Origin: Streptomyces sp. NBC_01497
GTDB taxonomy: Bacteria; Actinomycetota; Actinomycetes; Streptomycetales; Streptomycetaceae
Assembly: GCF_036250695.1 (NCBI RefSeq)
Contig: NZ_CP109428.1
Span: 186,001-250,000, forward strand
DNA length: 64,000 nt
Reading direction: 5' to 3'
Part shown: in pieces, positions 1-64,000 of the stretch
Layout: the number at the start of each line of letters is the position of its first letter
How positions within the stretch are numbered: the first letter of the stretch is position 1
The notes under the pieces: generated by a model
Database searches by the model: none
Told to the model about the DNA's origin: nothing
The model's input: only the letters and a program-made list of their open reading frames with translations
Program-made: the position numbers and the translations under genes

Positions 1-951
1 TCCAGGGTGCGGCCGTTCCTTGCGCACGATCATCCTCAGACCCTCGGGCCAGCCGTCGAGGACGTCGCCGTCGAGTCCGGCAACCCAGGCGCCGTCGCGG
101 ATCTCGCCATCGGGTTCGACGGCCGGTGTCCAGGCCGCGGCCGGCATCTTGAGGACGGCCTGGTGGAGGGTGTCGGTGATGGTCATGCGCACCGAGTAGG
201 ACAGCCACCGGCCGCGCTGGGCGAGCCAGTCGACGAACGCATGAGTGCCGCCGTCGGAGTCGGTGCGGATCAGCGTGTGCCGTCTGCGCCGGTACTTCTT
301 GGGGAGCTGCGCCAGGGCGAGTTGGGCGGTGGTGATGTGGTCGGCGACGGTGTTGGAGCCTGCGTTGCCGGGCCTGAGCAGACCGGCGGCGGGTTCTCCG
401 AACCCGCCGCGGCCGTGGTCGACGAACGCCACCAGCGGGTGGTGGCCGTAGGTTTTCTTCCAGGTGGCGGCGGCGTCCTGCCTCTCGGAGTGGGCCAGGA
501 CGAGGACGCCGTCGATGCCCACGGTCACCTGCCCGCCGGCATCAGGCGCCTCCCGGCCGGTCAACTTCCATCCTCGATTGCGGACTTCGAAGCGGGCCTG
601 CCGAAGCGCGGTCAGGGACCGCTGCCCGCCCGAGGCGAGGGTGTCGATGAGGCGGGAGACTGTCGGGTCGGAGGCCACCGGACCGAACGCTGCGGGCTCG
701 GCGCGCAGCATGCCCACATCGGCCAGGCAGTCCCAGCCGAGGGCGACCGCGAGCGCCACGTCCGGCAGGATCTTGCCCGGGTCGTGCACCGCCCGCGGCT
801 TGCGCCACGGCGCGAGCGCCACCGATATCGCCGTGTCCAGGCCCGACTTACGGACTGTCTCCAACAGCAGCACCGCCCCGGCCTGGGCGACCACACCACG
901 ACCGCTGCCCTCGACGCTGACATGCGGGTAACACCCGATACGCTTCTTCAC
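1..951 (-). CDS. IS1380 family transposase, C-terminus beyond window edge
   Basis: The reverse frame is open from a GTG at 949-951 to the window edge. It begins VKKRIGCYPHVSVEGSGRG, followed by VVAQAGAVLLLETVRKSGLD, which is the characteristic IS1380 N-terminus. Later blocks (VTVGIDGVLVLAHSERQDAA, KTYGHHPLVAFVDHG, AGLLRPGNAGSNTVADH) match the DDE core of the family. About 317 residues are visible; the family usually has 450-480, so the end lies outside the window. No frameshift is seen in the visible part. A second, decayed member of the family lies at about 43.4-45.1 kb on the other strand. The element end upstream of the start (about 960-1080) was not defined. Confidence 0.85.
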   Translation of the reverse strand, partial: MKKRIGCYPHVSVEGSGRGVVAQAGAVLLLETVRKSGLDTAISVALAPWRKPRAVHDPGKILPDVALAVALGWDCLADVGMLRAEPAAFGPVASDPTVSRLIDTLASGGQRSLTALRQARFEVRNRGWKLTGREAPDAGGQVTVGIDGVLVLAHSERQDAAATWKKTYGHHPLVAFVDHGRGGFGEPAAGLLRPGNAGSNTVADHITTAQLALAQLPKKYRRRRHTLIRTDSDGGTHAFVDWLAQRGRWLSYSVRMTITDTLHQAVLKMPAAAWTPAVEPDGEIRDGAWVAGLDGDVLDGWPEGLRMIVRKERPHPG

Positions 952-1303
952 CTGGGAAGTGCCTCCGACGGTGGCGGGAGCAAGGGCCTCAACAACCCTT
1001 ACTCTCGCTGGTCAGAGGCACTTTCTGCCGCCCTGATCACCTGCCGGACAGCGCGCTTCATGAAAGCGCGAGGCTAACGAGATCATGACCTATCGCGGCC
1101 CTTGCCATACCCGTCCGTCAGGTCGGTTCGTGACGGGGCGCGGCCCGGCGGCTGGTCGCCTGCTCTGAAGAGCCTCATGAGTCACCCAGCGCCGCTGGCT
1201 ATCGACGTGGACCTTCGGGCTGCCATGCAGGAGCGCGATCTAGTGCCGCATCAGGCAACGTTCGCCTCGTTGTGGGAAAACAGTTGGTAGCTGTCGGCGC
1301 TGC

Positions 1304-1570
1304 GTGGATACCGTCGCGGTGTTCTCCGACGCTGACGCCGCCGCGCCATACGACCTGCTGAACCCGTGGGACCCCCTGCGGTGGCCCAGCGACGGTTTCT
1401 ATGACGAGTTGGTCATGGCTGCGGGCTCGGTCCTGGACGTTGGCTGCGGTACCGGCTCCATGCTGCACCGGGCACGTGAAAACGGTCATACCGGCCCTCT
1501 CGTCGGCCTCGATCCGGACCGTGCCGCACTTGCCCGGGCCCGGCGCCGCACCGATATCGAGTGGGTCTAA
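1304..1570 (+). pseudogene. SAM-dependent methyltransferase, 5' part (gene split by ISAzo13 element)
   Basis: GTG start at 1304. The 88 residues contain the class I methyltransferase motif I, VLDVGCGTGSM, and the following acidic strand GLDPDRAALARARRR, which binds S-adenosylmethionine. The frame ends at TAA (1568-1570), which is also the left copy of the 3-bp target duplication of the inserted element. The rest of the gene resumes at 3269. Joined, the two halves give about 247 residues, normal for a small class I methyltransferase. The substrate cannot be inferred. Removing the element with one TAA still leaves an in-frame stop, so the junction is either slightly altered or the gene was already broken. 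Confidence 0.8.
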
Positions 1571-3264
1571 GGGCTTGCAGATCATTAACACGTTGTCTTG
1601 ATCATGCTGGGGTCGTTGGTCAGGTATCGAACCCGCGACTGGAGGGCTGTGAGGGCGGAGGGCGGCGTGGCCGCCGGGGAGATGACGATACTGCGCGCCT
1701 TGAGCAGTGTCCTGATCTTCCGCAAGGTGCGGTGCATGGCGGCCCGGCTGCTGTCGAACAGCACCGCAAGGGGTTCTGCGGCCAAGGCGAGCCGCAGGTG
1801 AAGAACGGCCGCCAGGACCTGATCGGGGAAGGAGAGCCGGGGCGGCCGGCCGCGCTTGAGGTCGCCATCGACGGCCAAAGTGTCGATGAGATCGCTCAGT
1901 TGCTGCCGAGACATGCCGGTCAGTACGGGGTCGGACAGCAGAGCACGGTCCCACTCCGGGGCTGGCTTGTGCGGAGCGCGGGGCGCTGGGACGGCAGGGC
2001 GCGGCTGGGGGTGCAGGTCATAGTTCCAGTCGCCGTGGAAGGCGTGTCGGGTCAGAGGCAGGGCCGCCATCTCCGCGTCGTCGATCTGGACTCCGGTGGG
2101 GTAGATGTTGGTGTCCAGCTCGGCCGTGACGCGCAGTCCAGTGCGAGTGGCGGTCGCGGCGATGGACTGGACAATGACTTCGTGGCTGGTCAGCGGGCGG
2201 CCACGCCAGTTCAGGGTGATGTGTGAGAAGAGCCGGTGCTCGATTTTGTTCCACTTAGATGTGCCCGGCGGCAGGTGGCATACGGTGATCGTCAGTCCTG
2301 TTTCGGCAGCGAGCCGGGCGAGTTCGAGCTTCCAGGCCCGGGTGCGGTAGCCGTTCGAGCCGCCCGCGTCGGCGGTGATGAGCAGTCGCGTCGCCTGCGG
2401 GTAGACGGCCCGGCCCTGGCCGGACCACCAGCGGCGGATCGACTCAACGGCGAACGCGGCGGTGTCGTGATCGGTGCCCACGTTGACCCAGCCGGTGTTC
2501 GCCGCGAGATCGTAGATCCCATACGGGACGGCCTTGCCCAGCTGGGGGTCGGCGAAGTCATGGACGTTCACCGGCACCGGCTCAGCAGCAGTCCGCCACT
2601 GGCGGCCGTTGTTCTTGAACTCGCCGACGAGCTCCTTCTTCTTGGTGTCCACGCTGATCACCGGCTGACCGGTGTCCCTGTGATCACGGGCCTGCTCGTT
2701 GAGATAGCGGAACTGCTCTTCCCGGTCCGGATGTTGGCTTCCCTCAATGGTCTTGGCGTTGGCCTGCAGACTGAAACCCTCCTCCCGCAGCAGATCCGCG
2801 ACAGTGTCCGCACTGACTCTGTGACCGGCCCGGACTAGCTCCCGCGCCAGCGTGCGGGTCGACTTCACCGTCCACCGCAGCGGCGACATCGGATCACCAC
2901 GCTCGTCCGGCTCGACCAGCGCCAGCAGTGCCGGCCGCAGCCCCGGATCGAGATCTGCGACCCTCTTGCGGCCCCCGCCCGGCCGCCGCACCCGCCCCAG
3001 AGGCTCCTCGCCAGCCTCCAGCTCGAACACGCCCTTGCGGACCGTGGTCTCACTCACCGAGGCCACCCACGCGACGGCCCGAACACCACCGTGTCCCAGG
3101 ACACGGGCCTCTGCGGCCATCAGCAGCCGGCGCTGCCGCTCATCCAAATGCGGGAACAACACCACAAACCTCATGGCGAGTTGAGTAAGGATCTCGTCCG
3201 GGATGCGCATACCACATCAACGAGCCATGGGACGGGAAGCAACACGTTGATGATCTGCAAGCCC
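1571..3264 (-). mobile_element. ISAzo13-type insertion sequence with intact ends
   Basis: The element is 1694 bp. Its ends are inverted repeats beginning GGGCTTGCAGATCAT, extending about 25 bp with three mismatches. It is flanked by direct TAA repeats at 1568-1570 and 3265-3267. It carries one long transposase gene on the minus strand and interrupts a methyltransferase gene. Intact repeats, target duplication and an open transposase frame suggest a recent insertion compared with most other IS copies here. Confidence 0.85.
1585..3210 (-). CDS. ISAzo13 family transposase
   Basis: A 541-residue protein starting at ATG 3210. The N-terminal part is helix-turn-helix-like (VAWVASVSETTVRKG). The central catalytic region contains the acidic blocks PVISVDTKKKELVG, LLITADAGGSNGYR and GTSKWNKIEHRLFSHI, which are typical ISAzo13 DDE motifs (D, D, E). 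A C-terminal extension after about residue 420 is alanine- and arginine-rich. No frameshift is seen. It should act on the inverted repeats that bound the element. Identification rests on motif recognition without a database search. Confidence 0.85.
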   Translation of the reverse strand: MRIPDEILTQLAMRFVVLFPHLDERQRRLLMAAEARVLGHGGVRAVAWVASVSETTVRKGVFELEAGEEPLGRVRRPGGGRKRVADLDPGLRPALLALVEPDERGDPMSPLRWTVKSTRTLARELVRAGHRVSADTVADLLREEGFSLQANAKTIEGSQHPDREEQFRYLNEQARDHRDTGQPVISVDTKKKELVGEFKNNGRQWRTAAEPVPVNVHDFADPQLGKAVPYGIYDLAANTGWVNVGTDHDTAAFAVESIRRWWSGQGRAVYPQATRLLITADAGGSNGYRTRAWKLELARLAAETGLTITVCHLPPGTSKWNKIEHRLFSHITLNWRGRPLTSHEVIVQSIAATATRTGLRVTAELDTNIYPTGVQIDDAEMAALPLTRHAFHGDWNYDLHPQPRPAVPAPRAPHKPAPEWDRALLSDPVLTGMSRQQLSDLIDTLAVDGDLKRGRPPRLSFPDQVLAAVLHLRLALAAEPLAVLFDSSRAAMHRTLRKIRTLLKARSIVISPAATPPSALTALQSRVRYLTNDPSMIKTTC

Positions 3265-3268
3265 TAAG

Positions 3269-3748
3269 GGCACTGCGGCGGACGCGGAGTGGAACGCCGA
3301 GTTCGGCCTCGCAACGATGGCCAGCCATGCGTTCCAATGCCTCCTTACCGACCGCGATCTGCGTGCCTCGCTGGTGGCGATTCACGCCGCACTTCGACCG
3401 GGTGCCCACTTCGCCTTCGAGACCCGTCATCCGCAAGCACGTGCCTGGGAGAACTGGACCCCTTCGAACGCAACCGATATCACCGACACATACGGCCGTG
3501 CCCTGCGCGTCTGGCACGAGATCGACTCGGTCACCGATGACGTGGTCACCTTCACTGAGACGACGGCAGCGCCCGACGGCGCCGTGCTGCGCGTCGACCG
3601 CACAAGCCTGCGCTTCTACGACGTCACGACTCTCGTCGCTCTGCTCGTAGAAACGGGGTTCGAGGTCGAGACCCGGTTCGGGGACTGGAATCGAGGGCCC
3701 GTCACCGGTACGAGCCAGGAGATCATCACGATCGCCCGCCGGACATAG
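3269..3748 (+). pseudogene. SAM-dependent methyltransferase, 3' part
   Basis: This frame continues the methyltransferase interrupted at 1570. It begins GTAADAEWNAEFGLATMASH and runs 159 residues to TAG at 3746-3748. The segment LVAIHAALRPGAHFAFETRH corresponds to motifs III-IV of class I methyltransferases, and the C-terminus (LVALLVETGFEVETRFGDW) is the usual fold-closing strand. It has no start codon or ribosome binding site of its own. An internal ATG at 3317 could allow a fragment to be made, but that fragment would lack the SAM-binding motif. Confidence 0.8.
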
Positions 3749-3824
3749 CGCAGTCAGGTCCGCCGTGCCAAGCGTGTCGCCTCGTCAGCGCTACGGCCGA
3801 ATGGTGCCGGACCGTCATGCTGTC

Positions 3825-4724
3825 CCAGTGAGCCTTTTCCAACCTGCCTCAGCAGTCTGCCGGTTGGGCTGACAACAGGGTGAAGCCCCTGGTAGATGGG
3901 TTTTCGACCAAGAGAACCGTCTCCACCAGAGGCTTCGCATGCTTGTCTACCCGCCGGGCGTCAACGTGTCCAGCTCCACCCTGCGCTTCCTCGCGCAACA
4001 ACTGCGACGGCACCGCCGTGCGATCGGGTCCAGATGGCGGCGGCTGAGCGCGGGTCGCCAAGCCCTTCACGCACTCGCCCACCTGCGCGTGGGACACACC
4101 CACGCCCAGCTCGCTGCCGGATTCCGCGTCGGGACCACGACCGCCTACCGCTACGTCGCCAAGGCCGTCGACCTCCTGGCCGACCCCGCGCCCACCCTGG
4201 CCGACGCCGCCCGCACCGCGTCGATGAAAGCCTTCGTCCTACTGGACGGCACCCTGCTGCCGATCGACCGCATCGCGGCGGACCGCCCCTACTACTCCGG
4301 CAAACACAAGAAACACGGCATGAACGTCCAGGTCCTCACCCATCCCTTCGGCCGACCCCTATGGGTCTCGCCGACCCTGCCGGGCGCCGTCCACGACGTC
4401 CGCGCGGCCCGGGAACACGGCATCATCGACGCCCCCGCCCAAGCCGACACCCCCCTGCTGGGCGGACAAAGGCTACCCAGGAGCCGCCGGCACCGTCCGC
4501 ATCCCGTACTGGGGGCGACGGGACAACCTTTCAGCAGGTCAACAGGCAGCGAACCGCTCTCACGCCAAGATTCGCGCACTCATCGAACACGCCATGGCCA
4601 CCCTCAAGTCGTGGCGGCTCCTCCGCAAGCTGCGGTGCTCCACCACCCGGATCACCGCCTTCGTGCAAGCCGTCCTCACCCTACATCTGGCCAGCTCAGA
4701 GCGATGATGGAAAAGGCTCACTGG
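3825..4724 (+). mobile_element. IS5-like insertion sequence, copy 1
   Basis: The element is 900 bp and bounded by perfect 17-bp inverted repeats, CCAGTGAGCCTTTTCCA at 3825-3841 and its complement at 4708-4724. It contains one transposase in two overlapping frames. The right repeat abuts the first codon of the neighbouring IS630 gene and replaces its probable ATG with CTG. A second element of the same type lies at 28922-29821. No clear target duplication was found. Confidence 0.85.
3939..4707 (+). CDS. IS5 family (DDE_Tnp_4 type) transposase read in two frames
   Basis: The first frame starts at 3939 (LVYPPGVNVSSSTLRFLAQQ). It carries an HTH (TYAQL-like region and GTTTAYRYVAKAVDLL) and the first DDE block FVLLDGTLLPIDRI. 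It then needs a +1 shift at about 4452-4455, in ACC CCC CTG CTG, to continue as CWADKGYQGAAGTVRIPYWG and finish with ATLKSWRLLRKLRCSTTRIT, ending at TGA 4705-4707. The second copy of this element has the same frame change at the same codons (CAC CCC CTG CTG). This suggests programmed +1 frameshifting at CCC-C, or a defect inherited by both copies. All family blocks are otherwise present. Confidence 0.75.
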
Positions 4725-5853
4725 CAGAACGAGTACGCGTCCGTGAGATCGATAACGACGAGGGGCAGTGTCTGTTGCGGCCCGTCCGCAGAGGCAGCGG
4801 GACAGTGGTGACCTGGCGACGGGCCCAAATGGTGCTCTTGTCCGCGCAGGGCATGGCGGTGGCAAAGATCGCCGAGGTCACCTTCACCAGCGCCGACCAT
4901 GTCCGGGATGTGACCACAACTTCAACGCCGACGGTTTCGACTCCCTGTATCCGAAGTACAAGGGCGGGCGACCGAGGACATTTACGCTGCCAGAGCGGCG
5001 TGAGATCAAGAAGATCGCGAAGTCCAAGCCGTCCGAGCATGACTTGCCGTTCTCCACCTGGAGCCTCACCAAACTGGCAGGCTTCCTGGTTGCCGAGGGG
5101 GTGGTCGACGACATCAGCCACGAGGGCCTGCTCATTTTGCTCAGCGAGGAAGGCGTCTCTTTTCAACGCCTGAAGACCTGGAAGACCTCCCCCGACCCCG
5201 ACTACGCGGCCAAGAAGGCGCGTATCGAACACCTCTACGCGATCGCCGACGGCGAAGTCATACCGGAGAACCAAGAGCCCGAAGTCGTCTTGTGCATGGA
5301 TGAGTTCGGACCGCTGAACCTGATGCCCCACCCTGGCCGGCAGTGGGTCGAACGTGGTGGCAAGCACAAGGACCCCAACCGGGAGCCGCGCCGCAGGCGG
5401 CGGGCGACATACAACCGCTACGGCGGAGTACGTCACCTCTTCGCCGCCTACGACCTGGCCAAGGACAAGCTCTACAGCCACATCAAGCCGGTCAAGAAGC
5501 GCAGCCAGTTCCTCGAGTTCTGCCGCTACCTGCGCACCCTCTACCCGCCGACGGTACGGATCGCGATCGTCTGCGACAACTTCTCCCCGCACCTGACGAC
5601 GAAGAGATGCCAGCGCGTCGGCACCTGGGCTGCGGCCAACAACGTCGAGAGCGCCCACACGCCGACCAACAGCTCCTGGCTGAACCGGATCGAGGCCCAG
5701 CTCACCGCGCTGCGCTACTTCACCCTCGACGGCACCGACCACGCCACCCACAAGGAACAGGGCAGCATGATCCGCCGCTACATCCCCTGGCGAAACCGCC
5801 ATACCGACGACCGGCACCTACGCACCGTTGTCGACAGGGCAAACGTTGCCTGA
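4721..5853 (+). pseudogene. IS630 family transposase, copy 1, frameshifted and start lost
   Basis: The N-terminal frame reads LAERVRVREIDNDEGQ from 4721, where CTG stands at the expected ATG because the IS5 repeat ends there. The first 64 codons (HTH region, QGMAVAKIAEVTFTSADHVRDV) are followed by a one-base loss near 4913. The rest continues in another frame from NFNADGFDSLYPKYKGGRPRTF to the stop at 5853. The DDE residues are visible in VLCMDEFGPL, IAIVCDNFSPH and SSWLNRIEAQ. With both start and frame damaged, a functional product is unlikely. A 158-bp element of the CTAG family begins 8 bp after the stop. Confidence 0.85.
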
Positions 5854-5861
5854 TGCTGCAC

Positions 5862-6019
5862 TAAGCGTTGTCCCGTAACTCAGGGCAGAGGTCGGTAGGT
5901 CATCACAAGCAGATCTGATTGTCCGGTTGCGCCCCGAATCGCGACCTAAACCGGATCCTGAACAAGTAGGTCGAACCGGACATCGGCAAGCGGTGTCCAG
6001 AGTTACGGGACAGCCCTTA
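5862..6019 (-). mobile_element. 158-bp CTAG-type MITE, copy 1
   Basis: Minus orientation. The left end is TA+AGCGTTGTCCCGTAACTC and the right end reads GAGTTACGGGACAGCCCT+TA. The outside bases make C-TA...TA-G, as expected for a TA duplication in CTAG. Inside is a shorter inverted pair, TGTCCGGTT and AACCGGACA. It has no reading frame of its own. It lies 8 bp after the stop of the IS630 copy 1 gene. Confidence 0.9.
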
Positions 6020-6253
6020 GACGGCATGGAGTCCTGGCAGGCCGAGCAACTATCGCGCCGAAAGCAAGACCGGCCGCGAGGAAACGGTGGACGCATGCAG
6101 GGATCCGCGCTGCGAGTCTACAATTGGCCACACCGGTTGCAGACCACCTCTTTCGGGTCGCCCGAGTCTGGTTACCGTCGCGATCGGTCCATTGCCAGCC
6201 GCAACCGTCGACAGTTCCACTGGCGAGTCCCTGCTGTCTGCAGGCCGCCATCA

Positions 6254-6685
6254 CTACGGACAGGCAAACGTCTCAATGTGATCGAGTGCCATGTCGAGGG
6301 CTATCCTCATCGGCCTAGCATCACGCGCAGTACGCATGAGGAGGTATCCGCCTTGCATGGCTGCCATCAGGCCGGTCGCGAGGTCCTCCGCGCCAATGTC
6401 ATTTCTCAGCGTACCTTCATGCTGCATACGCATCAGTCCCGCTGCGATGAGGTCCCTCCAGGCTTTAAACCCCTCCGCGAGCGCGGTGCGTTCATCAGCG
6501 TCGACTGGGGCAAGTGCAACTATCGATCCGATGTCGCCGCCAAAGCTTCCTTGCTGCACGTCGAGTTCAACGAGTTCCTCAGCCCATCGACGTAGCTCTC
6601 CAATGGTTCTCAGCCCCCCCAAGGATCGCCTCTCACGCTCAAGCAATTCGCGTACCTGCAAGGCGACAACCCCGCGCACCAGAAT
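6254..6685 (-). pseudogene. TetR-type regulator, C-terminal ligand domain only
   Basis: From LVRGVVALQVRELLERERRSL to the stop at 6254 the sequence follows the ligand-binding half of the intact TetR protein encoded at 7396-8049. The shared block is ATGLMAAMQGGYLLMRTARD / ATSLMAALQGGYLLAQTSRD, followed by MRIALDMALDHIETFACP. The upstream frame (to 6838) has no helix-turn-helix and does not resemble a TetR N-terminus. The DNA-binding half is therefore missing, probably by deletion. It is a tandem paralogue of the next gene. Confidence 0.75.
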
Positions 6686-6839
6686 ATCCTCACCCGTAGA
6701 TACCGATAGGGTCATAGCAGGCCAGGTTCCTTCGGTACATAAACGCCAAAAGAACGTCCTTGCCCTTTTCAAGCACTGCCGAATTAGGGGGTCCATGATA
6801 TGGATCCTCACCTGACTCTGTGGCCTGAAAGCCCGCATT

Positions 6840-7395
6840 GTTCAGCCCTGTCAAGAGCATTTCATGCGGCAATCACATTCTCGGTCCCCAGCTCTACAGC
6901 ACAGACTGGACCATAGAGTCCCACTTTACCAGCACTCAAACGCCCACGTCTCACGAGCCGGAACATCGAGGAGGTCCCTGGTCCGCCGGCCTGCGCTCTC
7001 GCTGAGGCAGCCACCGCGAGCTGTGTTCAGCGTCCTACTGAAGGGCCTTGCCGCAGGCGGTCGACTGACGCAAACCACAATCCGGGGTCTCACATCGCTT
7101 CAGGGAATCATCTGGTGCATACCAGGTCACAAGAGTAGGGAATAATCGGCCCTCGCACTGTCGGCCGCAGTACGTGATGACAACCGGTCATCCTGCAAGC
7201 GGAGTCTGGTTGAACAAACCGGTCTACGATGCCGCCCTTGACTGCCCGGCACCACTAGCGACTGCCGTGCACGAGCTCGACCGAGAGAATGCTCCACAGC
7301 CCCGCGACACGTGGCGGCGCACGGGCGCCGCTCACGCCGGCGTGCGAGCCGCACAGGCGTCAGGCCCACACCCTGGCGCCTTGAACCACATGTCG
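6840..7395. other. Intergenic stretch without recognised gene
   Basis: I see no family-like frame in either direction here. The segment separates the eroded TetR gene from the intact one and probably holds deletion debris. Confidence 0.5.
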
Positions 7396-8049
7396 CTACA
7401 GGACGCTCTCCCCGGACCTAGACTTCACTGCATACAGTTTGACGTGGTCAATGGCCATGTCAAGGGCCACCTTCATAGGGGTGACATCGCGGGACGTCTG
7501 GGCTAGTAGGTAGCCCCCCTGCAGGGCAGCCATGAGGCTGGTCGCAAGCTTGTCAGGGTCGGCGTCCGGCCGAAGAGTGCCTGAATCCCGCATGCGGGTC
7601 AGGCCCCTGACCAGCAGCCCGAGCCACTCTCCGAAGTGGCCTGCGAACGCTAGGCGCACTTCGTCATCACCATCTACCAGTTCACTGGCCAGTGAACCCA
7701 ATGGGCATCCGTACGCGCCGCCACGCAGCGCATTGCGCTGGACGAGCGCGTCACGCCATCTTTCGAGACCCCGCAGAGAATTGAGACGTTCCAATTGCTG
7801 CCGCTGCCGCTCGATCAGCTCGGTGGCCTGAAGCTCAATGACCTGGGAGACTAGGAGCTCTTTGTCGGGAAAGTGGCGGTACAGCTGTGACTTACTGGTG
7901 GCACTAGCCGCTCGGACGTGGTCGAGTGTCGTCGCCGCAACACCCTTGACATGCATGAGGTCCGCGGCCGCACGGAGGATCCGGTCCCTTGTGACCATGC
8001 CCCGTGCCGTGAGCCGCGACGCCTCAGTTCTTGTCTCCCGTTCCGCCAC
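7396..8049 (-). CDS. TetR family transcriptional regulator
   Basis: 217 residues from a GTG at 8047-8049; ATG 7993-7995 (MVTRDRILRAAADL) is an alternative start. The N-terminal helix-turn-helix is clear at about residues 25-65 (RDRILRAAADLMHVKGVAATT, LDHVRAASATSKSQLYRHFPDKELL). The C-terminal ligand domain resembles the TetR_C type found with small-molecule sensors. Such proteins are usually repressors of a neighbouring gene, but no transporter or enzyme lies beside it. The closest neighbours are a TetR remnant downstream and a sigma factor gene upstream in the same direction. Candidate operator sequences lie just upstream of the start (8077-8106). Confidence 0.9.
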   Translation of the reverse strand: MAERETRTEASRLTARGMVTRDRILRAAADLMHVKGVAATTLDHVRAASATSKSQLYRHFPDKELLVSQVIELQATELIERQRQQLERLNSLRGLERWRDALVQRNALRGGAYGCPLGSLASELVDGDDEVRLAFAGHFGEWLGLLVRGLTRMRDSGTLRPDADPDKLATSLMAALQGGYLLAQTSRDVTPMKVALDMAIDHVKLYAVKSRSGESVL

Positions 8050-8076
8050 AGGTCAAGGCTACCCCGACCACCGACG

Positions 8077-8106
8077 GGTGGCACTATAAAGTGGACTAAA
8101 AGGTCC
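8077..8106. promoter_or_regulatory. Candidate operator region upstream of tetR gene
   Basis: Two motifs lie side by side: GGTGGCACTATA (8077-8088) and the near-palindrome GGACTAAAAGGTCC (8093-8106). The first recurs as both arms of a palindrome at 36100-36132. The second resembles GGACTATTAGGTCC at 47012-47025. The position 30-60 bp before a TetR start fits autoregulation, but binding is inferred only from repetition and symmetry. Confidence 0.4.
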
Positions 8107-8253
8107 GGTTGTAGCTGCGGAGCCCGATCGCGGTGAGGGCCGCATCGTGGGTCAATCGATGCGAGAGACAAGGCCTCTCACCTCGACAGCCTTAACGCTG
8201 CTTCCCGGGCCGACTCTTGCCGCCCGAGTTACGCAGTCCCCTACTTAAGGGAC

Positions 8254-8880
8254 TCATAATAATCTCGGCTGGGGGGCGATGTGCCCGTCAGCAACTAGCC
8301 GGGCACGTAGCTTCTTCCGCGCGTCGAACATGCACTTGTAGACTGCATTCCTATTGGTGTCAAGCTCGTCAATCAGAGCATCAACCGGATCACCATTGAC
8401 GATCAGTGCAGTGAAGATCCTTCGCTGCCGTTCACTGAGCACCGTCTCCACTGCCCTGCGAAGCGCAACCAATAGCTCCCGCGCCTCCACCTCACCTGCA
8501 GGGTCAAAGCCAGGTCGATCCGGGAGACCGATCCATTGGTCCAGATCAAACGCTACTCGTTTCTTCCTCCAATGATGTCTGCCGAGCTTGGTCGAAATCT
8601 CTAGTACGACAAACTTGAACGCCCACGTCGTGAACTGGCTATCACCACGGAAGCCATCAACCTTCGCAATAATACGCATAAGGGCATCGGCTGCTGCCTG
8701 ATGCGCCAGATCCGTCAGCTCCGGTCCATAAATTCGGTAGGCTGGCCCACGCCGAAAGGCCTCACCCAGGGCGATACGGAGCAGCAGCGCGTGGAGTTGC
8801 CTGCATGCCAGCTCATAACGCGGATTGCCTTCTTTGAGCACGTCTGCCCAGTCGGTCGCATTTGAATCAATCGAATGCAC
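8254..8880 (-). CDS. RNA polymerase sigma-70 family (ECF-like) sigma factor
   Basis: 208 residues from GTG 8878-8880, preceded by AGAAGGGA with good spacing. Region 2 is visible at about residues 50-115 (LTDLAHQAAADALMRIIAKVDGF, SQFTTWAFKFVVLEISTKLGR). Region 4 lies at about 145-195 (LSERQRRIFTALIVNGDPVDALIDEL, NRNAVYKCMFDARKKLRARL). The zinc-binding anti-sigma partner often found beside such genes is absent, so its control is unknown. The HTH (ALIDELDTNRNAVYKCMFDARKKLR) is similar to sigma factors that act with a separately encoded anti-sigma protein, but this is inference. Confidence 0.85.
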   Translation of the reverse strand: MHSIDSNATDWADVLKEGNPRYELACRQLHALLLRIALGEAFRRGPAYRIYGPELTDLAHQAAADALMRIIAKVDGFRGDSQFTTWAFKFVVLEISTKLGRHHWRKKRVAFDLDQWIGLPDRPGFDPAGEVEARELLVALRRAVETVLSERQRRIFTALIVNGDPVDALIDELDTNRNAVYKCMFDARKKLRARLVADGHIAPQPRLL

Positions 8881-9665
8881 CTAGCATCCCTTCTCGGCAC
8901 GTCCCCAGAACGGATGGGCTGGGTTCCGCGGTATCGACAGAAACATGCGTGCCCCCCGCGACCCATGCTGATGGCTGAGTACTCTCAGTCGACCACGCAG
9001 GCATCTATTTTAGATCTACGAGCACTGAACAGTGCGAAGGCTGAAAGGAGCCGATAATGCCCCACTCACACATTCACTTGCACTCTGACCGGTCATCAGC
9101 TCGCGAAGGGAATCAACGCATGCCACAAAAGAGCTCGGGAGATTAATTTCCACTAATCGAATCGTCAGTCACAGGCCACGGGAGCGGGCATACCGATCCT
9201 GCATGGACCACCGGCCGAAAAGGCTCCGATGCGCGCGGGCGAGCAACCCGAACCTACCTTCCTGCTGATGGGCGCCAACTCCAGAGACCCGCACTGATCA
9301 TTGAGAGGGGGAGGGTGGGCAATGGCGTCCGCCTGAGCCGGCCGGTCTCCGCGGCCCCATCTTCGAGACCGCCTGGACGAGTAGGGGGCGGTAGCACAGG
9401 CCGGCGTCAGGCACCATCCGAACGCATGAAGGAACCATCTGCCAGAGGGAGTGGCGAAGGATGAGGCCACTCCCTATAGACACCCCGTAGATTTACATGT
9501 GGGAGGATGGTGAGCAGCGATAAGTTTGGGATCAGGTTGTGACGCCTAGAACCCAGGCGCCGATCCGCAAGCGAAACCCTCCCACGCAGGGGGCTCGTAC
9601 TGCAGTGCTGTCAGGCAGACCTGATTACAACCTGCCTCCCCCCACCTCCACCCGGAAGGATCGTT
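8881..9665. other. 785-bp intergenic region
   Basis: No convincing gene. It lies between the divergently transcribed sigma factor and DUF5709 genes and must contain both promoters. The last 20 bp carry the ribosome binding site GGAAGGA (9654-9660) for the DUF5709 gene. Confidence 0.5.
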
Positions 9666-10106
9666 ATGAGTGAGGATGACCAGGAGCTTGGGCTCCTCAG
9701 GGAGTCGGAGGAATTCGATGAGGACGAGATCGGAGACTACTTGGACGCTGGCTACTCACCGGCGGAACGTCCGCAGGCGGTAAACGATTGGGGCATCACT
9801 GAACGCGAGTCTCACGGGCATGAACCCCTCTCCAAGCGGTTGGCCCGCGAAGCTAGAGACAGCCAGGACTTGGAGGACGATGGTGACGGGATCGGCGACA
9901 CGATCGGCACAGATGGCGAGGCCATTGACGATCAGGTGGGATCGGCTCGTGCTGGTCGCCTCCTCTCATGGGATACCGACGTGACCGGGGTGCGCTATGA
10001 CGGCGACGACTACTGGGCCAAGGACGTAGGGATTGATGGCGGTGCCGCGTCCGCCGAGGAGTCGGCTATCCATGTCATCGATCCTGACGGTTTCCGTACC
10101 GAGTGA
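9666..10106 (+). CDS. DUF5709 domain protein
   Basis: 146 residues, ATG 9666, five bases after GGAAGGA. The acidic sequence contains the family blocks LDAGYSPAERPQAVNDWG, LSKRLAREARD and the C-terminal DVGIDGGAASAEESAIHVI. DUF5709 proteins are common in Streptomyces and have no established function. There is no signal peptide or membrane segment, so a soluble protein is expected. It stands alone: divergent from the sigma factor gene and followed by an IS5 remnant pointing towards it. Confidence 0.85.
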   Translation: MSEDDQELGLLRESEEFDEDEIGDYLDAGYSPAERPQAVNDWGITERESHGHEPLSKRLAREARDSQDLEDDGDGIGDTIGTDGEAIDDQVGSARAGRLLSWDTDVTGVRYDGDDYWAKDVGIDGGAASAEESAIHVIDPDGFRTE

Positions 10107-10177
10107 CAGGCTGATGCCGGCTAGGCGTCTAATGTTCAGCCACGAACGGAGGCCTGCCTCTGCCGGATCGCGCACTT

Positions 10178-10874
10178 AGACCGTTTCCTACATGGTGAGT
10201 TTGATGAGTCATTTGTAGCAGCAGAGGGCTGCGGAGGCCGAGAAAGGCCAGGTGGTTGCCCGGATGCCGGCGTTCGTATCGGGGGCTGAGTCTGCGGTTC
10301 CCCGTCAGCCACGACATCGTCCGCTCGATCACCCACCTGCGGCGCCCTAATCGTTCACTGGACTCGATGCCCTTGCGGGCGATACAGACCCCGAAGTTTG
10401 CGGGGTTTGTAGTGCCAGCCGTTTTCGGGGTCGTGTCTCGTTTGGAGGCCGGCGACCATCGCCTTCAGGCCCTGACTGTCGGGGGTGTTGCCTGCATGGG
10501 ACGCCGACGACGAGGGGCAGCCCGTTCGCGTCCGACAGGATGTGCATTGTGGAGCCCGGCTTGCCGCGGTCCACGGGGCTCGGACCTTGTGAGTTCGCCC
10601 CCTTTTTAGCGCGGACGTGGGCGGAGTCGAAGACAGTGCATGTGAGGTCGAGCAGGCCGCACTCGTCGATCCGATCCAGGACGGCCTCGTGGAGCCGGCC
10701 CCAGACGCCGGCTCTCGACCAGATCAGGAACCGGCGATGCGCGGTGGACTTCGAAATGCCAAAGCACGGTGGCAAGGACCGCCAGGCACAGCCGCTGACC
10801 AGGACATAGATGATCGCCGCGAACAACGTCTCATCAGGCGCGTCCTGCGTCCCACCGCCCTGCAGCCGCACCCT
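10178..10874 (-). pseudogene. IS5 family transposase, 5' end missing
   Basis: The minus-strand frame from 10871 (LQGGGTQDAPDETLFAAII) includes the family blocks CAWRSLPPCFGISKSTAHRR, DSAHVRAKKGANSQGPSPVD and RGKPGSTMHILSDANGLPL, then loses frame. The C-terminal block IESSERLGRRRWVIERTMSW is found further left in another frame. The left end AGACCGTTTCCTAC matches the ends of the IS5 copy at 19240-20107. The N-terminal about 25 residues are cut off where the next IS5 fragment begins near 10875. Confidence 0.8.
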
Positions 10875-10879
10875 CGATC

Positions 10880-11244
10880 TTGGTCGGCAGGGTGTCCGAA
10901 TGCGTGCTGATCCTGTTCGTGCTGCGGACCGGCGTTGCTTGGCAGGACGTCCCGGCGGAGACCGTGGGCTGTTCCGGTGTGACTGCCTGGCGCCGGCTGC
11001 GGGACTGGACCGAGGCCGGCGTCTGGCAACGGCTGCACGCCGCCCTTCTGACCGAGCTTCGCCGCGCCGACCTGCTGGACCTGGACGACTGCTCCGTAGA
11101 CGGATCGCACGTCCGGGCCCTCAAAGGGGGGACCACGTCGGCCTCTCACCCGTCGACCGCGCCCGCCCCGGCTCCAAGCACCACCTGATCGTCGACCGGC
11201 ACGGAATCCCGCTTGCCGTCATCCTCACCGGCGGCAACGTCGAG
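10880..11244 (+). pseudogene. IS5 family transposase fragment
   Basis: It contains LILFVLRTGVAWQDVPAETV, GVTAWRRLRDWTEAGVWQRL and DLDDCSVDGSHVRALKGG. After a one-base shift near 11130 it continues DHVGLSPVDRARPGSKHHLIVDRHGIPLAVILTGGN. Both ends are truncated: the left by the IS5 remnant ending near 10875, the right by lectin-domain sequence on the other strand from 11245. Confidence 0.8.
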
Positions 11245-11530
11245 GCACTTCCTGGAGGCGGAGCCGACCACCGTGCCATCCGCCTTGATATTCCACTGCT
11301 GGGCACTGCCGGCGTCGCAGTCGTTGATCTCCACACCGGCTCCGCTCGCAGTGCTGTCACCCACGGGCGCGAGGCACTTGGTGCCGTAGACGCTCAACTG
11401 GTTGGTGGTGGTTGAAGTCCAGGCCTGGTTGCCTCCGCCATTGCAGCTGTAGAGGGTGGGCATGGTTCCGTTGGTCTGACTGAGCGCCGGCACGTCCACG
11501 CAGCGGTTTGACTGTTTGCCTCGCAGGAGG
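11245..11530 (-). pseudogene. Ricin-type lectin (CBM13) domain fragment
   Basis: The minus strand reads SNRCVDVPALSQTNGTMPTL, then YSCNGGGNQAWT, CLAPVGDSTASGAGVEINDC and QQWNIKADGTVVGSASRKCLDV. These are two repeats of a ricin B-type carbohydrate-binding domain with the QxW signature. It has no start, no catalytic domain and no proper end; IS5 fragments flank it on both sides. It is probably debris of a secreted glycoside hydrolase, possibly related to the intact protein at 12621-14615. Confidence 0.75.
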
Positions 11531-11598
11531 CCGTCAGCATCCCTCGCCACCACTGTTGGTCCTGACAGAAGTCTCGGATGATGTGACTGTCGGCTCGG

Positions 11599-12440
11599 AT
11601 GCTCGTTGGGCTGTCCGTGGGGAAGAGAGGGTCGCGTCCGTGGATCGTCTCGGATGAACTGTGGTCGTTGGTCGAGCCGTTGTTGCCTTCCCGGCGCCGA
11701 AGCTGGTGCCTGGCCGGCCGAGAGTTCCTGACCGTCAGGCGCTGTGCGGGATCCTGTTCGTGCTGCATACCGGGATCCAGTGTGAGTACCTACCGCGGGA
11801 GCTGGGCTTCGGCTCGGGCATGACGTGCTGGCGGCGGCTGGCAGCGTGGAACGAGGCCAACGTCTGGGACAGGCTCCACCTCGTGCTGCTGGCCAAGCCC
11901 CGGGCGGCGAAGCAGCTCGACTGGTCTCGGGCGGGGAAGCGATTCCTCCCATGCCCGGGCCGCCCGACGGGGCCCAAAAGCGGTCCCAGCCCGGTCGACC
12001 CCGCACGGCCCGGCAGCAAGCACCACCTCCTCATCGACGGCCAGGACACACCGCTCGCGGTGTCCCTGACCGGCGGAAACCGTGGGCGACGTCACCCACC
12101 TCACGCCCCTACTCGCCAAGATCCCACCTATCCAGGGCCTCGCGGGACGTCCCCGTCGCCGCCATGACGTCCCGCTCGGCGACCGCGGCTACGACCACGA
12201 CAAGTACCGCCGCCTCGTCTGGGCTCAGGGCATCAAACCGGTCATCGCCCGCCGCGGCATTCCACACGGCTCCGGCCTCGGTGCTCAGCGCTCGGTCGTC
12301 GAGCGCACGATCGCCTCGTTCCACGGCTTCCGACATCTGCGTATCCACTGGGAACGACGCGACGACATCCACGAAGCCTTTTCCTCGGCCTCGCCACCTG
12401 CCTCATCACCCACCGCCACATCCAACACCCTTGTTAGGAC
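11599..12440 (+). pseudogene. IS5 family transposase, multiple frameshifts
   Basis: Pieces of one transposase lie in successive frames: RPWIVSDELWSLVEPLLP (from 11640), LCGILFVLHTGIQCEYLPRE with CWRRLAAWNEANVWDRLH, SPVDPARPGSKHHLLIDGQD, then VGDVTHLTPLLAKIPPIQG and QRSVVERTIASFHGFRHLRI. At least two indels separate them, so no full protein can be made. GGTCCTGACA near 11554 and its inverted counterpart TGTTAGGACC near 12430-12440 may be worn terminal repeats. Confidence 0.8.
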
Positions 12441-12620
12441 CTCTAAGCGTCCAGGCACTTAAGGAGTGGCGCTCTAGACGCTGGGTGCGCTTCGGACCCC
12501 CAGAGATGCGGCCCGGAGGGCGGTCGAATCAACGCTTGGGGCGGCCGAAGACAATTGCTCCTTCGACCGCCCCGCCGCTGACCGATGGCTCCATCGCCAC
12601 CATCGGTCAAAATCGATCTT

Positions 12621-14615
12621 TCACTGAGTAGGTACGGACCACTTCTGGTTGGCACCGCCTGTGCATGTCCAGATCTGCAAGGGCGCGCCGTCCGAGGTGT
12701 TCTGCCCGGTCACATCCAGGCAACGGCCCGACGCCGGGTTCATCAGTTGCCCCGAGGCAGTCACGGTCCACTGCTGCCCCTCGCCACTGTTGCAGCCCCA
12801 CAGCTCGACCTTGGTTCCACTTGCGGTGGCGCCACCCGCAACGTCCAGGCACTTGCCGAGAGCCTGCACGGTACCGTTGTTCGCCATAGTCCACTGCTGG
12901 GACGAACTAGTGCCACAGCTCTCCATGGCTATCGCGGCTCCTGCTGTGGCGTTCGACGCCGTTGCGTCCGCGCACTTGCCGCCGAGGCCGCTAACGTGTC
13001 CTGTCGGAGCAGGCCGGGTAGTTCCCGCCCAGTAGTTGAGGGCGAAGCCTCCAGCAGGGAACTGGATCTGGACCGTGTGGTACGTACCCGGGGCAAAAGT
13101 GAACGTCCCGGCATCAAGGGTCTGCCAGTTCTGGGCGCCGCCAGTGTCGGGCACACTGACGGTGGGCCCAGCAACCCCGTCAATTACAAAGCGGAGTTGA
13201 CCCCCAGCCGCCGGGGCGGCGACGCGCGCTGTCAGGTCAACTGTTCCCTGTAGCGGTACCTGCTGCCACTGAAGCCACTCGCTGGGAGCAATGTTCCCGA
13301 CATCCCAGCCTTCGCCAGTGTCGGTACTGTCCTGGACATCAATGTCGCCGGCCCTGTAGTCGTTGAACTGGTTACCCGGAGTCGTATCACTGAAGGAGTC
13401 GGCTCCTTCTGCCTCTACCCGATAACTTGCAGGAAAAGGATTGCGTGAGAATCGCCGCAAGATGTTGATCGACTGGTTGGGGTAGTCGACGTGTCTCTGA
13501 TCATAGGTACCGTCGGCCACTCGGAATCCGGCAGCATTCTCGAGCACATCAGTGAATCCCTCCATGAGGGTCACTGTTGCCTGGTTGTTCACTGTCGCGG
13601 TGAGGTTTTTGACGAAGGTGTTGCCGTGATCGGGGTCAATCACCATGTTCGTGCTTCCTTCGACAACGTTGAATCCGGGGACCGCTACCCCGTACTTCCG
13701 GCCATCGAAGGTGTCGAGCGTCTCACCGCCGTTGTTAAGACTGAACCAACCGTTGGCCCCCATGACTTGCGAACTCACGGTGGAATCGTTGTTGAGCCAG
13801 CTCTGATCGACAATCAGATAAGGATCGACGCCGAACTCAGACTGAGCCTGCTGCCGGACGTACGCCAGCATGGCGGCAGAGTTTCCGTTGCCTTGATCCG
13901 TGAAATCCGGCGAATTATCCGACCACTCATATATGACAGGACGGCCGTTGAGTTTGAAGCGCATACTGTCGGGAACTGCTTGAAAGTAGGCTTCTTCGTT
14001 CTGCTGCCAGATGTACTTGTAGCCGCCTTCGGGTGAATTAGCAGCCATATCGAACGGCGGCGACGCGCCCCCGGTGTTGTGCACCAGCTGGTTTTTTTTG
14101 TCCGCCAGAGATGCAGCCGTGTCATCAAGGGCAGCAATTTTTATCTGCCCAGCGGCTCCTCTCCGGTTAATTGCGTCCACCAACTGAGTGAGGAAGCGCG
14201 GGTCGCCTGCCTCGTCCGGGACGGGTTTGCCGGGCCGGAAGCCTCGAAGATCCGCCGCTACGAAGTCAACGCCGGTGGCGAGGAGCTGTTCAACGTAGTT
14301 GTCCCAGAACTTAGTAGTGTCCGACGTGGGGATGTACTGGGGAAGATCGTAGAGCTTGTTTTTCTGGTTGCTGTAATTACCCGACAGAGTGCTCCCCTCG
14401 TATCCGAAAGTCACACCCAGATATCCCGTGTTCACAACGGTGCGGCCCGGTAGGACTGTCCCGCCATTGTCAACGATAGGAGCTGAGCTCGAAGGGCCCG
14501 ATGCGGTGGCTAGGGGTGACAGGGCCGCAAGCACGGCCAAGCCGATCACCCCCGCTCCAATGGAAAAAATCCCTCTGCGTCTGGTCCTGGCGTGGGTCCT
14601 GATGGATTTAAACAA
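12621..14615 (-). CDS. Secreted DUF5010 protein with CBM6-like and ricin-type lectin domains
   Basis: 664 residues from TTG 14613-14615, preceded by AAGGA. A signal peptide is evident: a basic start, a hydrophobic core IGAGVIGLAVLAALSPLA, then SSAP. Residues about 60-380 form a DUF5010-type catalytic-like domain (NTGYLGVTFGYEGSTLSGNY, FVAADLRGFRPGKPVPDEAG, VIYEWSDNSPDF, DPDHGNTFVKNLT). Residues about 395-525 look like a CBM6-type beta-sandwich (EAEGADSFSD, EWLQWQQVPLQG, YHTVQIQFPAGGFALNYW). Residues 540-664 are three ricin B-type repeats with SQQW, GQQW and NQKW. The role is probably extracellular polysaccharide binding or hydrolysis; enzymatic activity of DUF5010 is not established. It is intact although surrounded by IS debris. 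Confidence 0.8.
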   Translation of the reverse strand: MFKSIRTHARTRRRGIFSIGAGVIGLAVLAALSPLATASGPSSSAPIVDNGGTVLPGRTVVNTGYLGVTFGYEGSTLSGNYSNQKNKLYDLPQYIPTSDTTKFWDNYVEQLLATGVDFVAADLRGFRPGKPVPDEAGDPRFLTQLVDAINRRGAAGQIKIAALDDTAASLADKKNQLVHNTGGASPPFDMAANSPEGGYKYIWQQNEEAYFQAVPDSMRFKLNGRPVIYEWSDNSPDFTDQGNGNSAAMLAYVRQQAQSEFGVDPYLIVDQSWLNNDSTVSSQVMGANGWFSLNNGGETLDTFDGRKYGVAVPGFNVVEGSTNMVIDPDHGNTFVKNLTATVNNQATVTLMEGFTDVLENAAGFRVADGTYDQRHVDYPNQSINILRRFSRNPFPASYRVEAEGADSFSDTTPGNQFNDYRAGDIDVQDSTDTGEGWDVGNIAPSEWLQWQQVPLQGTVDLTARVAAPAAGGQLRFVIDGVAGPTVSVPDTGGAQNWQTLDAGTFTFAPGTYHTVQIQFPAGGFALNYWAGTTRPAPTGHVSGLGGKCADATASNATAGAAIAMESCGTSSSQQWTMANNGTVQALGKCLDVAGGATASGTKVELWGCNSGEGQQWTVTASGQLMNPASGRCLDVTGQNTSDGAPLQIWTCTGGANQKWSVPTQ

Positions 14616-15375
14616 ATCCGTTCCTTGCTAACTCGGGGGATGGGAGGAACGTGGGACGGGAACACTGACGCCTGATCTGACCTACCAGCCTGACAGAACT
14701 TTGGTCGGCCGATAGATGCGAACCCCGTTCGCTCATGTCTGCGGAACGTGTCCGCGGCTGTTGATTCAACTGTCGACTGCGGAACGCAAGGGCCTACCCA
14801 CGCATGTAGAGGCAGACCCCTACCTCCGAGGGGCACGCCCGATGATCCCCAGTGTTACAGCAGCCCGCCCAGCAACACAGAGCGGTCCGCAGGAGCACAC
14901 CTGACGAGCACACCTGGTCTCAGTGCCTTCTCACCCCGTCAGAGCCGAGGCGAGCGCTACGGTTTCTACCACATCCATGACCACTGGCCGCACTGGTATA
15001 TATACAACCAGGTGCGCTGCGCGCCCGTCGGCCCACGTCTCCAACTGCCGTTCTCACGAAGGTCCTCCTTCACCGCGACATCGTCAGGCGCCAGGGAGAC
15101 GGAGCCTAGGCACTGGGACGCACCCAGGTGATCCGACGCCACTGACCACGACACCCCCATGACCGGAATCAACTAAAACGTCAACCCTGCAGGTTCGGTG
15201 CGAGCCAGACCTCGGGAATCCCGCCCGTGCAAGTCGCCTCGTACAGCACAACATGGGTCTAAATGACTCGGAGGCGGAAGGCGGATGTACCGCCGTTGGG
15301 CAAGACACGATTGAACATGCGGACAAAAGGCGTCTCCGCCCCTCTCTATGACCTTCCCGTGTGCGATGCACTGCC
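14616..15375. other. 760-bp intergenic region
   Basis: No gene recognised. It includes the upstream region of the DUF5010 gene and one very AT-rich spot (TGGTATATATACAACC near 14995). Confidence 0.5.
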
Positions 15376-15532
15376 TAAGGGCTGTCCCGCAACTCGCGAT
15401 GGACTCTCCAGGGTTCGGTTGATCCCGACTCGAGGTAGGTCCACTCGCGACGGAGGGACAGGGCAAAAGTGGGCAAACGTCAGCTGTGATGTCGATCTGA
15501 CTGCAACCTCGAGGAATACGGGACGGCCCTTA
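15376..15532 (+). mobile_element. MITE-like element with CTAG-family ends but different interior
   Basis: The left end TA+AGGGCTGTCCCGCAACTC and right end ATACGGGACGGCCCT+TA match the terminal repeats of the 158-bp family. The borders read C-TA...TA-G. The interior (about 120 bp) shows no clear similarity to the main family, yet the total length, 157 bp, is the same. It is probably a separate subfamily moved by the same enzyme. Confidence 0.7.
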
Positions 15533-15770
15533 GCGAAGCGGGTCGGCAAGCCTTGCTCGCCCAGGAGGACGACGGTATGCGATGGTCACCCTCATCCCTG
15601 CCCACGCAAGACGGAGGCGCACGGGTCGGGGCGGGCACATGATCAGCACCCGCCAGCATCACGATCACACCGATGTCGGTTACGACCCGCAATTACCCGG
15701 GCCTTGACCCCTGATGTTGAACACACGAGACACTGGATCCTGAGGATCTGAGAACGGACACCTCGTGGTC

Positions 15771-16070
15771 ATGAAGAACCACCCGCCGGAGTTCAAGGCG
15801 GACGCGGTCGCGCTGTACGAGTCGCGGCCCGGTGCGACGATCAGGTCGGTCGCCGCCGATCTGGGGATCAATCCGGAAACCCTGCGGAACTGGGTGAGGG
15901 CGGCTGGAGCAAGCCGGCCCCGGGGACGCCGGACGCAGGAGCCGGCCCAGCCGCCGACCCCGTTGGAGGCGGAGAACGCGGCTCTGCGGAAGAAGGTCCG
16001 CGACCTGGAGGAGGAACGCGAGATTCTGCGCAAAGCGGCGAAGTATTTCGCCGGGGAGACGCGCTGGTGA
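15771..16070 (+). CDS. IS3 family transposase OrfA
   Basis: ATG 15771; GTG 15765 is possible. The product has about 99 residues with an HTH (YESRPGATIRSVAADLGINPETLRNWVRAA) and a leucine-zipper-like coiled coil near the end (LEAENAALRKKVRDLEEERE, ILRKAAKYF). This is the usual DNA-binding subunit of IS3 transposases. Its stop overlaps the start of orfB (GTGA at 16067-16070). Confidence 0.85.
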   Translation: MKNHPPEFKADAVALYESRPGATIRSVAADLGINPETLRNWVRAAGASRPRGRRTQEPAQPPTPLEAENAALRKKVRDLEEEREILRKAAKYFAGETRW

Positions 16071-16968
16071 ACCGCTTCCAGTGCGTTGCCGGCCCCCAGC
16101 GCCGTTATGGCGTGAAGCGGCTGTGCAGCATTCTCGGCGTCAGCCGCTCGAGCTTCTACTACTGGCGCCGGACAGCCGCGGACCGGGCCGCCCGGCAGGC
16201 GGCGATGCGAGGCTGGCCGCCCGGATACGGGCGGTGCACCAGGAATCGGACGGCACCTACGGAGCCCCACGGATCACCGCCGAACTTCGCGAGACGAACA
16301 GTGAAGCCGTCAACCACAAACGCGTCGCAAGGATCATGCGGGCGTCCGGGATCGAAGGGGTCCGGTTGCGCCGCCGGCACCGCACCACCGTCCCCGAGCC
16401 ATCCGCGGCCAGAGCTCCGGACCTGATCGGCCGCGACTTCAGCGCCGAGAGGCCCAACACGAAGTACGTCGGCGACATCACCTACCTGCCTGTCGACGGC
16501 GGGAAGTTCCGCTACCTGGCGACCGTCATCGACCTCGCCTCGCGCCGCCTGGCCGGCTGGGCCATCGCAGACCACATGCGCGCGGACCTCGTCACCGACG
16601 CCCTTGCCGCGGCGGTCCGCACCCGCGGCAGCCTCGCCGGATCGATCATGCACACCGACCACGGAGCCCAGTACACAAGCAGGGCCTTCGCTCAAACCTG
16701 CAGGTCAGCAGGGGCCCGACGAAGCATGAGCGCGGTCGGCTCCAGCGCAGACAACGCACTCGCCCAGTCCTTCAACGCGACCTTCAAACGCGAGGCCCTG
16801 CAAGGACGAAAGAGCTGGAGCAACGAGCGCGAGGCCCGACTCGACGCCTTCAGATGGCTGAACCGCTACAACACCCGACGCCGACACTCCCGCCTCGGAC
16901 AACGATCACCGATCGCCTTCGAGAACGCCTTCCACCTCACACCAACTACATTGGCACAAGCCGCATAA
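16067..16968 (+). pseudogene. IS3 family transposase OrfB, one-base frameshift
   Basis: The first frame reads NRFQCVAGPQRRYGVKRLC, SILGVSRSSFYYWRR to about residue 45 (RQAA). A base is missing near 16203, and the rest continues in another frame from DARLAARIRAVHQESDGTYG to the stop at 16968. The catalytic DDE blocks are present in the second frame: YVGDITYLPVDGGKF, IMHTDHGAQYTS and NALAQSFNATFKRE. A single-base sequencing error would restore the gene; otherwise it is inactive. Confidence 0.8.
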
Positions 16969-17285
16969 CCCGTGTTCAGGATTCGGGGTCAAGGCCCGAT
17001 GTCGGTCGGGCCACCCCGGGCCGCAGACGAACTCTCAGGGTTATCTTTTCAGGGTCCTGCGACGGGACTGCCGGCTCCCGGGTTCGGTATGACTGTTGCC
17101 TTTCTTTCGAAGGTGGGAATTGGCGGGCGGTGCCATTGGGCCCGGGAGGAGCCGTTGGAGACGCTGACGTTGAGGCCTGACTACCGCCTGGCCTGGCGTA
17201 AAACGGGGCTGCTTTTGGGCTGTAGGTCCGCATAACGTGGTTGCGTGGGGACAACCCGATGCCGAGGCTGCCACCGCGCGAGCCC

Positions 17286-18060
17286 GGTTCGGGAGGATGG
17301 GCTGTACGACACCGACGACGTGGGCTTCTTCCTCGGCCTGGATGTCGGCAAGACCGCCCGTCACGGGCACGGACTGACCCGGACCGGAAGGGAGGCCTGC
17401 GACAAGCCCGTGCCCACAACGAAGCTGAACTGCGGCCTGGCTTCGACTAGTTGTCCGTCAAAATCGGCATCGCCCTGGTGATCATTGGCCAGGCCGCCCT
17501 GCTGGAGCCAACCGGCAAAATCACCGCCGAGCTGCTGTGTTCGGCGGGTTCGACTACGACCTGGCGGCCGAGGCGGCCCGCAGCAACCGGATTCGCGGCC
17601 TGCTCACCCGGTTCCACCCCACCTAAGGGCTGTCCCGTAACTACGGGCACCGCTTGCCGATGTCCGGTTCAACCTACTTGGTCAGGATCCGGTTTTGGCC
17701 CCGATTCGGGGCGCAACCGGACAATCGGACCTGCTTGTGGTGACCTACCAACCTCTGCCCTGAGTTACGGGACAACGCTTAGGAACGTCTCCTCGGCATC
17801 CGTCTGGACCACCCTGCGGTGATCTGGCTGCTGGAACGCTACGGATCCCCAGCCTCCCTGCTCAGGTCGACACAGGTTGGTCGTGATCCGCCCCAAATCC
17901 CCGCGCATGGCCCAGCTGCTGATTGACGAGGTCTTCGACGCGCTCGACGAGCAGACCGTCGTCGTATCCGGCACCGGGGCCCCGGCATCGTGATCCCGTC
18001 GCTGGCCCGCTCGCTCGCACGAACAGCGACGCGCTGCGAAGCAGATCGCGCCAGCTGAGC
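17286..18060 (+). pseudogene. IS110 family transposase remnant, split by a MITE
   Basis: The 5' part is TDDVGFFLGLDVGKTARHGH, and later AEAARSNRIRGLLTRFHPT up to 17623. After the MITE at 17624-17781 the frame resumes as ERLLGIRLDHPAVIWLLERYG, SPASL. Then follow, in shifted frames, KSPRMAQLLIDEVFDALDEQ and VIPSLARSLA. Much of the centre and the C-terminal serine-containing domain are missing. It is a relative of the longer IS110 copy at 52115-53319. The family inserts through a DEDD/serine enzyme without classical inverted repeats. Confidence 0.8.
17624..17781 (+). mobile_element. 158-bp CTAG-type MITE, copy 2
   Basis: Plus orientation. The ends are TA+AGGGCTGTCCCGTAACT and ACGGGACAACGCT+TA, with C before and G after. 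It lies inside the IS110 remnant between the codons for FHPT and ERLLG. Removing it with one TA leaves ACC TAG GAA, in frame but with TAG where relatives have a leucine codon. Confidence 0.9.
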
Positions 18061-18299
18061 CCTCTGAACTTTGACAGCAGGTCGTGCGGACCGCCTCGCC
18101 AGCACACGCTGTGACCTGACGGACCCGGTGTTCCTTGCCTGCAAGGATCGCACCAGCCCCGCGTCGCCTCGTCAGCTGCTGAAGTCGTGTCCCCCTTCCC
18201 CGACCAGCCTTTCGTCGTCAGTTCGGTCAGATCCAGCGACGGCGGCTTAATTACTCCGAGGTCTTCATGATCAGCTTCGGGGAAAACGGACGCAGGATG

Positions 18300-18902
18300 C
18301 TAAGGGCGCGCCTCTGGGTGTGCGGGGTCGGATGGATCGAGATCACTTTTCCGCACACGATAGACCTGGAGTCGGAGACCGTAGTACTTATCCGTCTCTC
18401 CCACCCACTCCATTCCGACACGTTTGGCCGTGGCGGCTCCGCGCTCGTTGCGAGGTCGGACCACTGCGAAAAGCTCATCCGCGCCCCCACAGAAGGCGTA
18501 GTGGGTAGCTGCGTGGCCGGCTTCCGCCGCATAGCCCTTACCCCAGGCGCGAGGGGCTAGCTGCCACGCGACTTCGAGGTCGACGTTGTACGACGGGAGG
18601 GGGAGAACCGCTGCACCTCCGACGAGTTCACCAGTGCTTCGTACCTCCACAGCCCAGCGCCCCATCGGGACCGTTGTCCTGGCGTCCTCCTCTATCCAGC
18701 GTGACAAGGTCTCTGCCATCGCGGCTGCATCTGTGATCCTGTCCATGGCGGGCGTAAGCCACTGTGAGACGTGAGGGTCTCCGTAAATCTCCAGAGCGGC
18801 ATCGACGTCCCTCGATTCCCACGGCCGGAGCAGCAGCCTCGGGGTCTCGACCAGCCGACCTGTCACCGTCACACGGTGTTCTGGTCCACTCTTCGCTGAC
18901 AT
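18300..18902 (-). CDS. GNAT family N-acetyltransferase (RimJ-like)
   Basis: 200 residues from ATG 18900-18902, with AGGA ten bases upstream; GTG at 18911 would be too close to that site. The sequence follows the Acetyltransf_3 pattern: VETPRLLLRPWESRDVDAAL at the start, VSQWLTP, then the acetyl-CoA-binding region VDLEVAWQLAPRAWGKGYAA EAG (motif A, Q/R-x-x-G-x-G/A variant WGKGYA), and NERGAATAKRVGMEWVGETD at the end. It is a cytosolic acyl-CoA-dependent acetyltransferase; the substrate is unknown, and proteins of this type modify small amines, antibiotics or protein N-termini. It stands alone between an IS110 remnant and a MITE. Confidence 0.85.
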   Translation of the reverse strand: MSAKSGPEHRVTVTGRLVETPRLLLRPWESRDVDAALEIYGDPHVSQWLTPAMDRITDAAAMAETLSRWIEEDARTTVPMGRWAVEVRSTGELVGGAAVLPLPSYNVDLEVAWQLAPRAWGKGYAAEAGHAATHYAFCGGADELFAVVRPRNERGAATAKRVGMEWVGETDKYYGLRLQVYRVRKSDLDPSDPAHPEARP

Positions 18903-19064
18903 GATCGTCACGTCCTACCTGCAGGGTTTGGCGGATGGAAGCCGCTGTACATCGGTCGCTCGTACCATACCGGCGGCGGAATTGTCCGGCGTGCCGAAGC
19001 ACTCGCTCTTGCGTGTGGTCCGCCCTGAGGCTGGGGGGTGTCTACGTGAGTGCACCCTCACGCC

Positions 19065-19222
19065 TAAGGGCTGTCCCGTGACTCTGGACACCGCTTGCCG
19101 ATGTCCGGTTCGACCTACTTGGTCAGGATCCGGTTTTGGCCGCGATTCGGGGCGCAATCGGACAATCAGATCTGCTTGTGGTGACCTACCGACCTCTGCC
19201 CTGAGTTACGGGACAACGCTTA
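19065..19222 (+). mobile_element. 158-bp CTAG-type MITE, copy 3
   Basis: Plus orientation, TA+AGGGCTGTCCCG...CGGGACAACGCT+TA, with C before and G after. It sits 17 bp to the left of the IS5 element at 19240. Confidence 0.9.
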
Positions 19223-19239
19223 GCCTCAACGCTGGTGAC

Positions 19240-20107
19240 AGACCGTGTCCTACGTGGTGGGTTTGGTGAGTGCTTTGTAGCAGCAGAGGGCTGCGGCGAG
19301 GCCGAGAAAAGGCCAGGTAGTTGCCGGGGTGGCGTTCATATCGGAGGCTGAGTCTGCGGTAGCCGGTCAGCCAGGACATGGTCCGCTCGATCACCCACCG
19401 TCGACGTCCTAATCGTTCGCTGGACTCGATGCCCTTGCGGGCGATACGGATGCCGATGTGTTTGCCCCACAACCATTTCCGCGGGTGGGTGATGTTGGAC
19501 GCTTTGTCGGCATGGAGACGCTGAGGCTTGGACTGGGCTGCGTGGGCTGCGTGTCCCATGTGGAAAGGGGACAGCATCGGCTTCAGCCCTTGGCCGTCGT
19601 GGGTGTTGGCCGCGGAGGGTCCGACGCGTAGGGGCAGTCCGTCCGCATCCGACAGGACATGCATTGTGGAACCGGGCTTACCTCGGTCCACGGGGCTCGG
19701 ACCTGCAAGTTCGCCCCCCTTTTCGCGCGTACATGCGCCGAGTCCAGGACTGCCCTGGACAGGTCGACCAGGCCCTGTTCGCCGAGGAGTTGCAGAACTC
19801 TCTGGTGCAGCCGGCCCCAGACACCGGCGCGGGACCAGATGACGAACCGGCGGTGCACGGTCGACTCCGACACTCCGAAGCACGGTCGCAACGCACACCA
19901 AGCGCAGCCGCTGACCAGCACATAGATGATCGCGGCGAAGACCGCCTCATCGTCGATATTCGCCACCCTGCCGCCCTGCGGCCGCACACGCGCTGGCGGC
20001 AGCACCGACTCCGCGATCTCCCACAAACCGACCGGAACAATCCAGTCCCATCGCCCACGCTCCATACACGCACGGTCTACCCCAACTCGCCATGTAGGAC
20101 ACGGTCT
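19240..20107 (-). mobile_element. IS5 family insertion sequence with complete ends, transposase frameshifted
   Basis: The 868-bp element is bounded by AGACCGTGTCCTAC (19240-19253) and the complement GTAGGACACGGTCT (20094-20107). The transposase starts at 20065 (MERGRWDWIVPVGLWEIAES) and carries CAWCALRPCFGVSESTVHRR and DSAHVRAKRG. It then needs a -1 shift at AAAAGGGGGG (about 19715-19725) to continue as KGGELAGPSPVDRGKPGS. The A4G6 run is the kind of site used for programmed -1 frameshifting in IS5-group elements. A second one-base change near 19300 throws the last codons (expected LGLAAALCCYKALTKPTT) out of frame. Confidence 0.8.
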
Positions 20108-20108
20108 T

Positions 20109-20351
20109 AGTACTGCAGCGACACTCCGTGACGTGGTGCGTGCGGCGTCGTTGACCTCTTCGTGGTGGAGGAGATAGCTGACGAGTGGTCAAGTATGTTC
20201 GATGACTTCGTGGCGCGGTTCTCAGGGCGCTTCGGGCGGGTGGAGTCTCGGCGACGGATGGTGTCCTACCTGCGGGGACGGCTGAGTGAGACGGAGCGCA
20301 AGAACGGCGGGATGCTGGCTGAGGCTGCCGAGGACGCGGGTCCCCAGGGGG
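20109..20351 (+). pseudogene. IS701 family transposase, 5' part (interrupted by ISAs1 element)
   Basis: The left end, TAGTACTGCAGCGACACTCC, is also found (one change) at 40796, the end of another IS701 copy. The frame reads VEEIADEWSSMFDDFVARFS, then RVESRRRMVSYLRGRLSETE, RKNGGMLAEAAEDAGPQG, the N-terminal region of IS701 transposases. It continues at 21705 after the inserted element. Confidence 0.8.
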
Positions 20352-21694
20352 CAGGGCTTCGGCGTAGTTCGGTGTCGTCCGTTTTGATCATGTGAGGCCG
20401 AGGAGGGCGAGGGGTCGGGTGTGGTCTCGGGCTGCCCGTCGGAGGCCGGCGGCGATGTTGCGGATGCCGGCGAGGCGGAGGGCTCCGATCGCGAGGTTTC
20501 TGCAGGTGGCCATTGCTCGGGGTGCGTTTCCGGTCCGCACCTGGGAGGCGTCCTCGGTGAAGGTGACGTCCCTGACGTGGTGCAGGGCCTCGACGGTCCA
20601 GTGTCCTCGGATCAGTCGGGTGAGTTGAGCCGGGCCGGCCTGCCCGGCGGTGAGGCTGGTGACCGCGTAGACGGTCTTGAGACTGATCTTCCCGGTCTTG
20701 CGGTCCACGCGGCGACGGACGATCTGGACGGCCTGACGGGCCCCGGGGAAGAGCAGGTTGCTCACCGTGCAGACCTCAACCGGCGGATCTCATGACGGCC
20801 GTGACCGGTCGAACGAGTCCTGTCCTGCAGCGGAATCCGCTTCCAGGGAAGGGACTTGAGCTGCTTGCGAAGCTTCTTCGTGTTGCGCTTCACGATCACG
20901 ATGTAGTGAGCCTGCCGGTCGAGCAGGTAGACGGCGTGGGCATGCTGGGTGTGCATCGCGTCGCTGGTGACCGTGTCGGCCAGGTCCTCGAGGGTGTCGA
21001 GCAGAGGCTGGAATCGGGTGATCTCGTTGGTCTTCTCACCGACGTCCATCTGGGCGAGGACCAGTGCGCTCACGTGGTCGCAGGCGGCCAGGAGGTGGAT
21101 CTTCCGTCCCTTCGCGCGGGCAGCACCCCGAAGCGACTTCCCGTCGACCGCCAGTCCCCGTAGTCCTTCCTTTCCGCTCTGCCGGTCCGCGAGCCAGGCT
21201 CCGACCGCGTGGTCCAAGGCGTCCGCGTCAACTCTGGCCAGCAGCCGCCGGATCGTGGATTCCGCGGGCCAGGACCGTTTCGGCACCAGTGGGTCGATGA
21301 CCGTGCCGAGCCGTTCCAGCAGGGCCGGCGGTGCGTCGGACACCCATTCACCCACCGCGAGCAGGGATCTCGCTCCGGCGAGGACCGCGCAGGCCGTCAG
21401 CGCGAGGAGCGTAACGAGCGGATGCCGAACTCCCCGCGAATCACGCGGGTCCGGGACCTGCGCGAGGCGTTCCAGCAAATCCGGAAGCTCGCTCCCGGAC
21501 ACTTCCGGATGCGGCCTGAGCTGGTCAAAGACAGGGGAGATCAGAGAAGATGCAGCGGCAGGCACGGGCAGTCCAAGGTCACAGAGCGTAGAGAACTCCA
21601 TGATCATGGACGTCCGTGCCTGTGCTGTATCCAACCCTGCCCAACGCGACGAGACGTCAGCAACCGGGCGTCAGCCGACTACGCCGAAGCCCTG
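20352..21694 (-). mobile_element. ISAs1 family insertion sequence with 10-bp target duplication
   Basis: The 1343-bp element has terminal repeats CAGGGCTTCGGCGTAGT (20352-20368) and its complement ending at 21694. CCCCAGGGGG is directly repeated on both sides (20342-20351 and 21695-21704), the length expected for this family. It is inserted in an IS701 transposase gene whose frame is restored when one repeat and the element are removed. Confidence 0.9.
20388..21634 (-). pseudogene. ISAs1 family transposase with one frameshift
   Basis: The first frame (start region 21634-21604, [12 protein letters not shown]) reads [60 protein letters not shown] and [16 protein letters not shown]. It runs to [10 protein letters not shown] at 20762. 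A lost base near 20775 separates it from [40 protein letters not shown], which runs to 20388. All family blocks are present across the two frames, so the loss may be recent or a sequencing error. Confidence 0.85.
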
Positions 21695-21704
21695 CCCCAG
21701 GGGG

Positions 21705-21877
21705 ATGCAGCTGCGGCTGTTGAACCACTACCTGTGGGACGCAGATGCCCTGCGCGTGATGTCCGTGACGCGGTGGTGGAGCACATCGGGGATCCGGTGC
21801 GGGGTACTGATTCTTGACGAGACGGGATTCCTGAAGAAGGATGCCCGGTCGGCGGGAGCGGGCCGGCAGTACGCGGC
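21705..21877 (+). pseudogene. IS701 family transposase, second part, truncated
   Basis: It continues the interrupted IS701 gene: GPQG from the left part joins MQLRLLNHYLWDADALR. After a frameshift it reads DVRDAVVEHIGDPVRGVLIL, DETGFLKKDARSAGAGRQY, the first aspartate block of IS701. The same frameshift after DADALR occurs in the IS701 copy at 40.8-42 kb, so both descend from one already defective copy. At about 21877 the sequence passes directly into an IS630 gene. Confidence 0.75.
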
Positions 21878-22331
21878 CTTCGACCCGGCCATCAGCCAGG
21901 TGAACGGGCCCCTCCACCGACACCACCGGGCTGCGGAGTTCAAGAAGTTCCTGGTCACGATCGACAAGGTCGTGCCAGCCGGCCCCGACGTCCGCCTGAT
22001 CTGTGACAACTACGCCACCCACAACACCGCCGAGATCAAGACGCGGCTCGGAAAACACCCACGCTTCCACGTCCACTTCACCCCCACCGGCTCACCATGG
22101 ATGAACCAAGTCGAGCGGTGGTTCAGTCTGCTGACGGACAAACTCATCCGCCGCGGGGTGCACACCTCCACGAAGTCCCCGGAACAGCACATCAGGACCT
22201 GGATCGCCGGATGGAACGAAAACCCCAGGCCCTTCACCTGGACCAAGACCGCCGACGAGATCCTCGACTCCCCCGCCGACTACCTCACCAAAATCGCACC
22301 ACAGAGCAGCAGCAACCAGCCACAGACCTAA
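21878..22331 (+). pseudogene. IS630 family transposase, C-terminal part, copy 2
   Basis: It starts mid-protein at AAFDPAISQVNGPLHRHHRA and runs [60 protein letters not shown] to SSSNQPQT and TAA. The second D and the E of the DDE triad are present; the first D is missing. From 21942 onward it is nearly identical to the IS630 copy ending at 62757 (two differences noted in about 390 bp), while the sequence just before differs markedly. The stop codon is formed by the start of the adjoining MITE. Confidence 0.85.
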
Positions 22332-22491
22332 GCGTTGCCCCGCAACTCAGGGCAGAGATCGGTAGATCACCACAAGCAGATCCGATTGTCTAGTTGCGCC
22401 CCGAATCGCGGCCTAAACTAAACCGGATCCTAATCAAGTAGGTTGAACCGGACATCGGCAAGCGGTGCCCGGAGTTACGGGACAGCCCTTA
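22329..22491 (-). mobile_element. CTAG-type MITE, copy 4 (163 bp)
   Basis: Minus orientation, TA+AGCGTTGCCCCGCAACTC...ACGGGACAGCCCT+TA, borders C and G. A 5-bp duplication in the centre (CTAAACTAAA) explains the extra length. Its first TA lies in the stop codon of IS630 copy 2. Confidence 0.9.
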
Positions 22492-22758
22492 GACGCCATC
22501 TGGCCGTAGCTATATGAGAACAGGGCCGTCATCCCTTAAGGTCCCAGGCCATCCAGACCCTCGTGAGCACCCAGCCAGCAAGAACACGCAGACGGTGCCC
22601 ATGCCTCCTGTACGCCGTCTCTACAGCAGCCCAACCATGCACAGCCAGAAGCGCCCTCAGCGGGATCCAAGCAGTCCCGACCAGCGGCCAGCCATCGACT
22701 CATCAAACAGCCTCGCCGGGACAAAATACTCCTCAAGCCGCCTGCGTGCCGTCCCCTT

Positions 22759-23382
22759 TCAGCACTCGCTGACGTGGCCCTCCAGCAGTGCTCGCAACCT
22801 GCGCCGTCCGCGGTGGAGCCTGGACATAACCGTACCAATGGGTGTTTCCATGACTTCCGCGATCTCCTTGTAGGAGAAACCCTCTACGTCGGCGAGATAA
22901 ACCGCCATACGGAACTCTTCCCGGATCGCTTGGAGTGCTGCGATGACATTGGAGTCAGGAAGTCGGTCAAGGGCTTCAACTTCAGCGGACCGCAGCCCAG
23001 TGGACGAGTGCGACTCAGCGCGCGCCAGCTGCCAGTCCTCAATCTTGTCAGCAGCACTGTACTGGGGCTCGTGCTGGCTCTTCCGACGCGTGTTAATGAA
23101 TGCGTTCGTGAGGATGCGGTACATCCACGCTCTGAGATTGGTGCCCTCTCGGAACTGATGGAAGGACCCGTAGGCCTTGGCGTACGTTTCCTGTACGAGA
23201 TCCTCCGCGTCCGCCCGGTTGCGCGTCATACGCAGAGCAGCTGAATACATCTGACTGAGGTAGCCCAGAGCGCCACGCTCGAAGCGCTGGTGACGCTCCG
23301 CCCTGTCATCCTCCTCACCGACCGGGCCCATTCGAGGGCGGGCATCAGGACGAAGACAGGGGTCGGTCTCCACGTCACGCAT
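22759..23382 (-). CDS. SigR-like ECF RNA polymerase sigma factor
   Basis: 207 residues from ATG 23380-23382, six bases after GAGGG; an upstream ATG at 23421 has no such site. It closely follows Streptomyces sigma-R. Region 2 reads [24 protein letters not shown], [41 protein letters not shown] linker [20 protein letters not shown] follows, then region 4 ([40 protein letters not shown]). Sigma-R controls the thiol-disulfide stress response and is normally held by the zinc anti-sigma factor RsrA, encoded next to it. No rsrA-like gene is present here, so this is an orphan paralogue. A WhiB-like gene lies upstream in the same direction. Confidence 0.9.
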
Positions 23383-23781
23383 GTTGCACCCTCTGTAGGT
23401 GAGGTGGAATGTGGTCAGCAACGTTCCTCACTTACCCTAGTCGTGCGGCGGCAAGACATCGATCTATTGCCGCCGAGGCAAGAACATCCCAAAGACTCTG
23501 CCTCATAGCAGGTACCACTTGCCAGAAGGGCAGCATGAGGATGACACAGCAGAGAACCGAGGAGGAAGGCGCCTCGGCGCCTCGTCCGTGTTGGCCCCGC
23601 CGGCGGCTCACAGGGCTGGTGGGACGCGGGGTGGACTGGAAGTAAAATTCGCCTTCTGAGGAAGACACTTTCCCTGCAACTACACGCGAGGGCATTCCTC
23701 GAATTTGCCGGGCATGAGTCAGGCGATAATAACGGCTGAAAGGGCCCCCAGAGGCGACACCACGACTCCCCCAGTAGGTCA

Positions 23782-24015
23782 CTAAGCTGAAGGGCGACGA
23801 ATCTCAACTATCCGCTCGTGCTCGTCAAGTCCGCCCCAGATTCCATATTCCTCTCGGTTCAACAGCGCCCAGTCAGCACACTCCTTGCGGACACGACAGC
23901 GGGAGCATATCTTCTTTACTCGCTCCGCTTGTTGTCGCCCAAGGCCGCGCGCACTTATGGGAAAGAATTCATCCGTATCCACCCCTAGACATCCCGCGCG
24001 AGTCCACCATTCCAA
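23782..24015 (-). CDS. WhiB-like iron-sulfur transcription regulator
   Basis: 77 residues from ATG 24015. The four cysteines that bind the [4Fe-4S] cluster are at 9, 37, 40 and 46 (GCLGVD; ICSRCRVRKECADWAL), followed by the family turn GIWGG at 58-62 and the basic tail. The size is at the lower end for Wbl proteins. These proteins act with the principal sigma factor to control development, antibiotic export or redox response; the target here is unknown. The upstream 900 bp are AT-rich for Streptomyces and carry no gene, which suggests acquisition. Confidence 0.9.
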   Translation of the reverse strand: MEWWTRAGCLGVDTDEFFPISARGLGRQQAERVKKICSRCRVRKECADWALLNREEYGIWGGLDEHERIVEIRRPSA

Positions 24016-24954
24016 TTTTTGATCCTTAGCCGCCGGGGGAATTTCCCATCCCGAGTTTTAAGAGCGTACGACGATGTCCAAAGAAACCGCCCGCCTCGCC
24101 ATGGAGGGGCGCTTACCGGCTAGATGAAGAAGAATCTCAAGCCTATACGCGTCGACAGAGACCGACCCTTCACCTGCACTGGGCCACGAAACGACGCACT
24201 GAAATTTTATCGACGACCCACCACCGCCCATGGGACCCGCCGATCAGTTCTCCACAATCAGCTTCACAGCCTCCACCAATAAACTTCTTAAACGCCGGAT
24301 CGCATCTTATGGGGTCGCCAATCGACTTCCGCTCCAACTACTATCAGTTCACGATCTATCCGGGCTCTACTGCCTGTCGGCGGCGAGCAGTGACGCTTCT
24401 AGAAGAGTTAGCATGGTAGGCAGGGTGTTGCACTGTGAACTGGCAGTCGAAATGTAAATCGACGGTCATGCTCTCTCGAGTGGAACGGTTCACGCGTGCT
24501 CGGTCATGCGATGCCAGGATCATCTTTCAGAATGACCCGGGCTTGCGGGAGGCAGTTCATGGCGTGTGACGCAAGTGATCAATTCATTCAAAGACGGTGA
24601 TGGCTATGGGGGAGGTGAAATCCGTAGGTCGCGGGCCCTTCAGGCGTCGAGATTCGCACCTGCAGTCGCGAGTTGTGTGCAATCCAGAGGACGGGCCGGA
24701 TACAAGGTCGGCAGATGACTCGCATGCTTCGTGGATGCCCCCGCCGGGCCAAAGTGGTACTCCCACTCCATTCCCGCATTTCTGGAGTGGCAGTGGCCGG
24801 GGACCCGGTACCTCTGGCGTCTTGCATGATCCCACCTGTCGGGTTACTCCAGAGATCTCATCAGCAGACCCATCTCTAGCGCGCACGCTGTGGCGAGCTT
24901 CGACCAGCGCCGTACCCAGAACCGAGTGCGGTTCCAACAGCACTCATATGCATT
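24016..24954. other. Gene-free, relatively AT-rich region
   Basis: No frame in either direction resembles a known family. It is the upstream region of the WhiB-like gene and leads to the 44-bp palindrome at 24955. Confidence 0.5.
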
Positions 24955-24998
24955 GTCCCCTGGGAGCCCAGTCGGTACCGACTGGGCTCCCAGGGGAC
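24955..24998. repeat. Perfect loopless 44-bp palindrome
   Basis: Each half is 22 bp, beginning GTCCCCTGGGAGCCCAGTCG and meeting at GGTACC. There is no mismatch and no spacer. Symmetry ends exactly at the outer G/C pair. As RNA it would form a hairpin, but no U-run follows on either strand and no gene ends nearby, so a simple terminator is not obvious. It lies between the WhiB-like gene region and the 3' end of the 6-phosphogluconate dehydrogenase gene (stop at 25205). Confidence 0.9.
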
Positions 24999-25204
24999 GG
25001 GTCTAGATCCTTGCTACAAGCGCCTGCTGATTTCAGACAAAAACCTCCTAGCAAGTATCTCCGAGGAACTAGCTTCCGTCTAAAACGGCTGACGTTAGGG
25101 CGTCAACCATTCGCAACCATCACCATGCTGCAGACTCAGTCTGCGGCCCGGTCGCGACGGCAATCCCCTGCCGTTTCTGTTTGATCTATCCACCAGCCGT
25201 CCGA

Positions 25205-26125
25205 CTACTTGTCGGACTTCTTGGACTTCTTCATCGCCTTCGCCTCCGCGGCGTTGGCCTCGACGGCGTGGCCGCCGAACTGGTTACGCAGAGCGGCGAT
25301 CATCTTCATCTGCGGGGAGTCATCCTGCCGCGAGGAGAACCGCGCGAACAGCGACGCCGTGATCGCGGGCAGCGGGACCGCGTGGTCGATCGCCGCCTCC
25401 ACCGTCCACCGGCCCTCGCCGGAGTCCTCCGCGAAACCCCTCAGCTGCTCCAGGTGCTCGTCGTCGTCGAGCGCGTTGACCGCCAGGTCCAGCAGCCAGG
25501 ACCGGATGACCGTGCCCTCCTGCCAGGAGCGGTACACCTCGCGCACGTCCGTGACCGAGCCGACCTTCTCCAGCAGCTCCCAGCCCTCGGCATACGCCTG
25601 CATCATGGCGTACTCGATGCCGTTGTGGACCATCTTCGCGAAGTGGCCGGCACCCACCTTGCCCGCGTGCACGGCGCCGAAGTCGCCCTCGGGCTTGAGC
25701 GAGTCGAAGATCGGCTGGGCCTTCGCGACGTCATCCGGCGTACCGCCGTACATCAGCGCGTAGCCGTTCTTGAGGCCCCAGACACCGCCGGAGACACCGC
25801 AGTCGACGAAACCGATGCCCTTGATGCCGAGTTCGACCGCGTGCCGCTCGTCGTCCGTCCAGCGCGAGTTGCCACCGTCCACGACGACGTCACCGGGGGA
25901 CATCAGGTCGGCCAGCTCGTCGATCGTGGACTGCGTGGCGGCGCCCGCGGGCACCATCACCCACACGACGCGCGGGCCCTTCAGCGTGTCCACAAGCTCC
26001 TTGAGGCTGTGCACATCCGCGATGTCGGGGTTGCGGTCGTACCCGATGACGGTGTGGCCAGCGCCGCGAAGACGCTCGCGCATGTTGCCGCCCATCTTGC
26101 CGAGACCGATGAGACCGAGCTCCAT
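25205..26125 (-). CDS. 6-phosphogluconate dehydrogenase (decarboxylating), short NAD-type
   Basis: 306 residues from ATG 26123-26125, with AAGGA seven bases upstream; the open frame extends further but the Rossmann start MELGLIGLGKMGGNMRERLR fixes the beginning. The nucleotide-binding GxGxMG is at residues 6-11. VVDGGNSRWTDD (substrate binding), GFVDCGVSGGVWGLKNGYAL and HAGKVGAGHFAKMVHNGIEY (catalytic Lys and neighbours) are typical of 6PGDH. It converts 6-phosphogluconate to ribulose 5-phosphate and CO2 in the cytosol. The length fits the GndA-like short class. It is a lone gene on this strand, of normal Streptomyces codon use, and is one of the few core-metabolism genes in the window. Confidence 0.9.
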   Translation of the reverse strand: MELGLIGLGKMGGNMRERLRGAGHTVIGYDRNPDIADVHSLKELVDTLKGPRVVWVMVPAGAATQSTIDELADLMSPGDVVVDGGNSRWTDDERHAVELGIKGIGFVDCGVSGGVWGLKNGYALMYGGTPDDVAKAQPIFDSLKPEGDFGAVHAGKVGAGHFAKMVHNGIEYAMMQAYAEGWELLEKVGSVTDVREVYRSWQEGTVIRSWLLDLAVNALDDDEHLEQLRGFAEDSGEGRWTVEAAIDHAVPLPAITASLFARFSSRQDDSPQMKMIAALRNQFGGHAVEANAAEAKAMKKSKKSDK

Positions 26126-26596
26126 CAGGGAATCCTTAACGTCGTGGCGATGCGTACGATTGCTTGGGCCCACACTCGGAGGAGTCATTCCCAAACTTGG
26201 GGCTGCGAACCAGGCCCCGGTCCCAAAATCACGCTTGGGGGCAAGGGCGAGTACTCCGTTCCGCGTCTACCTCGGGTCGCCGTTTGATCATCCACTCGCT
26301 ACCCGCACGCATTGCAAGATTTTCACCCGGACAGACTCGGCCGAACGCGCCCTGTTGTCCCACAATCGATCTAGATCGCTTCTGGATTCCTGAAACGTGC
26401 CACAGCCGTTTCGTTCTTCACAAGCAAGCACACCATCCCCTAGATCAAAGGGCTGCTCAATCATTCCCACTCGTGGTGGCCTACGACCCCTCTCCAACGT
26501 AGCTCCTCAATGGGCGGGCGCCTAGAATCTTTGGTGAATTCTTCTGCCGACAACTACTCACGAAAGTCAAAAAAACTGCCCGCGCCAATGAACGAC
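26126..26596. other. 470-bp intergenic region
   Basis: It contains the promoter region of the 6PGDH gene and the region downstream of the chorismate mutase-like gene. No further gene recognised; base composition is lower in GC than the 6PGDH gene. Confidence 0.5.
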
Positions 26597-27259
26597 CTAC
26601 CCTGCACCTTGATTGCACACGGATTTCAAAGCCACACTGAGCGCGCGGCGATGCAAGGAATCAAGTTGATGGAATGATGAATTAAATCCCGCAGAAATCA
26701 TCATACCGATAGGGCAATTAGATAGACGGATTTGCGGGATCTGTGCGGATTTCAACCCATAGAGGATCTCTGTAGTGATCCGGTCGATGACTACGCGGAT
26801 CCGATTGAGATCCGGTCGTACGAGAGGCGCCTCAGCAGGACGGGTCGACCACTGATCGAATAGTCCTCTCTGCACTAGCTTGCTTGCGGCAATCTGATCT
26901 CGAAAAAATCCCACCGCACCGTCTGGGGCAAGGCCAAGTGCACCCGCCTCGCACTTCACCTGTTCGAGTGCCTGACGCTCTCGCGCCGGATGATCGATCG
27001 GTGAATCCGTGCCGAACTTTGAGGCCGCAACATGATCGCTGACCAAGATTCGTCGCATGACGGAGTTGAGCAGCGGACTTAGCCGATCCAATTCGGCCAC
27101 AATCACATCCGCATTTCTTATCGAATGGAGACACTCACCGGGCACAGACGTATCGAACATCGCGCCCTGCATGATGCGGTCACCTGATATTTTTTGATAC
27201 CTCAATTGCATACCCTCGCTAGAACTGTTATTGAGAGACCCGCAAGGACCGTCCCGCAC
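26597..27259 (-). CDS. Chorismate mutase-like protein (AroQ, type II helical)
   Basis: 220 residues from GTG 27257-27259 after AAGGTGAG; ATG 27211 is an alternative start. The helical AroQ pattern is recognisable: ELDRLSPLLNSVMRRILVSD, HVAASKFGTDSPIDHPARER (arginine, lysine and RE positions that contact chorismate), and AVGFFRDQIAASKLVQRGLF, DQW. The layout resembles the gamma class (MtCM-like), which converts chorismate to prephenate, but no signal peptide is seen. The C-terminal third is less conserved. It is isolated, with no aromatic-pathway or biosynthetic neighbours, and lower in GC than nearby core genes. Confidence 0.7.
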   Translation of the reverse strand: MRDGPCGSLNNSSSEGMQLRYQKISGDRIMQGAMFDTSVPGECLHSIRNADVIVAELDRLSPLLNSVMRRILVSDHVAASKFGTDSPIDHPARERQALEQVKCEAGALGLAPDGAVGFFRDQIAASKLVQRGLFDQWSTRPAEAPLVRPDLNRIRVVIDRITTEILYGLKSAQIPQIRLSNCPIGMMISAGFNSSFHQLDSLHRRALSVALKSVCNQGAG

Positions 27260-27855
27260 CTCACCTTGGGGAAATTACCGTCAGGGCGACATCGCTTTAA
27301 CCAGCCTACCGTTACGACTCAGTGGCAGAATATTTAGTCGGCTTGAAATTGACGGCTCCGGAACCCTATAGTTGTTGCCGGACAGTCCTTAGCTCTCGAT
27401 CACAGGCACGAACCGTGCCCAGTTACGTCGTAGGCGTCATCGCAGCGGCAGTCCTTACCGCGAGTCTTCGCGCTCCCTGAGACCCGCCTCACGCTCGCCT
27501 TGCTCCTACGAGGCGCTACTGGAAGTCACTGACGGCGTAACTGTCGACCCAAACGCAACCCCGACTGACTGCTTCGAGGGCGTCGAGGCCAGCCTGCTGG
27601 CAGTGTTCGATGATGCGGCATCGACCGGCCAGCTGGGCGAGGAAAGTGCTGGCCCGAGTGATCTCCTGTTTCATTTGGTTGGCGTGGGAGCGTCCAGGCG
27701 GTCCCCTGTCTCCCTTACTCCGCAGCCGCCGCTCCTGGTGCCAAGCGGCGAAGCGTTGAGTACGTGCTTGCCGAGTTCCGCTAGACGTCAGGTGCTTATG
27801 GCAGGCCAGTGGCTACCGAACGTGACGAGGGTCACCTGCATAGCTGTCGCGTAGC
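27260..27855. other. 600-bp region without recognised gene
   Basis: No family-like frame on either strand. It separates the chorismate mutase-like and SDR genes, which diverge, so it should hold both promoters. Confidence 0.5.
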
Positions 27856-27891
27856 GTGAACACATCGGTGCTCGAACACGTTGGCTTCTAT

Positions 27892-28860
27892 ATGACGCTA
27901 TTCACTACCCCTTTCGGCGTGCGTGCTACGGCCGCAGAGGTCCTTGCCGGGCTCGACCTGACTGGCCGACGCATGATTGTCACAGGAGGCGCTTCAGGGC
28001 TGGGGACGGAAACGGTCCGTGCTCTGGCGGACGCGGGCGCACGGGTCACCATCGCTACCCGTAACCCTGCTCTCGCCAAGCCGATCCTTGAGGAATTCCC
28101 GAACACCGAGGCCGTCGCGCTCGATCTCGCCGACCTGAGCTCCGTTCGCGCCTTCTGCGACGCCTGGGACCGACCCATAGATGCCATCGTTGCCAATGCC
28201 GGCGTGATGATGCTGCCCACCCGCCAGGTCAACGCGCAAGGGTGGGAGATGCAGCTCGCCACCAACTACCTCGGCCACTTCGCATTGGTGACCGGTCTAC
28301 ACAATGCCCTCCTGGCCGCGGAGAAGCCTCGTGTGGTCGTTGTCAGCTCCGGCGCTCAGCTGATGGCGGACTTCGACTTCGATGATCCGCAGTTCGAGCG
28401 GCGGCCCTATGATCCCTTCGTCGCCTATGCCCAGTCGAAGACGGCTGATGTGCTGCTTGCCATCGGGATCAGCCACCGCTGGGCCGCCGACGGCATCTCC
28501 GCCAATGCTTGTGCCCCAGGCTCGATCCACACCAACCTGGCACGCCACCTCGACCAGGCTACCGCGAAGGCTTTGGGCGCCATGGATGACGAGGGCAACC
28601 TCGTCACTCCGGACTATTTCAAGACGCCCGAGCAGGGCGCTGCCACCAGCGTTCTACTTGCCGCATCGCCACTCCTTGACGGCGTGACCGGCCGCTACTT
28701 CGAGGACAACCAGGAGGCCGAGATAATCGATGGCGGTCCCCACCTGATGGCGCGCGGCATTGACAAGCTGCCGGGTCTCGTCGCCAACTGGTCGATCGAC
28801 CCGGCCGCCGCAGACAGGCTGTGGGACTACACGCTGCCTGTTGTGCGAGAGCCTGCGTAG
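27892..28860 (+). CDS. Short-chain dehydrogenase/reductase (SDR)
   Basis: 322 residues from ATG 27892 (MTLFTTPFGVRATAAEVLAG); a GTG at 27856 in the same frame is an alternative, and neither has a strong ribosome binding site. It shows cofactor motif TGGASGLG, strand-end NAGVMM, catalytic Ser in VVVVSSGAQL and the YxxxK pair in VAYAQSKTAD. The length and C-terminal extension (GVTGRYFEDNQEAEIIDGGP) fit the retinol dehydrogenase/oxidoreductase-like SDRs common in Streptomyces. It is a cytosolic NAD(P)-dependent oxidoreductase; the substrate is unknown. A strong terminator follows at 28886, and an IS5 element begins just after it. Confidence 0.9.
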   Translation: MTLFTTPFGVRATAAEVLAGLDLTGRRMIVTGGASGLGTETVRALADAGARVTIATRNPALAKPILEEFPNTEAVALDLADLSSVRAFCDAWDRPIDAIVANAGVMMLPTRQVNAQGWEMQLATNYLGHFALVTGLHNALLAAEKPRVVVVSSGAQLMADFDFDDPQFERRPYDPFVAYAQSKTADVLLAIGISHRWAADGISANACAPGSIHTNLARHLDQATAKALGAMDDEGNLVTPDYFKTPEQGAATSVLLAASPLLDGVTGRYFEDNQEAEIIDGGPHLMARGIDKLPGLVANWSIDPAAADRLWDYTLPVVREPA

Positions 28861-28885
28861 GGAACCGTGATGGCTCGTTGATTAT

Positions 28886-28913
28886 GCAGGGCAGCTCCGA
28901 GGAGCTGCCCTGC
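28886..28913 (+). terminator. Hairpin terminator after SDR gene
   Basis: GCAGGGCAGCTCC, a two-base loop GA, then the perfect complement GGAGCTGCCCTGC: a 13-bp stem, 25 bases after the SDR stop. There is no clear T-run, which is usual in Streptomyces. Confidence 0.75.
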
Positions 28914-28921
28914 CGCCGCTG

Positions 28922-29821
28922 TCACTGAGCCTTTGCCAACTTGCGCCCGGTAGCGGCTCAGTTGGTTCGACACATGAGTGAAGCCTCTGGTAGACGGGTT
29001 CACGACCAAGATCACCCGATACCCACCAGAGGCTTCACGTGCTTGTCTACCGGTGCGGGCTGGACGTGTCCAGTCGGTCCTTGACGTACCTCGCCACTCG
29101 TCTGCGCGAACACCGTCGCCGGATCGGAAGCCGCTGGCGCCGGCTATCGGTCGGCCGTCAAGCTCTGCTGGTGTTGGCGCATCTGCGCAACGGGCCTACG
29201 TACGCCCAGCTCACAGCGGGTTTCGAGATGGGGACGAGCACGGTCTACCGCTACATCAGCGAGGCCGTCGACCTCCTGGCCGCCCTCGCACCGACCCTCG
29301 ACGAGGCCGTCCAAGCCGCATCGACGAAGGCTTACGTCCTGCTCGACGGGACTCTCCTGCCCATCGACCGGATCGCTGCCGACCGGCCCTACTACTCCGG
29401 CAAGCACAAGAGACACGGCATGAACGTGCAGGTCATCGCCGACCCGTTCGGCCGGCTGCTGTGGGCCTCGCCGGCACTGCCTGGGGCCGTCCACGACGTT
29501 CGCGCAGCCCGGGAACACGGCATCATCGATGCTCTTGACCAGGCCCACCCCCTGCTGGGCGGACAAGGGCTACCAAGGCGCCGGCGGCACGATCCGGGTC
29601 CCCTTCCGCGGCCGATGGGAGGCTCTCTCCGCCGGTCAGCAGGCCGTGAACCGATCTCAGGCCAAGATCCGAGCCCTCGTCGAGCAAGCCATGGCCACCC
29701 TCAAGTCCTGGCGACTACTCCGCAAACTTCGCTGCTCGACCACCCGCATCACCGGCCTCGTCCAGGCCGTACTCACCCTGCATCACGCCAGCTCAACCGC
29801 AGGTTGAAAAAGCCTCACTGA
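28922..29821 (+). mobile_element. IS5-like insertion sequence, copy 2
   Basis: Same element type as 3825-4724 and also 900 bp. The left end is TCACTGAGCCTTTGCCAAC; the right end read inward is TCAGTGAGGCTTTTTCAAC. It lies immediately behind the terminator of the SDR gene. The right repeat continues into an older IS5 remnant region. Confidence 0.8.
29039..29807 (+). CDS. IS5 family (DDE_Tnp_4 type) transposase read in two frames
   Basis: The first frame starts at 29039 (LVYRCGLDVSSRSLTYLATR) and includes TYAQLTAGFEMGTSTVYRYI and YVLLDGTLLPIDRIAADRPY. At CAC CCC CTG CTG (29546-29557) a +1 shift leads to CWADKGYQGAGGTIRVPFRG, then AMATLKSWRLLRKLRCSTTR, and the stop at 29807. The shift point is the same as in copy 1 although the surrounding DNA has diverged. 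The rest of the protein is complete, so the element may be active if the shift is programmed. Confidence 0.75.
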
Positions 29822-29909
29822 CGGTGTCGGCAGTCGACTCCGACGGTGTTTCTTCCCCCGCAGGGAGTCGGGCTGACGGTTCTGCCAGACAGCGCCCTTA
29901 TCTTCGCGT

Positions 29910-30345
29910 CTACCGGCTTGGCGTCAGACACACGGTCAGGAGGATGATGGCCGCCCAGGTGATACGTGTTTCGGAGTGCTGGACGAGCCGTTCGTAGTAC
30001 CGCGCGTGTCGGCAGGCGTGCACCATCCATGCCCACGTCCATACGACAGCCCAGCAACGGGGCAGCACGACGAACCCAGAGGCGTTCTTGGGACGCCTCA
30101 CGGTCTCGATCGTGAGGCTGAGGTATTTCGCCACCCAGATCACAAGCTCTCCGGCGTAGGCGAAGTCGGCCTCAGACGATAGCGATCCCGGGCTGCATCA
30201 GACAGAAGCGGAAGAGAGGCTCCTTGACCGCGTCGCGGTCGGTCAGCGAGGCCGGGGTAACCACAACCAGCAGAAGCAAGCCGCGTGTGTCGACCACCAG
30301 GTGCCGTTTGCGTCCTTCGATCTCTTTGCCAGCGTCACAGCCGCG
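29910..30345 (-). pseudogene. IS5 family transposase remnant
   Basis: The minus strand holds TPASLTDRDAVKEPLFRF (about 30200-30250), then after shifts AYAGELVIWVAKYLSLTIET, VRRPKNASGFVVLPRCWAVV and WTWAWMVHACRHARYYERLV QHSE. These are the C-terminal half of an IS5 transposase. Stops and frame changes show it is dead. The 30345-30580 stretch beside it has no recognisable content. Confidence 0.7.
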
Positions 30346-30582
30346 TGGGCAGGCCCTTGCCCCGTACCGCGATCACCGTGACCCGCGGCTCCGAGCTGTG
30401 GGAGTTGTTCCGACGGGTGGTGCTGGTACTCCAGCAGGCTTTCTGACCTGGAAGTTTCGCCGGGCGGCGGGAGTGTAGCGAGGCCCGGAACGACCTGGGG
30501 TGATCTCACGGAGATCGCCCCTCGATCGTGCGACACCGCCCGGCATAGTGACAGTGGCGGGGCAGCCTCCCAAGGTGATTAC

Positions 30583-31573
30583 CGAGCATGCCGCCGCGCA
30601 GTGAAACCTTGAACTGGACGACCTCTTCGCAGCCATCGGTCATCGTTTCGACCGCGTGGAACTCCGCCGCCGTATGCGCGACTACGTGCGCGGTCTGCTC
30701 GCGCCGGTAGCCCGCAAGAACAGCTGGCAGCTGGCTGAGCATGAAGGGCATCGCACTCCCGACGGACTGCAGCACCTGCTCGCCGGCGCAAAGTGGGAGA
30801 CGACCGCATCCGCGACGAGCTCCAGGAGACGTCGCTGACCAACTCGGCGAGGACGGCGGAGTCCTCATCGTCGATATACGGGGTTCATCAAGAAGGGCAC
30901 CGCCTCGGCCGGGGCTCAGCGTCAGTACTCCGGGACCGCCGGCCGTACCGAGAACTGCCAGATCGGCGTTCGCCGCCTACGCCACCGCTCGCGGTCGTGC
31001 ACTGGTCGATCGCGAGTTGTATCTCCCCAAGTCCTGAGCCGCGGACAGTGAACGCTGCCGGGCGGCCAAGGTTCCCGACGACCGGGAGTTCGCCACCAAG
31101 GGAGGACTGGCGCGGCGCGTAGTACTGCGTGCCCTTGCCTCACCGCTTCCCATAGCCTGGGTCACTGCGGATTCCGCCTACGGGTAGGAACCGCTTCCGC
31201 CGACTGCTGGAACAGTCTGGCGTCGGCTATGTGCTGACCGTTCCCAAGTCCCAGTTCACCGTGGGCTGTCCTCGCATCAACGGCCTGTTTGACAGGCCCC
31301 GGCGGAGGCGTGGGAGAAGATTTCCTGCGGCGACGGCGCGAAAGGTCCCCGCTTCTACTGCTGGGCGGCTGTGCAGTTGCCGGCCGTCGCCGAGTTCGAC
31401 TATCAGGGCGAGGCTCCCCACCGGATGCGGCCGGCACTGGCTCGGCGCAGCATCAGCAAGCCCGACGAGATCGCGTGCTACCTCGCCTACGCCCCCCTTG
31501 GACGTCACTGTCGAGAAGTTGGTGAGGATCGCCGGGTCACGCTGGGCGATCGAGGAGTGTGTCCAGGCAGTAC
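30583..31573 (+). pseudogene. IS701 family transposase, many frameshifts
   Basis: Pieces in order: [64 protein letters not shown] (catalytic D region), [20 protein letters not shown] / [20 protein letters not shown], then VGYVLTVPKSQFTVGC and VEKLVRIAGSRWAIEECVQA (E region). They lie in at least three frames. It relates to the IS701 sequences near 20-22 kb and 41 kb. Confidence 0.75.
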
Positions 31574-31574
31574 C

Positions 31575-31746
31575 GGAGTGGTGTCGGCCGTTGCGCCCCC
31601 TGACGGTGTTAGGCACTTACCCGAGGAAGTTTGGCTGATGCTGCCGTCGGCGTTAGTCAGCCACCGCTGGGTTGTGGAACCATTGCACGGCGCGATCACC
31701 ACCGGCGTCCCGTCAGTATTGGAGGCTGGACTCACGTCCAGGCAGC
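31575..31746 (-). pseudogene. Ricin-type lectin (CBM13) fragment
   Basis: The minus strand reads CLDVSPASNTDGTPVVIAPC, NGSTTQRWLTNADGSISQTS, SGKCLTPSGGATADTTPV: one and a half ricin B-type repeats. It is wedged between IS701 and TnpB remnants and has neither start nor catalytic domain. It is a second scattered lectin fragment besides 11245-11530. Confidence 0.7.
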
Positions 31747-31749
31747 CCG

Positions 31750-32001
31750 GGTAGGGTTGCGCGTGCCCACGAACGGACGGCCGATGCGCGGCGTGAGTTC
31801 CACCATCAGCCCTCCACCAAACTGATCCGCGAAAACCAAGCGGTCGCCGTGGAAGACCTGGCGGTCAAAGGACTCGCCCGCACCGGCCTGGCCAAGTCCG
31901 CACACGACGCCGGATGGCAGACGTTCACCACGATGCTGGAGTACAAAGCCGCCCTGTGCGGGCGGGCCTTCCACCGCATCGGACGCTTCGAAGTTTCCCC
32001 G
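31750..32001 (+). pseudogene. IS200/IS605 TnpB (RNA-guided nuclease family), left fragment
   Basis: The frame reads RVARAHERTADARREFHHQP, STKLIRENQAVAVEDLAVKG (the E of the RuvC-like core lies in VEDL), then KSAHDAGWQTFTTMLEYKAA and FHRIGRFE. This is the C-terminal half of TnpB up to the insertion of an IS3 element at 32002. The N-terminal half is missing. It continues at about 33287. Confidence 0.8.
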
Positions 32002-32917
32002 TGATCATGGACACGTCTTTGTTATGCCGCGAGGGCTTGGTCTGTCGGTAGCGCAGGCGTGTCTCGTGGGGCGTGAGGTATCCCCAGTCGATGTGCTTGC
32101 GCAGGCGGCGTCTGTTGTAGAAGGTTTCGATGAAGTCGAAGATGTCGGCGCGGGCGGTGGCCCGGTCGGGCCAGAAGCGGGTGCCGATCTCTTCTTTCAG
32201 GACAGCCCAGAAGCTCTCCGCGGCGGCGTTGTCGAAGCAGCTTCCGGTCCGGCCCATGCTTTGGTGGTGCCCCAACGCGCCAATTCTGTGCCGCAGTTGA
32301 CTGGAGGTGTATTCGGATCCGCGGTCGCTGTGGATCACGCAGCCGGGCTCCAGGCGGCCGAGCGCGGCGGCCACGTCGAGGGCGTCGATGACGAGGTCGG
32401 CGCGGTGGTGGTCGGCCATCGAGTACCCGATCACCTCGCGGGTGGCCAGGTCCAACCACGAGGCGAGGTAGAGCCAGCCCTCGGCGGTGGGGATGTAGGT
32501 GATGTCCCCGACGATCTTCGTTCCGGGGCGGCCTGCGGTGAAGTCCCGGCCGACCAGGTCGGGCGACGGGGCGGCCTTGGTGTCGGCCTTGGTCAGGCTG
32601 CGGCGTCCAGTGCGCCGGCTGTTGCCGGCGATGCCGTTCTCCCGCATGACCCGCTCCACCCGTTTGCGGCTGACCACCCGTCCCTGCCGGCGCAGTTGGG
32701 CGGTGACGCGCGGGACACCGTAGTTTCGCCGGGACGCGATGTGGATCACCGTGATCTCGTGCGCCAGAACCCCGTCCGCCCGTCGCCTCGCTTCGCGGGC
32801 CTCGGCTCCGGCAACCCACGCGTAGTACGTCGAGCGGGCGGTCTTCATCACCTTGCAGAGCAGAGTGATCGTGTAATTCGCCTTCTCCGCGTGGATGAAC
32901 CGGCATATCTCGCTCAC
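31925..32917 (-). CDS. IS3 family transposase OrfB
   Basis: 330 residues from GTG 32915-32917, overlapping the orfA stop (GTGA). The rve integrase core is complete: KIVGDITYIPTAEGWLYLAS (D), CVIHSDRGSEYTSSQLRHRI (D) and NAAAESFWAVLKEEIGTRFW (E), preceded by an HTH_21 block RRNYGVPRVTAQLRRQGRVV. The end of the protein (from about HNKDVSMITG) reads through the terminal repeat into tnpB DNA. Another frame offers ALAA and a stop inside the element, so a one-base loss near 32030 probably altered the tail. It may still be active. Confidence 0.8.
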   Translation of the reverse strand: MSEICRFIHAEKANYTITLLCKVMKTARSTYYAWVAGAEAREARRRADGVLAHEITVIHIASRRNYGVPRVTAQLRRQGRVVSRKRVERVMRENGIAGNSRRTGRRSLTKADTKAAPSPDLVGRDFTAGRPGTKIVGDITYIPTAEGWLYLASWLDLATREVIGYSMADHHRADLVIDALDVAAALGRLEPGCVIHSDRGSEYTSSQLRHRIGALGHHQSMGRTGSCFDNAAAESFWAVLKEEIGTRFWPDRATARADIFDFIETFYNRRRLRKHIDWGYLTPHETRLRYRQTKPSRHNKDVSMITGKLRSVRCGGRPARTGRLCTPASW

Positions 32918-33276
32918 CGGTCGCTCTCCTTCACGAAGAAGGCGGTCGCTTTTTTCAGGATCTCGATCGTCTTCGCCTGCTCAGCCGTCAGCTTCCGCAG
33001 CCGCTTCAGTTCCTCGTCCCTATCGTCGGCGGCCCGCACGACACCGGGCCCCGATCCGTTGTCCTGGGCGGCGCGGGCCTTCTTCGCCCAGCCCCGCAGG
33101 GACTCCGAGCTGATCCCGAGTTCCCGGGCGACTTCGGTCACCGTCCGGCCCGACGACCGCACGAGCTCGATCGCGTCCCGCTTGTACTCGTCCGAGTACC
33201 GATTCGTGTACTTGCTTCCCACCTGGCACTACTTCCTCTGGAACCTCAGATCCCAGTCTCCAGGTGTCCGTGATCA
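32002..33276 (-). mobile_element. IS3 family insertion sequence inside tnpB
   Basis: A 1275-bp element with ends TGATCATGGACAC (left) and the complement of TGATCACGGACAC (right). It carries orfA and orfB on the minus strand and splits a TnpB gene lying on the plus strand. Both reading frames are open, although orfB ends outside the element. Confidence 0.8.
32914..33222 (-). CDS. IS3 family transposase OrfA
   Basis: 102 residues from ATG 33222. It has an HTH of the Tnp_1 type (YSDEYKRDAIELVRSSGRTV, TEVARELGISSESLRGWAKK) followed by a coiled-coil segment (DEELKRLRKLTAEQAKTIEI, LKKATAFF). It is the DNA-binding partner of OrfB. Confidence 0.85.
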   Translation of the reverse strand: MGSKYTNRYSDEYKRDAIELVRSSGRTVTEVARELGISSESLRGWAKKARAAQDNGSGPGVVRAADDRDEELKRLRKLTAEQAKTIEILKKATAFFVKESDR

Positions 33277-33278
33277 AG

Positions 33279-33475
33279 GGGACGCTTCAGCTTCGAGCCG
33301 CCGTCCCAGGTGTGCTCGCAGTGCGGCGTCAAGGACAGCCCCAAGCCCCTGCACGTCCGCACGTGGACATGCAGGGCCTGCGGCGCCCACCTGGACCGGG
33401 ACATCAACGCGGCGGTCAACGTCGCCAAGGCCGCCGGACTGGCCGTATCAGCCTGTCGAGCGCGGGTAAGAAGAC
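33279..33475 (+). pseudogene. TnpB, right fragment with zinc finger
   Basis: The frame reads SFEPPSQVCSQCGVKDSPKP, LHVRTWTCRACGAHLDRDIN, AAVNVAKAAGLAVSACRARV. The CxxC...CxxC zinc ribbon and the final RuvC aspartate (LDRDINAA) are typical of TnpB. It is cut from its other half by the IS3 element and closed on the right by an IS5 element at 33473. Confidence 0.85.
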
Positions 33476-34315
33476 ATCTCATTTGGCTAGTCGGGGTATT
33501 CTGCGCTGGTGGGGATTGTGGAGCGTCTTGTACCTGATGACTTGTGGGATCTGTTCCAGCGGGTGGTGCCGCCGGCTCCGGTTCGGCCGCAAGGTGGTGG
33601 CCGGCGGCGACATGGGGAACGTGAGGTGTTGGCGGCGATTGTCTTCGTTGCCACGTCGGGCTGTACGTGGGCGCAGTTGCCGCCGTCGTTCGGGCCGTCA
33701 GGGCCGACAGCCCACCGGCGCTTCAGCGAGTGGTCGAAGGCCAGGGTGTGGGCCAAGCTGCACCGCCTGGTCCTGGACGAACTCGGGGCGCGCGGCGAGC
33801 TGGACTGGTCGCGGTGCGCGATCGACTCGGTGAACATGCGGGCCCTGAAAAGGGGGACCTGACAGGTCCGAATCCTGTGGATCGCGGTAAGTACGGGTCA
33901 AAGATCCACTTGATCACCGAGCGGACTGGTTTACCGCTCTCGGTCGGCATCTCCGGCGCGAACATGCACGACAGCCAGGGCCTGGAGCCGCTGGTACGAG
34001 GTATCCCGCCTATCCGCTCCCGGCGCGGCCCCAGGCGGAAAGCCGGGCAAGCTGCACGGCGACAAAGGCTACGACTACCGCCACCTGCGTCAATGGCTCA
34101 GCAACCGCGGCATCACCCACCGCATCGCCCGCAGAGGCGTCGACTCCTCCGAGCGCCTGGGCCGTCATCGCTGGGTCGTGGAACGGTCGATGTCCTGGCT
34201 CGCCGGCTGCCGCCGCCTCCACCGCCGCTACGAACGCAAAGCAGAACACTTCCTCGCCTTCGCCGGCATCGCCGCAACCCTCATCTGCTACCGCCGACTA
34301 GCCAAATGAGATGTC
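33473..34315 (+). mobile_element. IS5 family insertion sequence, perfect terminal repeats, transposase broken
   Basis: The ends are GACATCTCATTTGGCTAGTC and its perfect complement (22 bp in all). The transposase starts at GTG 33509 (MGIVERLVPDDLWDLFQRVV) and stops early at 33862, where AAAAGGGGG has lost one base against the intact copy at 54748-55551. A second indel near 34040 follows. The later blocks LTGPNPVDRGKYGSKIHLIT, DKGYDYRHLRQWLSNRGITH and RSMSWLAGCRRLHRRYERKA remain. It was inserted at the end of a tnpB remnant. Confidence 0.85.
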
Positions 34316-34479
34316 CTCTAAGACCGGTACTCGTACCGGCGCAGCGCGAAGAAACAGGAACCCACCCGAAGCCCCAGCCGGTGACCACCAGCAGGCAGGC
34401 GGGAATCTCCCTCCTTCAGGGCGGAGAGGATGTCCATACTGGCGCGCCAGGGCCGCGGACCAGCCCGGCCGGCAGGTAG

Positions 34480-35262
34480 CCGATACGGCGCTCGCCGAAC
34501 GGATGCGGGCCGTGCATCGCAAGTCGGACGGAACCTACGGCGTCCCGAGCTTCACCGCCGAGCGCCGGGAAAGGGGACAGCATGTTAACCACATGCGGAT
34601 CGCGCGCATGATGCGGAGCATCGGCCTGGAAGGGTGCGGCTGCGTCGCAGGCACTGCACTCCGGACTCGGCCGCAGCGAAGGCCCCCGACTTGATCGGCC
34701 GCGTTTTCACCGCGACGGAGCTGAACACGAAATATGTAGGCGACATCACATATCTCGCGCTGGAGGGTGGCAAGTTCCTCTACCCTGCGACCATCATCGA
34801 CCTCGCCTCGCGCCGGCTGGGCGATCGCCGATCACATGCGCACCGAGCTCGTCACCGACACTCTGGCGGCCGCCGAGACAGCCGTGGCAGCCTCGCCGAG
34901 GCGGTCATGCACAGCGACCACGGCACCCAATACACCAGTCGGGCCTTCGCCGACGCCTGCCGCACAGCCGGCGTCCACCAATCCATGAGCGCGGTGGGTA
35001 GCTCGGCAGACAACGCGCTCGCCGAGTCCTTCAACGCGACGTTCAAACGCGAGACACCCCAGGGCCGAAGGATCTGGTCTAACGAGCGCGAGGGCCGCCT
35101 CGATGCCTTCCGCGGGCTGAATCGCTACAAGGACCGGCGCCGTCACCCCAGTCTCGGGCAACGTAGCCGGACCGCCTATGAGACAGCCTCAACAACGACA
35201 TCAATTACGCTGTCGCCAGCCGCATAAGCCGTGTCCAGGAGTCAGGGTCAAGGCCCGCCGGC
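34480..35262 (+). pseudogene. IS3 family transposase OrfB remnant
   Basis: It contains AERMRAVHRKSDGTYGVPSF, then from 34634 LRRRHCTPDSAAAKAPDLIG, NTKYVGDITYLALEGGKFLY, VMHSDHGTQYTSRAFADACR and NALAESFNATFKRETPQGRR. OrfA and the first part of orfB are gone and at least two frameshifts exist. The right end GGGTCAAGGCCCG is that of the IS3 element at 15698-16998, so it is an old relative. Confidence 0.8.
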
Positions 35263-35470
35263 AGTTCAGCCCGGTCCTGGACGAGATCCGCGTTCCCGGC
35301 CTGGTCAGCCGGTCGCCCACCCGGCCTCACGTGGTGGTCGCCGATAAGGCGTACTGCGTCCCGCAGGAACCGTTTTCACTTGCGTAGACGCGGGGTCGAA
35401 TTGACCGTGGTCGAGAAGAGGGATCCAGCTGCCCATCGCAAGAACCGCAGCTTACGCGGCGGACAGCCTG
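35260..35470 (+). pseudogene. IS5 family transposase fragment
   Basis: FSPVLDEIRVPGLVSRSPTR, PHVVVADKAYC and, in another frame, FHLRRRGVELTVVEKRDPAA HRKNRSLRGGQP: the middle of an IS5 transposase, directly joined to the IS3 remnant. Both ends are missing. Confidence 0.65.
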
Positions 35471-35793
35471 TCACCTGGGGTAAATCGCTGTAGAAGCTCC
35501 GCAGCAGTGTCGAATGCACCATCAACAACGTCAAGCATGGCGCCGTCGCCCGCTACGACAAAAACCCGAAAGCTACCAGGCTGGGCGTGCGTTGCGAGCC
35601 AGTTCCTACTGATCCGATACTCTCGAATCACGGCGTCGATCACAACTCCACGGGGACGCTTGTCGGTCAGGCCCCGCCCGCGGCTGGCTCTGCCGCTTGA
35701 ATGTGAGGCGGGGTATGTGCCATGAGCGCAGCAGCGGCGATGCCGCTTGTGGATCTCGATCACGGCCCGAGCCGCTCCGGCAGATCTTGCCAT
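35452..35793 (-). CDS. Possible small hypothetical protein or gene fragment
   Basis: 113 codons from 35793. The segment RGVVIDAVIREYRISRNWLA, THAQPGSFRVFVVAGDGAML, DVVDGAFDTAAELLQRF has protein-like composition but I do not recognise a family. It overlaps the end of the IS5 fragment and stops 21 bp before a MITE border. It may be a remnant of a larger gene. Confidence 0.3.
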   Translation of the reverse strand: MARSAGAARAVIEIHKRHRRCCAHGTYPASHSSGRASRGRGLTDKRPRGVVIDAVIREYRISRNWLATHAQPGSFRVFVVAGDGAMLDVVDGAFDTAAELLQRFTPGDRLSAA

Positions 35794-35813
35794 TGCAGAC
35801 CCGCCCCGCCCGG

Positions 35814-35971
35814 TAAGGGCTGTCCCGTAACCCTGGTCAGCGCTTGCCGATGTCCGGTTCGGCCTACTTGGTTAGGATCCAGTTTAGGCCGCGACTCGGG
35901 GCGCAACCGGACAATCAGATCTGCTTGTGGTGACCTACCGACCTCCGCCCCGGGTTACGGGACAACGCTTA
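35814..35971 (+). mobile_element. 158-bp CTAG-type MITE, copy 5
   Basis: Plus orientation, TA+AGGGCTGTCCCGTAACC...TTACGGGACAACGCT+TA. The left outside base is G instead of the usual C; the right one is G. Confidence 0.9.
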
Positions 35972-36099
35972 GGAAGCCTGGTTGCCCACCCGGATGGTGA
36001 TCGCTCCCCCGACCCCCACGCATGCCACCAGAAGGCAAGACCGGCTCTAGCCGATCTCGTGCGGTGTTATCGATGTCCCAGTCTTCATTGGCGTCGTCA

Positions 36100-36132
36100 G
36101 GTGGCACTATACACGGCATGTATAGTGCCACC
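36100..36132. promoter_or_regulatory. Perfect 14-bp inverted repeat upstream of acyltransferase gene
   Basis: GGTGGCACTATACA, five-base spacer CGGCA, then the exact complement. It lies 35-67 bp upstream of the acyltransferase start and is AT-rich in its inner half, like an operator for a dimeric regulator. The arm GGTGGCACTATA is found again just upstream of the TetR gene at 8077-8088. Confidence 0.6.
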
Positions 36133-36166
36133 CAATCTTGAATCCGTCATGTACTACGGAGGCTTC

Positions 36167-37378
36167 ATGTTCGGGCAGACATCGATCGGCCGTCGACGGG
36201 ACCACCACCAGCGTCGAGTCGCTGTCATTGCTCAAGTACCCGCACCAGAGCCACCTCACGGGACAACAGGAGTGGGTCGACTGGCAGCGATTGATGGGTT
36301 GCGACTCGTTGCCGCCCTGTCAGTGGCGATGTTCCACTACTTCGGAAGTATCACTCACGGCTTTTGGGGGGCGCACGACCTGCAGCAGTTCGCTCCAACG
36401 CTCCACGAAATAAGTCGATATGGCTGGCTGGGCGTGGAGTTTTTCTTCATGATTAGCGGGTTTGTTATCTGCATGAGCTGCTGGGGTCGCAGCCCTGTGC
36501 AGTTCGCAGTCTCCAGGGCTTCGCGCCTTTTTCCGGCGTACTGGTGCAGTCTCCTGCTGATAGTCGCTCTCGTTCTGATTGCTCGTGTAGTACACCTGAA
36601 GACGGCCACGCTTATCGATCCGCGCACTGATTTGGCTAACTTCACGATGGCGCCAGGACCCCTAGGGGTGGGGCTGACTGACGGTGTGGCCTGGACCCTG
36701 TGGGTAGAAGCTCGTTTCTACCTCCTCATGGCCATCATGCTTTGTGTAGGGCTCACTTACCGTAGGATTGTGGCTTTCTGTGGCATCTGGCTGACGCTTT
36801 CCCTTGCCGCCCAAGAGCTCGACTCCACTGTAATGAAAGAATTTCTCATCCCTCAATACAGCGGTCTGTTCATTCTGGGAATATCTCTTTACTTGATGCA
36901 TCGTTTCGGGCAAAATGCTGTACTGTGGTTGCTTGCAGGATTCTCCTGGTCCTATGAATTGACCCTACTTCAGCAGCGAGTTGATAGCCACGGAGCAAAC
37001 GCCACGTCAGGTGGGCACCTCTCGTGGGGGGTCTGCGCACTAGCGATCACCATCTTCGCGGTGGTGCTGGCATCCGTCGCGGTCGGTCCACTCTGCCGTA
37101 CCCAGAGCCGGTGGCTGGTCCGGGCGGGAGCGCTCACGTATCCCTTTTATCTCGTGCATCAGAGCCTTGGTGTACCGGTAGCAAAGGCCCTGGTACAGCA
37201 TGTTCCAGGCATGGGTGTCCTGAAGGCGTCCTTTACCGCAATCGGCCTATCCCTGGTACTGGCCGGGATCATATATCGTTGGGTAGACAAACCAGGTGCC
37301 CGAAAAATGCGCTACTGGTTGACGCGTGGAATGAATCCGGAAGGGCCCGTTCCCGCATCACCGTCAAGCGCCATGTAG
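36167..37378 (+). CDS. Acyltransferase-3 family membrane protein (OafA/YrhL type)
   Basis: 403 residues from ATG 36167, four bases after GGAGG; ATG 36149 lacks such a site. The family start is AAIDGLRLVAALSVAMFHYF, where the R and H of the R-x10-H motif lie. About ten hydrophobic segments follow (for example WLGVEFFFMISGFVICMSCW, WCSLLLIVALVLIARVV, GVCALAITIFAVVLASVAVG, VLKASFTAIGLSLVLAGIIY). These integral membrane enzymes transfer acyl groups to surface sugars, lipids or antibiotics. No glycan gene is adjacent, so the substrate is open. The gene is lower in GC than its IS neighbours. A palindrome upstream suggests regulation. Confidence 0.9.
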   Translation: MFGQTSIGRRRDHHQRRVAVIAQVPAPEPPHGTTGVGRLAAIDGLRLVAALSVAMFHYFGSITHGFWGAHDLQQFAPTLHEISRYGWLGVEFFFMISGFVICMSCWGRSPVQFAVSRASRLFPAYWCSLLLIVALVLIARVVHLKTATLIDPRTDLANFTMAPGPLGVGLTDGVAWTLWVEARFYLLMAIMLCVGLTYRRIVAFCGIWLTLSLAAQELDSTVMKEFLIPQYSGLFILGISLYLMHRFGQNAVLWLLAGFSWSYELTLLQQRVDSHGANATSGGHLSWGVCALAITIFAVVLASVAVGPLCRTQSRWLVRAGALTYPFYLVHQSLGVPVAKALVQHVPGMGVLKASFTAIGLSLVLAGIIYRWVDKPGARKMRYWLTRGMNPEGPVPASPSSAM

Positions 37379-37564
37379 AAGAGTGCTCCGGACCGTGGGA
37401 TTTGACCCCAGCCGCCCGTACCGGTTCCCGTTGCAGACGCTGCGTCCAGTTTCCGTCGCGGCACCCGCGGCGCGCCCGCGCTCTCCGACCACAGCCGTCG
37501 TTGTCGAACGCGGGGCGTGAATGCCCAGCAAGTCGCTTGCATGGCGCACGAATACCCACACATC
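37379..37564. other. Short gene-free gap
   Basis: No gene or clear hairpin recognised between the acyltransferase stop and the IS5 remnant. Confidence 0.4.
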
Positions 37565-38040
37565 CCCTAACCGAATTTACGGGTTTTCCGGGTGGTGAGT
37601 CTCCACGGTATTTGACGAGGCTGGTGGCGATGACTGTGAAGCCCAGGACTTGTTCGGGTTTGCGTTCGTGGCCGCGGTGCAGACGGCGGCAGCCGGTGAA
37701 CCAGGACGTGGTGCGGTCGGCGGTGTCGGGCGGCCCGCACGGACGTCGGACGGGCGCTACACCACTACGAGAGGCTGCACGGCGAGTTTTTGTGGTTGTT
37801 CGCCGCAGCGACGGAGATCGAAAAATTTAAACGTTGCGCCGAGTTCTTCGAGGGGCGCGGAACGCACGTGGCCATACGCAGGCCGTGGACTGTTGGGCGA
37901 AAGTAGCTCAGGCCGGCCCGGACACGGCGGCAACTGTCGGCCGGATGGCTAAATCTAGCGACGAACACGATCGCCGTCAGTACTTCCTGGTCGCCGGCCC
38001 TCTGCCGGCCGCCATCCTGTGGGTGCACGATCTCCGCCGC
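37565..38040 (-). pseudogene. IS5 family transposase remnant with internal deletion
   Basis: The minus strand holds the N-terminal part AAEIVHPQDGGRQRAGDQEV, LTAIVFVA (38040-37950) and the C-terminal part DRTTSWFTGCRRLHRGHERK, PEQVLGFTVIATSLVKYR (37740-37600). The centre is lost or scrambled. A MITE borders its 5' end exactly at 38041. Confidence 0.75.
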
Positions 38041-38198
38041 TAAGCGTTGTCCCGTAACTCAGGGCAGGGGTTGGTAGGTCACCACAAGCAGATCTGATTG
38101 TCAGGTTGCGCCCCGAATCGCGGCCTAGACCAGATCCTAACCAAGTAGGTTGAACCGGACGTTGGCAAGCAGTGCCCAGAGTTACGGGACAGCCCTGA
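38041..38198 (-). mobile_element. 158-bp CTAG-type MITE, copy 6
   Basis: Minus orientation, C-TA+AGCGTTGTCCCGTAACTC...GTTACGGGACAGCCC+TGAG. The right border has G for T (CTGAG instead of CTTAG). Confidence 0.9.
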
Positions 38199-38204
38199 GG
38201 TAAC

Positions 38205-38410
38205 AGGGCGTCGTCCGCGCGGGCCGCGGGTCTCGCATGAAAGCCTTCATCTGCGGCATCAGATGAGTACGCGGGTTTTCCCGGACCAAGACGATCGAGC
38301 CCCTAGGTTGGTTAGGCGCCCGCGACCAAGCTGCTCTGCGCACGCGGGCCATCTCCGGCACCAGCCACTCTCTGGAGCATCCCAGGCCGTCGCTGCGCCC
38401 CTGCATCTAC
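38205..38410 (-). pseudogene. Possible IS630-type transposase fragment
   Basis: The minus strand frame GSIVLVRENPRTHLMPQMKA FMRDPRPA resembles the second-aspartate region of IS630 enzymes (IVLVWDNLxTHL). It is short and altered (RENP for WDNL). Low certainty. Confidence 0.4.
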
Positions 38411-38729
38411 GTTTGATCCAAACAACCTCTACCCATGAGGCTTGCAGCTCATGGCGCAACCAGCCCTAGTAGATGGGCCCGTCGCTGTTTCGGCAGAGAC
38501 AGCCAAGGTCAACGGCCTGCGAGTCGGCCGGCAGCAGCCGCAACGTTTCGGCCTGCACGTGCTGCGCCCTTTACGACACCTTCCGAAGGGATGCGCTACC
38601 GGCTCATCCCTGCCAGGATCCGCTTGGTGGCTTCGGCTGACCGGGCCTCTTGGCTTGGCCGCAAGTGGAACCAGCATCGGCTCTGTTTCCGAGCGCACTG
38701 ACTCAGTTTCAGCACCCATAGGAGTACAC

Positions 38730-40358
38730 GTGAGTACTGCCGTAGGCGACAGCGATCGTCCAGCCGCTCCCGGAGAGCGGCTCGCGGACTGGGCCGACAG
38801 TAGATTGGGAATTTATTCTCTAGCCAAATCGAACATGCGGAAAATATTTCCAGATCATTGGTCATTTATGTTGGGTGAGGTCTGCCTCTACAGCTTCATC
38901 ATCATCATTCTCACAGGTATCTATCTGACCCTGTTCTTCCATCCTTCGATGAACGAGGTGGTCTATCATGGGAGTTACATTCCTCTACAAGGCATACGAA
39001 TGTCGGAGGCGTTCAGCTCGACGCTGGACATCAGCTTCGACGTGCGCGGCGGGTTGCTTGTACGCCAAATTCATCACTGGTCCGCCTTGGTTTTTATTGC
39101 GGCAATGCTGCTGCATACTATGCGCGTTTTCTTCAACGGATCTTATCGGAAGCCACGGGAAGCGAATTGGATATTTGGGTTCCTGCTCCTCGTACTCGGA
39201 ATGTTCACCGGGTTCACCGGATACTCACTCCCGGACGATCTCCTCTCAGGAACCGGCGTACGCTTCATGGAGGGTGCGGTACTGTCCGTACCGATAGTAG
39301 GAACGTACCTCTCTATGTTCCTGTTCGGTGGAGAGTTTCCAGGGGGCGACTTCGTCGCTCGATTCTACTCCATCCACATTCTATTGCTGCCGGGCATCAT
39401 GCTCGGACTCCTCACCGTGCATATGATTCTGGTTTTTTATCACAAACACACTCAGTATTCCGGCCCCGGTCGGCGCGAAGAAAATGTAGTAGGCAGCCCG
39501 CTTCTTCCGATTTATGTCGCGAAGGCCGGCGGATTTTTCTTTCTGGTCTTCGGAGTTCTCTCCATTATTGCAGCTGTCGCCACCATCAACCCGATTTGGG
39601 CAATCGGCCCCTACAGACCTGATCAGGTATCTACGGGGGCGCAACCCGACTGGTACATGGGCTTCTCTGAGGGTCTCATCCGTATCATGCCAGGCTGGGA
39701 AGTAAATTTCGCGGGACACACCCTGGTCCTGGGCGTGTTCATACCGCTGATACTTTTCCCCATGGTCCTCATGATAATCGCCCTGTATCCGTTCATCGAA
39801 AGCTGGGCCACTCCAGATACCCGCGAGCATCATTTGACGGAACGCCCTCGCAACGCACCCGTCAGGACTGGCTTGGGAGTCGCCTGGATCGCTCTTTACC
39901 TCGTCTTGCTGATGGGGGGAGGCAACGATATCCTCGCCACCCGATTCCATTTGTCCATCAACGACATCACCTGGTTCGTCAGGATCGCACTCTTCGCCGC
40001 TCCAATCGCCTCGTTCACCGTGACCAAGCGATTCTGCCTTGCCCTTCAAAGGCGTGACCGTGAGAAGATTTTGCACGGCCGCGAGTCGGGAATCATTAAG
40101 CGGCTACCGCACGGCGAGTTCGCCGAAATTCACGAACAGCTAAGTCAAGGTGAGCTGTACAGGCTGACATCTCACGAACAGCCTCGGCCCATCACCGTTC
40201 AGCAGATCGTCCACGAAAGCCATCACCGTAGCGCGGCTAGCCTCCTAGAGGGACTCCGTGAAAGAATCAGCAAAGCATTGTACGGAGGTTCGGCCCGGGT
40301 AGATCTCCCTACCGTTGAGGAGTACCTGACCGCTCAACAACACGAGTCGCCACAGTGA
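38730..40358 (+). CDS. qcrB: Cytochrome bc1 complex cytochrome b subunit (QcrB paralogue)
   Basis: 542 residues from GTG 38730, five bases after GGAG; the frame is open further upstream but that part is not QcrB-like. Eight or nine membrane segments. The two haem-ligand pairs lie in RQIHHWSALVFIAAMLLHTM and FYSIHILLLPGIMLGLLTVH. The quinol-oxidation motif is PDWY (QPDWYMGFSEG), the actinobacterial form of PEWY. A C-terminal cytosolic tail of about 110 residues is also typical of actinobacteria. The protein oxidises menaquinol and passes electrons on, normally with QcrA and QcrC. Neither of those is encoded here, so this is an orphan copy. Lower GC than core genes suggests transfer. Confidence 0.9.
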   Translation: MSTAVGDSDRPAAPGERLADWADSRLGIYSLAKSNMRKIFPDHWSFMLGEVCLYSFIIIILTGIYLTLFFHPSMNEVVYHGSYIPLQGIRMSEAFSSTLDISFDVRGGLLVRQIHHWSALVFIAAMLLHTMRVFFNGSYRKPREANWIFGFLLLVLGMFTGFTGYSLPDDLLSGTGVRFMEGAVLSVPIVGTYLSMFLFGGEFPGGDFVARFYSIHILLLPGIMLGLLTVHMILVFYHKHTQYSGPGRREENVVGSPLLPIYVAKAGGFFFLVFGVLSIIAAVATINPIWAIGPYRPDQVSTGAQPDWYMGFSEGLIRIMPGWEVNFAGHTLVLGVFIPLILFPMVLMIIALYPFIESWATPDTREHHLTERPRNAPVRTGLGVAWIALYLVLLMGGGNDILATRFHLSINDITWFVRIALFAAPIASFTVTKRFCLALQRRDREKILHGRESGIIKRLPHGEFAEIHEQLSQGELYRLTSHEQPRPITVQQIVHESHHRSAASLLEGLRERISKALYGGSARVDLPTVEEYLTAQQHESPQ

Positions 40359-40792
40359 CTCGCGCACAGGACACGGCATCCAGGGCGTTATCTAGTCTTT
40401 TCCGCCATGCCTGTTGCACCTGAGGTTGTTGGGGTCGCGACAGGACTGGGGCGCACGGGCCAAGGCCCTTGTGATGTCGTGGTCCGGCTCCGCCGCTTCC
40501 AATCCAGGGTGCCGGGTGTACGCCGTGAGCTCAGGTGCCGCCGCGTCCCTGCCGGATCCGTCGGCCGTCAGATAATACGTTGGATCGTGCCTGACTATCG
40601 TGATAGTCCCTGTGATCTGTCAGATGTCTGCTGGGCGTTCGGTTGAACTGGTCCTGCTGCGGCGGAGCGTTGTGCACCGAGGTTCCCAGTCGGGCCTCAG
40701 CCAATCACTTGATCATGGTCTGTACATCCTGTTCCGCTCAGTTCTACGTGGGAACCGCAACACGACTACTTGTACCGGGAGTCCCGCCGCGA
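40359..40792. other. 430-bp region without recognised gene
   Basis: No family-like frame. It includes a short perfect palindrome at 40593-40608. Confidence 0.5.
40593..40608. promoter_or_regulatory. 16-bp palindrome, candidate operator
   Basis: GACTATCGTGATAGTC is a perfect palindrome apart from its two centre bases (7+2+7). It is the size of a winged-helix or HTH dimer site, but no intact gene begins directly downstream on either strand. Confidence 0.35.
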
Positions 40793-42005
40793 CTTAGCAC
40801 TGCAACGACACTCCGTGATGTCCTCTGCGTTTGTAGTGGCGGATGCGGGCCCGGGCTTGGCTTTTTCTCCGCCATAGTGACCAGGCGAGCAGGTGCTGGA
40901 TGCTGTGGCGAACAGGAGAAGAGATGCGATTGAAGATCCGCCGGGCCTCGTTCATGTTGGCGGGTATGAGGGGTTGGTTGCTGCGGGTCTGCGGATCCCC
41001 TTTTCTGCCTCGGCCCGTCCGATAGCGAGAAAGGCGAGGGCTGCCGTGGAGAGGGTTACGTGCCGGCACCACGCCACGTAGCCGCGGACTTGGTAGTGAT
41101 CGAGTCCCGTTTCACTCTTCGCGCTCTGGAAGCACTCCTCGACTATCCACCTCGATCCCGCGACTCGGGCGAGCTCTTCCAGCGAAGTCCCGGCCGGGCA
41201 GAAGCAGATGTAGTAGGCGATGTCCGTGGGATCCGTGAGGCTGCGCCGTGCCAGCAGCCAGTGGCCCCAGCCCTCTCGCCGCCAGGGCCTGATCGGGGCC
41301 GCCGCCCAGTCATACTCGCGCGGGCCGTGGGCACCCCCCACGGCAGCTCAGGCGTGTCCACGCACCGTCACAAAGCTCGCTGACCAGCTGGTGGGCGCGG
41401 GCCTGGCCGAAGAATTCCATGGTCATGACCATCTGTGATTTCAAGGCCCGTGAGAACATGAGGGATATCGTGTTCCTCCGGCCACATCCGCAGGCGGCTC
41501 GTCTGGCCGTATACCTCGTCCGCGGTCACCCACCCGAAGGGGATACCGGAAGCAACGGCACCCTGCAGCATGCGTACGCCCATATCCGGCTTGGTGGCGA
41601 ACTCGACCTCGTCATTGATACCCGCCGCCCGGCACCGCTCACGATCCGATGTCCAGTCCTTCGGCAGATACAGCTCCCGGTCAACCAACTCCCGCCCCCG
41701 GCTGGATCCATAGGCCAGGAACACCCCGATCTGGGCATTCCCGATCCGGCCAGCACTCCCCGAGTACTGCCGGCCCACCCCCGCCGACCGGACACCCTTC
41801 TTCAAGAATCCCGTCTCGTCAAAAATCAGCACCCCCCGCACCGGATCCCCGACATGCTCCACCACCGCGTCACGGACATCACACGCAGGGCATCCGCGTC
41901 CCACAGGTAGTGGTTCAACAGCCGCACCGGGATTTCGTCGAGTAGGCCACAGCTCTTCGCACCAACGCAGGCGTCGCCTCGATGCGGGGGTTCGCCCAGC
42001 GGCTC
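40793..42005 (-). pseudogene. IS701 family transposase, frameshifted
   Basis: From the right: PVRLLNHYLWDADALR, then in another frame DVRDAVVEHVGDPVRGVLIF, DETGFLKKGVRSAGVGRQYS (D block), [40 protein letters not shown]. Lastly (40952-41341) come ARRSLTDPTDIAYYICFCPA, RVAGSRWIVEECFQSAKSET (E block) and GLDHYQVRGYVAWCRHVTLS. At least two frameshifts. The left end, TAGCACTGCAACGACACTCC, matches the end at 20109. Confidence 0.8.
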
Positions 42006-42030
42006 CTGAAGAAATGCCTACTTACGGCTT

Positions 42031-42216
42031 AGATCGTGTCCTATGTGGGTTGTGGGTCGTTGAGTTGAACATGGGTCGAGGTACGTTGAGTTGGATTATT
42101 CCGGATGGTTTGTGGGAGATCGCGGAGCCGCTGATCCCTCCGTCCAGGGCGCGGCCGCAGGGCAGTGGGACGCGGGACACGCCTGATGAGACGCTGTTCG
42201 CGGCGATCACCTATGT
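42031..42216 (+). pseudogene. IS5 family transposase, 5' fragment
   Basis: It begins with the end sequence AGATCGTGTCCTA. From ATG 42071 it reads MGRGTLSWIIPDGLWEIAEP, LIPPSRARPQGSGTRDTPDE, TLFAAITYV before sudden loss of similarity. It is the same family as 19240-20107. It stops about 20 bp before the ribosome binding site of the DUF488 gene. Confidence 0.8.
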
Positions 42217-42252
42217 CTGGCTACCGCCTACAAGTCCTAGGAGAATGACGCA

Positions 42253-42624
42253 ATGAAGAGCCGACCTCACGTCCGAGCGGCACGCGTCTACGAACCGCCC
42301 CAGCCGAATGATGGCATCCGCATCCTGGTAGACCGGCTCTGGCCGCGAGGCCTATCGAAAGAAGTCGCAAGGCTGGACGTGTGGTGCAAGAATGTGGCCC
42401 CGTCCACAGAGCTACGCCGATGGTACGGACACGAAGCACAGCGGTTCACGGAGTTCGTCGCGCGCTACGAGGCCGAACTGACCAGCCCCTGCCAAGCCCA
42501 GGCACTGGGCTTCCTTGCTGAGCTATGCAGGCAGGGACCAGTGACCCTTCTTACCGCGACGAGGGAAGTGAGTCTAAGTCATGCGGCAGTGCTCATTGAC
42601 GCCCTCGTCAACGCCTCGGATTGA
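42253..42624 (+). CDS. DUF488 family protein (YeaO-like)
   Basis: 123 residues from ATG 42253, eight bases after AGGAGAA. The family pattern is complete: RVYEPPQPNDGIRILVDRLW, PRGLSKEVARLDVWCKNVAP, STELRRWYGHEAQRFTEFVA RYEAEL, and VTLLTATREVSLSHAAVLID. The function of DUF488 is not established. An IS5 fragment ends about 20 bp upstream of its ribosome binding site, so the native promoter has probably been lost or replaced. Confidence 0.85.
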   Translation: MKSRPHVRAARVYEPPQPNDGIRILVDRLWPRGLSKEVARLDVWCKNVAPSTELRRWYGHEAQRFTEFVARYEAELTSPCQAQALGFLAELCRQGPVTLLTATREVSLSHAAVLIDALVNASD

Positions 42625-43449
42625 CCCCGTCCCCAGCCCTGCGAGGCCACCGAACGAATCGGACTGGGGGCGCTCTGTCATAGCGGAGGTCGCGGGGGTC
42701 AGAGCAAGGCCGCCACCGGCGCGCTCTCTTCAACTCGCGCGCCTAGACGTCATCAACCCGGCCTTCACGTCGACCGCGTTGCGTCCTCTCAGCTCCAGCG
42801 TGCACGCGGGCGGCGTGACGATGCACCACACTCGCCTGCGCGTTCTACGTCTGCGTCGCCATATGCCGGCTCCTCCCAACGCAGGCGTCGTTCGGCCGCC
42901 TCCGTCCTCTCCACCCACCTCAAACCCCAGGACATCACGTCACGCTTGAAACCCACCACGCGACCGCGAGGGCTCAGCTACGAACGCCATCACCTCTGCA
43001 CCGCATAGACTGTCGTGCGTAGCACTCGCGCTGCTTCGCGTCAGCGGCCCCGAGTGCCACCGCAGTTTCCGTGAGCCTGCACGCGTCAGGACCTATCCTG
43101 GTTGTCATCGCTTTCGAGGCCCCCTCACCATGTGTGCGCACATGCCTCGGATCACAGCGTCACCGTTACTGTCGACCGCCACTCGCGGCGCCGTGGTATT
43201 CCGCTTCATCCTTAGTACCAGTCCGTGCGTGTGTTCCCTGTCAGCACGCCTTCGCTCACTGAGACTTCCGGTTCTCACCGGCCACCTGGGGGGCAACCAG
43301 TCTTGGGCACAGTAATCACTGCGTTAACCTCGCGCCTTCATGAGGTGGCCTGTCCGCGGACTGGTCAGGAACGCAGAAAGTGCTTTTGACCTGCAACGAT
43401 GGGACTTACTGAGGATCCTGTTGGCTGCGAGGAAAAGAGCACTTTCCAG
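42625..43449. other. 820-bp stretch without recognised gene
   Basis: No convincing protein on either strand. The right part (from about 43360) resembles the non-coding end of an IS1380 element (CAGAAAGTGCTTTTGACCTG; compare GCAGAAAGTGCCTCTGACCA on the reverse strand near 1020). Confidence 0.5.
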
Positions 43450-45118
43450 GTGCGAGACTGCCGCATTGTTCCCGCGTGTCCGTGTTCAGGGGGACGGCCG
43501 CTAAGGGCAGTCCCGTAACTATGGGCACCGCTCGGCGATGTCCGGTTCAACCTACTTGATTGGGATCCGGTTGAGGTCGCGATTCGGGGCGCAATCGGAC
43601 AATCAGATCTGCTTGTGGTGACCCACCGACCCCTGCCTTGAGTTACGGGACAACGCTTAGGTGGTCTCGCAGACCGGCTCGGTCCTGCTGGTGGAGACAA
43701 TCCGCAAGGTGGGTCTTGACCAGGCAATATCCGCGGCGCTGGCGCCGTGGCGCAAACTGCGGCCCGTCCATGATCCGGGGACGGTCGTCCTGGACGTCAC
43801 ACTCGCGGTCGCGTTGGCCGGGGACTGCCTGGCCGAGTCGGCATGCCAGGGGCCGAGCCGGCTGTGTTCAGGCCGGTCGCCTCCGATCCGACGGTTTCCC
43901 GCCCCATCGACACCCTCGCTGCCATTGGAGAGAAGGCACTGCGTCGGTCCGCGACGCGCGGGCCGAAGTACGCAAACAAGCCTGGCAGTTGGCTGACCGG
44001 CAAGCGCCCGATGCCGACAGGGCGGTGACCGTCGGCCTTGACGGGGTGCTGGTGATCGCGCACTCGGACAAGAAGGACGCCGCGCCGACGTGGAAGCGAA
44101 CCTACGGTCACCACCTGCTGATGGGGGTCGTCGACTACGGCTCGGGCGGCACCGGTAAGCCCGTGGCGGCCCTGCTCAGGCCAGGGAACGCGGGCTCGAA
44201 CACGGCAGCCGGCCACTCACTGCCACCTGCCTAGCGCTGACCCAACTGCCGAAGAAGTACCGGCGCGGGCGCCAAACCCCTGATACGCACCAACTCCGCG
44301 GATGGCACCCATGACTTCGTCGCCTGGCTCGCTCAGCGAGGACGGTGGCTGTCCTCTGCGGTCGGCGTGGTGATCACCGAAGCGATCCACGAGCACGTAC
44401 TCAAGGTTCCGGCCTCGGCCTGGACGCCGGCTGTCGAGGCGGACTGCGAAATCCGTGACGGCGTTTGGGTCCCCGAACTCACCGATGACGTCCTGGACGG
44501 CTGGTCGAGCAGGATGCGGCTGATCATCCGGAAGGAACGGCCGCACCCTGGAGCTCAGTTGCGGCTCACGGACGCGGACGGCATGCGGCTGACATGTTTC
44601 GCCACCAACACGTCGGGCCGGCCGATCGCCGAAGCACCTCGAGCCGCGTCGCCAGCTGCGGGCCCGGGCCACCGGCCTGCGAACCCCGCTCTGAAGCACA
44701 CAGCCCAAAACCGGGTCTGCCTGGAGATCGTGCAGATCGCGTTGGACCTTTTGGCCGGGATGCCGATGCTCGCTCTGACCGGCAAGGCCAGGCTCTGCGA
44801 GCCCCGCCGGCTACGGCTCCGCCTGTTCACCACGGATGGACAGCTCGTCACCACCGGCCGCCGCCGGATCCTCCGCCTGGCCCGGCACTGGCCCTGGACC
44901 CGGCCGCATAACCACCGCCCTCGAACGGCTCGCGCCCCTGCCGAACCCGGGCTGACCAAGGGTTCTCCCGTCCCTACTACAGCAGCTCAACAGCCGGAGC
45001 AATGGAACCCGGCACCACCACGAGGCGACAATCGCGCCCTCGGCCTGCACAGCCTTCGCCCACGGCACGAAAACGGTCCAGCGACTCCATCGGCGGACCG
45101 TCACGAAATTTCGAGGTT
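43450..45118 (+). pseudogene. IS1380 family transposase, MITE-interrupted and frameshifted
   Basis: The N-terminus FPRVRVQGDGR ends at 43501; the frame resumes after the MITE with VVSQTGSVLLVETIRKVGLD at 43661. Later blocks lie in several frames: VRKQAWQLADRQAPDADRAV TVGLDGVLVIAHSDKKD, KRTYGHHLLMGVVDYGSGGT, KYRRGR region, GVVITEAIHEHVLKVPASAW, RMRLIIRKERPHPGAQLRLT, NRVCLEIVQIALDLLAGMPM LALTGKARL. At least four indels. It is a relative of the gene at the left window edge. Confidence 0.85.
43502..43659 (+). mobile_element. 158-bp CTAG-type MITE, copy 7
   Basis: Plus orientation, C-TA+AGGGCAGTCCCGTAACTA...GAGTTACGGGACAACGCT+TA-G. It lies in the IS1380 gene between the codons for GDGR and VVSQ. 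Removing it with one TA gives CGC TAG GTG where a glycine codon is expected. Confidence 0.9.
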
Positions 45119-45218
45119 AACAAGTGTGACAGTACAGACGCCTGCAACCTGAGGTTCCCCCGAGATGCGGAGGAGGTTGACAGGGGGTCAGATGGTTCTC
45201 ATGAGAGGAACTCTGACC

Positions 45219-45527
45219 GTGGCTGCTCCCAGGAAGTACCCGCTCGAATTGCGTGACCGTGCGGTGCGGATGTATCGCACATCTGATCCGAAGCCGCAGA
45301 TCAAGAAAATGGCCGTCGATCTCGGGGTGCATCCGGAGGCACTGCGCGGCTGGATCCGGCAGGCCGAGGCCGACGCCGGCGAGCGCGATGACCGGCTGAC
45401 CACCGACGAACGTGCCGGGCTCACCGCGCTGCGGAAGGAGAACGCCCAGCTCAAGCGAGCGAACGAGGTCCTGCGAACGGCCTCGGCGTTTTTCGCGGCG
45501 CAACTCGACCCGACCCGGCCCAGGTGA
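45219..45527 (+). CDS. IS3 family transposase OrfA
   Basis: 102 residues from GTG 45219 (MAAPRKYPLELRDRAVRMYR); ATG 45192 is possible. It has an HTH (PQIKKMAVDLGVHPEALRGW) and a coiled coil with LTALRKENAQLKRANEVLRT ASAFFAAQ. Its stop overlaps orfB in GTGA (45524-45527), so the two products are coupled by overlap rather than by an evident slippery run. Confidence 0.85.
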   Translation: MAAPRKYPLELRDRAVRMYRTSDPKPQIKKMAVDLGVHPEALRGWIRQAEADAGERDDRLTTDERAGLTALRKENAQLKRANEVLRTASAFFAAQLDPTRPR

Positions 45528-46441
45528 CGGCGCTCATCGCAGAGCACCCCAACCTGGGGGTCGAGTGCGTACTCCGGGAACTGCACATCACCTCCTCCAC
45601 CTACTACCGCTGGCGCCGAGCCGAGCGTGAGCCGTGTGAACGGCGCCGCCGGGATACAGAGCTGACCGAGCAGATCAAGGAGATCCACGCCGATTCGGGC
45701 GGGATCTACGGCTCGCCGCGGGTGCATGCCGTCCTGAAGCGCGAGGGCGTCCACGTCGGCCGGAAAAGGGTCGAGCGCCTGATGCGTGAGGCCGAAATCG
45801 CGGGCGTCAGCCCTCGCCGCAAGGGCTTCACACGCCGGGATCCCAACGCCACGCTCGCCCCTGACCTGGTCAATCGGAACTTCACGGCACCCGGACCGAA
45901 CCGGTTGTGGGTCACCGACCTCACCATGATCACCACCGGTGAGGGGCCGCTGTGGCTCTCCGCCATCCGCGATGCCTTCTCGCGGCGGGTGGTGGCCTGG
46001 GAGACCTCCGCCCGCGCGGACGCCGACCTGGTCCTGTCCTCGCTGGAGTACGCGCTCGCCTCCCGCGAGGTCGAGCCCGGCAAGCTCATCCATCATGCGG
46101 ACCACGGCTGTCAATACACATCGATCAAGCTCACAACCCGCCTGGTCCGAGCGGGGATTGAGGGATCCATGGGATCCATGGGCGACTCGTATGACAACGC
46201 CCTCGCAGAGAACCTGTGGATGCTGATCAAGACTGAGTGCATCCGCGGCCGCGTCTTCGCCACCCACGCCGAGGCGAACCTCGCCCTGTTCGAGTACATC
46301 GACGGCTTCTACAACAGCCGGCGCATCCAGAAACGACTCAACTACCTGAGCCCCGTCGAGTTCGAAGAGAGACACTACGCCAACCAGGCAACGGCCGAAC
46401 CAGTGAACCAGAAACCCCGTCAACCCGTACTGACCAGCTGA
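45524..46441 (+). CDS. IS3 family transposase OrfB
   Basis: 305 residues from GTG 45524. HTH_21 region GGIYGSPRVHAVLKREGVHV. The rve core has all three acidic blocks: RLWVTDLTMITTGEGPLWLS (D), LIHHADHGCQYTSIKLTTRL (D), NALAENLWMLIKTECIRGRV (E). The tail FEYIDGFYNSRRIQKRLNYL SPVEFEE is typical. No disruption seen. It catalyses strand transfer of the element ends. Confidence 0.9.
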   Translation: MTALIAEHPNLGVECVLRELHITSSTYYRWRRAEREPCERRRRDTELTEQIKEIHADSGGIYGSPRVHAVLKREGVHVGRKRVERLMREAEIAGVSPRRKGFTRRDPNATLAPDLVNRNFTAPGPNRLWVTDLTMITTGEGPLWLSAIRDAFSRRVVAWETSARADADLVLSSLEYALASREVEPGKLIHHADHGCQYTSIKLTTRLVRAGIEGSMGSMGDSYDNALAENLWMLIKTECIRGRVFATHAEANLALFEYIDGFYNSRRIQKRLNYLSPVEFEERHYANQATAEPVNQKPRQPVLTS

Positions 46442-46472
46442 TCAGCACCTCCCGCACACCGGGGGAACCTCA

Positions 46473-48509
46473 ACCTTCGAAGGATCCCACGACTTGAATG
46501 AAGTCTTTCTTGGCCCCCTCGACAGGGACTGATTGTCGCCCAGGTGTCAATTGGGTTTCCCGCCCCATGGGTAATCATCGAGTGTAAATTCACGTTTCCC
46601 GTAACATCCTCGCTGCCGAAGCCTGAAACAGTTGGCCCATCTTCGTTCAACCCGAGAAAATCTAACCTGGGGCCAGCGAGACAGTCAGTACTGTACGCAC
46701 TCTGCCCAGCGTCAGAGCCGCGGCCGAAGAGCCGCGTCGTTACATATCATCTAAAAACGCGCCGGGGCCCCCGCTCCACCCCGAGCGCGGATGAGCACAA
46801 CTCCCAATGACCCTCCGTAAGAATGGTCCAAGAATTGTGACACGGCTTCCAGGTCGATGACCTGAACGGTAGATGCTTTCCACAGACCGACAAGAACCTT
46901 GCCTCGGGGACCGGGGCGACCTACCCAGCGAAGAGGAGGTGTGCGGTCCCGCTGATGCCGGGACGAGCCAAGGTAACGTGAGGGGCAACTCGCCGACCAG
47001 GACTAAATAAGGGACTATTAGGTCCTTTTGGTCGGACTGAACGGCCTCCCGCCGGATGCGATCCGTTGACTGTGGGAACCGGCGACGCCACTTGCGGACT
47101 ATATCCAAAAATGAGTCTCTTCAGTCGCTGCAACAAGAACATAGTGCCCCTGAACTGCACTTACAGACAGAGGCTGAGAACCAAGGAGCGATGGAGCTCG
47201 ATCGCTCCAAGCTAGCGGGCGGTCGTTTGATCACCAGCGACTCGAACCTTCACGAGCAGTGCACTCAAGATGAGGAACTTGGTCGGAGGCGGCGACGGGA
47301 CTCCGGTCCCCACTTACCCGGCTGTGGTCCTGGTTGACGTTGGGGGGTTTGCATATCTCCACGCCAAGGCATCCGCAGGCATATTCCGGGCGGCGTTTAC
47401 GGAAAAATTCCATCGTTAGAACCCGAGGTAAGCAGGACGCGCCACGAAACGCCCTACCACTCAGAACGGACCTGCCACAACGGGCCGAGGTCCGCCATGT
47501 TATTGCTTAAGACAATGGTTGAATCAGCTCACCACAGATCAATTCCCCTCCGACCGTGCGGAACTTCTCCTGGACCCTACTCCAAGGGACCCAGCACCGA
47601 CTCAGATTTGCCGACCCCGGCCCCAAGCCAAGAACATCTGAATCAGACGGTCCCTGCCCCTGCTCAGCTTCCCCGGCAGAAGCTCAAGAGGCCCTACGCT
47701 CGGCCAGCAGCGCGCCTCCCTTGTGGCCCTCGGGCTGAATCCACACGCGACGCAGCCAACCTGCAGCTGACCTCCCAACCAACGAGGTACGCCTACTACC
47801 GCTTGAGGCGGAGCGCGCTTACATAAGAAGCGGCCTCCCGTACAGCAAGACAGCGCTACCTCGGCGATCTGTCCGATGCCTGCGGAGAACTCACGCGACC
47901 CCCTGCCAGCGTTACAAATTCCTGCGCCAGCGTTCGTTACCCCACCCATCACCTATGCGCCCAGACCGCAAACAAGACATCACCACCCACGCCCTCGCCC
48001 TCGTTGTCCCGGCTCCAACCGCCAGCAATCACGGCCCCGCGGGCAGCGCCCCTTCGACCAGCCTCCTGCCCACTACACCCACACATGAGCCCACGAAGAC
48101 CACAAGTGCGAAGCCATGGAGCACGCCGTAGCCTGCGACATCGCCCAACGTCCCTTCGTGGCCGCGGGCTTCACGTCCAAGCGCAGCGCCGCGCCGCCGA
48201 ATGCACCTTCAACCCGTCCACCCCACACCGCAACTTCATCCAAGGCCACGAAGCTTTCCCTTCACCGGGCCGAGGCCATGATTCACATCACTGCCGTCGA
48301 GCTCGTGCTCCACCAACTGGCCACCGGGGACACACCCTTCCGGTGACCTACCGGACCCAAAATCACACATGCGACGAAGCACTCAAACATCTACACAGAG
48401 GCGACCGGGCTCCCGTCTGGCCCCTGATGCGCAGCAGATCTCTGACCCGTCCATCGAGATCGAAGAGAACCCCCATCGAGCCAGGAACACATTTAAAAGC
48501 CGAACCGCC
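46473..48509. other. 2-kb region without recognised gene
   Basis: Both strands were read; no family-like protein is found. Open frames here have compositions expected of random high-GC DNA. A possible operator-like cluster lies at 46996-47035. A short stretch on the minus strand near 47100 (DIVRKWRRRF) recalls an IS630 HTH but is too short to call. Confidence 0.5.
46996..47035. promoter_or_regulatory. Operator-like cluster of GGAC/GTCC half-sites
   Basis: GACCA and TGGTC-type ends enclose GGACTAAATA and GGACTATTAGGTCC (47012-47025). The 14-mer is close to GGACTAAAAGGTCC upstream of the TetR gene at 8093-8106. It may be a binding site left after loss of its gene. No intact gene begins here. 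Confidence 0.35.
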
Positions 48510-48667
48510 TAAGGGCTGTCCCGTAACCCTGGGCGCCGCTTGCCGATGTCCGGTTCAACCTACTTGGTTAGGGTCCGATTTAGGCCGCGATTCGGGGCGT
48601 AACCGGGCAATCAGATCTCCTTGTGGTGACCTACTGACCTCTGCCCTGAGTTACGGGACAACGCTTA
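48510..48667 (+). mobile_element. 158-bp CTAG-type MITE, copy 8
   Basis: Plus orientation, C-TA+AGGGCTGTCCCGTAACCC...GAGTTACGGGACAACGCT+TA-G. Confidence 0.9.
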
Positions 48668-49344
48668 GTATGTCGGGTCCATGCCGGACCTCTGCAACTG
48701 TCGAACCAAGCATCCCACCAACAACGGACGTCGTTCCCGCTCGATGCCCCGGCCCCACAGTCGCCGAGAACAAGGAGGACTTCCGGCTACCAAGTGCGTA
48801 CTCCCCTGGCTTGGATCATGCCGCCACGACGTGGGGCCCCGTCGAGGCAATCGACACCCTCCCCATCCGCGGCCGCTTCAGGCCGAGGCGCCGGATTGCA
48901 TCTCTGCCCCGACGACCAATCGGAAGGCTGGTACCGCTGGACCGCTACCTCAGAGCCTCCGAGCCGCGCTGCCGCACAGATGCCCGTCGGAACATGTTCA
49001 GGAAGCGGGCGCCATTTCAGATGGCCCTTGGAGCCGATCACCGGGCTGGGTTGTCGTCTCGGTAGCAGACTGTCGTCACGGGACAGCCCGATGTGAACAG
49101 CGGCAGCGGCAGCAAGCCGGCGCGATGACACTCTTTGACCAGTTCGGGGCCCGCTGGGCCACAGAGCGGCCATACAGGGCTTGAGATGCAACGGAGCCAG
49201 TAGGTCGGGCCATGGCTCTACCACGCGCCTCCCCACGTCCATCTCTCCTACGATCCGACCACCCTGCCAGTGGGGCTACTTTCGAGTTGGTGGGTGATTG
49301 CGCGTGTGGTGTTCTCGCTGGTGGGTGGCGTGATCCGGATGTGG
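48668..49344. other. 680-bp region without recognised gene
   Basis: Several overlapping open frames exist but none resembles a known family or has a convincing ribosome binding site. Confidence 0.45.
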
Positions 49345-50383
49345 TGGTCGTGGTCAGTCGGACGGTTCTCGCGCATCAGGCGTTCGTGGGGGTCTCTCGG
49401 GGGCATCTCGCCTCGGTGGTTGAGGAGTTGCCTGGCCCGTGGCAGGCCGTGGTCGAGGGGCGTCGTTATGAGGCTCGCGGCGGGGCCGGGTAGCGCGAGG
49501 CAGGAGCGGGTGTCCGGCATCGGCTGGTGTTCGTCGACCGGCTCGTGGCCAGGCTGATTCACTGGCGGCACGACGTGCCGCAGGCGGCGTTGGGGCTGCT
49601 GTTCGGCGTCGACCGCTCCACCATCACCCGTGCGATCGGCGAGATACGAGGCTGGCTCGCCGAGCGGGGATGCGCGGTCCCAGACCGGCCCGGCCTGCGG
49701 CTGCGGCTGCGGCTGCGGCTGCGGCTGCGGCTGCGGCTGCGGCTGCGGCTGCGGCTGCGGCTGCGGCTGCGGCTGCGGCTGCGGCTGCGGCTGCGGCTGC
49801 GGCTGCGGCTGCGGCTGCGGCTGCAGCCGCGGACCCTGGCGGATGTGTTCGCCTACGCCCAGGCCGAAGGCGTCCAACTCCGGTTGGACGCCACCGAAGT
49901 CCAGGTTCGCCGGCCCCCGGCGGCGGCAGGCGGGCGTTCGTCTCAGGCAAGAAGAAACAGAACACGATGAAGGCCACCGCCGTCGCCGGCCATCAGGGCC
50001 GCACGCCCTGGACCGATGCCCTGCGACCAGGGCGAACGCCTGACACTACCGCCGCACGCAACGAAAGCATCCCTCCCTGCCTCCACCACTTTCGCGACGC
50101 GGAAGTCCTCTTGGACGACCGCCGCCCCGGACTCCGTCACAATCATCCGGGCCAAGCGGTGACCCCGCCCCGGAAGGCAAACAAGATCAGTCCGCCCGAG
50201 GTCCCCGACGCCCGCCCACAACCGCGACACCAGCACCCCTCGAAGCGCATCACCGTCGAACACGCCCCCGCCGATCACAAACGCTGGAAGCAACCGATCC
50301 ACCAGACCCACCGACGAGAAAACCCGCCCGCCACCTACCGGGCCAACGCCGGCCCCGACTCCAACCGCAACACCACCGACTGA
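49345..50383 (+). pseudogene. IS5 family transposase with expanded hexanucleotide repeat
   Basis: The N-terminal part is VVSRTVLAHQAFVGVSRGHL, ASVVEELPGPWQAVVEGRRY EARGGA. After a frame change near 49490 comes LVFVDRLVARLIHWRHDVPQ, AALGLLFGVDRSTITRAIGE, WLAERGCAVPDRPG. Then 21 tandem LR dipeptides, LQPRTLADVFAYAQAEGVQL, RLDATEVQVRRPPA, and in another frame FVSGKKKQNTMKATAVAGHQ, PRKANKISPPEV, SKRITVEHAPADHKRWKQ. Relatives have a short LRLRTLADV here, so the LR run is an expansion of one or two units. Frame changes on both sides of the repeat show the gene is dead. Confidence 0.8.
49695..49820 (+). repeat. (CTGCGG)21 tandem hexanucleotide
   Basis: 126 bp of perfect CTGCGG units with no interruption, followed by a partial CTGCAG. 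It lies in frame inside the IS5 transposase gene, encoding Leu-Arg repeats. The regular GG spacing could favour slippage or G-quadruplex structure. Repeat number is likely to vary between isolates, and assembly could also misjudge it. Confidence 0.95.
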
Positions 50384-50528
50384 CACAAACCCCCAGGTCA
50401 GAGACCCACGCCTCCAACACAATCACGCACCAGCTCGTTAAGCATTGACGCCGGTGTCTTCCGTGAGATGCCCTGCTTCAGGTTGCTCGGAGGGGCTTCT
50501 GGGTCGCGTCCAAGGTGCTACTGCCGCC

Positions 50529-50687
50529 GAAGGGTTGTCCCGTAACTCAGCACAAGGCTGGCGAGGGTGCCGCTACCGGATCAGCCTGTCCGGGTCCGTC
50601 CGGATCTACAGCTCCGCTGAGGCCCTCACCAATTGGGGCGAACTGGACGCCCACAAGGCACTCACAGCAGTTACGGGACAGCCCTGA
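50529..50687 (+). mobile_element. MITE-like element with CTAG-family ends but different interior
   Basis: The left end reads AGGGTTGTCCCGTAACTC and the right end AGTTACGGGACAGCCCT, then GAG. The interior shares no clear sequence with the main family, but the total length is 159 bp. The left border is CGA and the right TGAG, so the TA/CTAG borders are worn. Confidence 0.65.
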
Positions 50688-51061
50688 GTGTGGGCCGACG
50701 GTTCAACAATCCGTACTGCCATGGCACACCCCTGACCAAAGGTCCGTTCCAGATCGCCCCGGTGGCCCCGAGGCTGCCGCCTGTCTGGGGCGCGCACTCA
50801 CCCCCCAGCGCGCCTGCGCTATCAGCCACTAGGGCCACAGGCCTCTCGGCGTAACAGCCGCGTCTGAGCACCAACCGAACGTCCGGCCCAGGGCACCGGG
50901 CCTACCCTTAAGGGAGCAGCAGGCCAGCCCATCAGATGCCAGCTGGATCGCGGCCGGGGGTCCCTGGGCGTATAAAGAATGATCGATCCAGGATGAAACA
51001 GCCTGCCGCCGCGGGGGCCACAACACGGGCCCAGCAGCTACACACGGCATCGGAGGACAAA

Positions 51062-51448
51062 GTGAACAGCAAAGAGCACACAGGCGTCTCTCCCGAACAC
51101 ATCGAAGTGCGAGAGGACACCGAGAATCGGTACTACGAACTACTCGTGGACGGCGTCCACGCCGGCTTGATCGTCTACGAACGGAAGGGCAGCCGACGTT
51201 TGTTGACACACACGTTCATCGTCGAGCAATTCCGTGGTCGGGGTTTCGCGAAACGACTCGTAAAAGGAACTTTGGACAACATCCGAACGCATCACGAGAC
51301 GATCACAAATCACTGTGGTGTCGTAGACCGTTACATCCGGGAGAATCCTGAGTACGCAACTCTCATCGATCCTGATCAGCCCGGCAGCTGGAAGGTCGCT
51401 TCCGGACCTGCTGCAGGTAAGGCGGACAATCCCTCGAATCCCGACTGA
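51062..51448 (+). CDS. Small GNAT-like protein (YjdJ / GCN5-related, PF14542 type)
   Basis: 128 residues from GTG 51062, five bases after GGAGG; upstream codons in frame are not family-like. The core YYELLVDGVHAGLIVYERKG, SRRLLTHTFIVEQFRGRGFA KRLVKGTLDNIR and HCGVVDRYIRENPEYATLI matches the compact acetyltransferase family that lacks the N-terminal GNAT strand. The RGRGFA motif binds acetyl-CoA. Substrate unknown. It is an isolated gene with a strong hairpin about 280 bp downstream. Confidence 0.85.
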   Translation: MNSKEHTGVSPEHIEVREDTENRYYELLVDGVHAGLIVYERKGSRRLLTHTFIVEQFRGRGFAKRLVKGTLDNIRTHHETITNHCGVVDRYIRENPEYATLIDPDQPGSWKVASGPAAGKADNPSNPD

Positions 51449-51727
51449 CAACCGCCCCGACACCATTACTCAGAGCACCCGGTCGCTGCGAAGAATCCTT
51501 CGTTGACCGACACGCGACGGATAGAGATCGAAATGGTGGCCCCGAGGAGCCGCGCCGGGGCGGAGCAAGGAAACAGCCAAGTCAGCGTCAGCTATGCGAT
51601 TTCCCGAATATCCCAGCCTGGTCCACGGACGTGCACGTCAGAGTGACAGCGGTTGTCAATTGCCGTCGCATCAGGTGATGTTTTTAATGAACTCCGGGGG
51701 ATCTGATCCAACATCGGAGGGTTTCTG

Positions 51728-51761
51728 CACGCGCTCGGCTGGGGGCCCAGCCGAGCGCGTG
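51728..51761. terminator. Strong hairpin, possible terminator
   Basis: CACGCGCTCGGCTGGG, two-base loop, then the exact complement: a 16-bp GC-rich stem. It is the only such structure between the small GNAT gene and the IS110 copy, but it lies about 280 bp after the gene stop. Confidence 0.55.
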
Positions 51762-52114
51762 TGCGACCGGCAGTCTTCGCAGTCGAGCGCGGAGATCGCT
51801 GTCCTTGGGGAAGCACTGTCAAATCCAGGCATTCACCTTCTTATTCGAGCCTGGCTGCCGGGGGCCGCTACCTGCCCTCCCATTACCGTTTTCGTGGCTC
51901 CGCAATGGGGCCTCCGGCCTTCGGGTCCGGCATGACTTCCCCCTTTGTTGTTGATGATCCGGGGGGTGTCACCGGGCCCGGAGGCATCGACGGGCCGCTG
52001 ATGAGGGGCTTGAGCACCGGCTTCACCCGAGCCGGAAGAGCTCTCCGTAACGTGGGTGTGGCAGCTCGATGCCGAGGCAAGGCCGGACGAAAGCGTGACC
52101 GGAGGGGCCTGCAC

Positions 52115-53319
52115 GTGATCGAAACCGGCGACATCGACGTCTTCCTCGGCCTTTACGTCGGCAAGGGCGAACACCACGCCACCGCCGTCACCCCGGCCGG
52201 GAAGAAAGCCTTCGACAAACGCCTGCCCAACACCGAACCCAAACTCCGCGAGCTCTTCGCGAAACTCCAGGCCAGGCACGGCACCGTGCTCGTCGTGGTC
52301 GACCAGCCGGCCCCAATGGGGCCCTGCCACTGGCGGTCGCGAGGGACATGGGCTGCCCCATCGCCTACCTGCCCGGACTAACGATGCGCCGGATCGCCGA
52401 CCTCTACCCGGGCGAGGCCAAGACGACGGATGCCTGGGACGCGTTCATCATCGCCGATGCCTCCCGGGCGATGCCTCACACGCTGCGGGCCATCGACGGC
52501 GAGGACGAGACGATCGCCGAGCTGGAGATGATCGTCGGCTTCGACGACGACCTGGCAGGCGAAGCAACCAGAGTCGCAAACCAGCTCCACGGCCTGCTGA
52601 CCCAGATCCATCCGTCGCTGGAACGAGTACTGGGGCCGCGGTTGCAGCACCCGGCCGTCCTCACGCTGCTGGAGCGGTTCGGATCACCGGCCCAGATCCG
52701 CTAGGCCGGCAGGCGACGGCTGGTCACCCTGTTACGGCCGAAAGCCCCGAGGATGGCCGAGCGGCTGGTCGAGGAGATCTTGCCGGCCCTGGACGAGCAG
52801 ACCGTCACCGTTCCAGGCACCGAGGCAGCCGCGCTGATCGTCCCGAGCCTGGCTGGCTCACTCGCTGCCGTCCTTGACCAGCGCAAACTCATGGTCGTGA
52901 GGATCGAGGAACTCCTGGAGGACCACCCTCTTTCGAAGGTCCTGACGTCCACGCCTGGAATCGGCGTCAGGACCGGAGCCCGCATCCTGATCGAAGTCGG
53001 TGACGGCAGCACGTTCCCGACCGCCGGTCACCTCGCCGCCTACGCCGGTCTCGCGCCGGCAACCCGCAGCTCGGGCTCCTCAATCCGCGGCGAACAGCCA
53101 TCCAGGAGAGGAAACAAGCAGCTCAAGAGGCCCTTCTTCCTCTCCGCGTTCGCAGCCCTGGGCGACCCGGCATCACGGGCCTACTACGACAAGAAGAACG
53201 CCCAGGGCAAGCACCACACCCAGGCCGTGCTCTGCCTCGCCCGACGACGGGCAGACGTCCTCTTCGCGATGCTCCGCAACGGAACCTTCTACGAACCTCA
53301 ACCCACCAAGTCAGGCTGA
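52115..53319 (+). pseudogene. IS110 family transposase, one frameshift and one amber codon
   Basis: GTG 52115 after GGAGG. The DEDD domain begins DVFLGLYVGKGEHHATAVTP (first D altered to Y-V context), VLVVVDQPAPMG. An extra base near 52318 shifts the frame, which continues MGCPIAYLPGLTMRRIADLY, PGEAKTTDAWDAFIIADASR. At 52702-52704 a TAG stands where relatives have a lysine codon (IR-stop-AGRRRL). From 52753 the rest is complete with the C-terminal Transposase_20 region LTSTPGIGVRTGARILIEVG, LAAYAGLAPATRSSGSSIRG and the serine motif. It is inactive unless both defects are sequencing errors. Confidence 0.85.
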
Positions 53320-53634
53320 ATCGCCGCGAGCCCGCCGTGCTTCGGCCCACAGCCGCTCGAACTCCTCGGCGGAGATCTCGGCCGCCTGCGGCTGGTCCTG
53401 CCAGCCGTCCATGGGACCCTCGGCGAGAACGCCGTATTGCCGTTCATAGCGGAACATCGCCGCGAGATCTGCATGATCACGCAAGTGCAGCACCTCCTCC
53501 AAGGAGGCCGCCGTCACCGGACGCGAGTCCTGCCCCCGGACCTCAACCTGTCGCGCTGCCCAGCCTTCGTCATCGGCCTCGAAATACAGCCACAGATCTT
53601 CGTCCTCGTAGTAGGTGCGGAACCAGGTCGCCAT
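53311..53634 (-). CDS. Conserved-looking small protein of unknown function
   Basis: 107 residues from ATG 53634 (MATWFRTYYEDEDLWLYFEA, DDEGWAARQVEVRGQDSRPV, TAASLEEVLHLRDHADLAAM, FRYERQYGVLAEGPMDGW). It is acidic, rich in aromatic residues, soluble, with a helical charged C-terminus. Similar-looking small proteins occur in Streptomyces but I cannot name a family. The stop overlaps the end of the IS110 gene on the other strand, so its last residues may come from the insertion. Confidence 0.6.
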   Translation of the reverse strand: MATWFRTYYEDEDLWLYFEADDEGWAARQVEVRGQDSRPVTAASLEEVLHLRDHADLAAMFRYERQYGVLAEGPMDGWQDQPQAAEISAEEFERLWAEARRARGDSA

Positions 53635-54581
53635 GCCGCCATCCTGACCCACGACCCTGACCAAAGAGATAGGGGCACCCCTCCACGCGGGAGCAGTGGG
53701 CCGCTTCAAGTGCTCATTCTTCGCTGGGTATCGGTACCAGTACAGAGTTCAGCTGCGCTCGACGGCCGTTTGGGGTTTCTGCCTGTTCGTCGGCGATCTC
53801 ATCCCCCGATCCCGACGTCGATCGCGGAGCTCACATTGCTGCCGAGGGCGATTCCACAGGCCCCGCACTCCCACTCCCGGACGGTGGGAAGATCCGGCCC
53901 ACTCTTCCTCGCAGCCCACCCAGCAGGGCTGCGAGGAAGAGAAGAACCCGCCCACCCGAGTGAACGTGCAGCCGCCCGTACCGGCCGCCTGGTACTGCAA
54001 CACCGTCACGAACGCCGGCCGTCCGGCTCCGTGCACGGCCTCTACGGGGCGAGTGCAAGCGAGACTGCTCACGCGCCGGCCCTCCACGCTGAAGGAAGTA
54101 CCAAACCTGCGTTCGAGGAGCGGGCTGACCACACAGACTCGGTTGCCTTCAATGCAGCCCAGGGTGCTGGACTAATAGGGCCGAAGACCTCCCAACACCA
54201 GCGTGCCTTGATACGGGCAAGCTCTGCAGGCAGCTTCAAAATCCGCCTGTACGCGGACGGGACCCGCGGACGCCAGTGCTTTTGGCGTTCGCCAACAGCT
54301 CGGCGCCGGCCACCGGCCTGGACGTCCTATCTCAGTGGTTGTGGAACGAAGCACTTGCCCAGAGCACGGCGGACCGCGCTCGTAGCGTAGTGGTCACCTA
54401 CAGGCGTACCGCTCACCTGCGAGGGCCTGGACGAGACGCGAGATCGCGCCGACTCACAGAGGCCGACCAGCGGTGTCCGACCTTGACGACGTTGGAACTT
54501 TACATAGAGCTCCACTGCCGACCCACGAATCGGGGGCCGCCACGCAGTGCCGTGGAGCTTGGGCTATGTCCAAATGACAGC
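53635..54581. other. 950-bp region without recognised gene
   Basis: No family-like frame. The only clear structure is a 40-base hairpin at 53902-53941. Confidence 0.5.
53902..53941. terminator. 16-bp stem hairpin
   Basis: CTCTTCCTCGCAGCCC, loop ACCCAGCA, then the perfect complement. It looks like a factor-independent terminator stem but stands far from any recognised gene, perhaps a leftover of a deleted gene. Confidence 0.6.
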
Positions 54582-54738
54582 TAAGGGCTGTCCCGCAACC
54601 CTGGGCACCGCTGCCGATGTCCGGTTCAACCTACTTGGTTAGGATCCGGTTTAGGCCGCGATTCGGGGCGCAACCGGACGATCAGATCTGCTTGTGGTGA
54701 CCTACCGACCTCTGCCCTGAGTTACGGGACAACGCTTA
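54582..54738 (+). mobile_element. CTAG-type MITE, copy 9 (157 bp)
   Basis: Plus orientation, C-TA+AGGGCTGTCCCGCAACCC...GAGTTACGGGACAACGCT+TA-G, with one base lost in the left interior. It is 6 bp from the left end of the IS5 element at 54745. Confidence 0.9.
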
Positions 54739-54744
54739 GAAGTT

Positions 54745-55583
54745 ATCTCATTTGGCTAGCCTGCGATAACAGATGAGGATCGCGGCGATACCTGCGAAGG
54801 CGAGGAGGTGTTCCGCCTTGCGTTCGTAGCGACGGTGGAGACGGCGGCAGCCTGCGAGCCAGGACATCGACCGTTCCACGACCCAGCGGTGGCGGCCCAG
54901 ACGCTCAGACGATTCGATGCCTTTGCGCGCGATGCGAGGAGTAATGCCGCAGCTGCGGAGCCATTGCCGCAGGTGACGGTAGTCGTAGCCTTTGTCCCCG
55001 TGAAGCCTGCCGGGCTTTCGCCGACGCGGTCCGCGACGGGAGCGGATGGGCGGGATACCCCGCACGAGCGGCTCCAGCCCCTGGCTGTCGTGCATGTTGG
55101 CGCCGGAGATGCCCACCGAGAGCGGTAAACCGGTGCGTTCGGTAATCAAATGGATCTTCGACCCGTACTTGCCGCGATCTACAGGATTCGGGCCCGTCAG
55201 GCCCCCCTTTTTCATGGCCCGCATGTTCACCGATTCGATCGCGCACCGCGACCAGTCAAGTCCTCCACGAGGACCCAGTTCGTCCAGGACCAGGCGGTGC
55301 AGCTTGCCCCACACCCGAGCCTTGGACCACTCAGTCAAGCGCCGGTGGGCCGTCGGCCCCGACGGGCCAAAGGATGGCGGCAACTGAGCCCACGTGCACC
55401 CTGACGTGGCAACAAACACGATCGCCGCCAACACCTCACGGTCTCCATGCCGTCGGCGACCGCCGCCCTGCGGCCGAACCGGAGCCGGCGGCACCACCCG
55501 CTCGAACAGCTCCCACAACTCATCAGGCACCAACCGCTCCACAATCCCCACGACCCAAGACTATCCGGCCCGCCAAATGAGAT
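54745..55583 (-). mobile_element. IS5 family insertion sequence with intact transposase
   Basis: The ends are ATCTCATTTGGC and its complement GCCAAATGAGAT, the same family as 33473-34315. The element is 839 bp with one open transposase gene. It is the only IS5 copy of this group in the window without frameshifts. Confidence 0.85.
54748..55551 (-). CDS. IS5 family transposase
   Basis: 267 residues from GTG 55551 (MGIVERLVPDELWELFERVV). It has a DUF4096-type N-terminal domain (EVLAAIVFVATSGCTWAQLP, PTAHRRLTEWSKARVWGKLH), the first D near DWSRCAIESVNMRAMKKGGL, then GSKIHLITERTGLPLSVGIS, DKGYDYRHLRQWLRSCG and the E block SSERLGRHRWVVERSMSWLA. The A5G6 run at MKKGG, often a frameshift signal in relatives, here leaves one continuous frame. 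Confidence 0.9.
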   Translation of the reverse strand: MGIVERLVPDELWELFERVVPPAPVRPQGGGRRRHGDREVLAAIVFVATSGCTWAQLPPSFGPSGPTAHRRLTEWSKARVWGKLHRLVLDELGPRGGLDWSRCAIESVNMRAMKKGGLTGPNPVDRGKYGSKIHLITERTGLPLSVGISGANMHDSQGLEPLVRGIPPIRSRRGPRRRKPGRLHGDKGYDYRHLRQWLRSCGITPRIARKGIESSERLGRHRWVVERSMSWLAGCRRLHRRYERKAEHLLAFAGIAAILICYRRLAK

Positions 55584-55906
55584 GAGTTCTCAGTCAAGGG
55601 CCTCTTGCCCCGACAACTGTTGGATGGCGAAGCATCCGCAGACAGGATGTAGACAGCCCGCCGATCCGCTCGTGTTTGTCTAGCCAGCATCAGCCATCGC
55701 ACCCCGAGTGGTGCAACGCGGCAGCGGGGCAGGCGCCGACAGGCCCAGAACAGATCACAGTGAGCACGCGGGCGTGGTGCCATCGGCATGCTCAACAGGG
55801 CTGCATCTGGTGTTTGTGCTCCCGTCCTCTCCTTCCACGTATGGAGCGCCCGCTCGGCACCGCGGCGGCAACTCACCACCCCCGACGCGGAGGATGTACC
55901 AACGCG

Positions 55907-57163
55907 ATGATTGACAGCAATGACGCGCAGGGCGTCGCCCTACTGCTCGCTGTCTCGCCTGCCAACAAGCATCGTCTCGTAGACGCTGAAGCGGTGCTGC
56001 CTGCGATGGCTGCTGTGCCGCCTGCGATACTGACCGGCACGAGAATGTCAACTCTCATTGAGTTGGCCAACCCTTTCGAACCGCAGGGCGTTCTCGCTCG
56101 CCTGCGTGCAGCCGCAGCGGCTCCATCTCCACTGGCCCTCTATCTTGCGGGGCAGATCCAGTTGGATCGCAAGAGCGGGGACCTCTACCTTGCCCTGGCT
56201 CGAAGCACCCCGGCCTCTATGCGTTCCACAGCCCTCCCGTGGAAATGGCTCGTCGACGCCCTCAGACAGCGGCCCTACGGAAGCCCGACCACCGCTTTTG
56301 TAGATCTGACAGCCGAGCCCAGTGCATGGGATGCGCTTCAGAAACGCGCCCTCACAATCGGCGGCGACGTGATACTCCGGGGACGCGTGGGACGACCTCC
56401 ATCTCGCGGTGTTGCTGAGCCGGTCTACCTAAAGACCTGTGCGGCCATGCTGAAGAGCGACCGGAACATCGGGCTTGACGAGCTACACGAGCAGGCCGTG
56501 GCCCGCCTCCGCCCCGACAACAGCCTCATACTCAGCGACCCATCAGCCGAGCTGCCCCGGCCGCATGCCACTTCCAAACGCCCAGGTCAGCATGCGAAAA
56601 CGCCAGGTAGCAGCCACCCAGATAGGTCTGCGACTGCAGGAGACCCACACGCGCAAATCCTCTCTGCTGCGAGGGCGGGGCGGCATAGTGAGGCTGCGGA
56701 CATAGTCGCGATGTGCGAGAGCACTGACATCCGCCTGCACGGCACAGCCTCCTTGGAGGCCGTCCACTGGGTTGAGGTACGCGCCGACCTGGCCCGGTTG
56801 GCGGGTGATCCAGCCCGCAGCTGTTCCCTATGGCTGGCTGCGGCCAGGACACGTCTGGCACTCCACCAGGAGCTCGGCGCCAAAGAAGTGGTCGACGCGG
56901 TCGATCGCGCCCACCACCAGTGGGAAAGAGTAGCCAACGCGTCCATCATGCGGTCCCTCGCAGCGGAACTACTCCTGCTTCGCCGGCTGTTTCCTGGGCG
57001 CGCGGGAACACTAGCCGCCATTCAACGCAGCCTTGACAAAATCGAGGAAACGCCCTCCCGAAAGCCCTCTCGGGTGAAACGGGCCATCCATCGGCCCCTC
57101 GGACAGACCCTGCCTTCGGGCATGAAGGAACTACCGAGTGAACCGCGGCCAGCACGCGCGTGA
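55907..57163 (+). CDS. Caspase-fold-like protein lacking catalytic residues, with helical C-terminus
   Basis: 418 residues from ATG 55907 (GGAGG 13 bases upstream); the frame is open back to 55676, and a longer start with a Cys/His-rich N-terminus (WCHRHAQQGCIWCLC) is possible. Residues 1-140 follow a caspase/CHAT-like strand pattern: GVALLLAVSPANKHRLVDAE, VLARLRAAAAAPSPLALYLA, GDLYLALARSTPASMRSTAL, TTAFVDLTAEPSAW. The usual catalytic His after the LYLAG strand is Gln (about 83), and the Cys position after VDL is Thr (about 135). Residues about 230-395 are helical, TPR-like (AQILSAARAGRHSEAADIVA, RADLARLAGDPARSCSLWLA, QLGAKEVVDAVDRAHHQWER). No signal peptide. I do not recognise a named family; the role is unknown. 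Confidence 0.55.
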   Translation: MIDSNDAQGVALLLAVSPANKHRLVDAEAVLPAMAAVPPAILTGTRMSTLIELANPFEPQGVLARLRAAAAAPSPLALYLAGQIQLDRKSGDLYLALARSTPASMRSTALPWKWLVDALRQRPYGSPTTAFVDLTAEPSAWDALQKRALTIGGDVILRGRVGRPPSRGVAEPVYLKTCAAMLKSDRNIGLDELHEQAVARLRPDNSLILSDPSAELPRPHATSKRPGQHAKTPGSSHPDRSATAGDPHAQILSAARAGRHSEAADIVAMCESTDIRLHGTASLEAVHWVEVRADLARLAGDPARSCSLWLAAARTRLALHQELGAKEVVDAVDRAHHQWERVANASIMRSLAAELLLLRRLFPGRAGTLAAIQRSLDKIEETPSRKPSRVKRAIHRPLGQTLPSGMKELPSEPRPARA

Positions 57164-57495
57164 ATTAACAGGCCATATACGCAGCACCGCCAAGTGAGCC
57201 CTTAGCGCGAAGGCCACGACACGTGGGGCAGTCGGTTTGCATTGGACAGGACACTTGCATCCCGGTCGGATCCGGCCGGGCCCACGCGCTTTCGACGTGC
57301 AAGTTCGGCCCAAACCTAGCACGAACGCAGGCGGACCCCGGGACCGTCCGAGAAAAATTGGCCCAGCCCTGCCAATCCAGAAATTAAAAAGCCTTCTGAT
57401 ACGGGCAGCCCGTGTATTCCCCCTCCCGACCAGATGAAGGATCGACGGTGCGCCGCTGTGCCTCTGCCTTCCCGAAGCACAGCAAGAAGGCCCGC
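57164..57495. other. 330-bp gap
   Basis: No gene or clear structure recognised between the caspase-like gene and the MITE. Confidence 0.4.
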
Positions 57496-57652
57496 CAAGC
57501 GTTGACCCGTAACTCAGGACAGAGGTCGGTAGGTCACCAGAAGCAGATCTGATCGTCCGGTTGCGCCCCGAATCGCAGCCTAAACCAGATCTAACCAAGT
57601 AGGCCAAACCGGACATCGACAAGCGGCGCCCAGAGTTACGGGACAACCCTGA
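57496..57652 (-). mobile_element. CTAG-type MITE, copy 10 (157 bp)
   Basis: Minus orientation, left end AGCGTTGACCCGTAACTC, right end AGAGTTACGGGACAACCCT. The borders are worn (CCAAG and CTGAG). It touches an IS5 fragment on its right side. Confidence 0.85.
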
Positions 57653-57803
57653 GGGAGCCCGCCGACCAACACATAGACGATCGCCGCGAGGACCGTCATC
57701 ATCGATGTGCGCGACTCCGCCGCCCTGTGGCCGCACACGGACCGACGGCAGCAACGACTCCGCTATCCCCCACAGCCCGTCCGGAGTAATCCATACGCAT
57801 CGG
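57653..57803 (-). pseudogene. IS5 family transposase, N-terminal fragment
   Basis: The minus strand reads DYSGRAVGDSGVVAA in one frame and DGLWGIAESLLPSVRVRPQG, GGVAHIDDD in the other, then IVYVLVGG. It is the N-terminal region of the IS5 group seen at 19240-20107. It ends exactly at the MITE border. Confidence 0.7.
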
Positions 57804-58196
57804 CTCTGACTTGATGCCTACAATCGACAAGGCAAGGGTGCTTAGCCACATAACGCAACCAGCGATTAAAAGCAGTGTTCCGAAGACACTGAAGCAGCGG
57901 CAAACAACCCGAACCTACTGCACTCCCCCAGTCTGAGCCTTCGACTAACGCCCGGCCCCAAAGCGGCTCCGCCATCCGGAGTCCCGATTCTCCGTCAACG
58001 GCTAACCCGCCACACGTACCCGCAGCAGGTACACACGCTACGCCCACCAAACTCCTCGCCAGTATGGGAAGCTATGCCCTATCGACCCTGCCCTGCCGAT
58101 CGACTATTGCGGCACACCGCGCCGAGGCGAGCAAACCCCCCGCTTACCTGCGCGTCTTCGGGAGGGGATCCATCCTGGCGGGGGAAGGTGGGTGCC
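57804..58196. other. Upstream region of the HAD/GH65 pair
   Basis: No gene recognised; expected to contain the promoter of the downstream operon. The ribosome binding region GGGGGAAGGTGGG lies at about 58180-58192. Confidence 0.45.
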
Positions 58197-58934
58197 ATGA
58201 AGAAACTCGGTCTGCCGGAACACATCCGGGCGTGTCTGTTCGACCTGGACGGCGTCATCACCAAGACCGCCGTCGTGCATGCCGCGGCCTGGAAGGAGAT
58301 GTTCGACGAATTCCTCCGACGACGTGACGGCGACGGCTTCCGCCCGTTCACCCCGGACGACTACGACCGGTACGTCGACGGCCTGCCGCGCGCCGACGGC
58401 GTCCGCTCCTTCCTCGCCTCCCGCGACATCGAACTGCCGGAGGGCAAGGACAGCGACCCGGAGGACAAGGACACCGTCCACGGACTCGGCAACCGCAAGA
58501 ACACCCTCGTCCTTGAGAAGATCCGCACCGACGGCGTCGAACCGTACGAGGGCACCCTGCGCTACGTCCGGGCCGCCCGCGAGCTCGGCCTGCGCACCGC
58601 AGTGGTCTCGTCCAGCGCCAACTGCCGGGACATCCTGCGGTCGGTGAACGCGGAAGACCTCTTCGAGGTCCGGATCGACGGTGTCGTGGCCGCCGAGCGG
58701 CGCCTGCCCGGCAAGCCGCGGCCGGACACCTTCCTCGCCGCCGCGCACGACCTCGACGTCGCGCCCGGGGACTGCGCCGTCTACGAGGACGCGCTCGCCG
58801 GCATGGACGCGGGCAAGTCGGGGCACTTCGGCTACGTCGTCGGGGTCGACCGGGTGGGCCAGTCCGACGCGCTGCGCGAACACGGCGCCGACATCGTGGT
58901 GAAGGACCTCGCGGAACTGGGGGCGGACGCGTGA
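58197..58934 (+). CDS. Beta-phosphoglucomutase family HAD hydrolase
   Basis: 245 residues from ATG 58197, preceded by GGAAGG. The HAD nucleophile motif is FDLDGVIT with Asp16 and Asp18; motif II is AVVSSSANCRDIL, the lysine is in RLPGKPRPDTFLAAA and motif III in CAVYEDALAGMDAGKSG. The cap insertion is large (residues about 30-110). It interconverts beta-glucose 1-phosphate and glucose 6-phosphate in the cytosol. The stop overlaps the GTG of the GH65 gene (58931-58934), so both are translated together, and the phosphorylase supplies its substrate. Confidence 0.9.
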   Translation: MKKLGLPEHIRACLFDLDGVITKTAVVHAAAWKEMFDEFLRRRDGDGFRPFTPDDYDRYVDGLPRADGVRSFLASRDIELPEGKDSDPEDKDTVHGLGNRKNTLVLEKIRTDGVEPYEGTLRYVRAARELGLRTAVVSSSANCRDILRSVNAEDLFEVRIDGVVAAERRLPGKPRPDTFLAAAHDLDVAPGDCAVYEDALAGMDAGKSGHFGYVVGVDRVGQSDALREHGADIVVKDLAELGADA

Positions 58935-61285
58935 TCACGCACTCCAACTACACGGTCGAACCCTGGGTCCTGCGCGAGTCCGGGATCAACCTCGACGTCC
59001 TGCCGCAGAGCGAGTCCGTCTTCGCGCTCTCCAACGGCCACGTCGGCTGGCGCGGCAACCTGGACGAGGGGGAGCCGCACGGTCTGCCCGGCTCGTACCT
59101 CAACGGTGTCCACGAACTGCACCCCCTGCCGTACGCGGAAGCCGGGTACGGCTACCCCGAGTCGGGGCAGACGGTCATCAACGTCACCAACGGCAAGGTC
59201 TTCCGGCTCCTCGTCGACGACGAACCGTTCGACCTGCGCTACGGCGACGTCCGCTCCCACGAGCGCGTCCTCGACCTCAAGACCGGCCTGCTGCACCGGA
59301 CCTGCGAGTGGGTCTCGCCCGCGGGCTGCGCCATCAGGGTCCGTTCGACCCGCCTCGTCTCCTTCAGCCAGCGCTCGATCGCCGCCGTGCGCTACGAGGT
59401 CGAGGCCGTCGACGCGGACGTACGCCTCGTCGTGCAGTCCGAGCTGATTGCCAACGAGCAACTCCCCGGCAGCGACGGCGATCCCCGCGCGGCCGTGGCC
59501 CTGGAGTCGCCCCTCGTCTCCGAGGAGCACTACGCCCACGAGGGCCGATTGCGGCTCGTGCACACCACGGCACGCAGCGGGCTGCGGGTCGCCGCCGCCG
59601 CCGACCACGGCATCACCGGCCCCGACTCGACCCGTACGAGCAGCGAGAGCGGCAAGGACGTCGGCCGGGTCACCATCACCACGCACCTCCAGCCGGGCGA
59701 GGTGCTCCGGGTGGACAAGGCCGTCGCCTACGGCTGGTCCTCCACCCGTTCCCTGCCCGGCGTGCGCGACCAGGTCGACGCGGCCCTCGCCCAGGCCGTC
59801 AGTACCGGGTGGGACGGGCTCGTGCGCGAACAGCGCTCCTACATGGACGACTTCTGGTCCCGCGCCGACGTCGAGGTCGAGGGCGACGAGGAGATCCAGC
59901 AGGCCGTGCGTTTCGCTCTCTTCCATGTTCTGCAGGCCGGTGCGCGCGCCGAACAGCGGGCCGTCCCGGCGAAGGGACTGACCGGCTCGGGTTACGACGG
60001 GCACAGCTTCTGGGACACCGAGATGTTCGTCCTCCCGCTGCTGACCTACACGGCCCCGCACGCGGTGGAGGAGGCGCTGCGCTGGCGTCACAGCACCCTG
60101 CCCGCCGCGCAGGACCGCGCCGAACAGCTCGGCCTGGAGGGCGCCGCGTTCCCCTGGCGCACCATCGAGGGCTCCGAATGCTCGGCCTACTGGCCGGCGG
60201 GCACGGCCGCGTTCCACGTCAACGCGGACATCGCGAGCGCGGCCGTACGGTACGTCAGCGCGACCGGCGACGAGCGGTTCGAACGGGAGATCGCGGTCGA
60301 ACTCCTCGTGGAGACAGCCAGGTTGTGGCGTTCTCTCGGCCACCACGACCACCACGGTGTCTTCCACATCGACGGGGTCACGGGCCCGGACGAGTACAGC
60401 GCGGCGATGGACGACAACACGTACACGAACCTCATGGCGCGCGCCAACCTCCACGACGCGGCGGACGCGGCGGAACGCCATCCCCGGCGGGCCGCGGAAC
60501 TGGGCGTGGACGACGAGGAGAGCGCCGCGTGGCGGGATGCCGCCGACGCGATGAACATGCCCTACAACAGTGAACTGGGCGTGCACGAACAGCACGCGGG
60601 CTTCACCGGCCACCAGGTGTGGGACTTCGCGGGCACCCGGCCCGACCAGTACCCGCTGCTGCTGCACTTCCCGTACTTCGACCTCTACCGCAAGCAGGTC
60701 GTCAAACAGGCGGACCTGGTCCTGGCGATGTACACGTGCGGTGAGCAGTTCGACGCGGACCAAAAGGCGCGCAACTTCGCCTACTACGAGCCGCTGACCG
60801 TTCGTGACTCGTCCCTCTCCGCCTGCGTGCAGTCGGTGATGGCCGCAGAGGTCGGCCATCTCAGGCTCGCCTACGACTACTTGGTCGAAGCGGCCCTCAT
60901 CGACCTGGAGGACAAGGAGAACAACACCCGCGACGGCGTCCACATCGCGTCGCTCGCGGGCACCTGGATGGCGCTCGTCGCCGGCTTCGGCGGCATGCGG
61001 CACCGCGGCGACAAGCTGGAGTTCACCCCCAAGCTCCCGGAACGGCTGCGCAGGCTCGCGTTCAAGGTGCACATCTTCGGACGCCGGCTCGCGGTGGAGA
61101 TCAAGGCAACGGGCGCCACGTACACACTCATGGAGGGCGAGCCGCTGACGCTGAAGCACTGCGGCGAGGAGATCACGGTCACCGTCTCCGCGCCGGTGGA
61201 GCGCAAGCTGCCGTCCTGGACGGTGCACCCGGCCCCGCTCCAGCCGCCGGGCCGCACCCCCTCACGCGACCACGAACCGACCTGA
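58931..61285 (+). CDS. Glycoside hydrolase family 65 (maltose/trehalose/kojibiose phosphorylase type)
   Basis: 784 residues from GTG 58931. The N-terminal GH65 beta-sandwich is residues about 10-270 (SESVFALSNGHVGWRGNLDE, FDLRYGDVRSHERVLDLKTG). The (alpha/alpha)6 barrel begins around 330 (RFALFHVLQAGARAEQRAVP, KGLTGSGYDGHSFWDTEMFV). The general acid Glu is in HIDGVTGPDEYSAAMDDN at about residue 488; phosphate-binding HIASLAGTW is near 675. A C-terminal beta domain follows. Family members split alpha-linked diglucosides with phosphate to beta-glucose 1-phosphate and glucose, or hydrolyse trehalose. The neighbouring mutase favours phosphorolysis. Which disaccharide is used cannot be read from the sequence. 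Confidence 0.9.
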   Translation: MITHSNYTVEPWVLRESGINLDVLPQSESVFALSNGHVGWRGNLDEGEPHGLPGSYLNGVHELHPLPYAEAGYGYPESGQTVINVTNGKVFRLLVDDEPFDLRYGDVRSHERVLDLKTGLLHRTCEWVSPAGCAIRVRSTRLVSFSQRSIAAVRYEVEAVDADVRLVVQSELIANEQLPGSDGDPRAAVALESPLVSEEHYAHEGRLRLVHTTARSGLRVAAAADHGITGPDSTRTSSESGKDVGRVTITTHLQPGEVLRVDKAVAYGWSSTRSLPGVRDQVDAALAQAVSTGWDGLVREQRSYMDDFWSRADVEVEGDEEIQQAVRFALFHVLQAGARAEQRAVPAKGLTGSGYDGHSFWDTEMFVLPLLTYTAPHAVEEALRWRHSTLPAAQDRAEQLGLEGAAFPWRTIEGSECSAYWPAGTAAFHVNADIASAAVRYVSATGDERFEREIAVELLVETARLWRSLGHHDHHGVFHIDGVTGPDEYSAAMDDNTYTNLMARANLHDAADAAERHPRRAAELGVDDEESAAWRDAADAMNMPYNSELGVHEQHAGFTGHQVWDFAGTRPDQYPLLLHFPYFDLYRKQVVKQADLVLAMYTCGEQFDADQKARNFAYYEPLTVRDSSLSACVQSVMAAEVGHLRLAYDYLVEAALIDLEDKENNTRDGVHIASLAGTWMALVAGFGGMRHRGDKLEFTPKLPERLRRLAFKVHIFGRRLAVEIKATGATYTLMEGEPLTLKHCGEEITVTVSAPVERKLPSWTVHPAPLQPPGRTPSRDHEPT

Positions 61286-61299
61286 CAGAGGGGACTGTC

Positions 61300-61835
61300 C
61301 AGCGAGTAGCTCCGTTCCGTAGTCGGTGGTACCGGCAGGTGACGGACATCGTTGGCGTTATGTCCGGGATGCCGACTCCTCTGTGGCAAGGCTGTCTTCA
61401 GGGCTCCCGGCGCTGGTCATCGAAGATGTGGCGGACGACGGTGAGGTGATCCGGGTCTTCGCCCGGACCCGGGATTTTTTCCGGTGCCCTCCCCGCTGCA
61501 CCGATATCCCGTCCGGACGGTGGCAGGTGTCCCGTCCGGACGGTGGCGGGTGTCCCGGTGGACGATGCCGAGACCGGGAAGGCGCCACGTCCTGCACAAC
61601 CGCGCGGCCGCCACTCTGCAAGCACGGCCACGCGAGAGGAAAGGGGGGCGAGGTGGAGTGCCGGGACGCCTCGCCACCTACGCCGAGGCGATCCCCCGGG
61701 CCCCGCCCAACGCGGTGCAGGCCAGCGATCGCCGCCAGCTGTAGCAGAACTTGTACGACAAAGCCCTCGCCGAGATCCGCACCCACGCCCCCTGCCGGGC
61801 CACCATCAACCCGCACCGCCCCGGCCCAGCGGGGA
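61300..61835 (+). pseudogene. ISL3 family transposase remnant, internally deleted
   Basis: The N-terminal piece is [29 protein letters not shown] (61390-61470). Further on in another frame, [20 protein letters not shown], then [26 protein letters not shown] (61680-61830). These match the start and middle of ISL3 enzymes with several hundred bases missing between them. It joins IS630 sequence at about 61836. Confidence 0.7.
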
Positions 61836-62757
61836 TACGAACCGCTTGCGGTCGAGGTTCATCCGGTTGCGGCAGGACGGGCTGACCGATGAGCCGCGTC
61901 CCGGCAGGCCGCCCTCCATCCTGTTGGACCAGGTCGAGGACGTGCTCACGGCGACGCTGGAGTACGCTCCGGGCCAGGACACGCACTGGTCGCGGGCCTC
62001 GATGGCGAAGCACTCCGGGTTGTCGAAGTCGACCATCAGGCGGACCTGGAAGAAGACTGACCTCAGGCCTCATCTCCAGGACGCGTTCAAGCTCTCCACC
62101 GATCCGCAGTTCATCGCGAGGGTCGTCGATGTCGTCGGCCTCTATCACCATCCGCCCGAGAAAGCGGTGGTGCTGTGCGTGGATGAGAAAAGCCAGGTCC
62201 AGGCGCTGGACCACTCCCAGCCAGTGCTGCCAATGATGCCCGGCACGCCCGAGCGGCGCATCCACGACCACTACCGGCACGGCATCACGAGTCTGTTCGC
62301 CGCCTTCAACACCGCCGACGGCAGCGTCATATCGGAACTGCACCGCCGACACCGCGCCATCGAGTTCAAGAAGTTCCTGGTCACGATCGACAAGGTCGTG
62401 CCAGCCGGCCCCGACGTCCGCCTGATCTGTGACAACTACGCCACCCACAACACCGCCGAGATCAAGACGCGGCTCGGAAAACACCCACGCTTCCACGTCC
62501 ACTTCACCCCCACCGGCTCACCATGGATGAACCAGGTCGAGCGGTGGTTCAGTCTGCTGACGGACAAACTCATCCGCCGCGGGGTGCACACCTCCACGAA
62601 GTCCCCGGAACAGCACATCAGGACCTGGATCGCCGGATGGAACGAAAGCCCCAGGCCCTTCACCTGGACCAAGACCGCCGACGAGATCCTCGACTCCCCC
62701 GCCGACTACCTCACCAAAATCGCACCACAGAGCAGCAGCAACCAGCCACAGACCTAA
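61836..62757 (+). pseudogene. IS630 family transposase, copy 3, N-terminus missing
   Basis: The frame from about 61836 reads [40 protein letters not shown], then all three catalytic blocks: [20 protein letters not shown] (D), [20 protein letters not shown] (D), [20 protein letters not shown] (E). It ends SSNQPQT and TAA at 62755-62757. The first HTH is absent because ISL3 sequence stands there. The last 390 bp are nearly identical to copy 2 at 21942-22331. The stop codon was probably TAG in CTAG before the MITE inserted. Confidence 0.85.
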
Positions 62758-62912
62758 GGGCTGTCCCGTAGCTCTGGGCGCCGCTTGCCGATGTCCGGTT
62801 CGAATTACTTGGTTAGGATCCGGTTTAGGCCGCGATTCGGGGCGCAACCGGGCAATCAGATCTGCTTGTGGTGACCTACCGACCTCTGCCCTGAGTTACG
62901 GGACAACGCTTA
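62755..62912 (+). mobile_element. 158-bp CTAG-type MITE, copy 11
   Basis: Plus orientation, C-TA+AGGGCTGTCCCGTAGCTC...GAGTTACGGGACAACGCT+TA-G. It sits on the stop codon of IS630 copy 3, opposite in orientation to the MITE at the same codon of copy 2. Confidence 0.9.
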
Positions 62913-63240
62913 GCCTCGCCATTTCTGGCGCAGAACACTAGCACCGTCTGCAGGACCGGACCGAGGCGGGATCAGCCCGCCCGAAGTCTTGCGGGCAGAA
63001 CCCCGCAAGTCACGGTCTACTGGACACGGAGGACTCCGCGATCGATGCCTCGCACGTCCGGTCCTCCGAGACGGCGTGCCTTCCATCAGCCATCGAACCC
63101 CCCGCCTCGCTTGACGAGAAGCCAGGGGCACTGCCATGCCAACGGAAAGCAAGCCGCTACGCCTCGGAAGGGGCGTGAAGTAGGACTTTAGGCGATCGTC
63201 CCCTTGACTCCAGTTCTCAAGGATGCACAGTTCCGAGATC
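62913..63240. other. 330-bp gap
   Basis: No intact gene recognised. A short plus-strand stretch (AIDASHVRSSE near 63043) recalls the first-aspartate region of IS5 enzymes but is too short to call. Confidence 0.4.
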
Positions 63241-63657
63241 TCAGGAAGCGATAGCGTCAACCATTGGACGCTTATCCCGGTGAGACCCTGGCTTGCATCC
63301 GGCAAACGGACCTGAGGAATCCCGTAGGGTCGTCATCGCGGTTTGGAGATAATCACGATGCCAGTTCGCCGGGGCGCACATGCCCTCAGTCGGCGATGTC
63401 ATCTCTTGCCAAGCCATCCAGAGACTGTAGAGGTAGGCGATAGCATCGACGTGTAGCCACCATCGCGTGCACCAGGGCGACGATGAGGTGTGCTCGCCCA
63501 CGTAGACCGGTACCAGGAGGTCCTCCACCCACGTAACCAAGTTACCTAGCGCCGCGTCGAACTCTTCACCCTCTAGGAAAAGAATGAAAGCGGGACGCAC
63601 AGTGAGGCTCGATGCGAGCTCCGATCCGACCGGTGTGTCTGAGCTTACTTCTGTCAC
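63241..63657 (-). CDS. DUF4913 domain protein
   Basis: 138 residues from GTG 63655-63657, six bases after GGGAG. The family block is clear: LVTWVEDLLVPVYVGEHTSS, SPWCTRWWLHVDAIAYLYSL, WMAWQEMTSPTEG, WHRDYLQTAMTTLRDSSGPF AGC. DUF4913 proteins are typical of actinobacterial plasmids and integrative elements and have no known activity. This hints at plasmid or ICE ancestry of the right end. No transfer genes are seen beside it. Confidence 0.85.
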   Translation of the reverse strand: MTEVSSDTPVGSELASSLTVRPAFILFLEGEEFDAALGNLVTWVEDLLVPVYVGEHTSSSPWCTRWWLHVDAIAYLYSLWMAWQEMTSPTEGMCAPANWHRDYLQTAMTTLRDSSGPFAGCKPGSHRDKRPMVDAIAS

Positions 63658-63759
63658 AGCACGCTCCCATCTCTACGCCATCTGCATTGTTTGTCTAGTA
63701 TGGGCTGCGTCTCGTCAACGCCCCCTACAGTAGGACAACGCGTGACTTGCGAAGTCAGT

Positions 63760-64000
63760 TCAATCTCTCCCCTGCCGTAATGCGATGCCACGCTCTGGCA
63801 TGAACGTGACGAACCGCACGAGCCACTCAATCGGGCCGTGCTGGAACCGCCGCAACAGTAGTTGACTGAGGTAGAGGCCACTGATGTATATCAGTACGGC
63901 TGCGACGAACGTTCCGAAGGGGCCGACACGCCCATACAACCCCGCCCCATACCCCGTGAACATGAGACAGAAAAAGAGTGACTGCCCTAGGTAGTTCGTC
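63760..64000 (-). CDS. DUF418 family membrane protein, C-terminal part
   Basis: The frame enters from the right window edge and ends at 63760. It reads TNYLGQSLFFCLMFTGYGAG, LYGRVGPFGTFVAAVLIYIS, GLYLSQLLLRRFQHGPIEWL VRFVTF, the conserved end of DUF418 proteins with the last two or three membrane helices. These are multi-pass inner-membrane proteins of unknown transport or sensing role. Start and N-terminus lie outside the window. Confidence 0.85.
   Translation of the reverse strand, partial: TNYLGQSLFFCLMFTGYGAGLYGRVGPFGTFVAAVLIYISGLYLSQLLLRRFQHGPIEWLVRFVTFMPERGIALRQGRD

Follow-up and report, generated by a model that had tools for sequence, protein, structure and literature searches.

Bacterial MITEs are commonly viewed as decaying remnants of one insertion sequence and, in the simplest model, the ends alone are needed for their movement. 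The closest known counterparts of the elements described here are the IS112-type insertion sequences (IS5 family) of Streptomyces, which share their outer ends and their C-TA..TA-G borders; these are about 884 bp long and include a transposase gene whereas our elements, typically 158 bp, are gene-less. A second comparison is provided by MITEPsy1 of Pseudomonas syringae which, in the available text of its report, is 100 nt long with 18-nt ends, is present in 6 copies, moves in vivo, targets CTAG or YTAA and is assigned the IS5-family helper ISPsy2; a relative found elsewhere is 99 nt long and 71% identical, and has thus also kept its length (PMC3189936). Like the 158-bp elements, MITEPsy1 is short, inserts at CTAG and is linked to an IS5-family helper (a candidate one in our case). 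In contrast, its ends are different, it generates a 4-nt duplication rather than the 2-bp duplication supported here, and the accessible part of the report mentions no inner motif pair, while the 158-bp elements carry one (PMC3189936).

Our analysis started from a window of 64,000 nucleotides from Streptomyces sp. NBC_01497, in which the initial annotation had recognized eleven 158-bp copies with an inner inverted pair. All eleven are present at the coordinates and with the ends it gave, the inner pair is found in each, with mismatches in several, and a recount returned the same orientations (seven plus, four minus). The length of 158 bp, which includes both TA copies, is exact for eight of them. 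Counting the TA as a duplication would leave 154 bp for the element itself and a net gain of 156 bp at the target. All eleven belong to one subfamily (A). Eight have C-TA..TA-G borders, as had been described: those at 5862–6019 (minus strand), 17624–17781, 19065–19222, 43502–43659, 48510–48667 and 62755–62912 (all plus), a 163-bp copy at 22329–22491 (minus), whose left flank is that of the 62755 copy although its orientation is opposite, and a 157-bp copy at 54582–54738 (plus). The three others deviate: the left border of 35814–35971 (plus) is G-TA, the right border of 38041–38198 (minus) is GA-G, and 57496–57652 (minus, 157 bp) has C-CA..GA-G. Two further copies had been overlooked. A 157-bp element at 15376–15532 (plus) belongs to another subfamily and is 86% and 81% identical to plasmid copies at 340929 and 74230 respectively, while a 159-bp element with degraded C-GA..GA-G borders at 50529–50687 (minus) is 98% identical to a chromosomal copy of the same subfamily (8402790). 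CTAG is indeed rare, as had been proposed together with a strong target choice: it occurs 64 times in the window versus 213 expected from base composition, and the CTAG borders of the copies are therefore not due to chance.

The contig from which the window is drawn (528,823 bp with inverted ends) is a linear plasmid. Its paired-end scan returned 49 candidate pairs, 10 of which lacked TA-type ends and were discarded by eye. In the whole genome we counted 41 elements at unrelated sites, 40 on the plasmid and a single one, the copy at 8402790, on the 8.55-Mb chromosome. C-TA..TA-G borders flank 30 of the 40 plasmid copies, and TA is missing on one or both sides in eight, one of which is a remnant. 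Two copies at unrelated sites in the genome are 100% identical to each other and four of another subfamily are about 99% identical, suggesting recent movement. Strong matches to the elements were found in 15 of 392 Streptomyces genomes. No match across both flanks of the chromosomal copy was found in 61 genomes besides its own and, for the S. tendae copy, no plasmid among the best 12 of 15 records spans both flanks, its own record aside.

This crowding raises the possibility that the elements have been co-opted as plasmid sites, for example in partition or silencing. The plasmid represents 6% of the genome yet holds 40 of the 41 copies, and the exact form of the inner motif is enriched within the elements: exact TGTCCGGTTC occurs 21 times in elements on the plasmid and 4 times outside, with 0–3 occurrences in shuffles. 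Looser forms of this motif show no such specificity for the elements (GTCCGGTTCGACC with at most two mismatches: 36 inside, 39 outside, 17–31 in shuffles; CTTGTCCGGTTC with at most one mismatch: one inside, eight outside, 1–3 in shuffles). We regard such a role as very unlikely, however, as the copies lie at unrelated sites and in both orientations, some of them within a transposase gene or at its end, and in other genomes some are carried by contigs of at least 5 Mb. Selection against chromosomal insertions would account equally well for the crowding. The density of CTAG as its cause was rejected: 79 CTAG per 100 kb on the plasmid versus 14 in a 400-kb chromosome sample is an excess of about 5.6-fold, far below the gap of about 650-fold in copies per base.

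The initial annotation had claimed a TA duplication, and comparison with empty sites upheld this in two cases, while a third was 1 bp off. The copy at 43502 lies within an IS1380-type transposase gene; 16 of the 19 foreign loci read there are gapless over 34 columns at the junction, and the four closest read C-CA-G. The copy at 62755 has entered an IS630-type transposase gene at its stop codon, where all four relatives read are equal in length (counted by eye). The discordant case is the plasmid copy at 107227, whose empty site in 10 paralogues (approximately 77–84% identical) differs by 1 bp. Two of the three comparisons thus support an insertion that would duplicate a 2-bp TA. The elements are short and non-coding, their ends are those of a transposase-encoding element, a target duplication is supported and they occupy many unrelated sites, the properties by which MITEs are recognized.

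TA targets are typical of IS630/Tc1-mariner enzymes, and the initial annotation had pointed to these as the source of mobility. IS630-type transposase genes adjoin several copies and, in the IS630-type relatives read, the ends likewise lie at CTAG. However, the terminal sequences of these relatives (n = 4) are different from TAAGGGCTGTCCCGTAA, and the matching outer ends and borders belong to IS112-type members of the IS5 family, which makes an IS630-type enzyme a highly improbable source. IS112-type elements carry the same ends, with C-TA..TA-G in six of six complete copies read, and two further IS112-type elements, whose transposases are 67–68% identical, have the same outer ends and borders. 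The IS112-type elements with matching ends carry HTH_Tnp_4/DDE domains, and their transposase is annotated as 'IS5-like element IS112 family transposase'. Since these sequences and the MITEs have outer ends and C-TA/TA-G borders in common, mobilization in trans by an IS112-type transposase is more likely than by one of the IS630 type.

In the scans made of the window, no transposase is enclosed by such a pair of ends, in agreement with the initial annotation. Against this candidate helper, both IS112-type genes found in the genome are broken and no intact one was detected at E ≤ 1e-60, so that nothing obvious moves the elements at present. IS112-type matches at this threshold occur in 12 of the 15 genomes with elements (they are absent from G158, G340 and G078) versus 9 of 15 comparison genomes, one of which, G004, had earlier given a 38-base end match; co-occurrence therefore gives the helper no support. 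Among 17 IS112-related regions in other genomes, both ends were found by pattern in two and one end in a third (L183, 97% identical); the remaining regions, mostly relatives of about 50–56% identity, show no pair of these ends. Nor do the other IS5-type genes provide them: of 13 plasmid regions and one chromosomal region, three have clear but different ends (CA[CG]TGAGCC...), one has a doubtful pair and ten have none.

Derivation of the interior from IS112 by deletion was rejected. In blastn comparisons of 21 group representatives with six IS112-type elements, the longest match is 40 bases and comes from the end; of 209 interior-only matches at E ≤ 10, the 10 viewed were at most 20 bases long with E of about 1 or worse. 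We therefore describe the elements as using IS112-type ends rather than as deleted copies of IS112. A parent insertion sequence bearing the inner motif was not found either. The pattern of end 1 plus inner motif retrieved seven stretches from a database of genome contigs, none of which is a longer element: six, of Streptomyces or [Kitasatospora] origin, contain seven complete 158-bp elements, and the seventh stretch, from Paenibacillus, lacks the second end and has no model match. No match was obtained with the same pattern in viral contigs or with the 158-bp consensus in phages. A literature search by title and abstract, whose scope leaves most subscription papers outside, found no report of such elements in Streptomyces.

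What distinguishes this family is its interior. Among 65 elements (formerly 67, before removal of L120 and L121, which duplicate L058 and L073 in elements and flanks), 46 are exactly 158 bp long. When sorted into 21 groups less than 80% identical to each other, 12 groups are exactly 158 bp and 20 lie within 156–160 bp. Mean identity is 0.82–0.85 for the ends and 0.71 for the inner motifs, and falls to 0.46–0.48 for the spacers. Even in the 71 most distant of the 210 pairs, with spacers only 38–40% identical, lengths differ by a median of 1 bp. In most groups the inner motif, GTCCGGTTC, is separated from the two ends by about 39 and 60 bp, with an offset of 38–40 from end 1 in 17 of the 21 groups and of 59–60 from end 2 in 19; the sequences used to score its position were also those from which the motif had been derived. 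The offsets at the two ends differ by 21 bp, which is about two turns of DNA.

These features could reflect plain MITEs with an unselected interior, in which one ancestor and few indels explain both length and inner motifs. The elements align over their full length across subfamilies, the simplest MITE model requires ends only, and common descent also preserves motifs. We nevertheless consider this rather unlikely: spacers averaging 46–48% identity are accompanied by a median length difference of 1 bp and the inner motifs remain at 0.71 where the adjoining spacers fall, whereas IS112-type elements 82–87% identical to the query vary from 868 to 887 bp (single-piece, full-coverage cases among the matches listed).

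The almost constant length and the inverted inner pair would also fit a conserved structured RNA, either formed or encoded by the repeat and spreading through its usefulness. The 21 copies folded are strongly structured owing to their ends, a result obtained with no shuffle control, and the inner pairing has a slightly elevated covariation score (0.147 versus 0.123 in shuffles, with 46 of 500 shuffles as high). On the other hand, the share of paired cells in the inner pairing is 82.2% versus 81.6% in shuffles (172 of 500 as high), the outer pairing is not above shuffles, Rfam has no match in the window or in seven loci, and no reading frame is open in more than 25 of 65 copies. An RNA gene is thus supported neither by covariation nor by Rfam, and we regard it as very unlikely. 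Pairing without clear covariation makes a DNA–protein geometry likelier than an RNA. Insertion of an in-frame protein segment was likewise rejected: a net gain of 156 bp is divisible by three, yet the frames do not stay open.

A second class of Streptomyces elements has a comparable organization. Of 12 loci read, 11 are 166 bp long and one 165 bp. This class shares the outer ends of the 158-bp elements, with C-TA..TA-G borders in 8 of the 12, and in 10 an inner inverted repeat occupies fixed positions relative to the ends. This repeat is a different one, of 28 bp, and lies 28–55 from one end and 32–59 from the other. The mean identity of the 11 full-length copies is 92%, and the class is therefore a younger set.

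The 158-bp elements are multi-copy insertions bordered by CTAG, with ends as in IS112-type elements, and their length and the positions of their motifs hardly vary between diverged groups. They are of a known kind, bacterial IS5 MITEs, but have an unusual two-tier, length-locked design. We consider it probable that they form a MITE family mobilized in trans by an IS112-type enzyme, with inner-motif spacing and length under selection. An IS112-type (IS5-family) transposase would act in trans on the outer ends (TAAGGGCTGTCCCGTAAC) and insert the element at CTAG, leaving one TA on each side. The spacing of GTCCGGTTC, and hence total length, would be maintained by selection, the motif probably holding additional transposase or accessory-protein contacts within the transposition complex. 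We infer the moving enzyme, the binder of the inner motif and the geometry as the target of selection. The motif was absent near either end in the IS112-type copies read, so that the IS112-type enzyme need not read it. More tentatively, and with the balance of our judgment against it, the elements may be long-lived, length-locked replicators with a two-tier end, whose inner pair attracts additional transposase or a second factor and renders them superior, as substrates, to the exploited insertion sequence; the same outer ends would then have given rise to at least two such classes, one of 158 bp and one of 166 bp.

With 40 copies on the plasmid versus one on the chromosome, the elements provide a clear natural example of plasmid-biased build-up. 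They are non-coding, and seem to hold a near-exact length and inner architecture despite the replacement of most spacer bases. This opens to test the existence of transposition enhancers borne by MITEs and the question of why some MITEs outnumber their helper.

All eleven copies of the element first noticed in the window (subfamily A) are present with their described ends and inner inverted pair, and eight of them indeed carry C-TA...TA-G borders. The supposed rarity of the CTAG target is also real, with 64 sites in the window against 213 expected from base composition. Two members of further subfamilies lie outside this first set (15376-15532 and 50529-50687). A genome-wide search using a covariance model built from 20 members located 41 elements, 40 on the linear plasmid (C2; 528,823 bases) and one on the chromosome (C1; 8,552,978 bases). 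The 40 include a 147-bp remnant at C2 position 178155; two shorter pieces and a weak match, C2:108439-108589, were excluded. The genome has two contigs, and the window corresponds to C2:186001-250000. Over the 60 bases compared, the C2 termini repeat each other almost exactly in inverted orientation, as do those of Streptomyces linear plasmids. Subfamily A accounts for 30 of the 41 copies, the other 11 being split among further subfamilies. Two copies at unrelated sites do not differ at all, and another subfamily has four copies of about 99% identity, which implies recent movement in more than one subfamily. CTAG density on C2 is approximately 5.6 times that of a 400-kb sample of C1, an excess insufficient to explain 40 copies against one. 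The crowding on the plasmid is most simply explained by its tolerance of insertions.

The window also includes many transposase genes or remnants (for example 4768-5853, 16081-16968 and 54748-55551) of the IS630, rve, IS5, IS1380 and IS110 types, together with a short run of tandem CGGCTG units (49662-49853). The stretch 58074-61002, which includes a HAD-type hydrolase gene, resembles genes for beta-phosphoglucomutase and glycosyl hydrolase 65 on other Streptomyces plasmids.

Duplication of TA at CTAG, proposed in the initial annotation, was addressed by comparison with empty sites. The element at 43502 splits an IS1380-type transposase gene. When a single TA is kept between its flanks, 16 of 19 loci from other genomes show no gap across 34 columns spanning the junction; of the rest, L156 has one gap at a distance from it, and those of L153 and L160 fall on or near it. 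Three C2 paralogues (about 80% identical) concur with one TA, and the closest four foreign loci read C-CA-G. An IS630-type transposase gene has the element at 62755 at its stop codon, and with one TA kept the site is equal in length to all four relatives read (counted by eye). The sister element at 22329 shares the left flank but was left out because the right flank aligns poorly. A further site, C2:107227, is one base off when compared with ten paralogues and counts neither for nor against the TA. From these alignments, a 2-bp TA duplication upon insertion at CTAG is well supported, although every empty site read differs from CTAG (CCAG in the closest, TTAA at the second locus); the figure of 158 bp then counts both TA copies. 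Complete C-TA..TA-G borders occur in 30 of the 40 C2 copies, and TA on both sides in 32.

The elements at 22329-22491 and 62755-62912 each lie in one of two 393-bp IS630-type gene ends which are 99.5% identical, at the same nucleotide of the stop codon and in opposite orientations. Independent hits at the same CTAG and inversion in place are both possible. In four copies with degraded borders (38041, 50529, 57496 and C2:305738), GA invariably replaces TA on the end-1 side, with CA opposite in two. In this they resemble one another more than independent decay predicts.

The same ends occur in IS112-type insertion sequences of the IS5 family. The only near-complete example detected in this genome, C1:148872-149755, encodes a protein with HTH_Tnp_4, DDE_Tnp_1 and DDE_Tnp_4 matches. 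Both IS112-type genes found in the genome are broken: the match of the C1 gene ends at residue 216 of 256 and its frame continues beyond the element end, and the C2 gene contains stop codons. Similar insertion sequences were found in 215 plasmid records, 207 of them from Streptomyces and some annotated as IS112, and an account of the S. albus J1074 genome mentions IS112 elements, one of which disrupts the SalI gene (PMC3937824). Each end of all six complete IS112-type copies read carries C-TA-AGG(G/C)...; the SLP2 copy, a seventh, is missing its right end. Two more distant relatives have C-TA-GAGG... ends, and these are the only two of 17 IS112-related regions from other genomes in which both ends were detected by pattern. 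One end was detected in L183, which is 97% identical to the IS112 transposase, and in most other regions of the 17, relatives of about 50-56% identity, a pair of these ends was not found. IS112-type transposases are present in 12 of 15 element-bearing genomes and in 9 of 15 comparison genomes, three of the former having none at E<=1e-60. Since their presence does not separate the two sets, we infer the helper role of these candidate enzymes from the shared ends and target site rather than co-occurrence.

For comparison of the elements themselves, 67 rows minus two duplicates gave 65 (41 from this genome, 24 foreign), of which 46 are exactly 158 bp. Grouping at 80% identity produced 21 groups with a median between-group identity of 61%; 12 are exactly 158 bp, 20 fall within 156-160 and one measures 149. 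The ends are best conserved (mean identity 0.85 and 0.82), followed by the two inner motifs (0.71 each), the centre (0.60) and the spacers (0.46-0.48); composition alone gives 0.25-0.32. Among the 210 pairs, the 71 most distant have spacers at only 0.38-0.40 and inner motifs at 0.60-0.63, with a median length difference still of 1 bp. In 17 groups the motif GTCCGGTTC, or the sequence closest to it, begins 38-40 from end 1, and in 19 groups it begins 59-60 from end 2. Allowing up to one mismatch, it is present in 16 (end 1) and 15 (end 2) of the 21 groups, compared to 33 of 2000 shuffled interiors; these figures are a description and not an independent test, because the motif was defined on the same sequences. 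Exact TGTCCGGTTC is found on C2 21 times inside elements and four times outside, where looser forms reach the frequency of shuffled sequence or slightly exceed it. The inner motif was not seen by eye at IS112-type ends. When the 21 representatives were compared by blast with six IS112-type elements, no match exceeded 40 bases, and this longest one lay at the end.

A conserved RNA gene would have been a different explanation for such repeats. The inner-motif pairing has a slightly elevated covariation score (reached by 46 of 500 shuffles), but the share of paired cells is 82.2% against 81.6% in shuffled columns (172 of 500 as high), the outer pairing brings no improvement over shuffles and no Rfam family was found in the window or in seven element-bearing loci. 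That the elements are structured RNA is improbable. Nor was a conserved open reading frame found, the best being open in 25 of 65 copies.

The covariance model also detected 166-bp elements in other Streptomyces, at least 29 genomes having a match of exactly 166 bases, and one such element has matches in 61 plasmid records. The 12 loci read (L084, L087, L088 and L090-L098; positions 1501 to about 1666) have outer ends in common with the 158-bp elements, with C-TA..TA-G borders in eight. Their 28-bp inner inverted repeat is unlike that of the 158-bp class; in 10 of the 12 it lies at 28-55 from one end and 32-59 from the other. These elements of near-constant length form a second class that shares the outer ends.

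The 158-bp consensus matched 8 of 295 Streptomyces genomes, including this one. With the covariance model, at least 55 of 392 matched at E<=0.001 and at least 15, again including this one, at E<=1e-14, both lower bounds given stricter filters and few scored candidates. Copies occur on plasmids of Streptomyces sp. WAC00288 (p1-p4), S. tendae and S. anulatus, and in the genomes of S. bikiniensis (4 copies), S. caatingaensis, [Kitasatospora] papulosa and S. phaeoluteigriseus, the copies in the last two being the same as those of G072 and G339 (identical elements and flanks) and hence the two duplicate rows removed above. Literature searches listed no paper on this family. The closest described element is MITEPsy1 of P. 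syringae, which has an attributed IS5-family helper, a CTAG or YTAA target and in vivo mobility (PMC3189936). It shares the CTAG target with the Streptomyces elements, for which an IS5-family helper is likewise proposed, but is 100 nt long rather than about 158 bp.

Our confidence is slightly lowered by the IS112-related regions in which the two ends were not both detected and by the slightly raised covariation score, and the RNA alternative, though improbable, is rated a little higher. We nevertheless consider it probable that these are MITEs moved by an IS112-type enzyme, with their inner geometry under selection. The enzyme would take the outer ends, cut out or copy the element and place it in a CTAG site with TA on either flank. 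The fixed inner sites, whose distances from their respective ends differ by 21 bp, may bind additional enzyme or a different protein and give the complex its shape; this offset of about two helical turns is consistent with such a complex, although it does not test it. Selection on inner-site geometry would then hold the length of the element.
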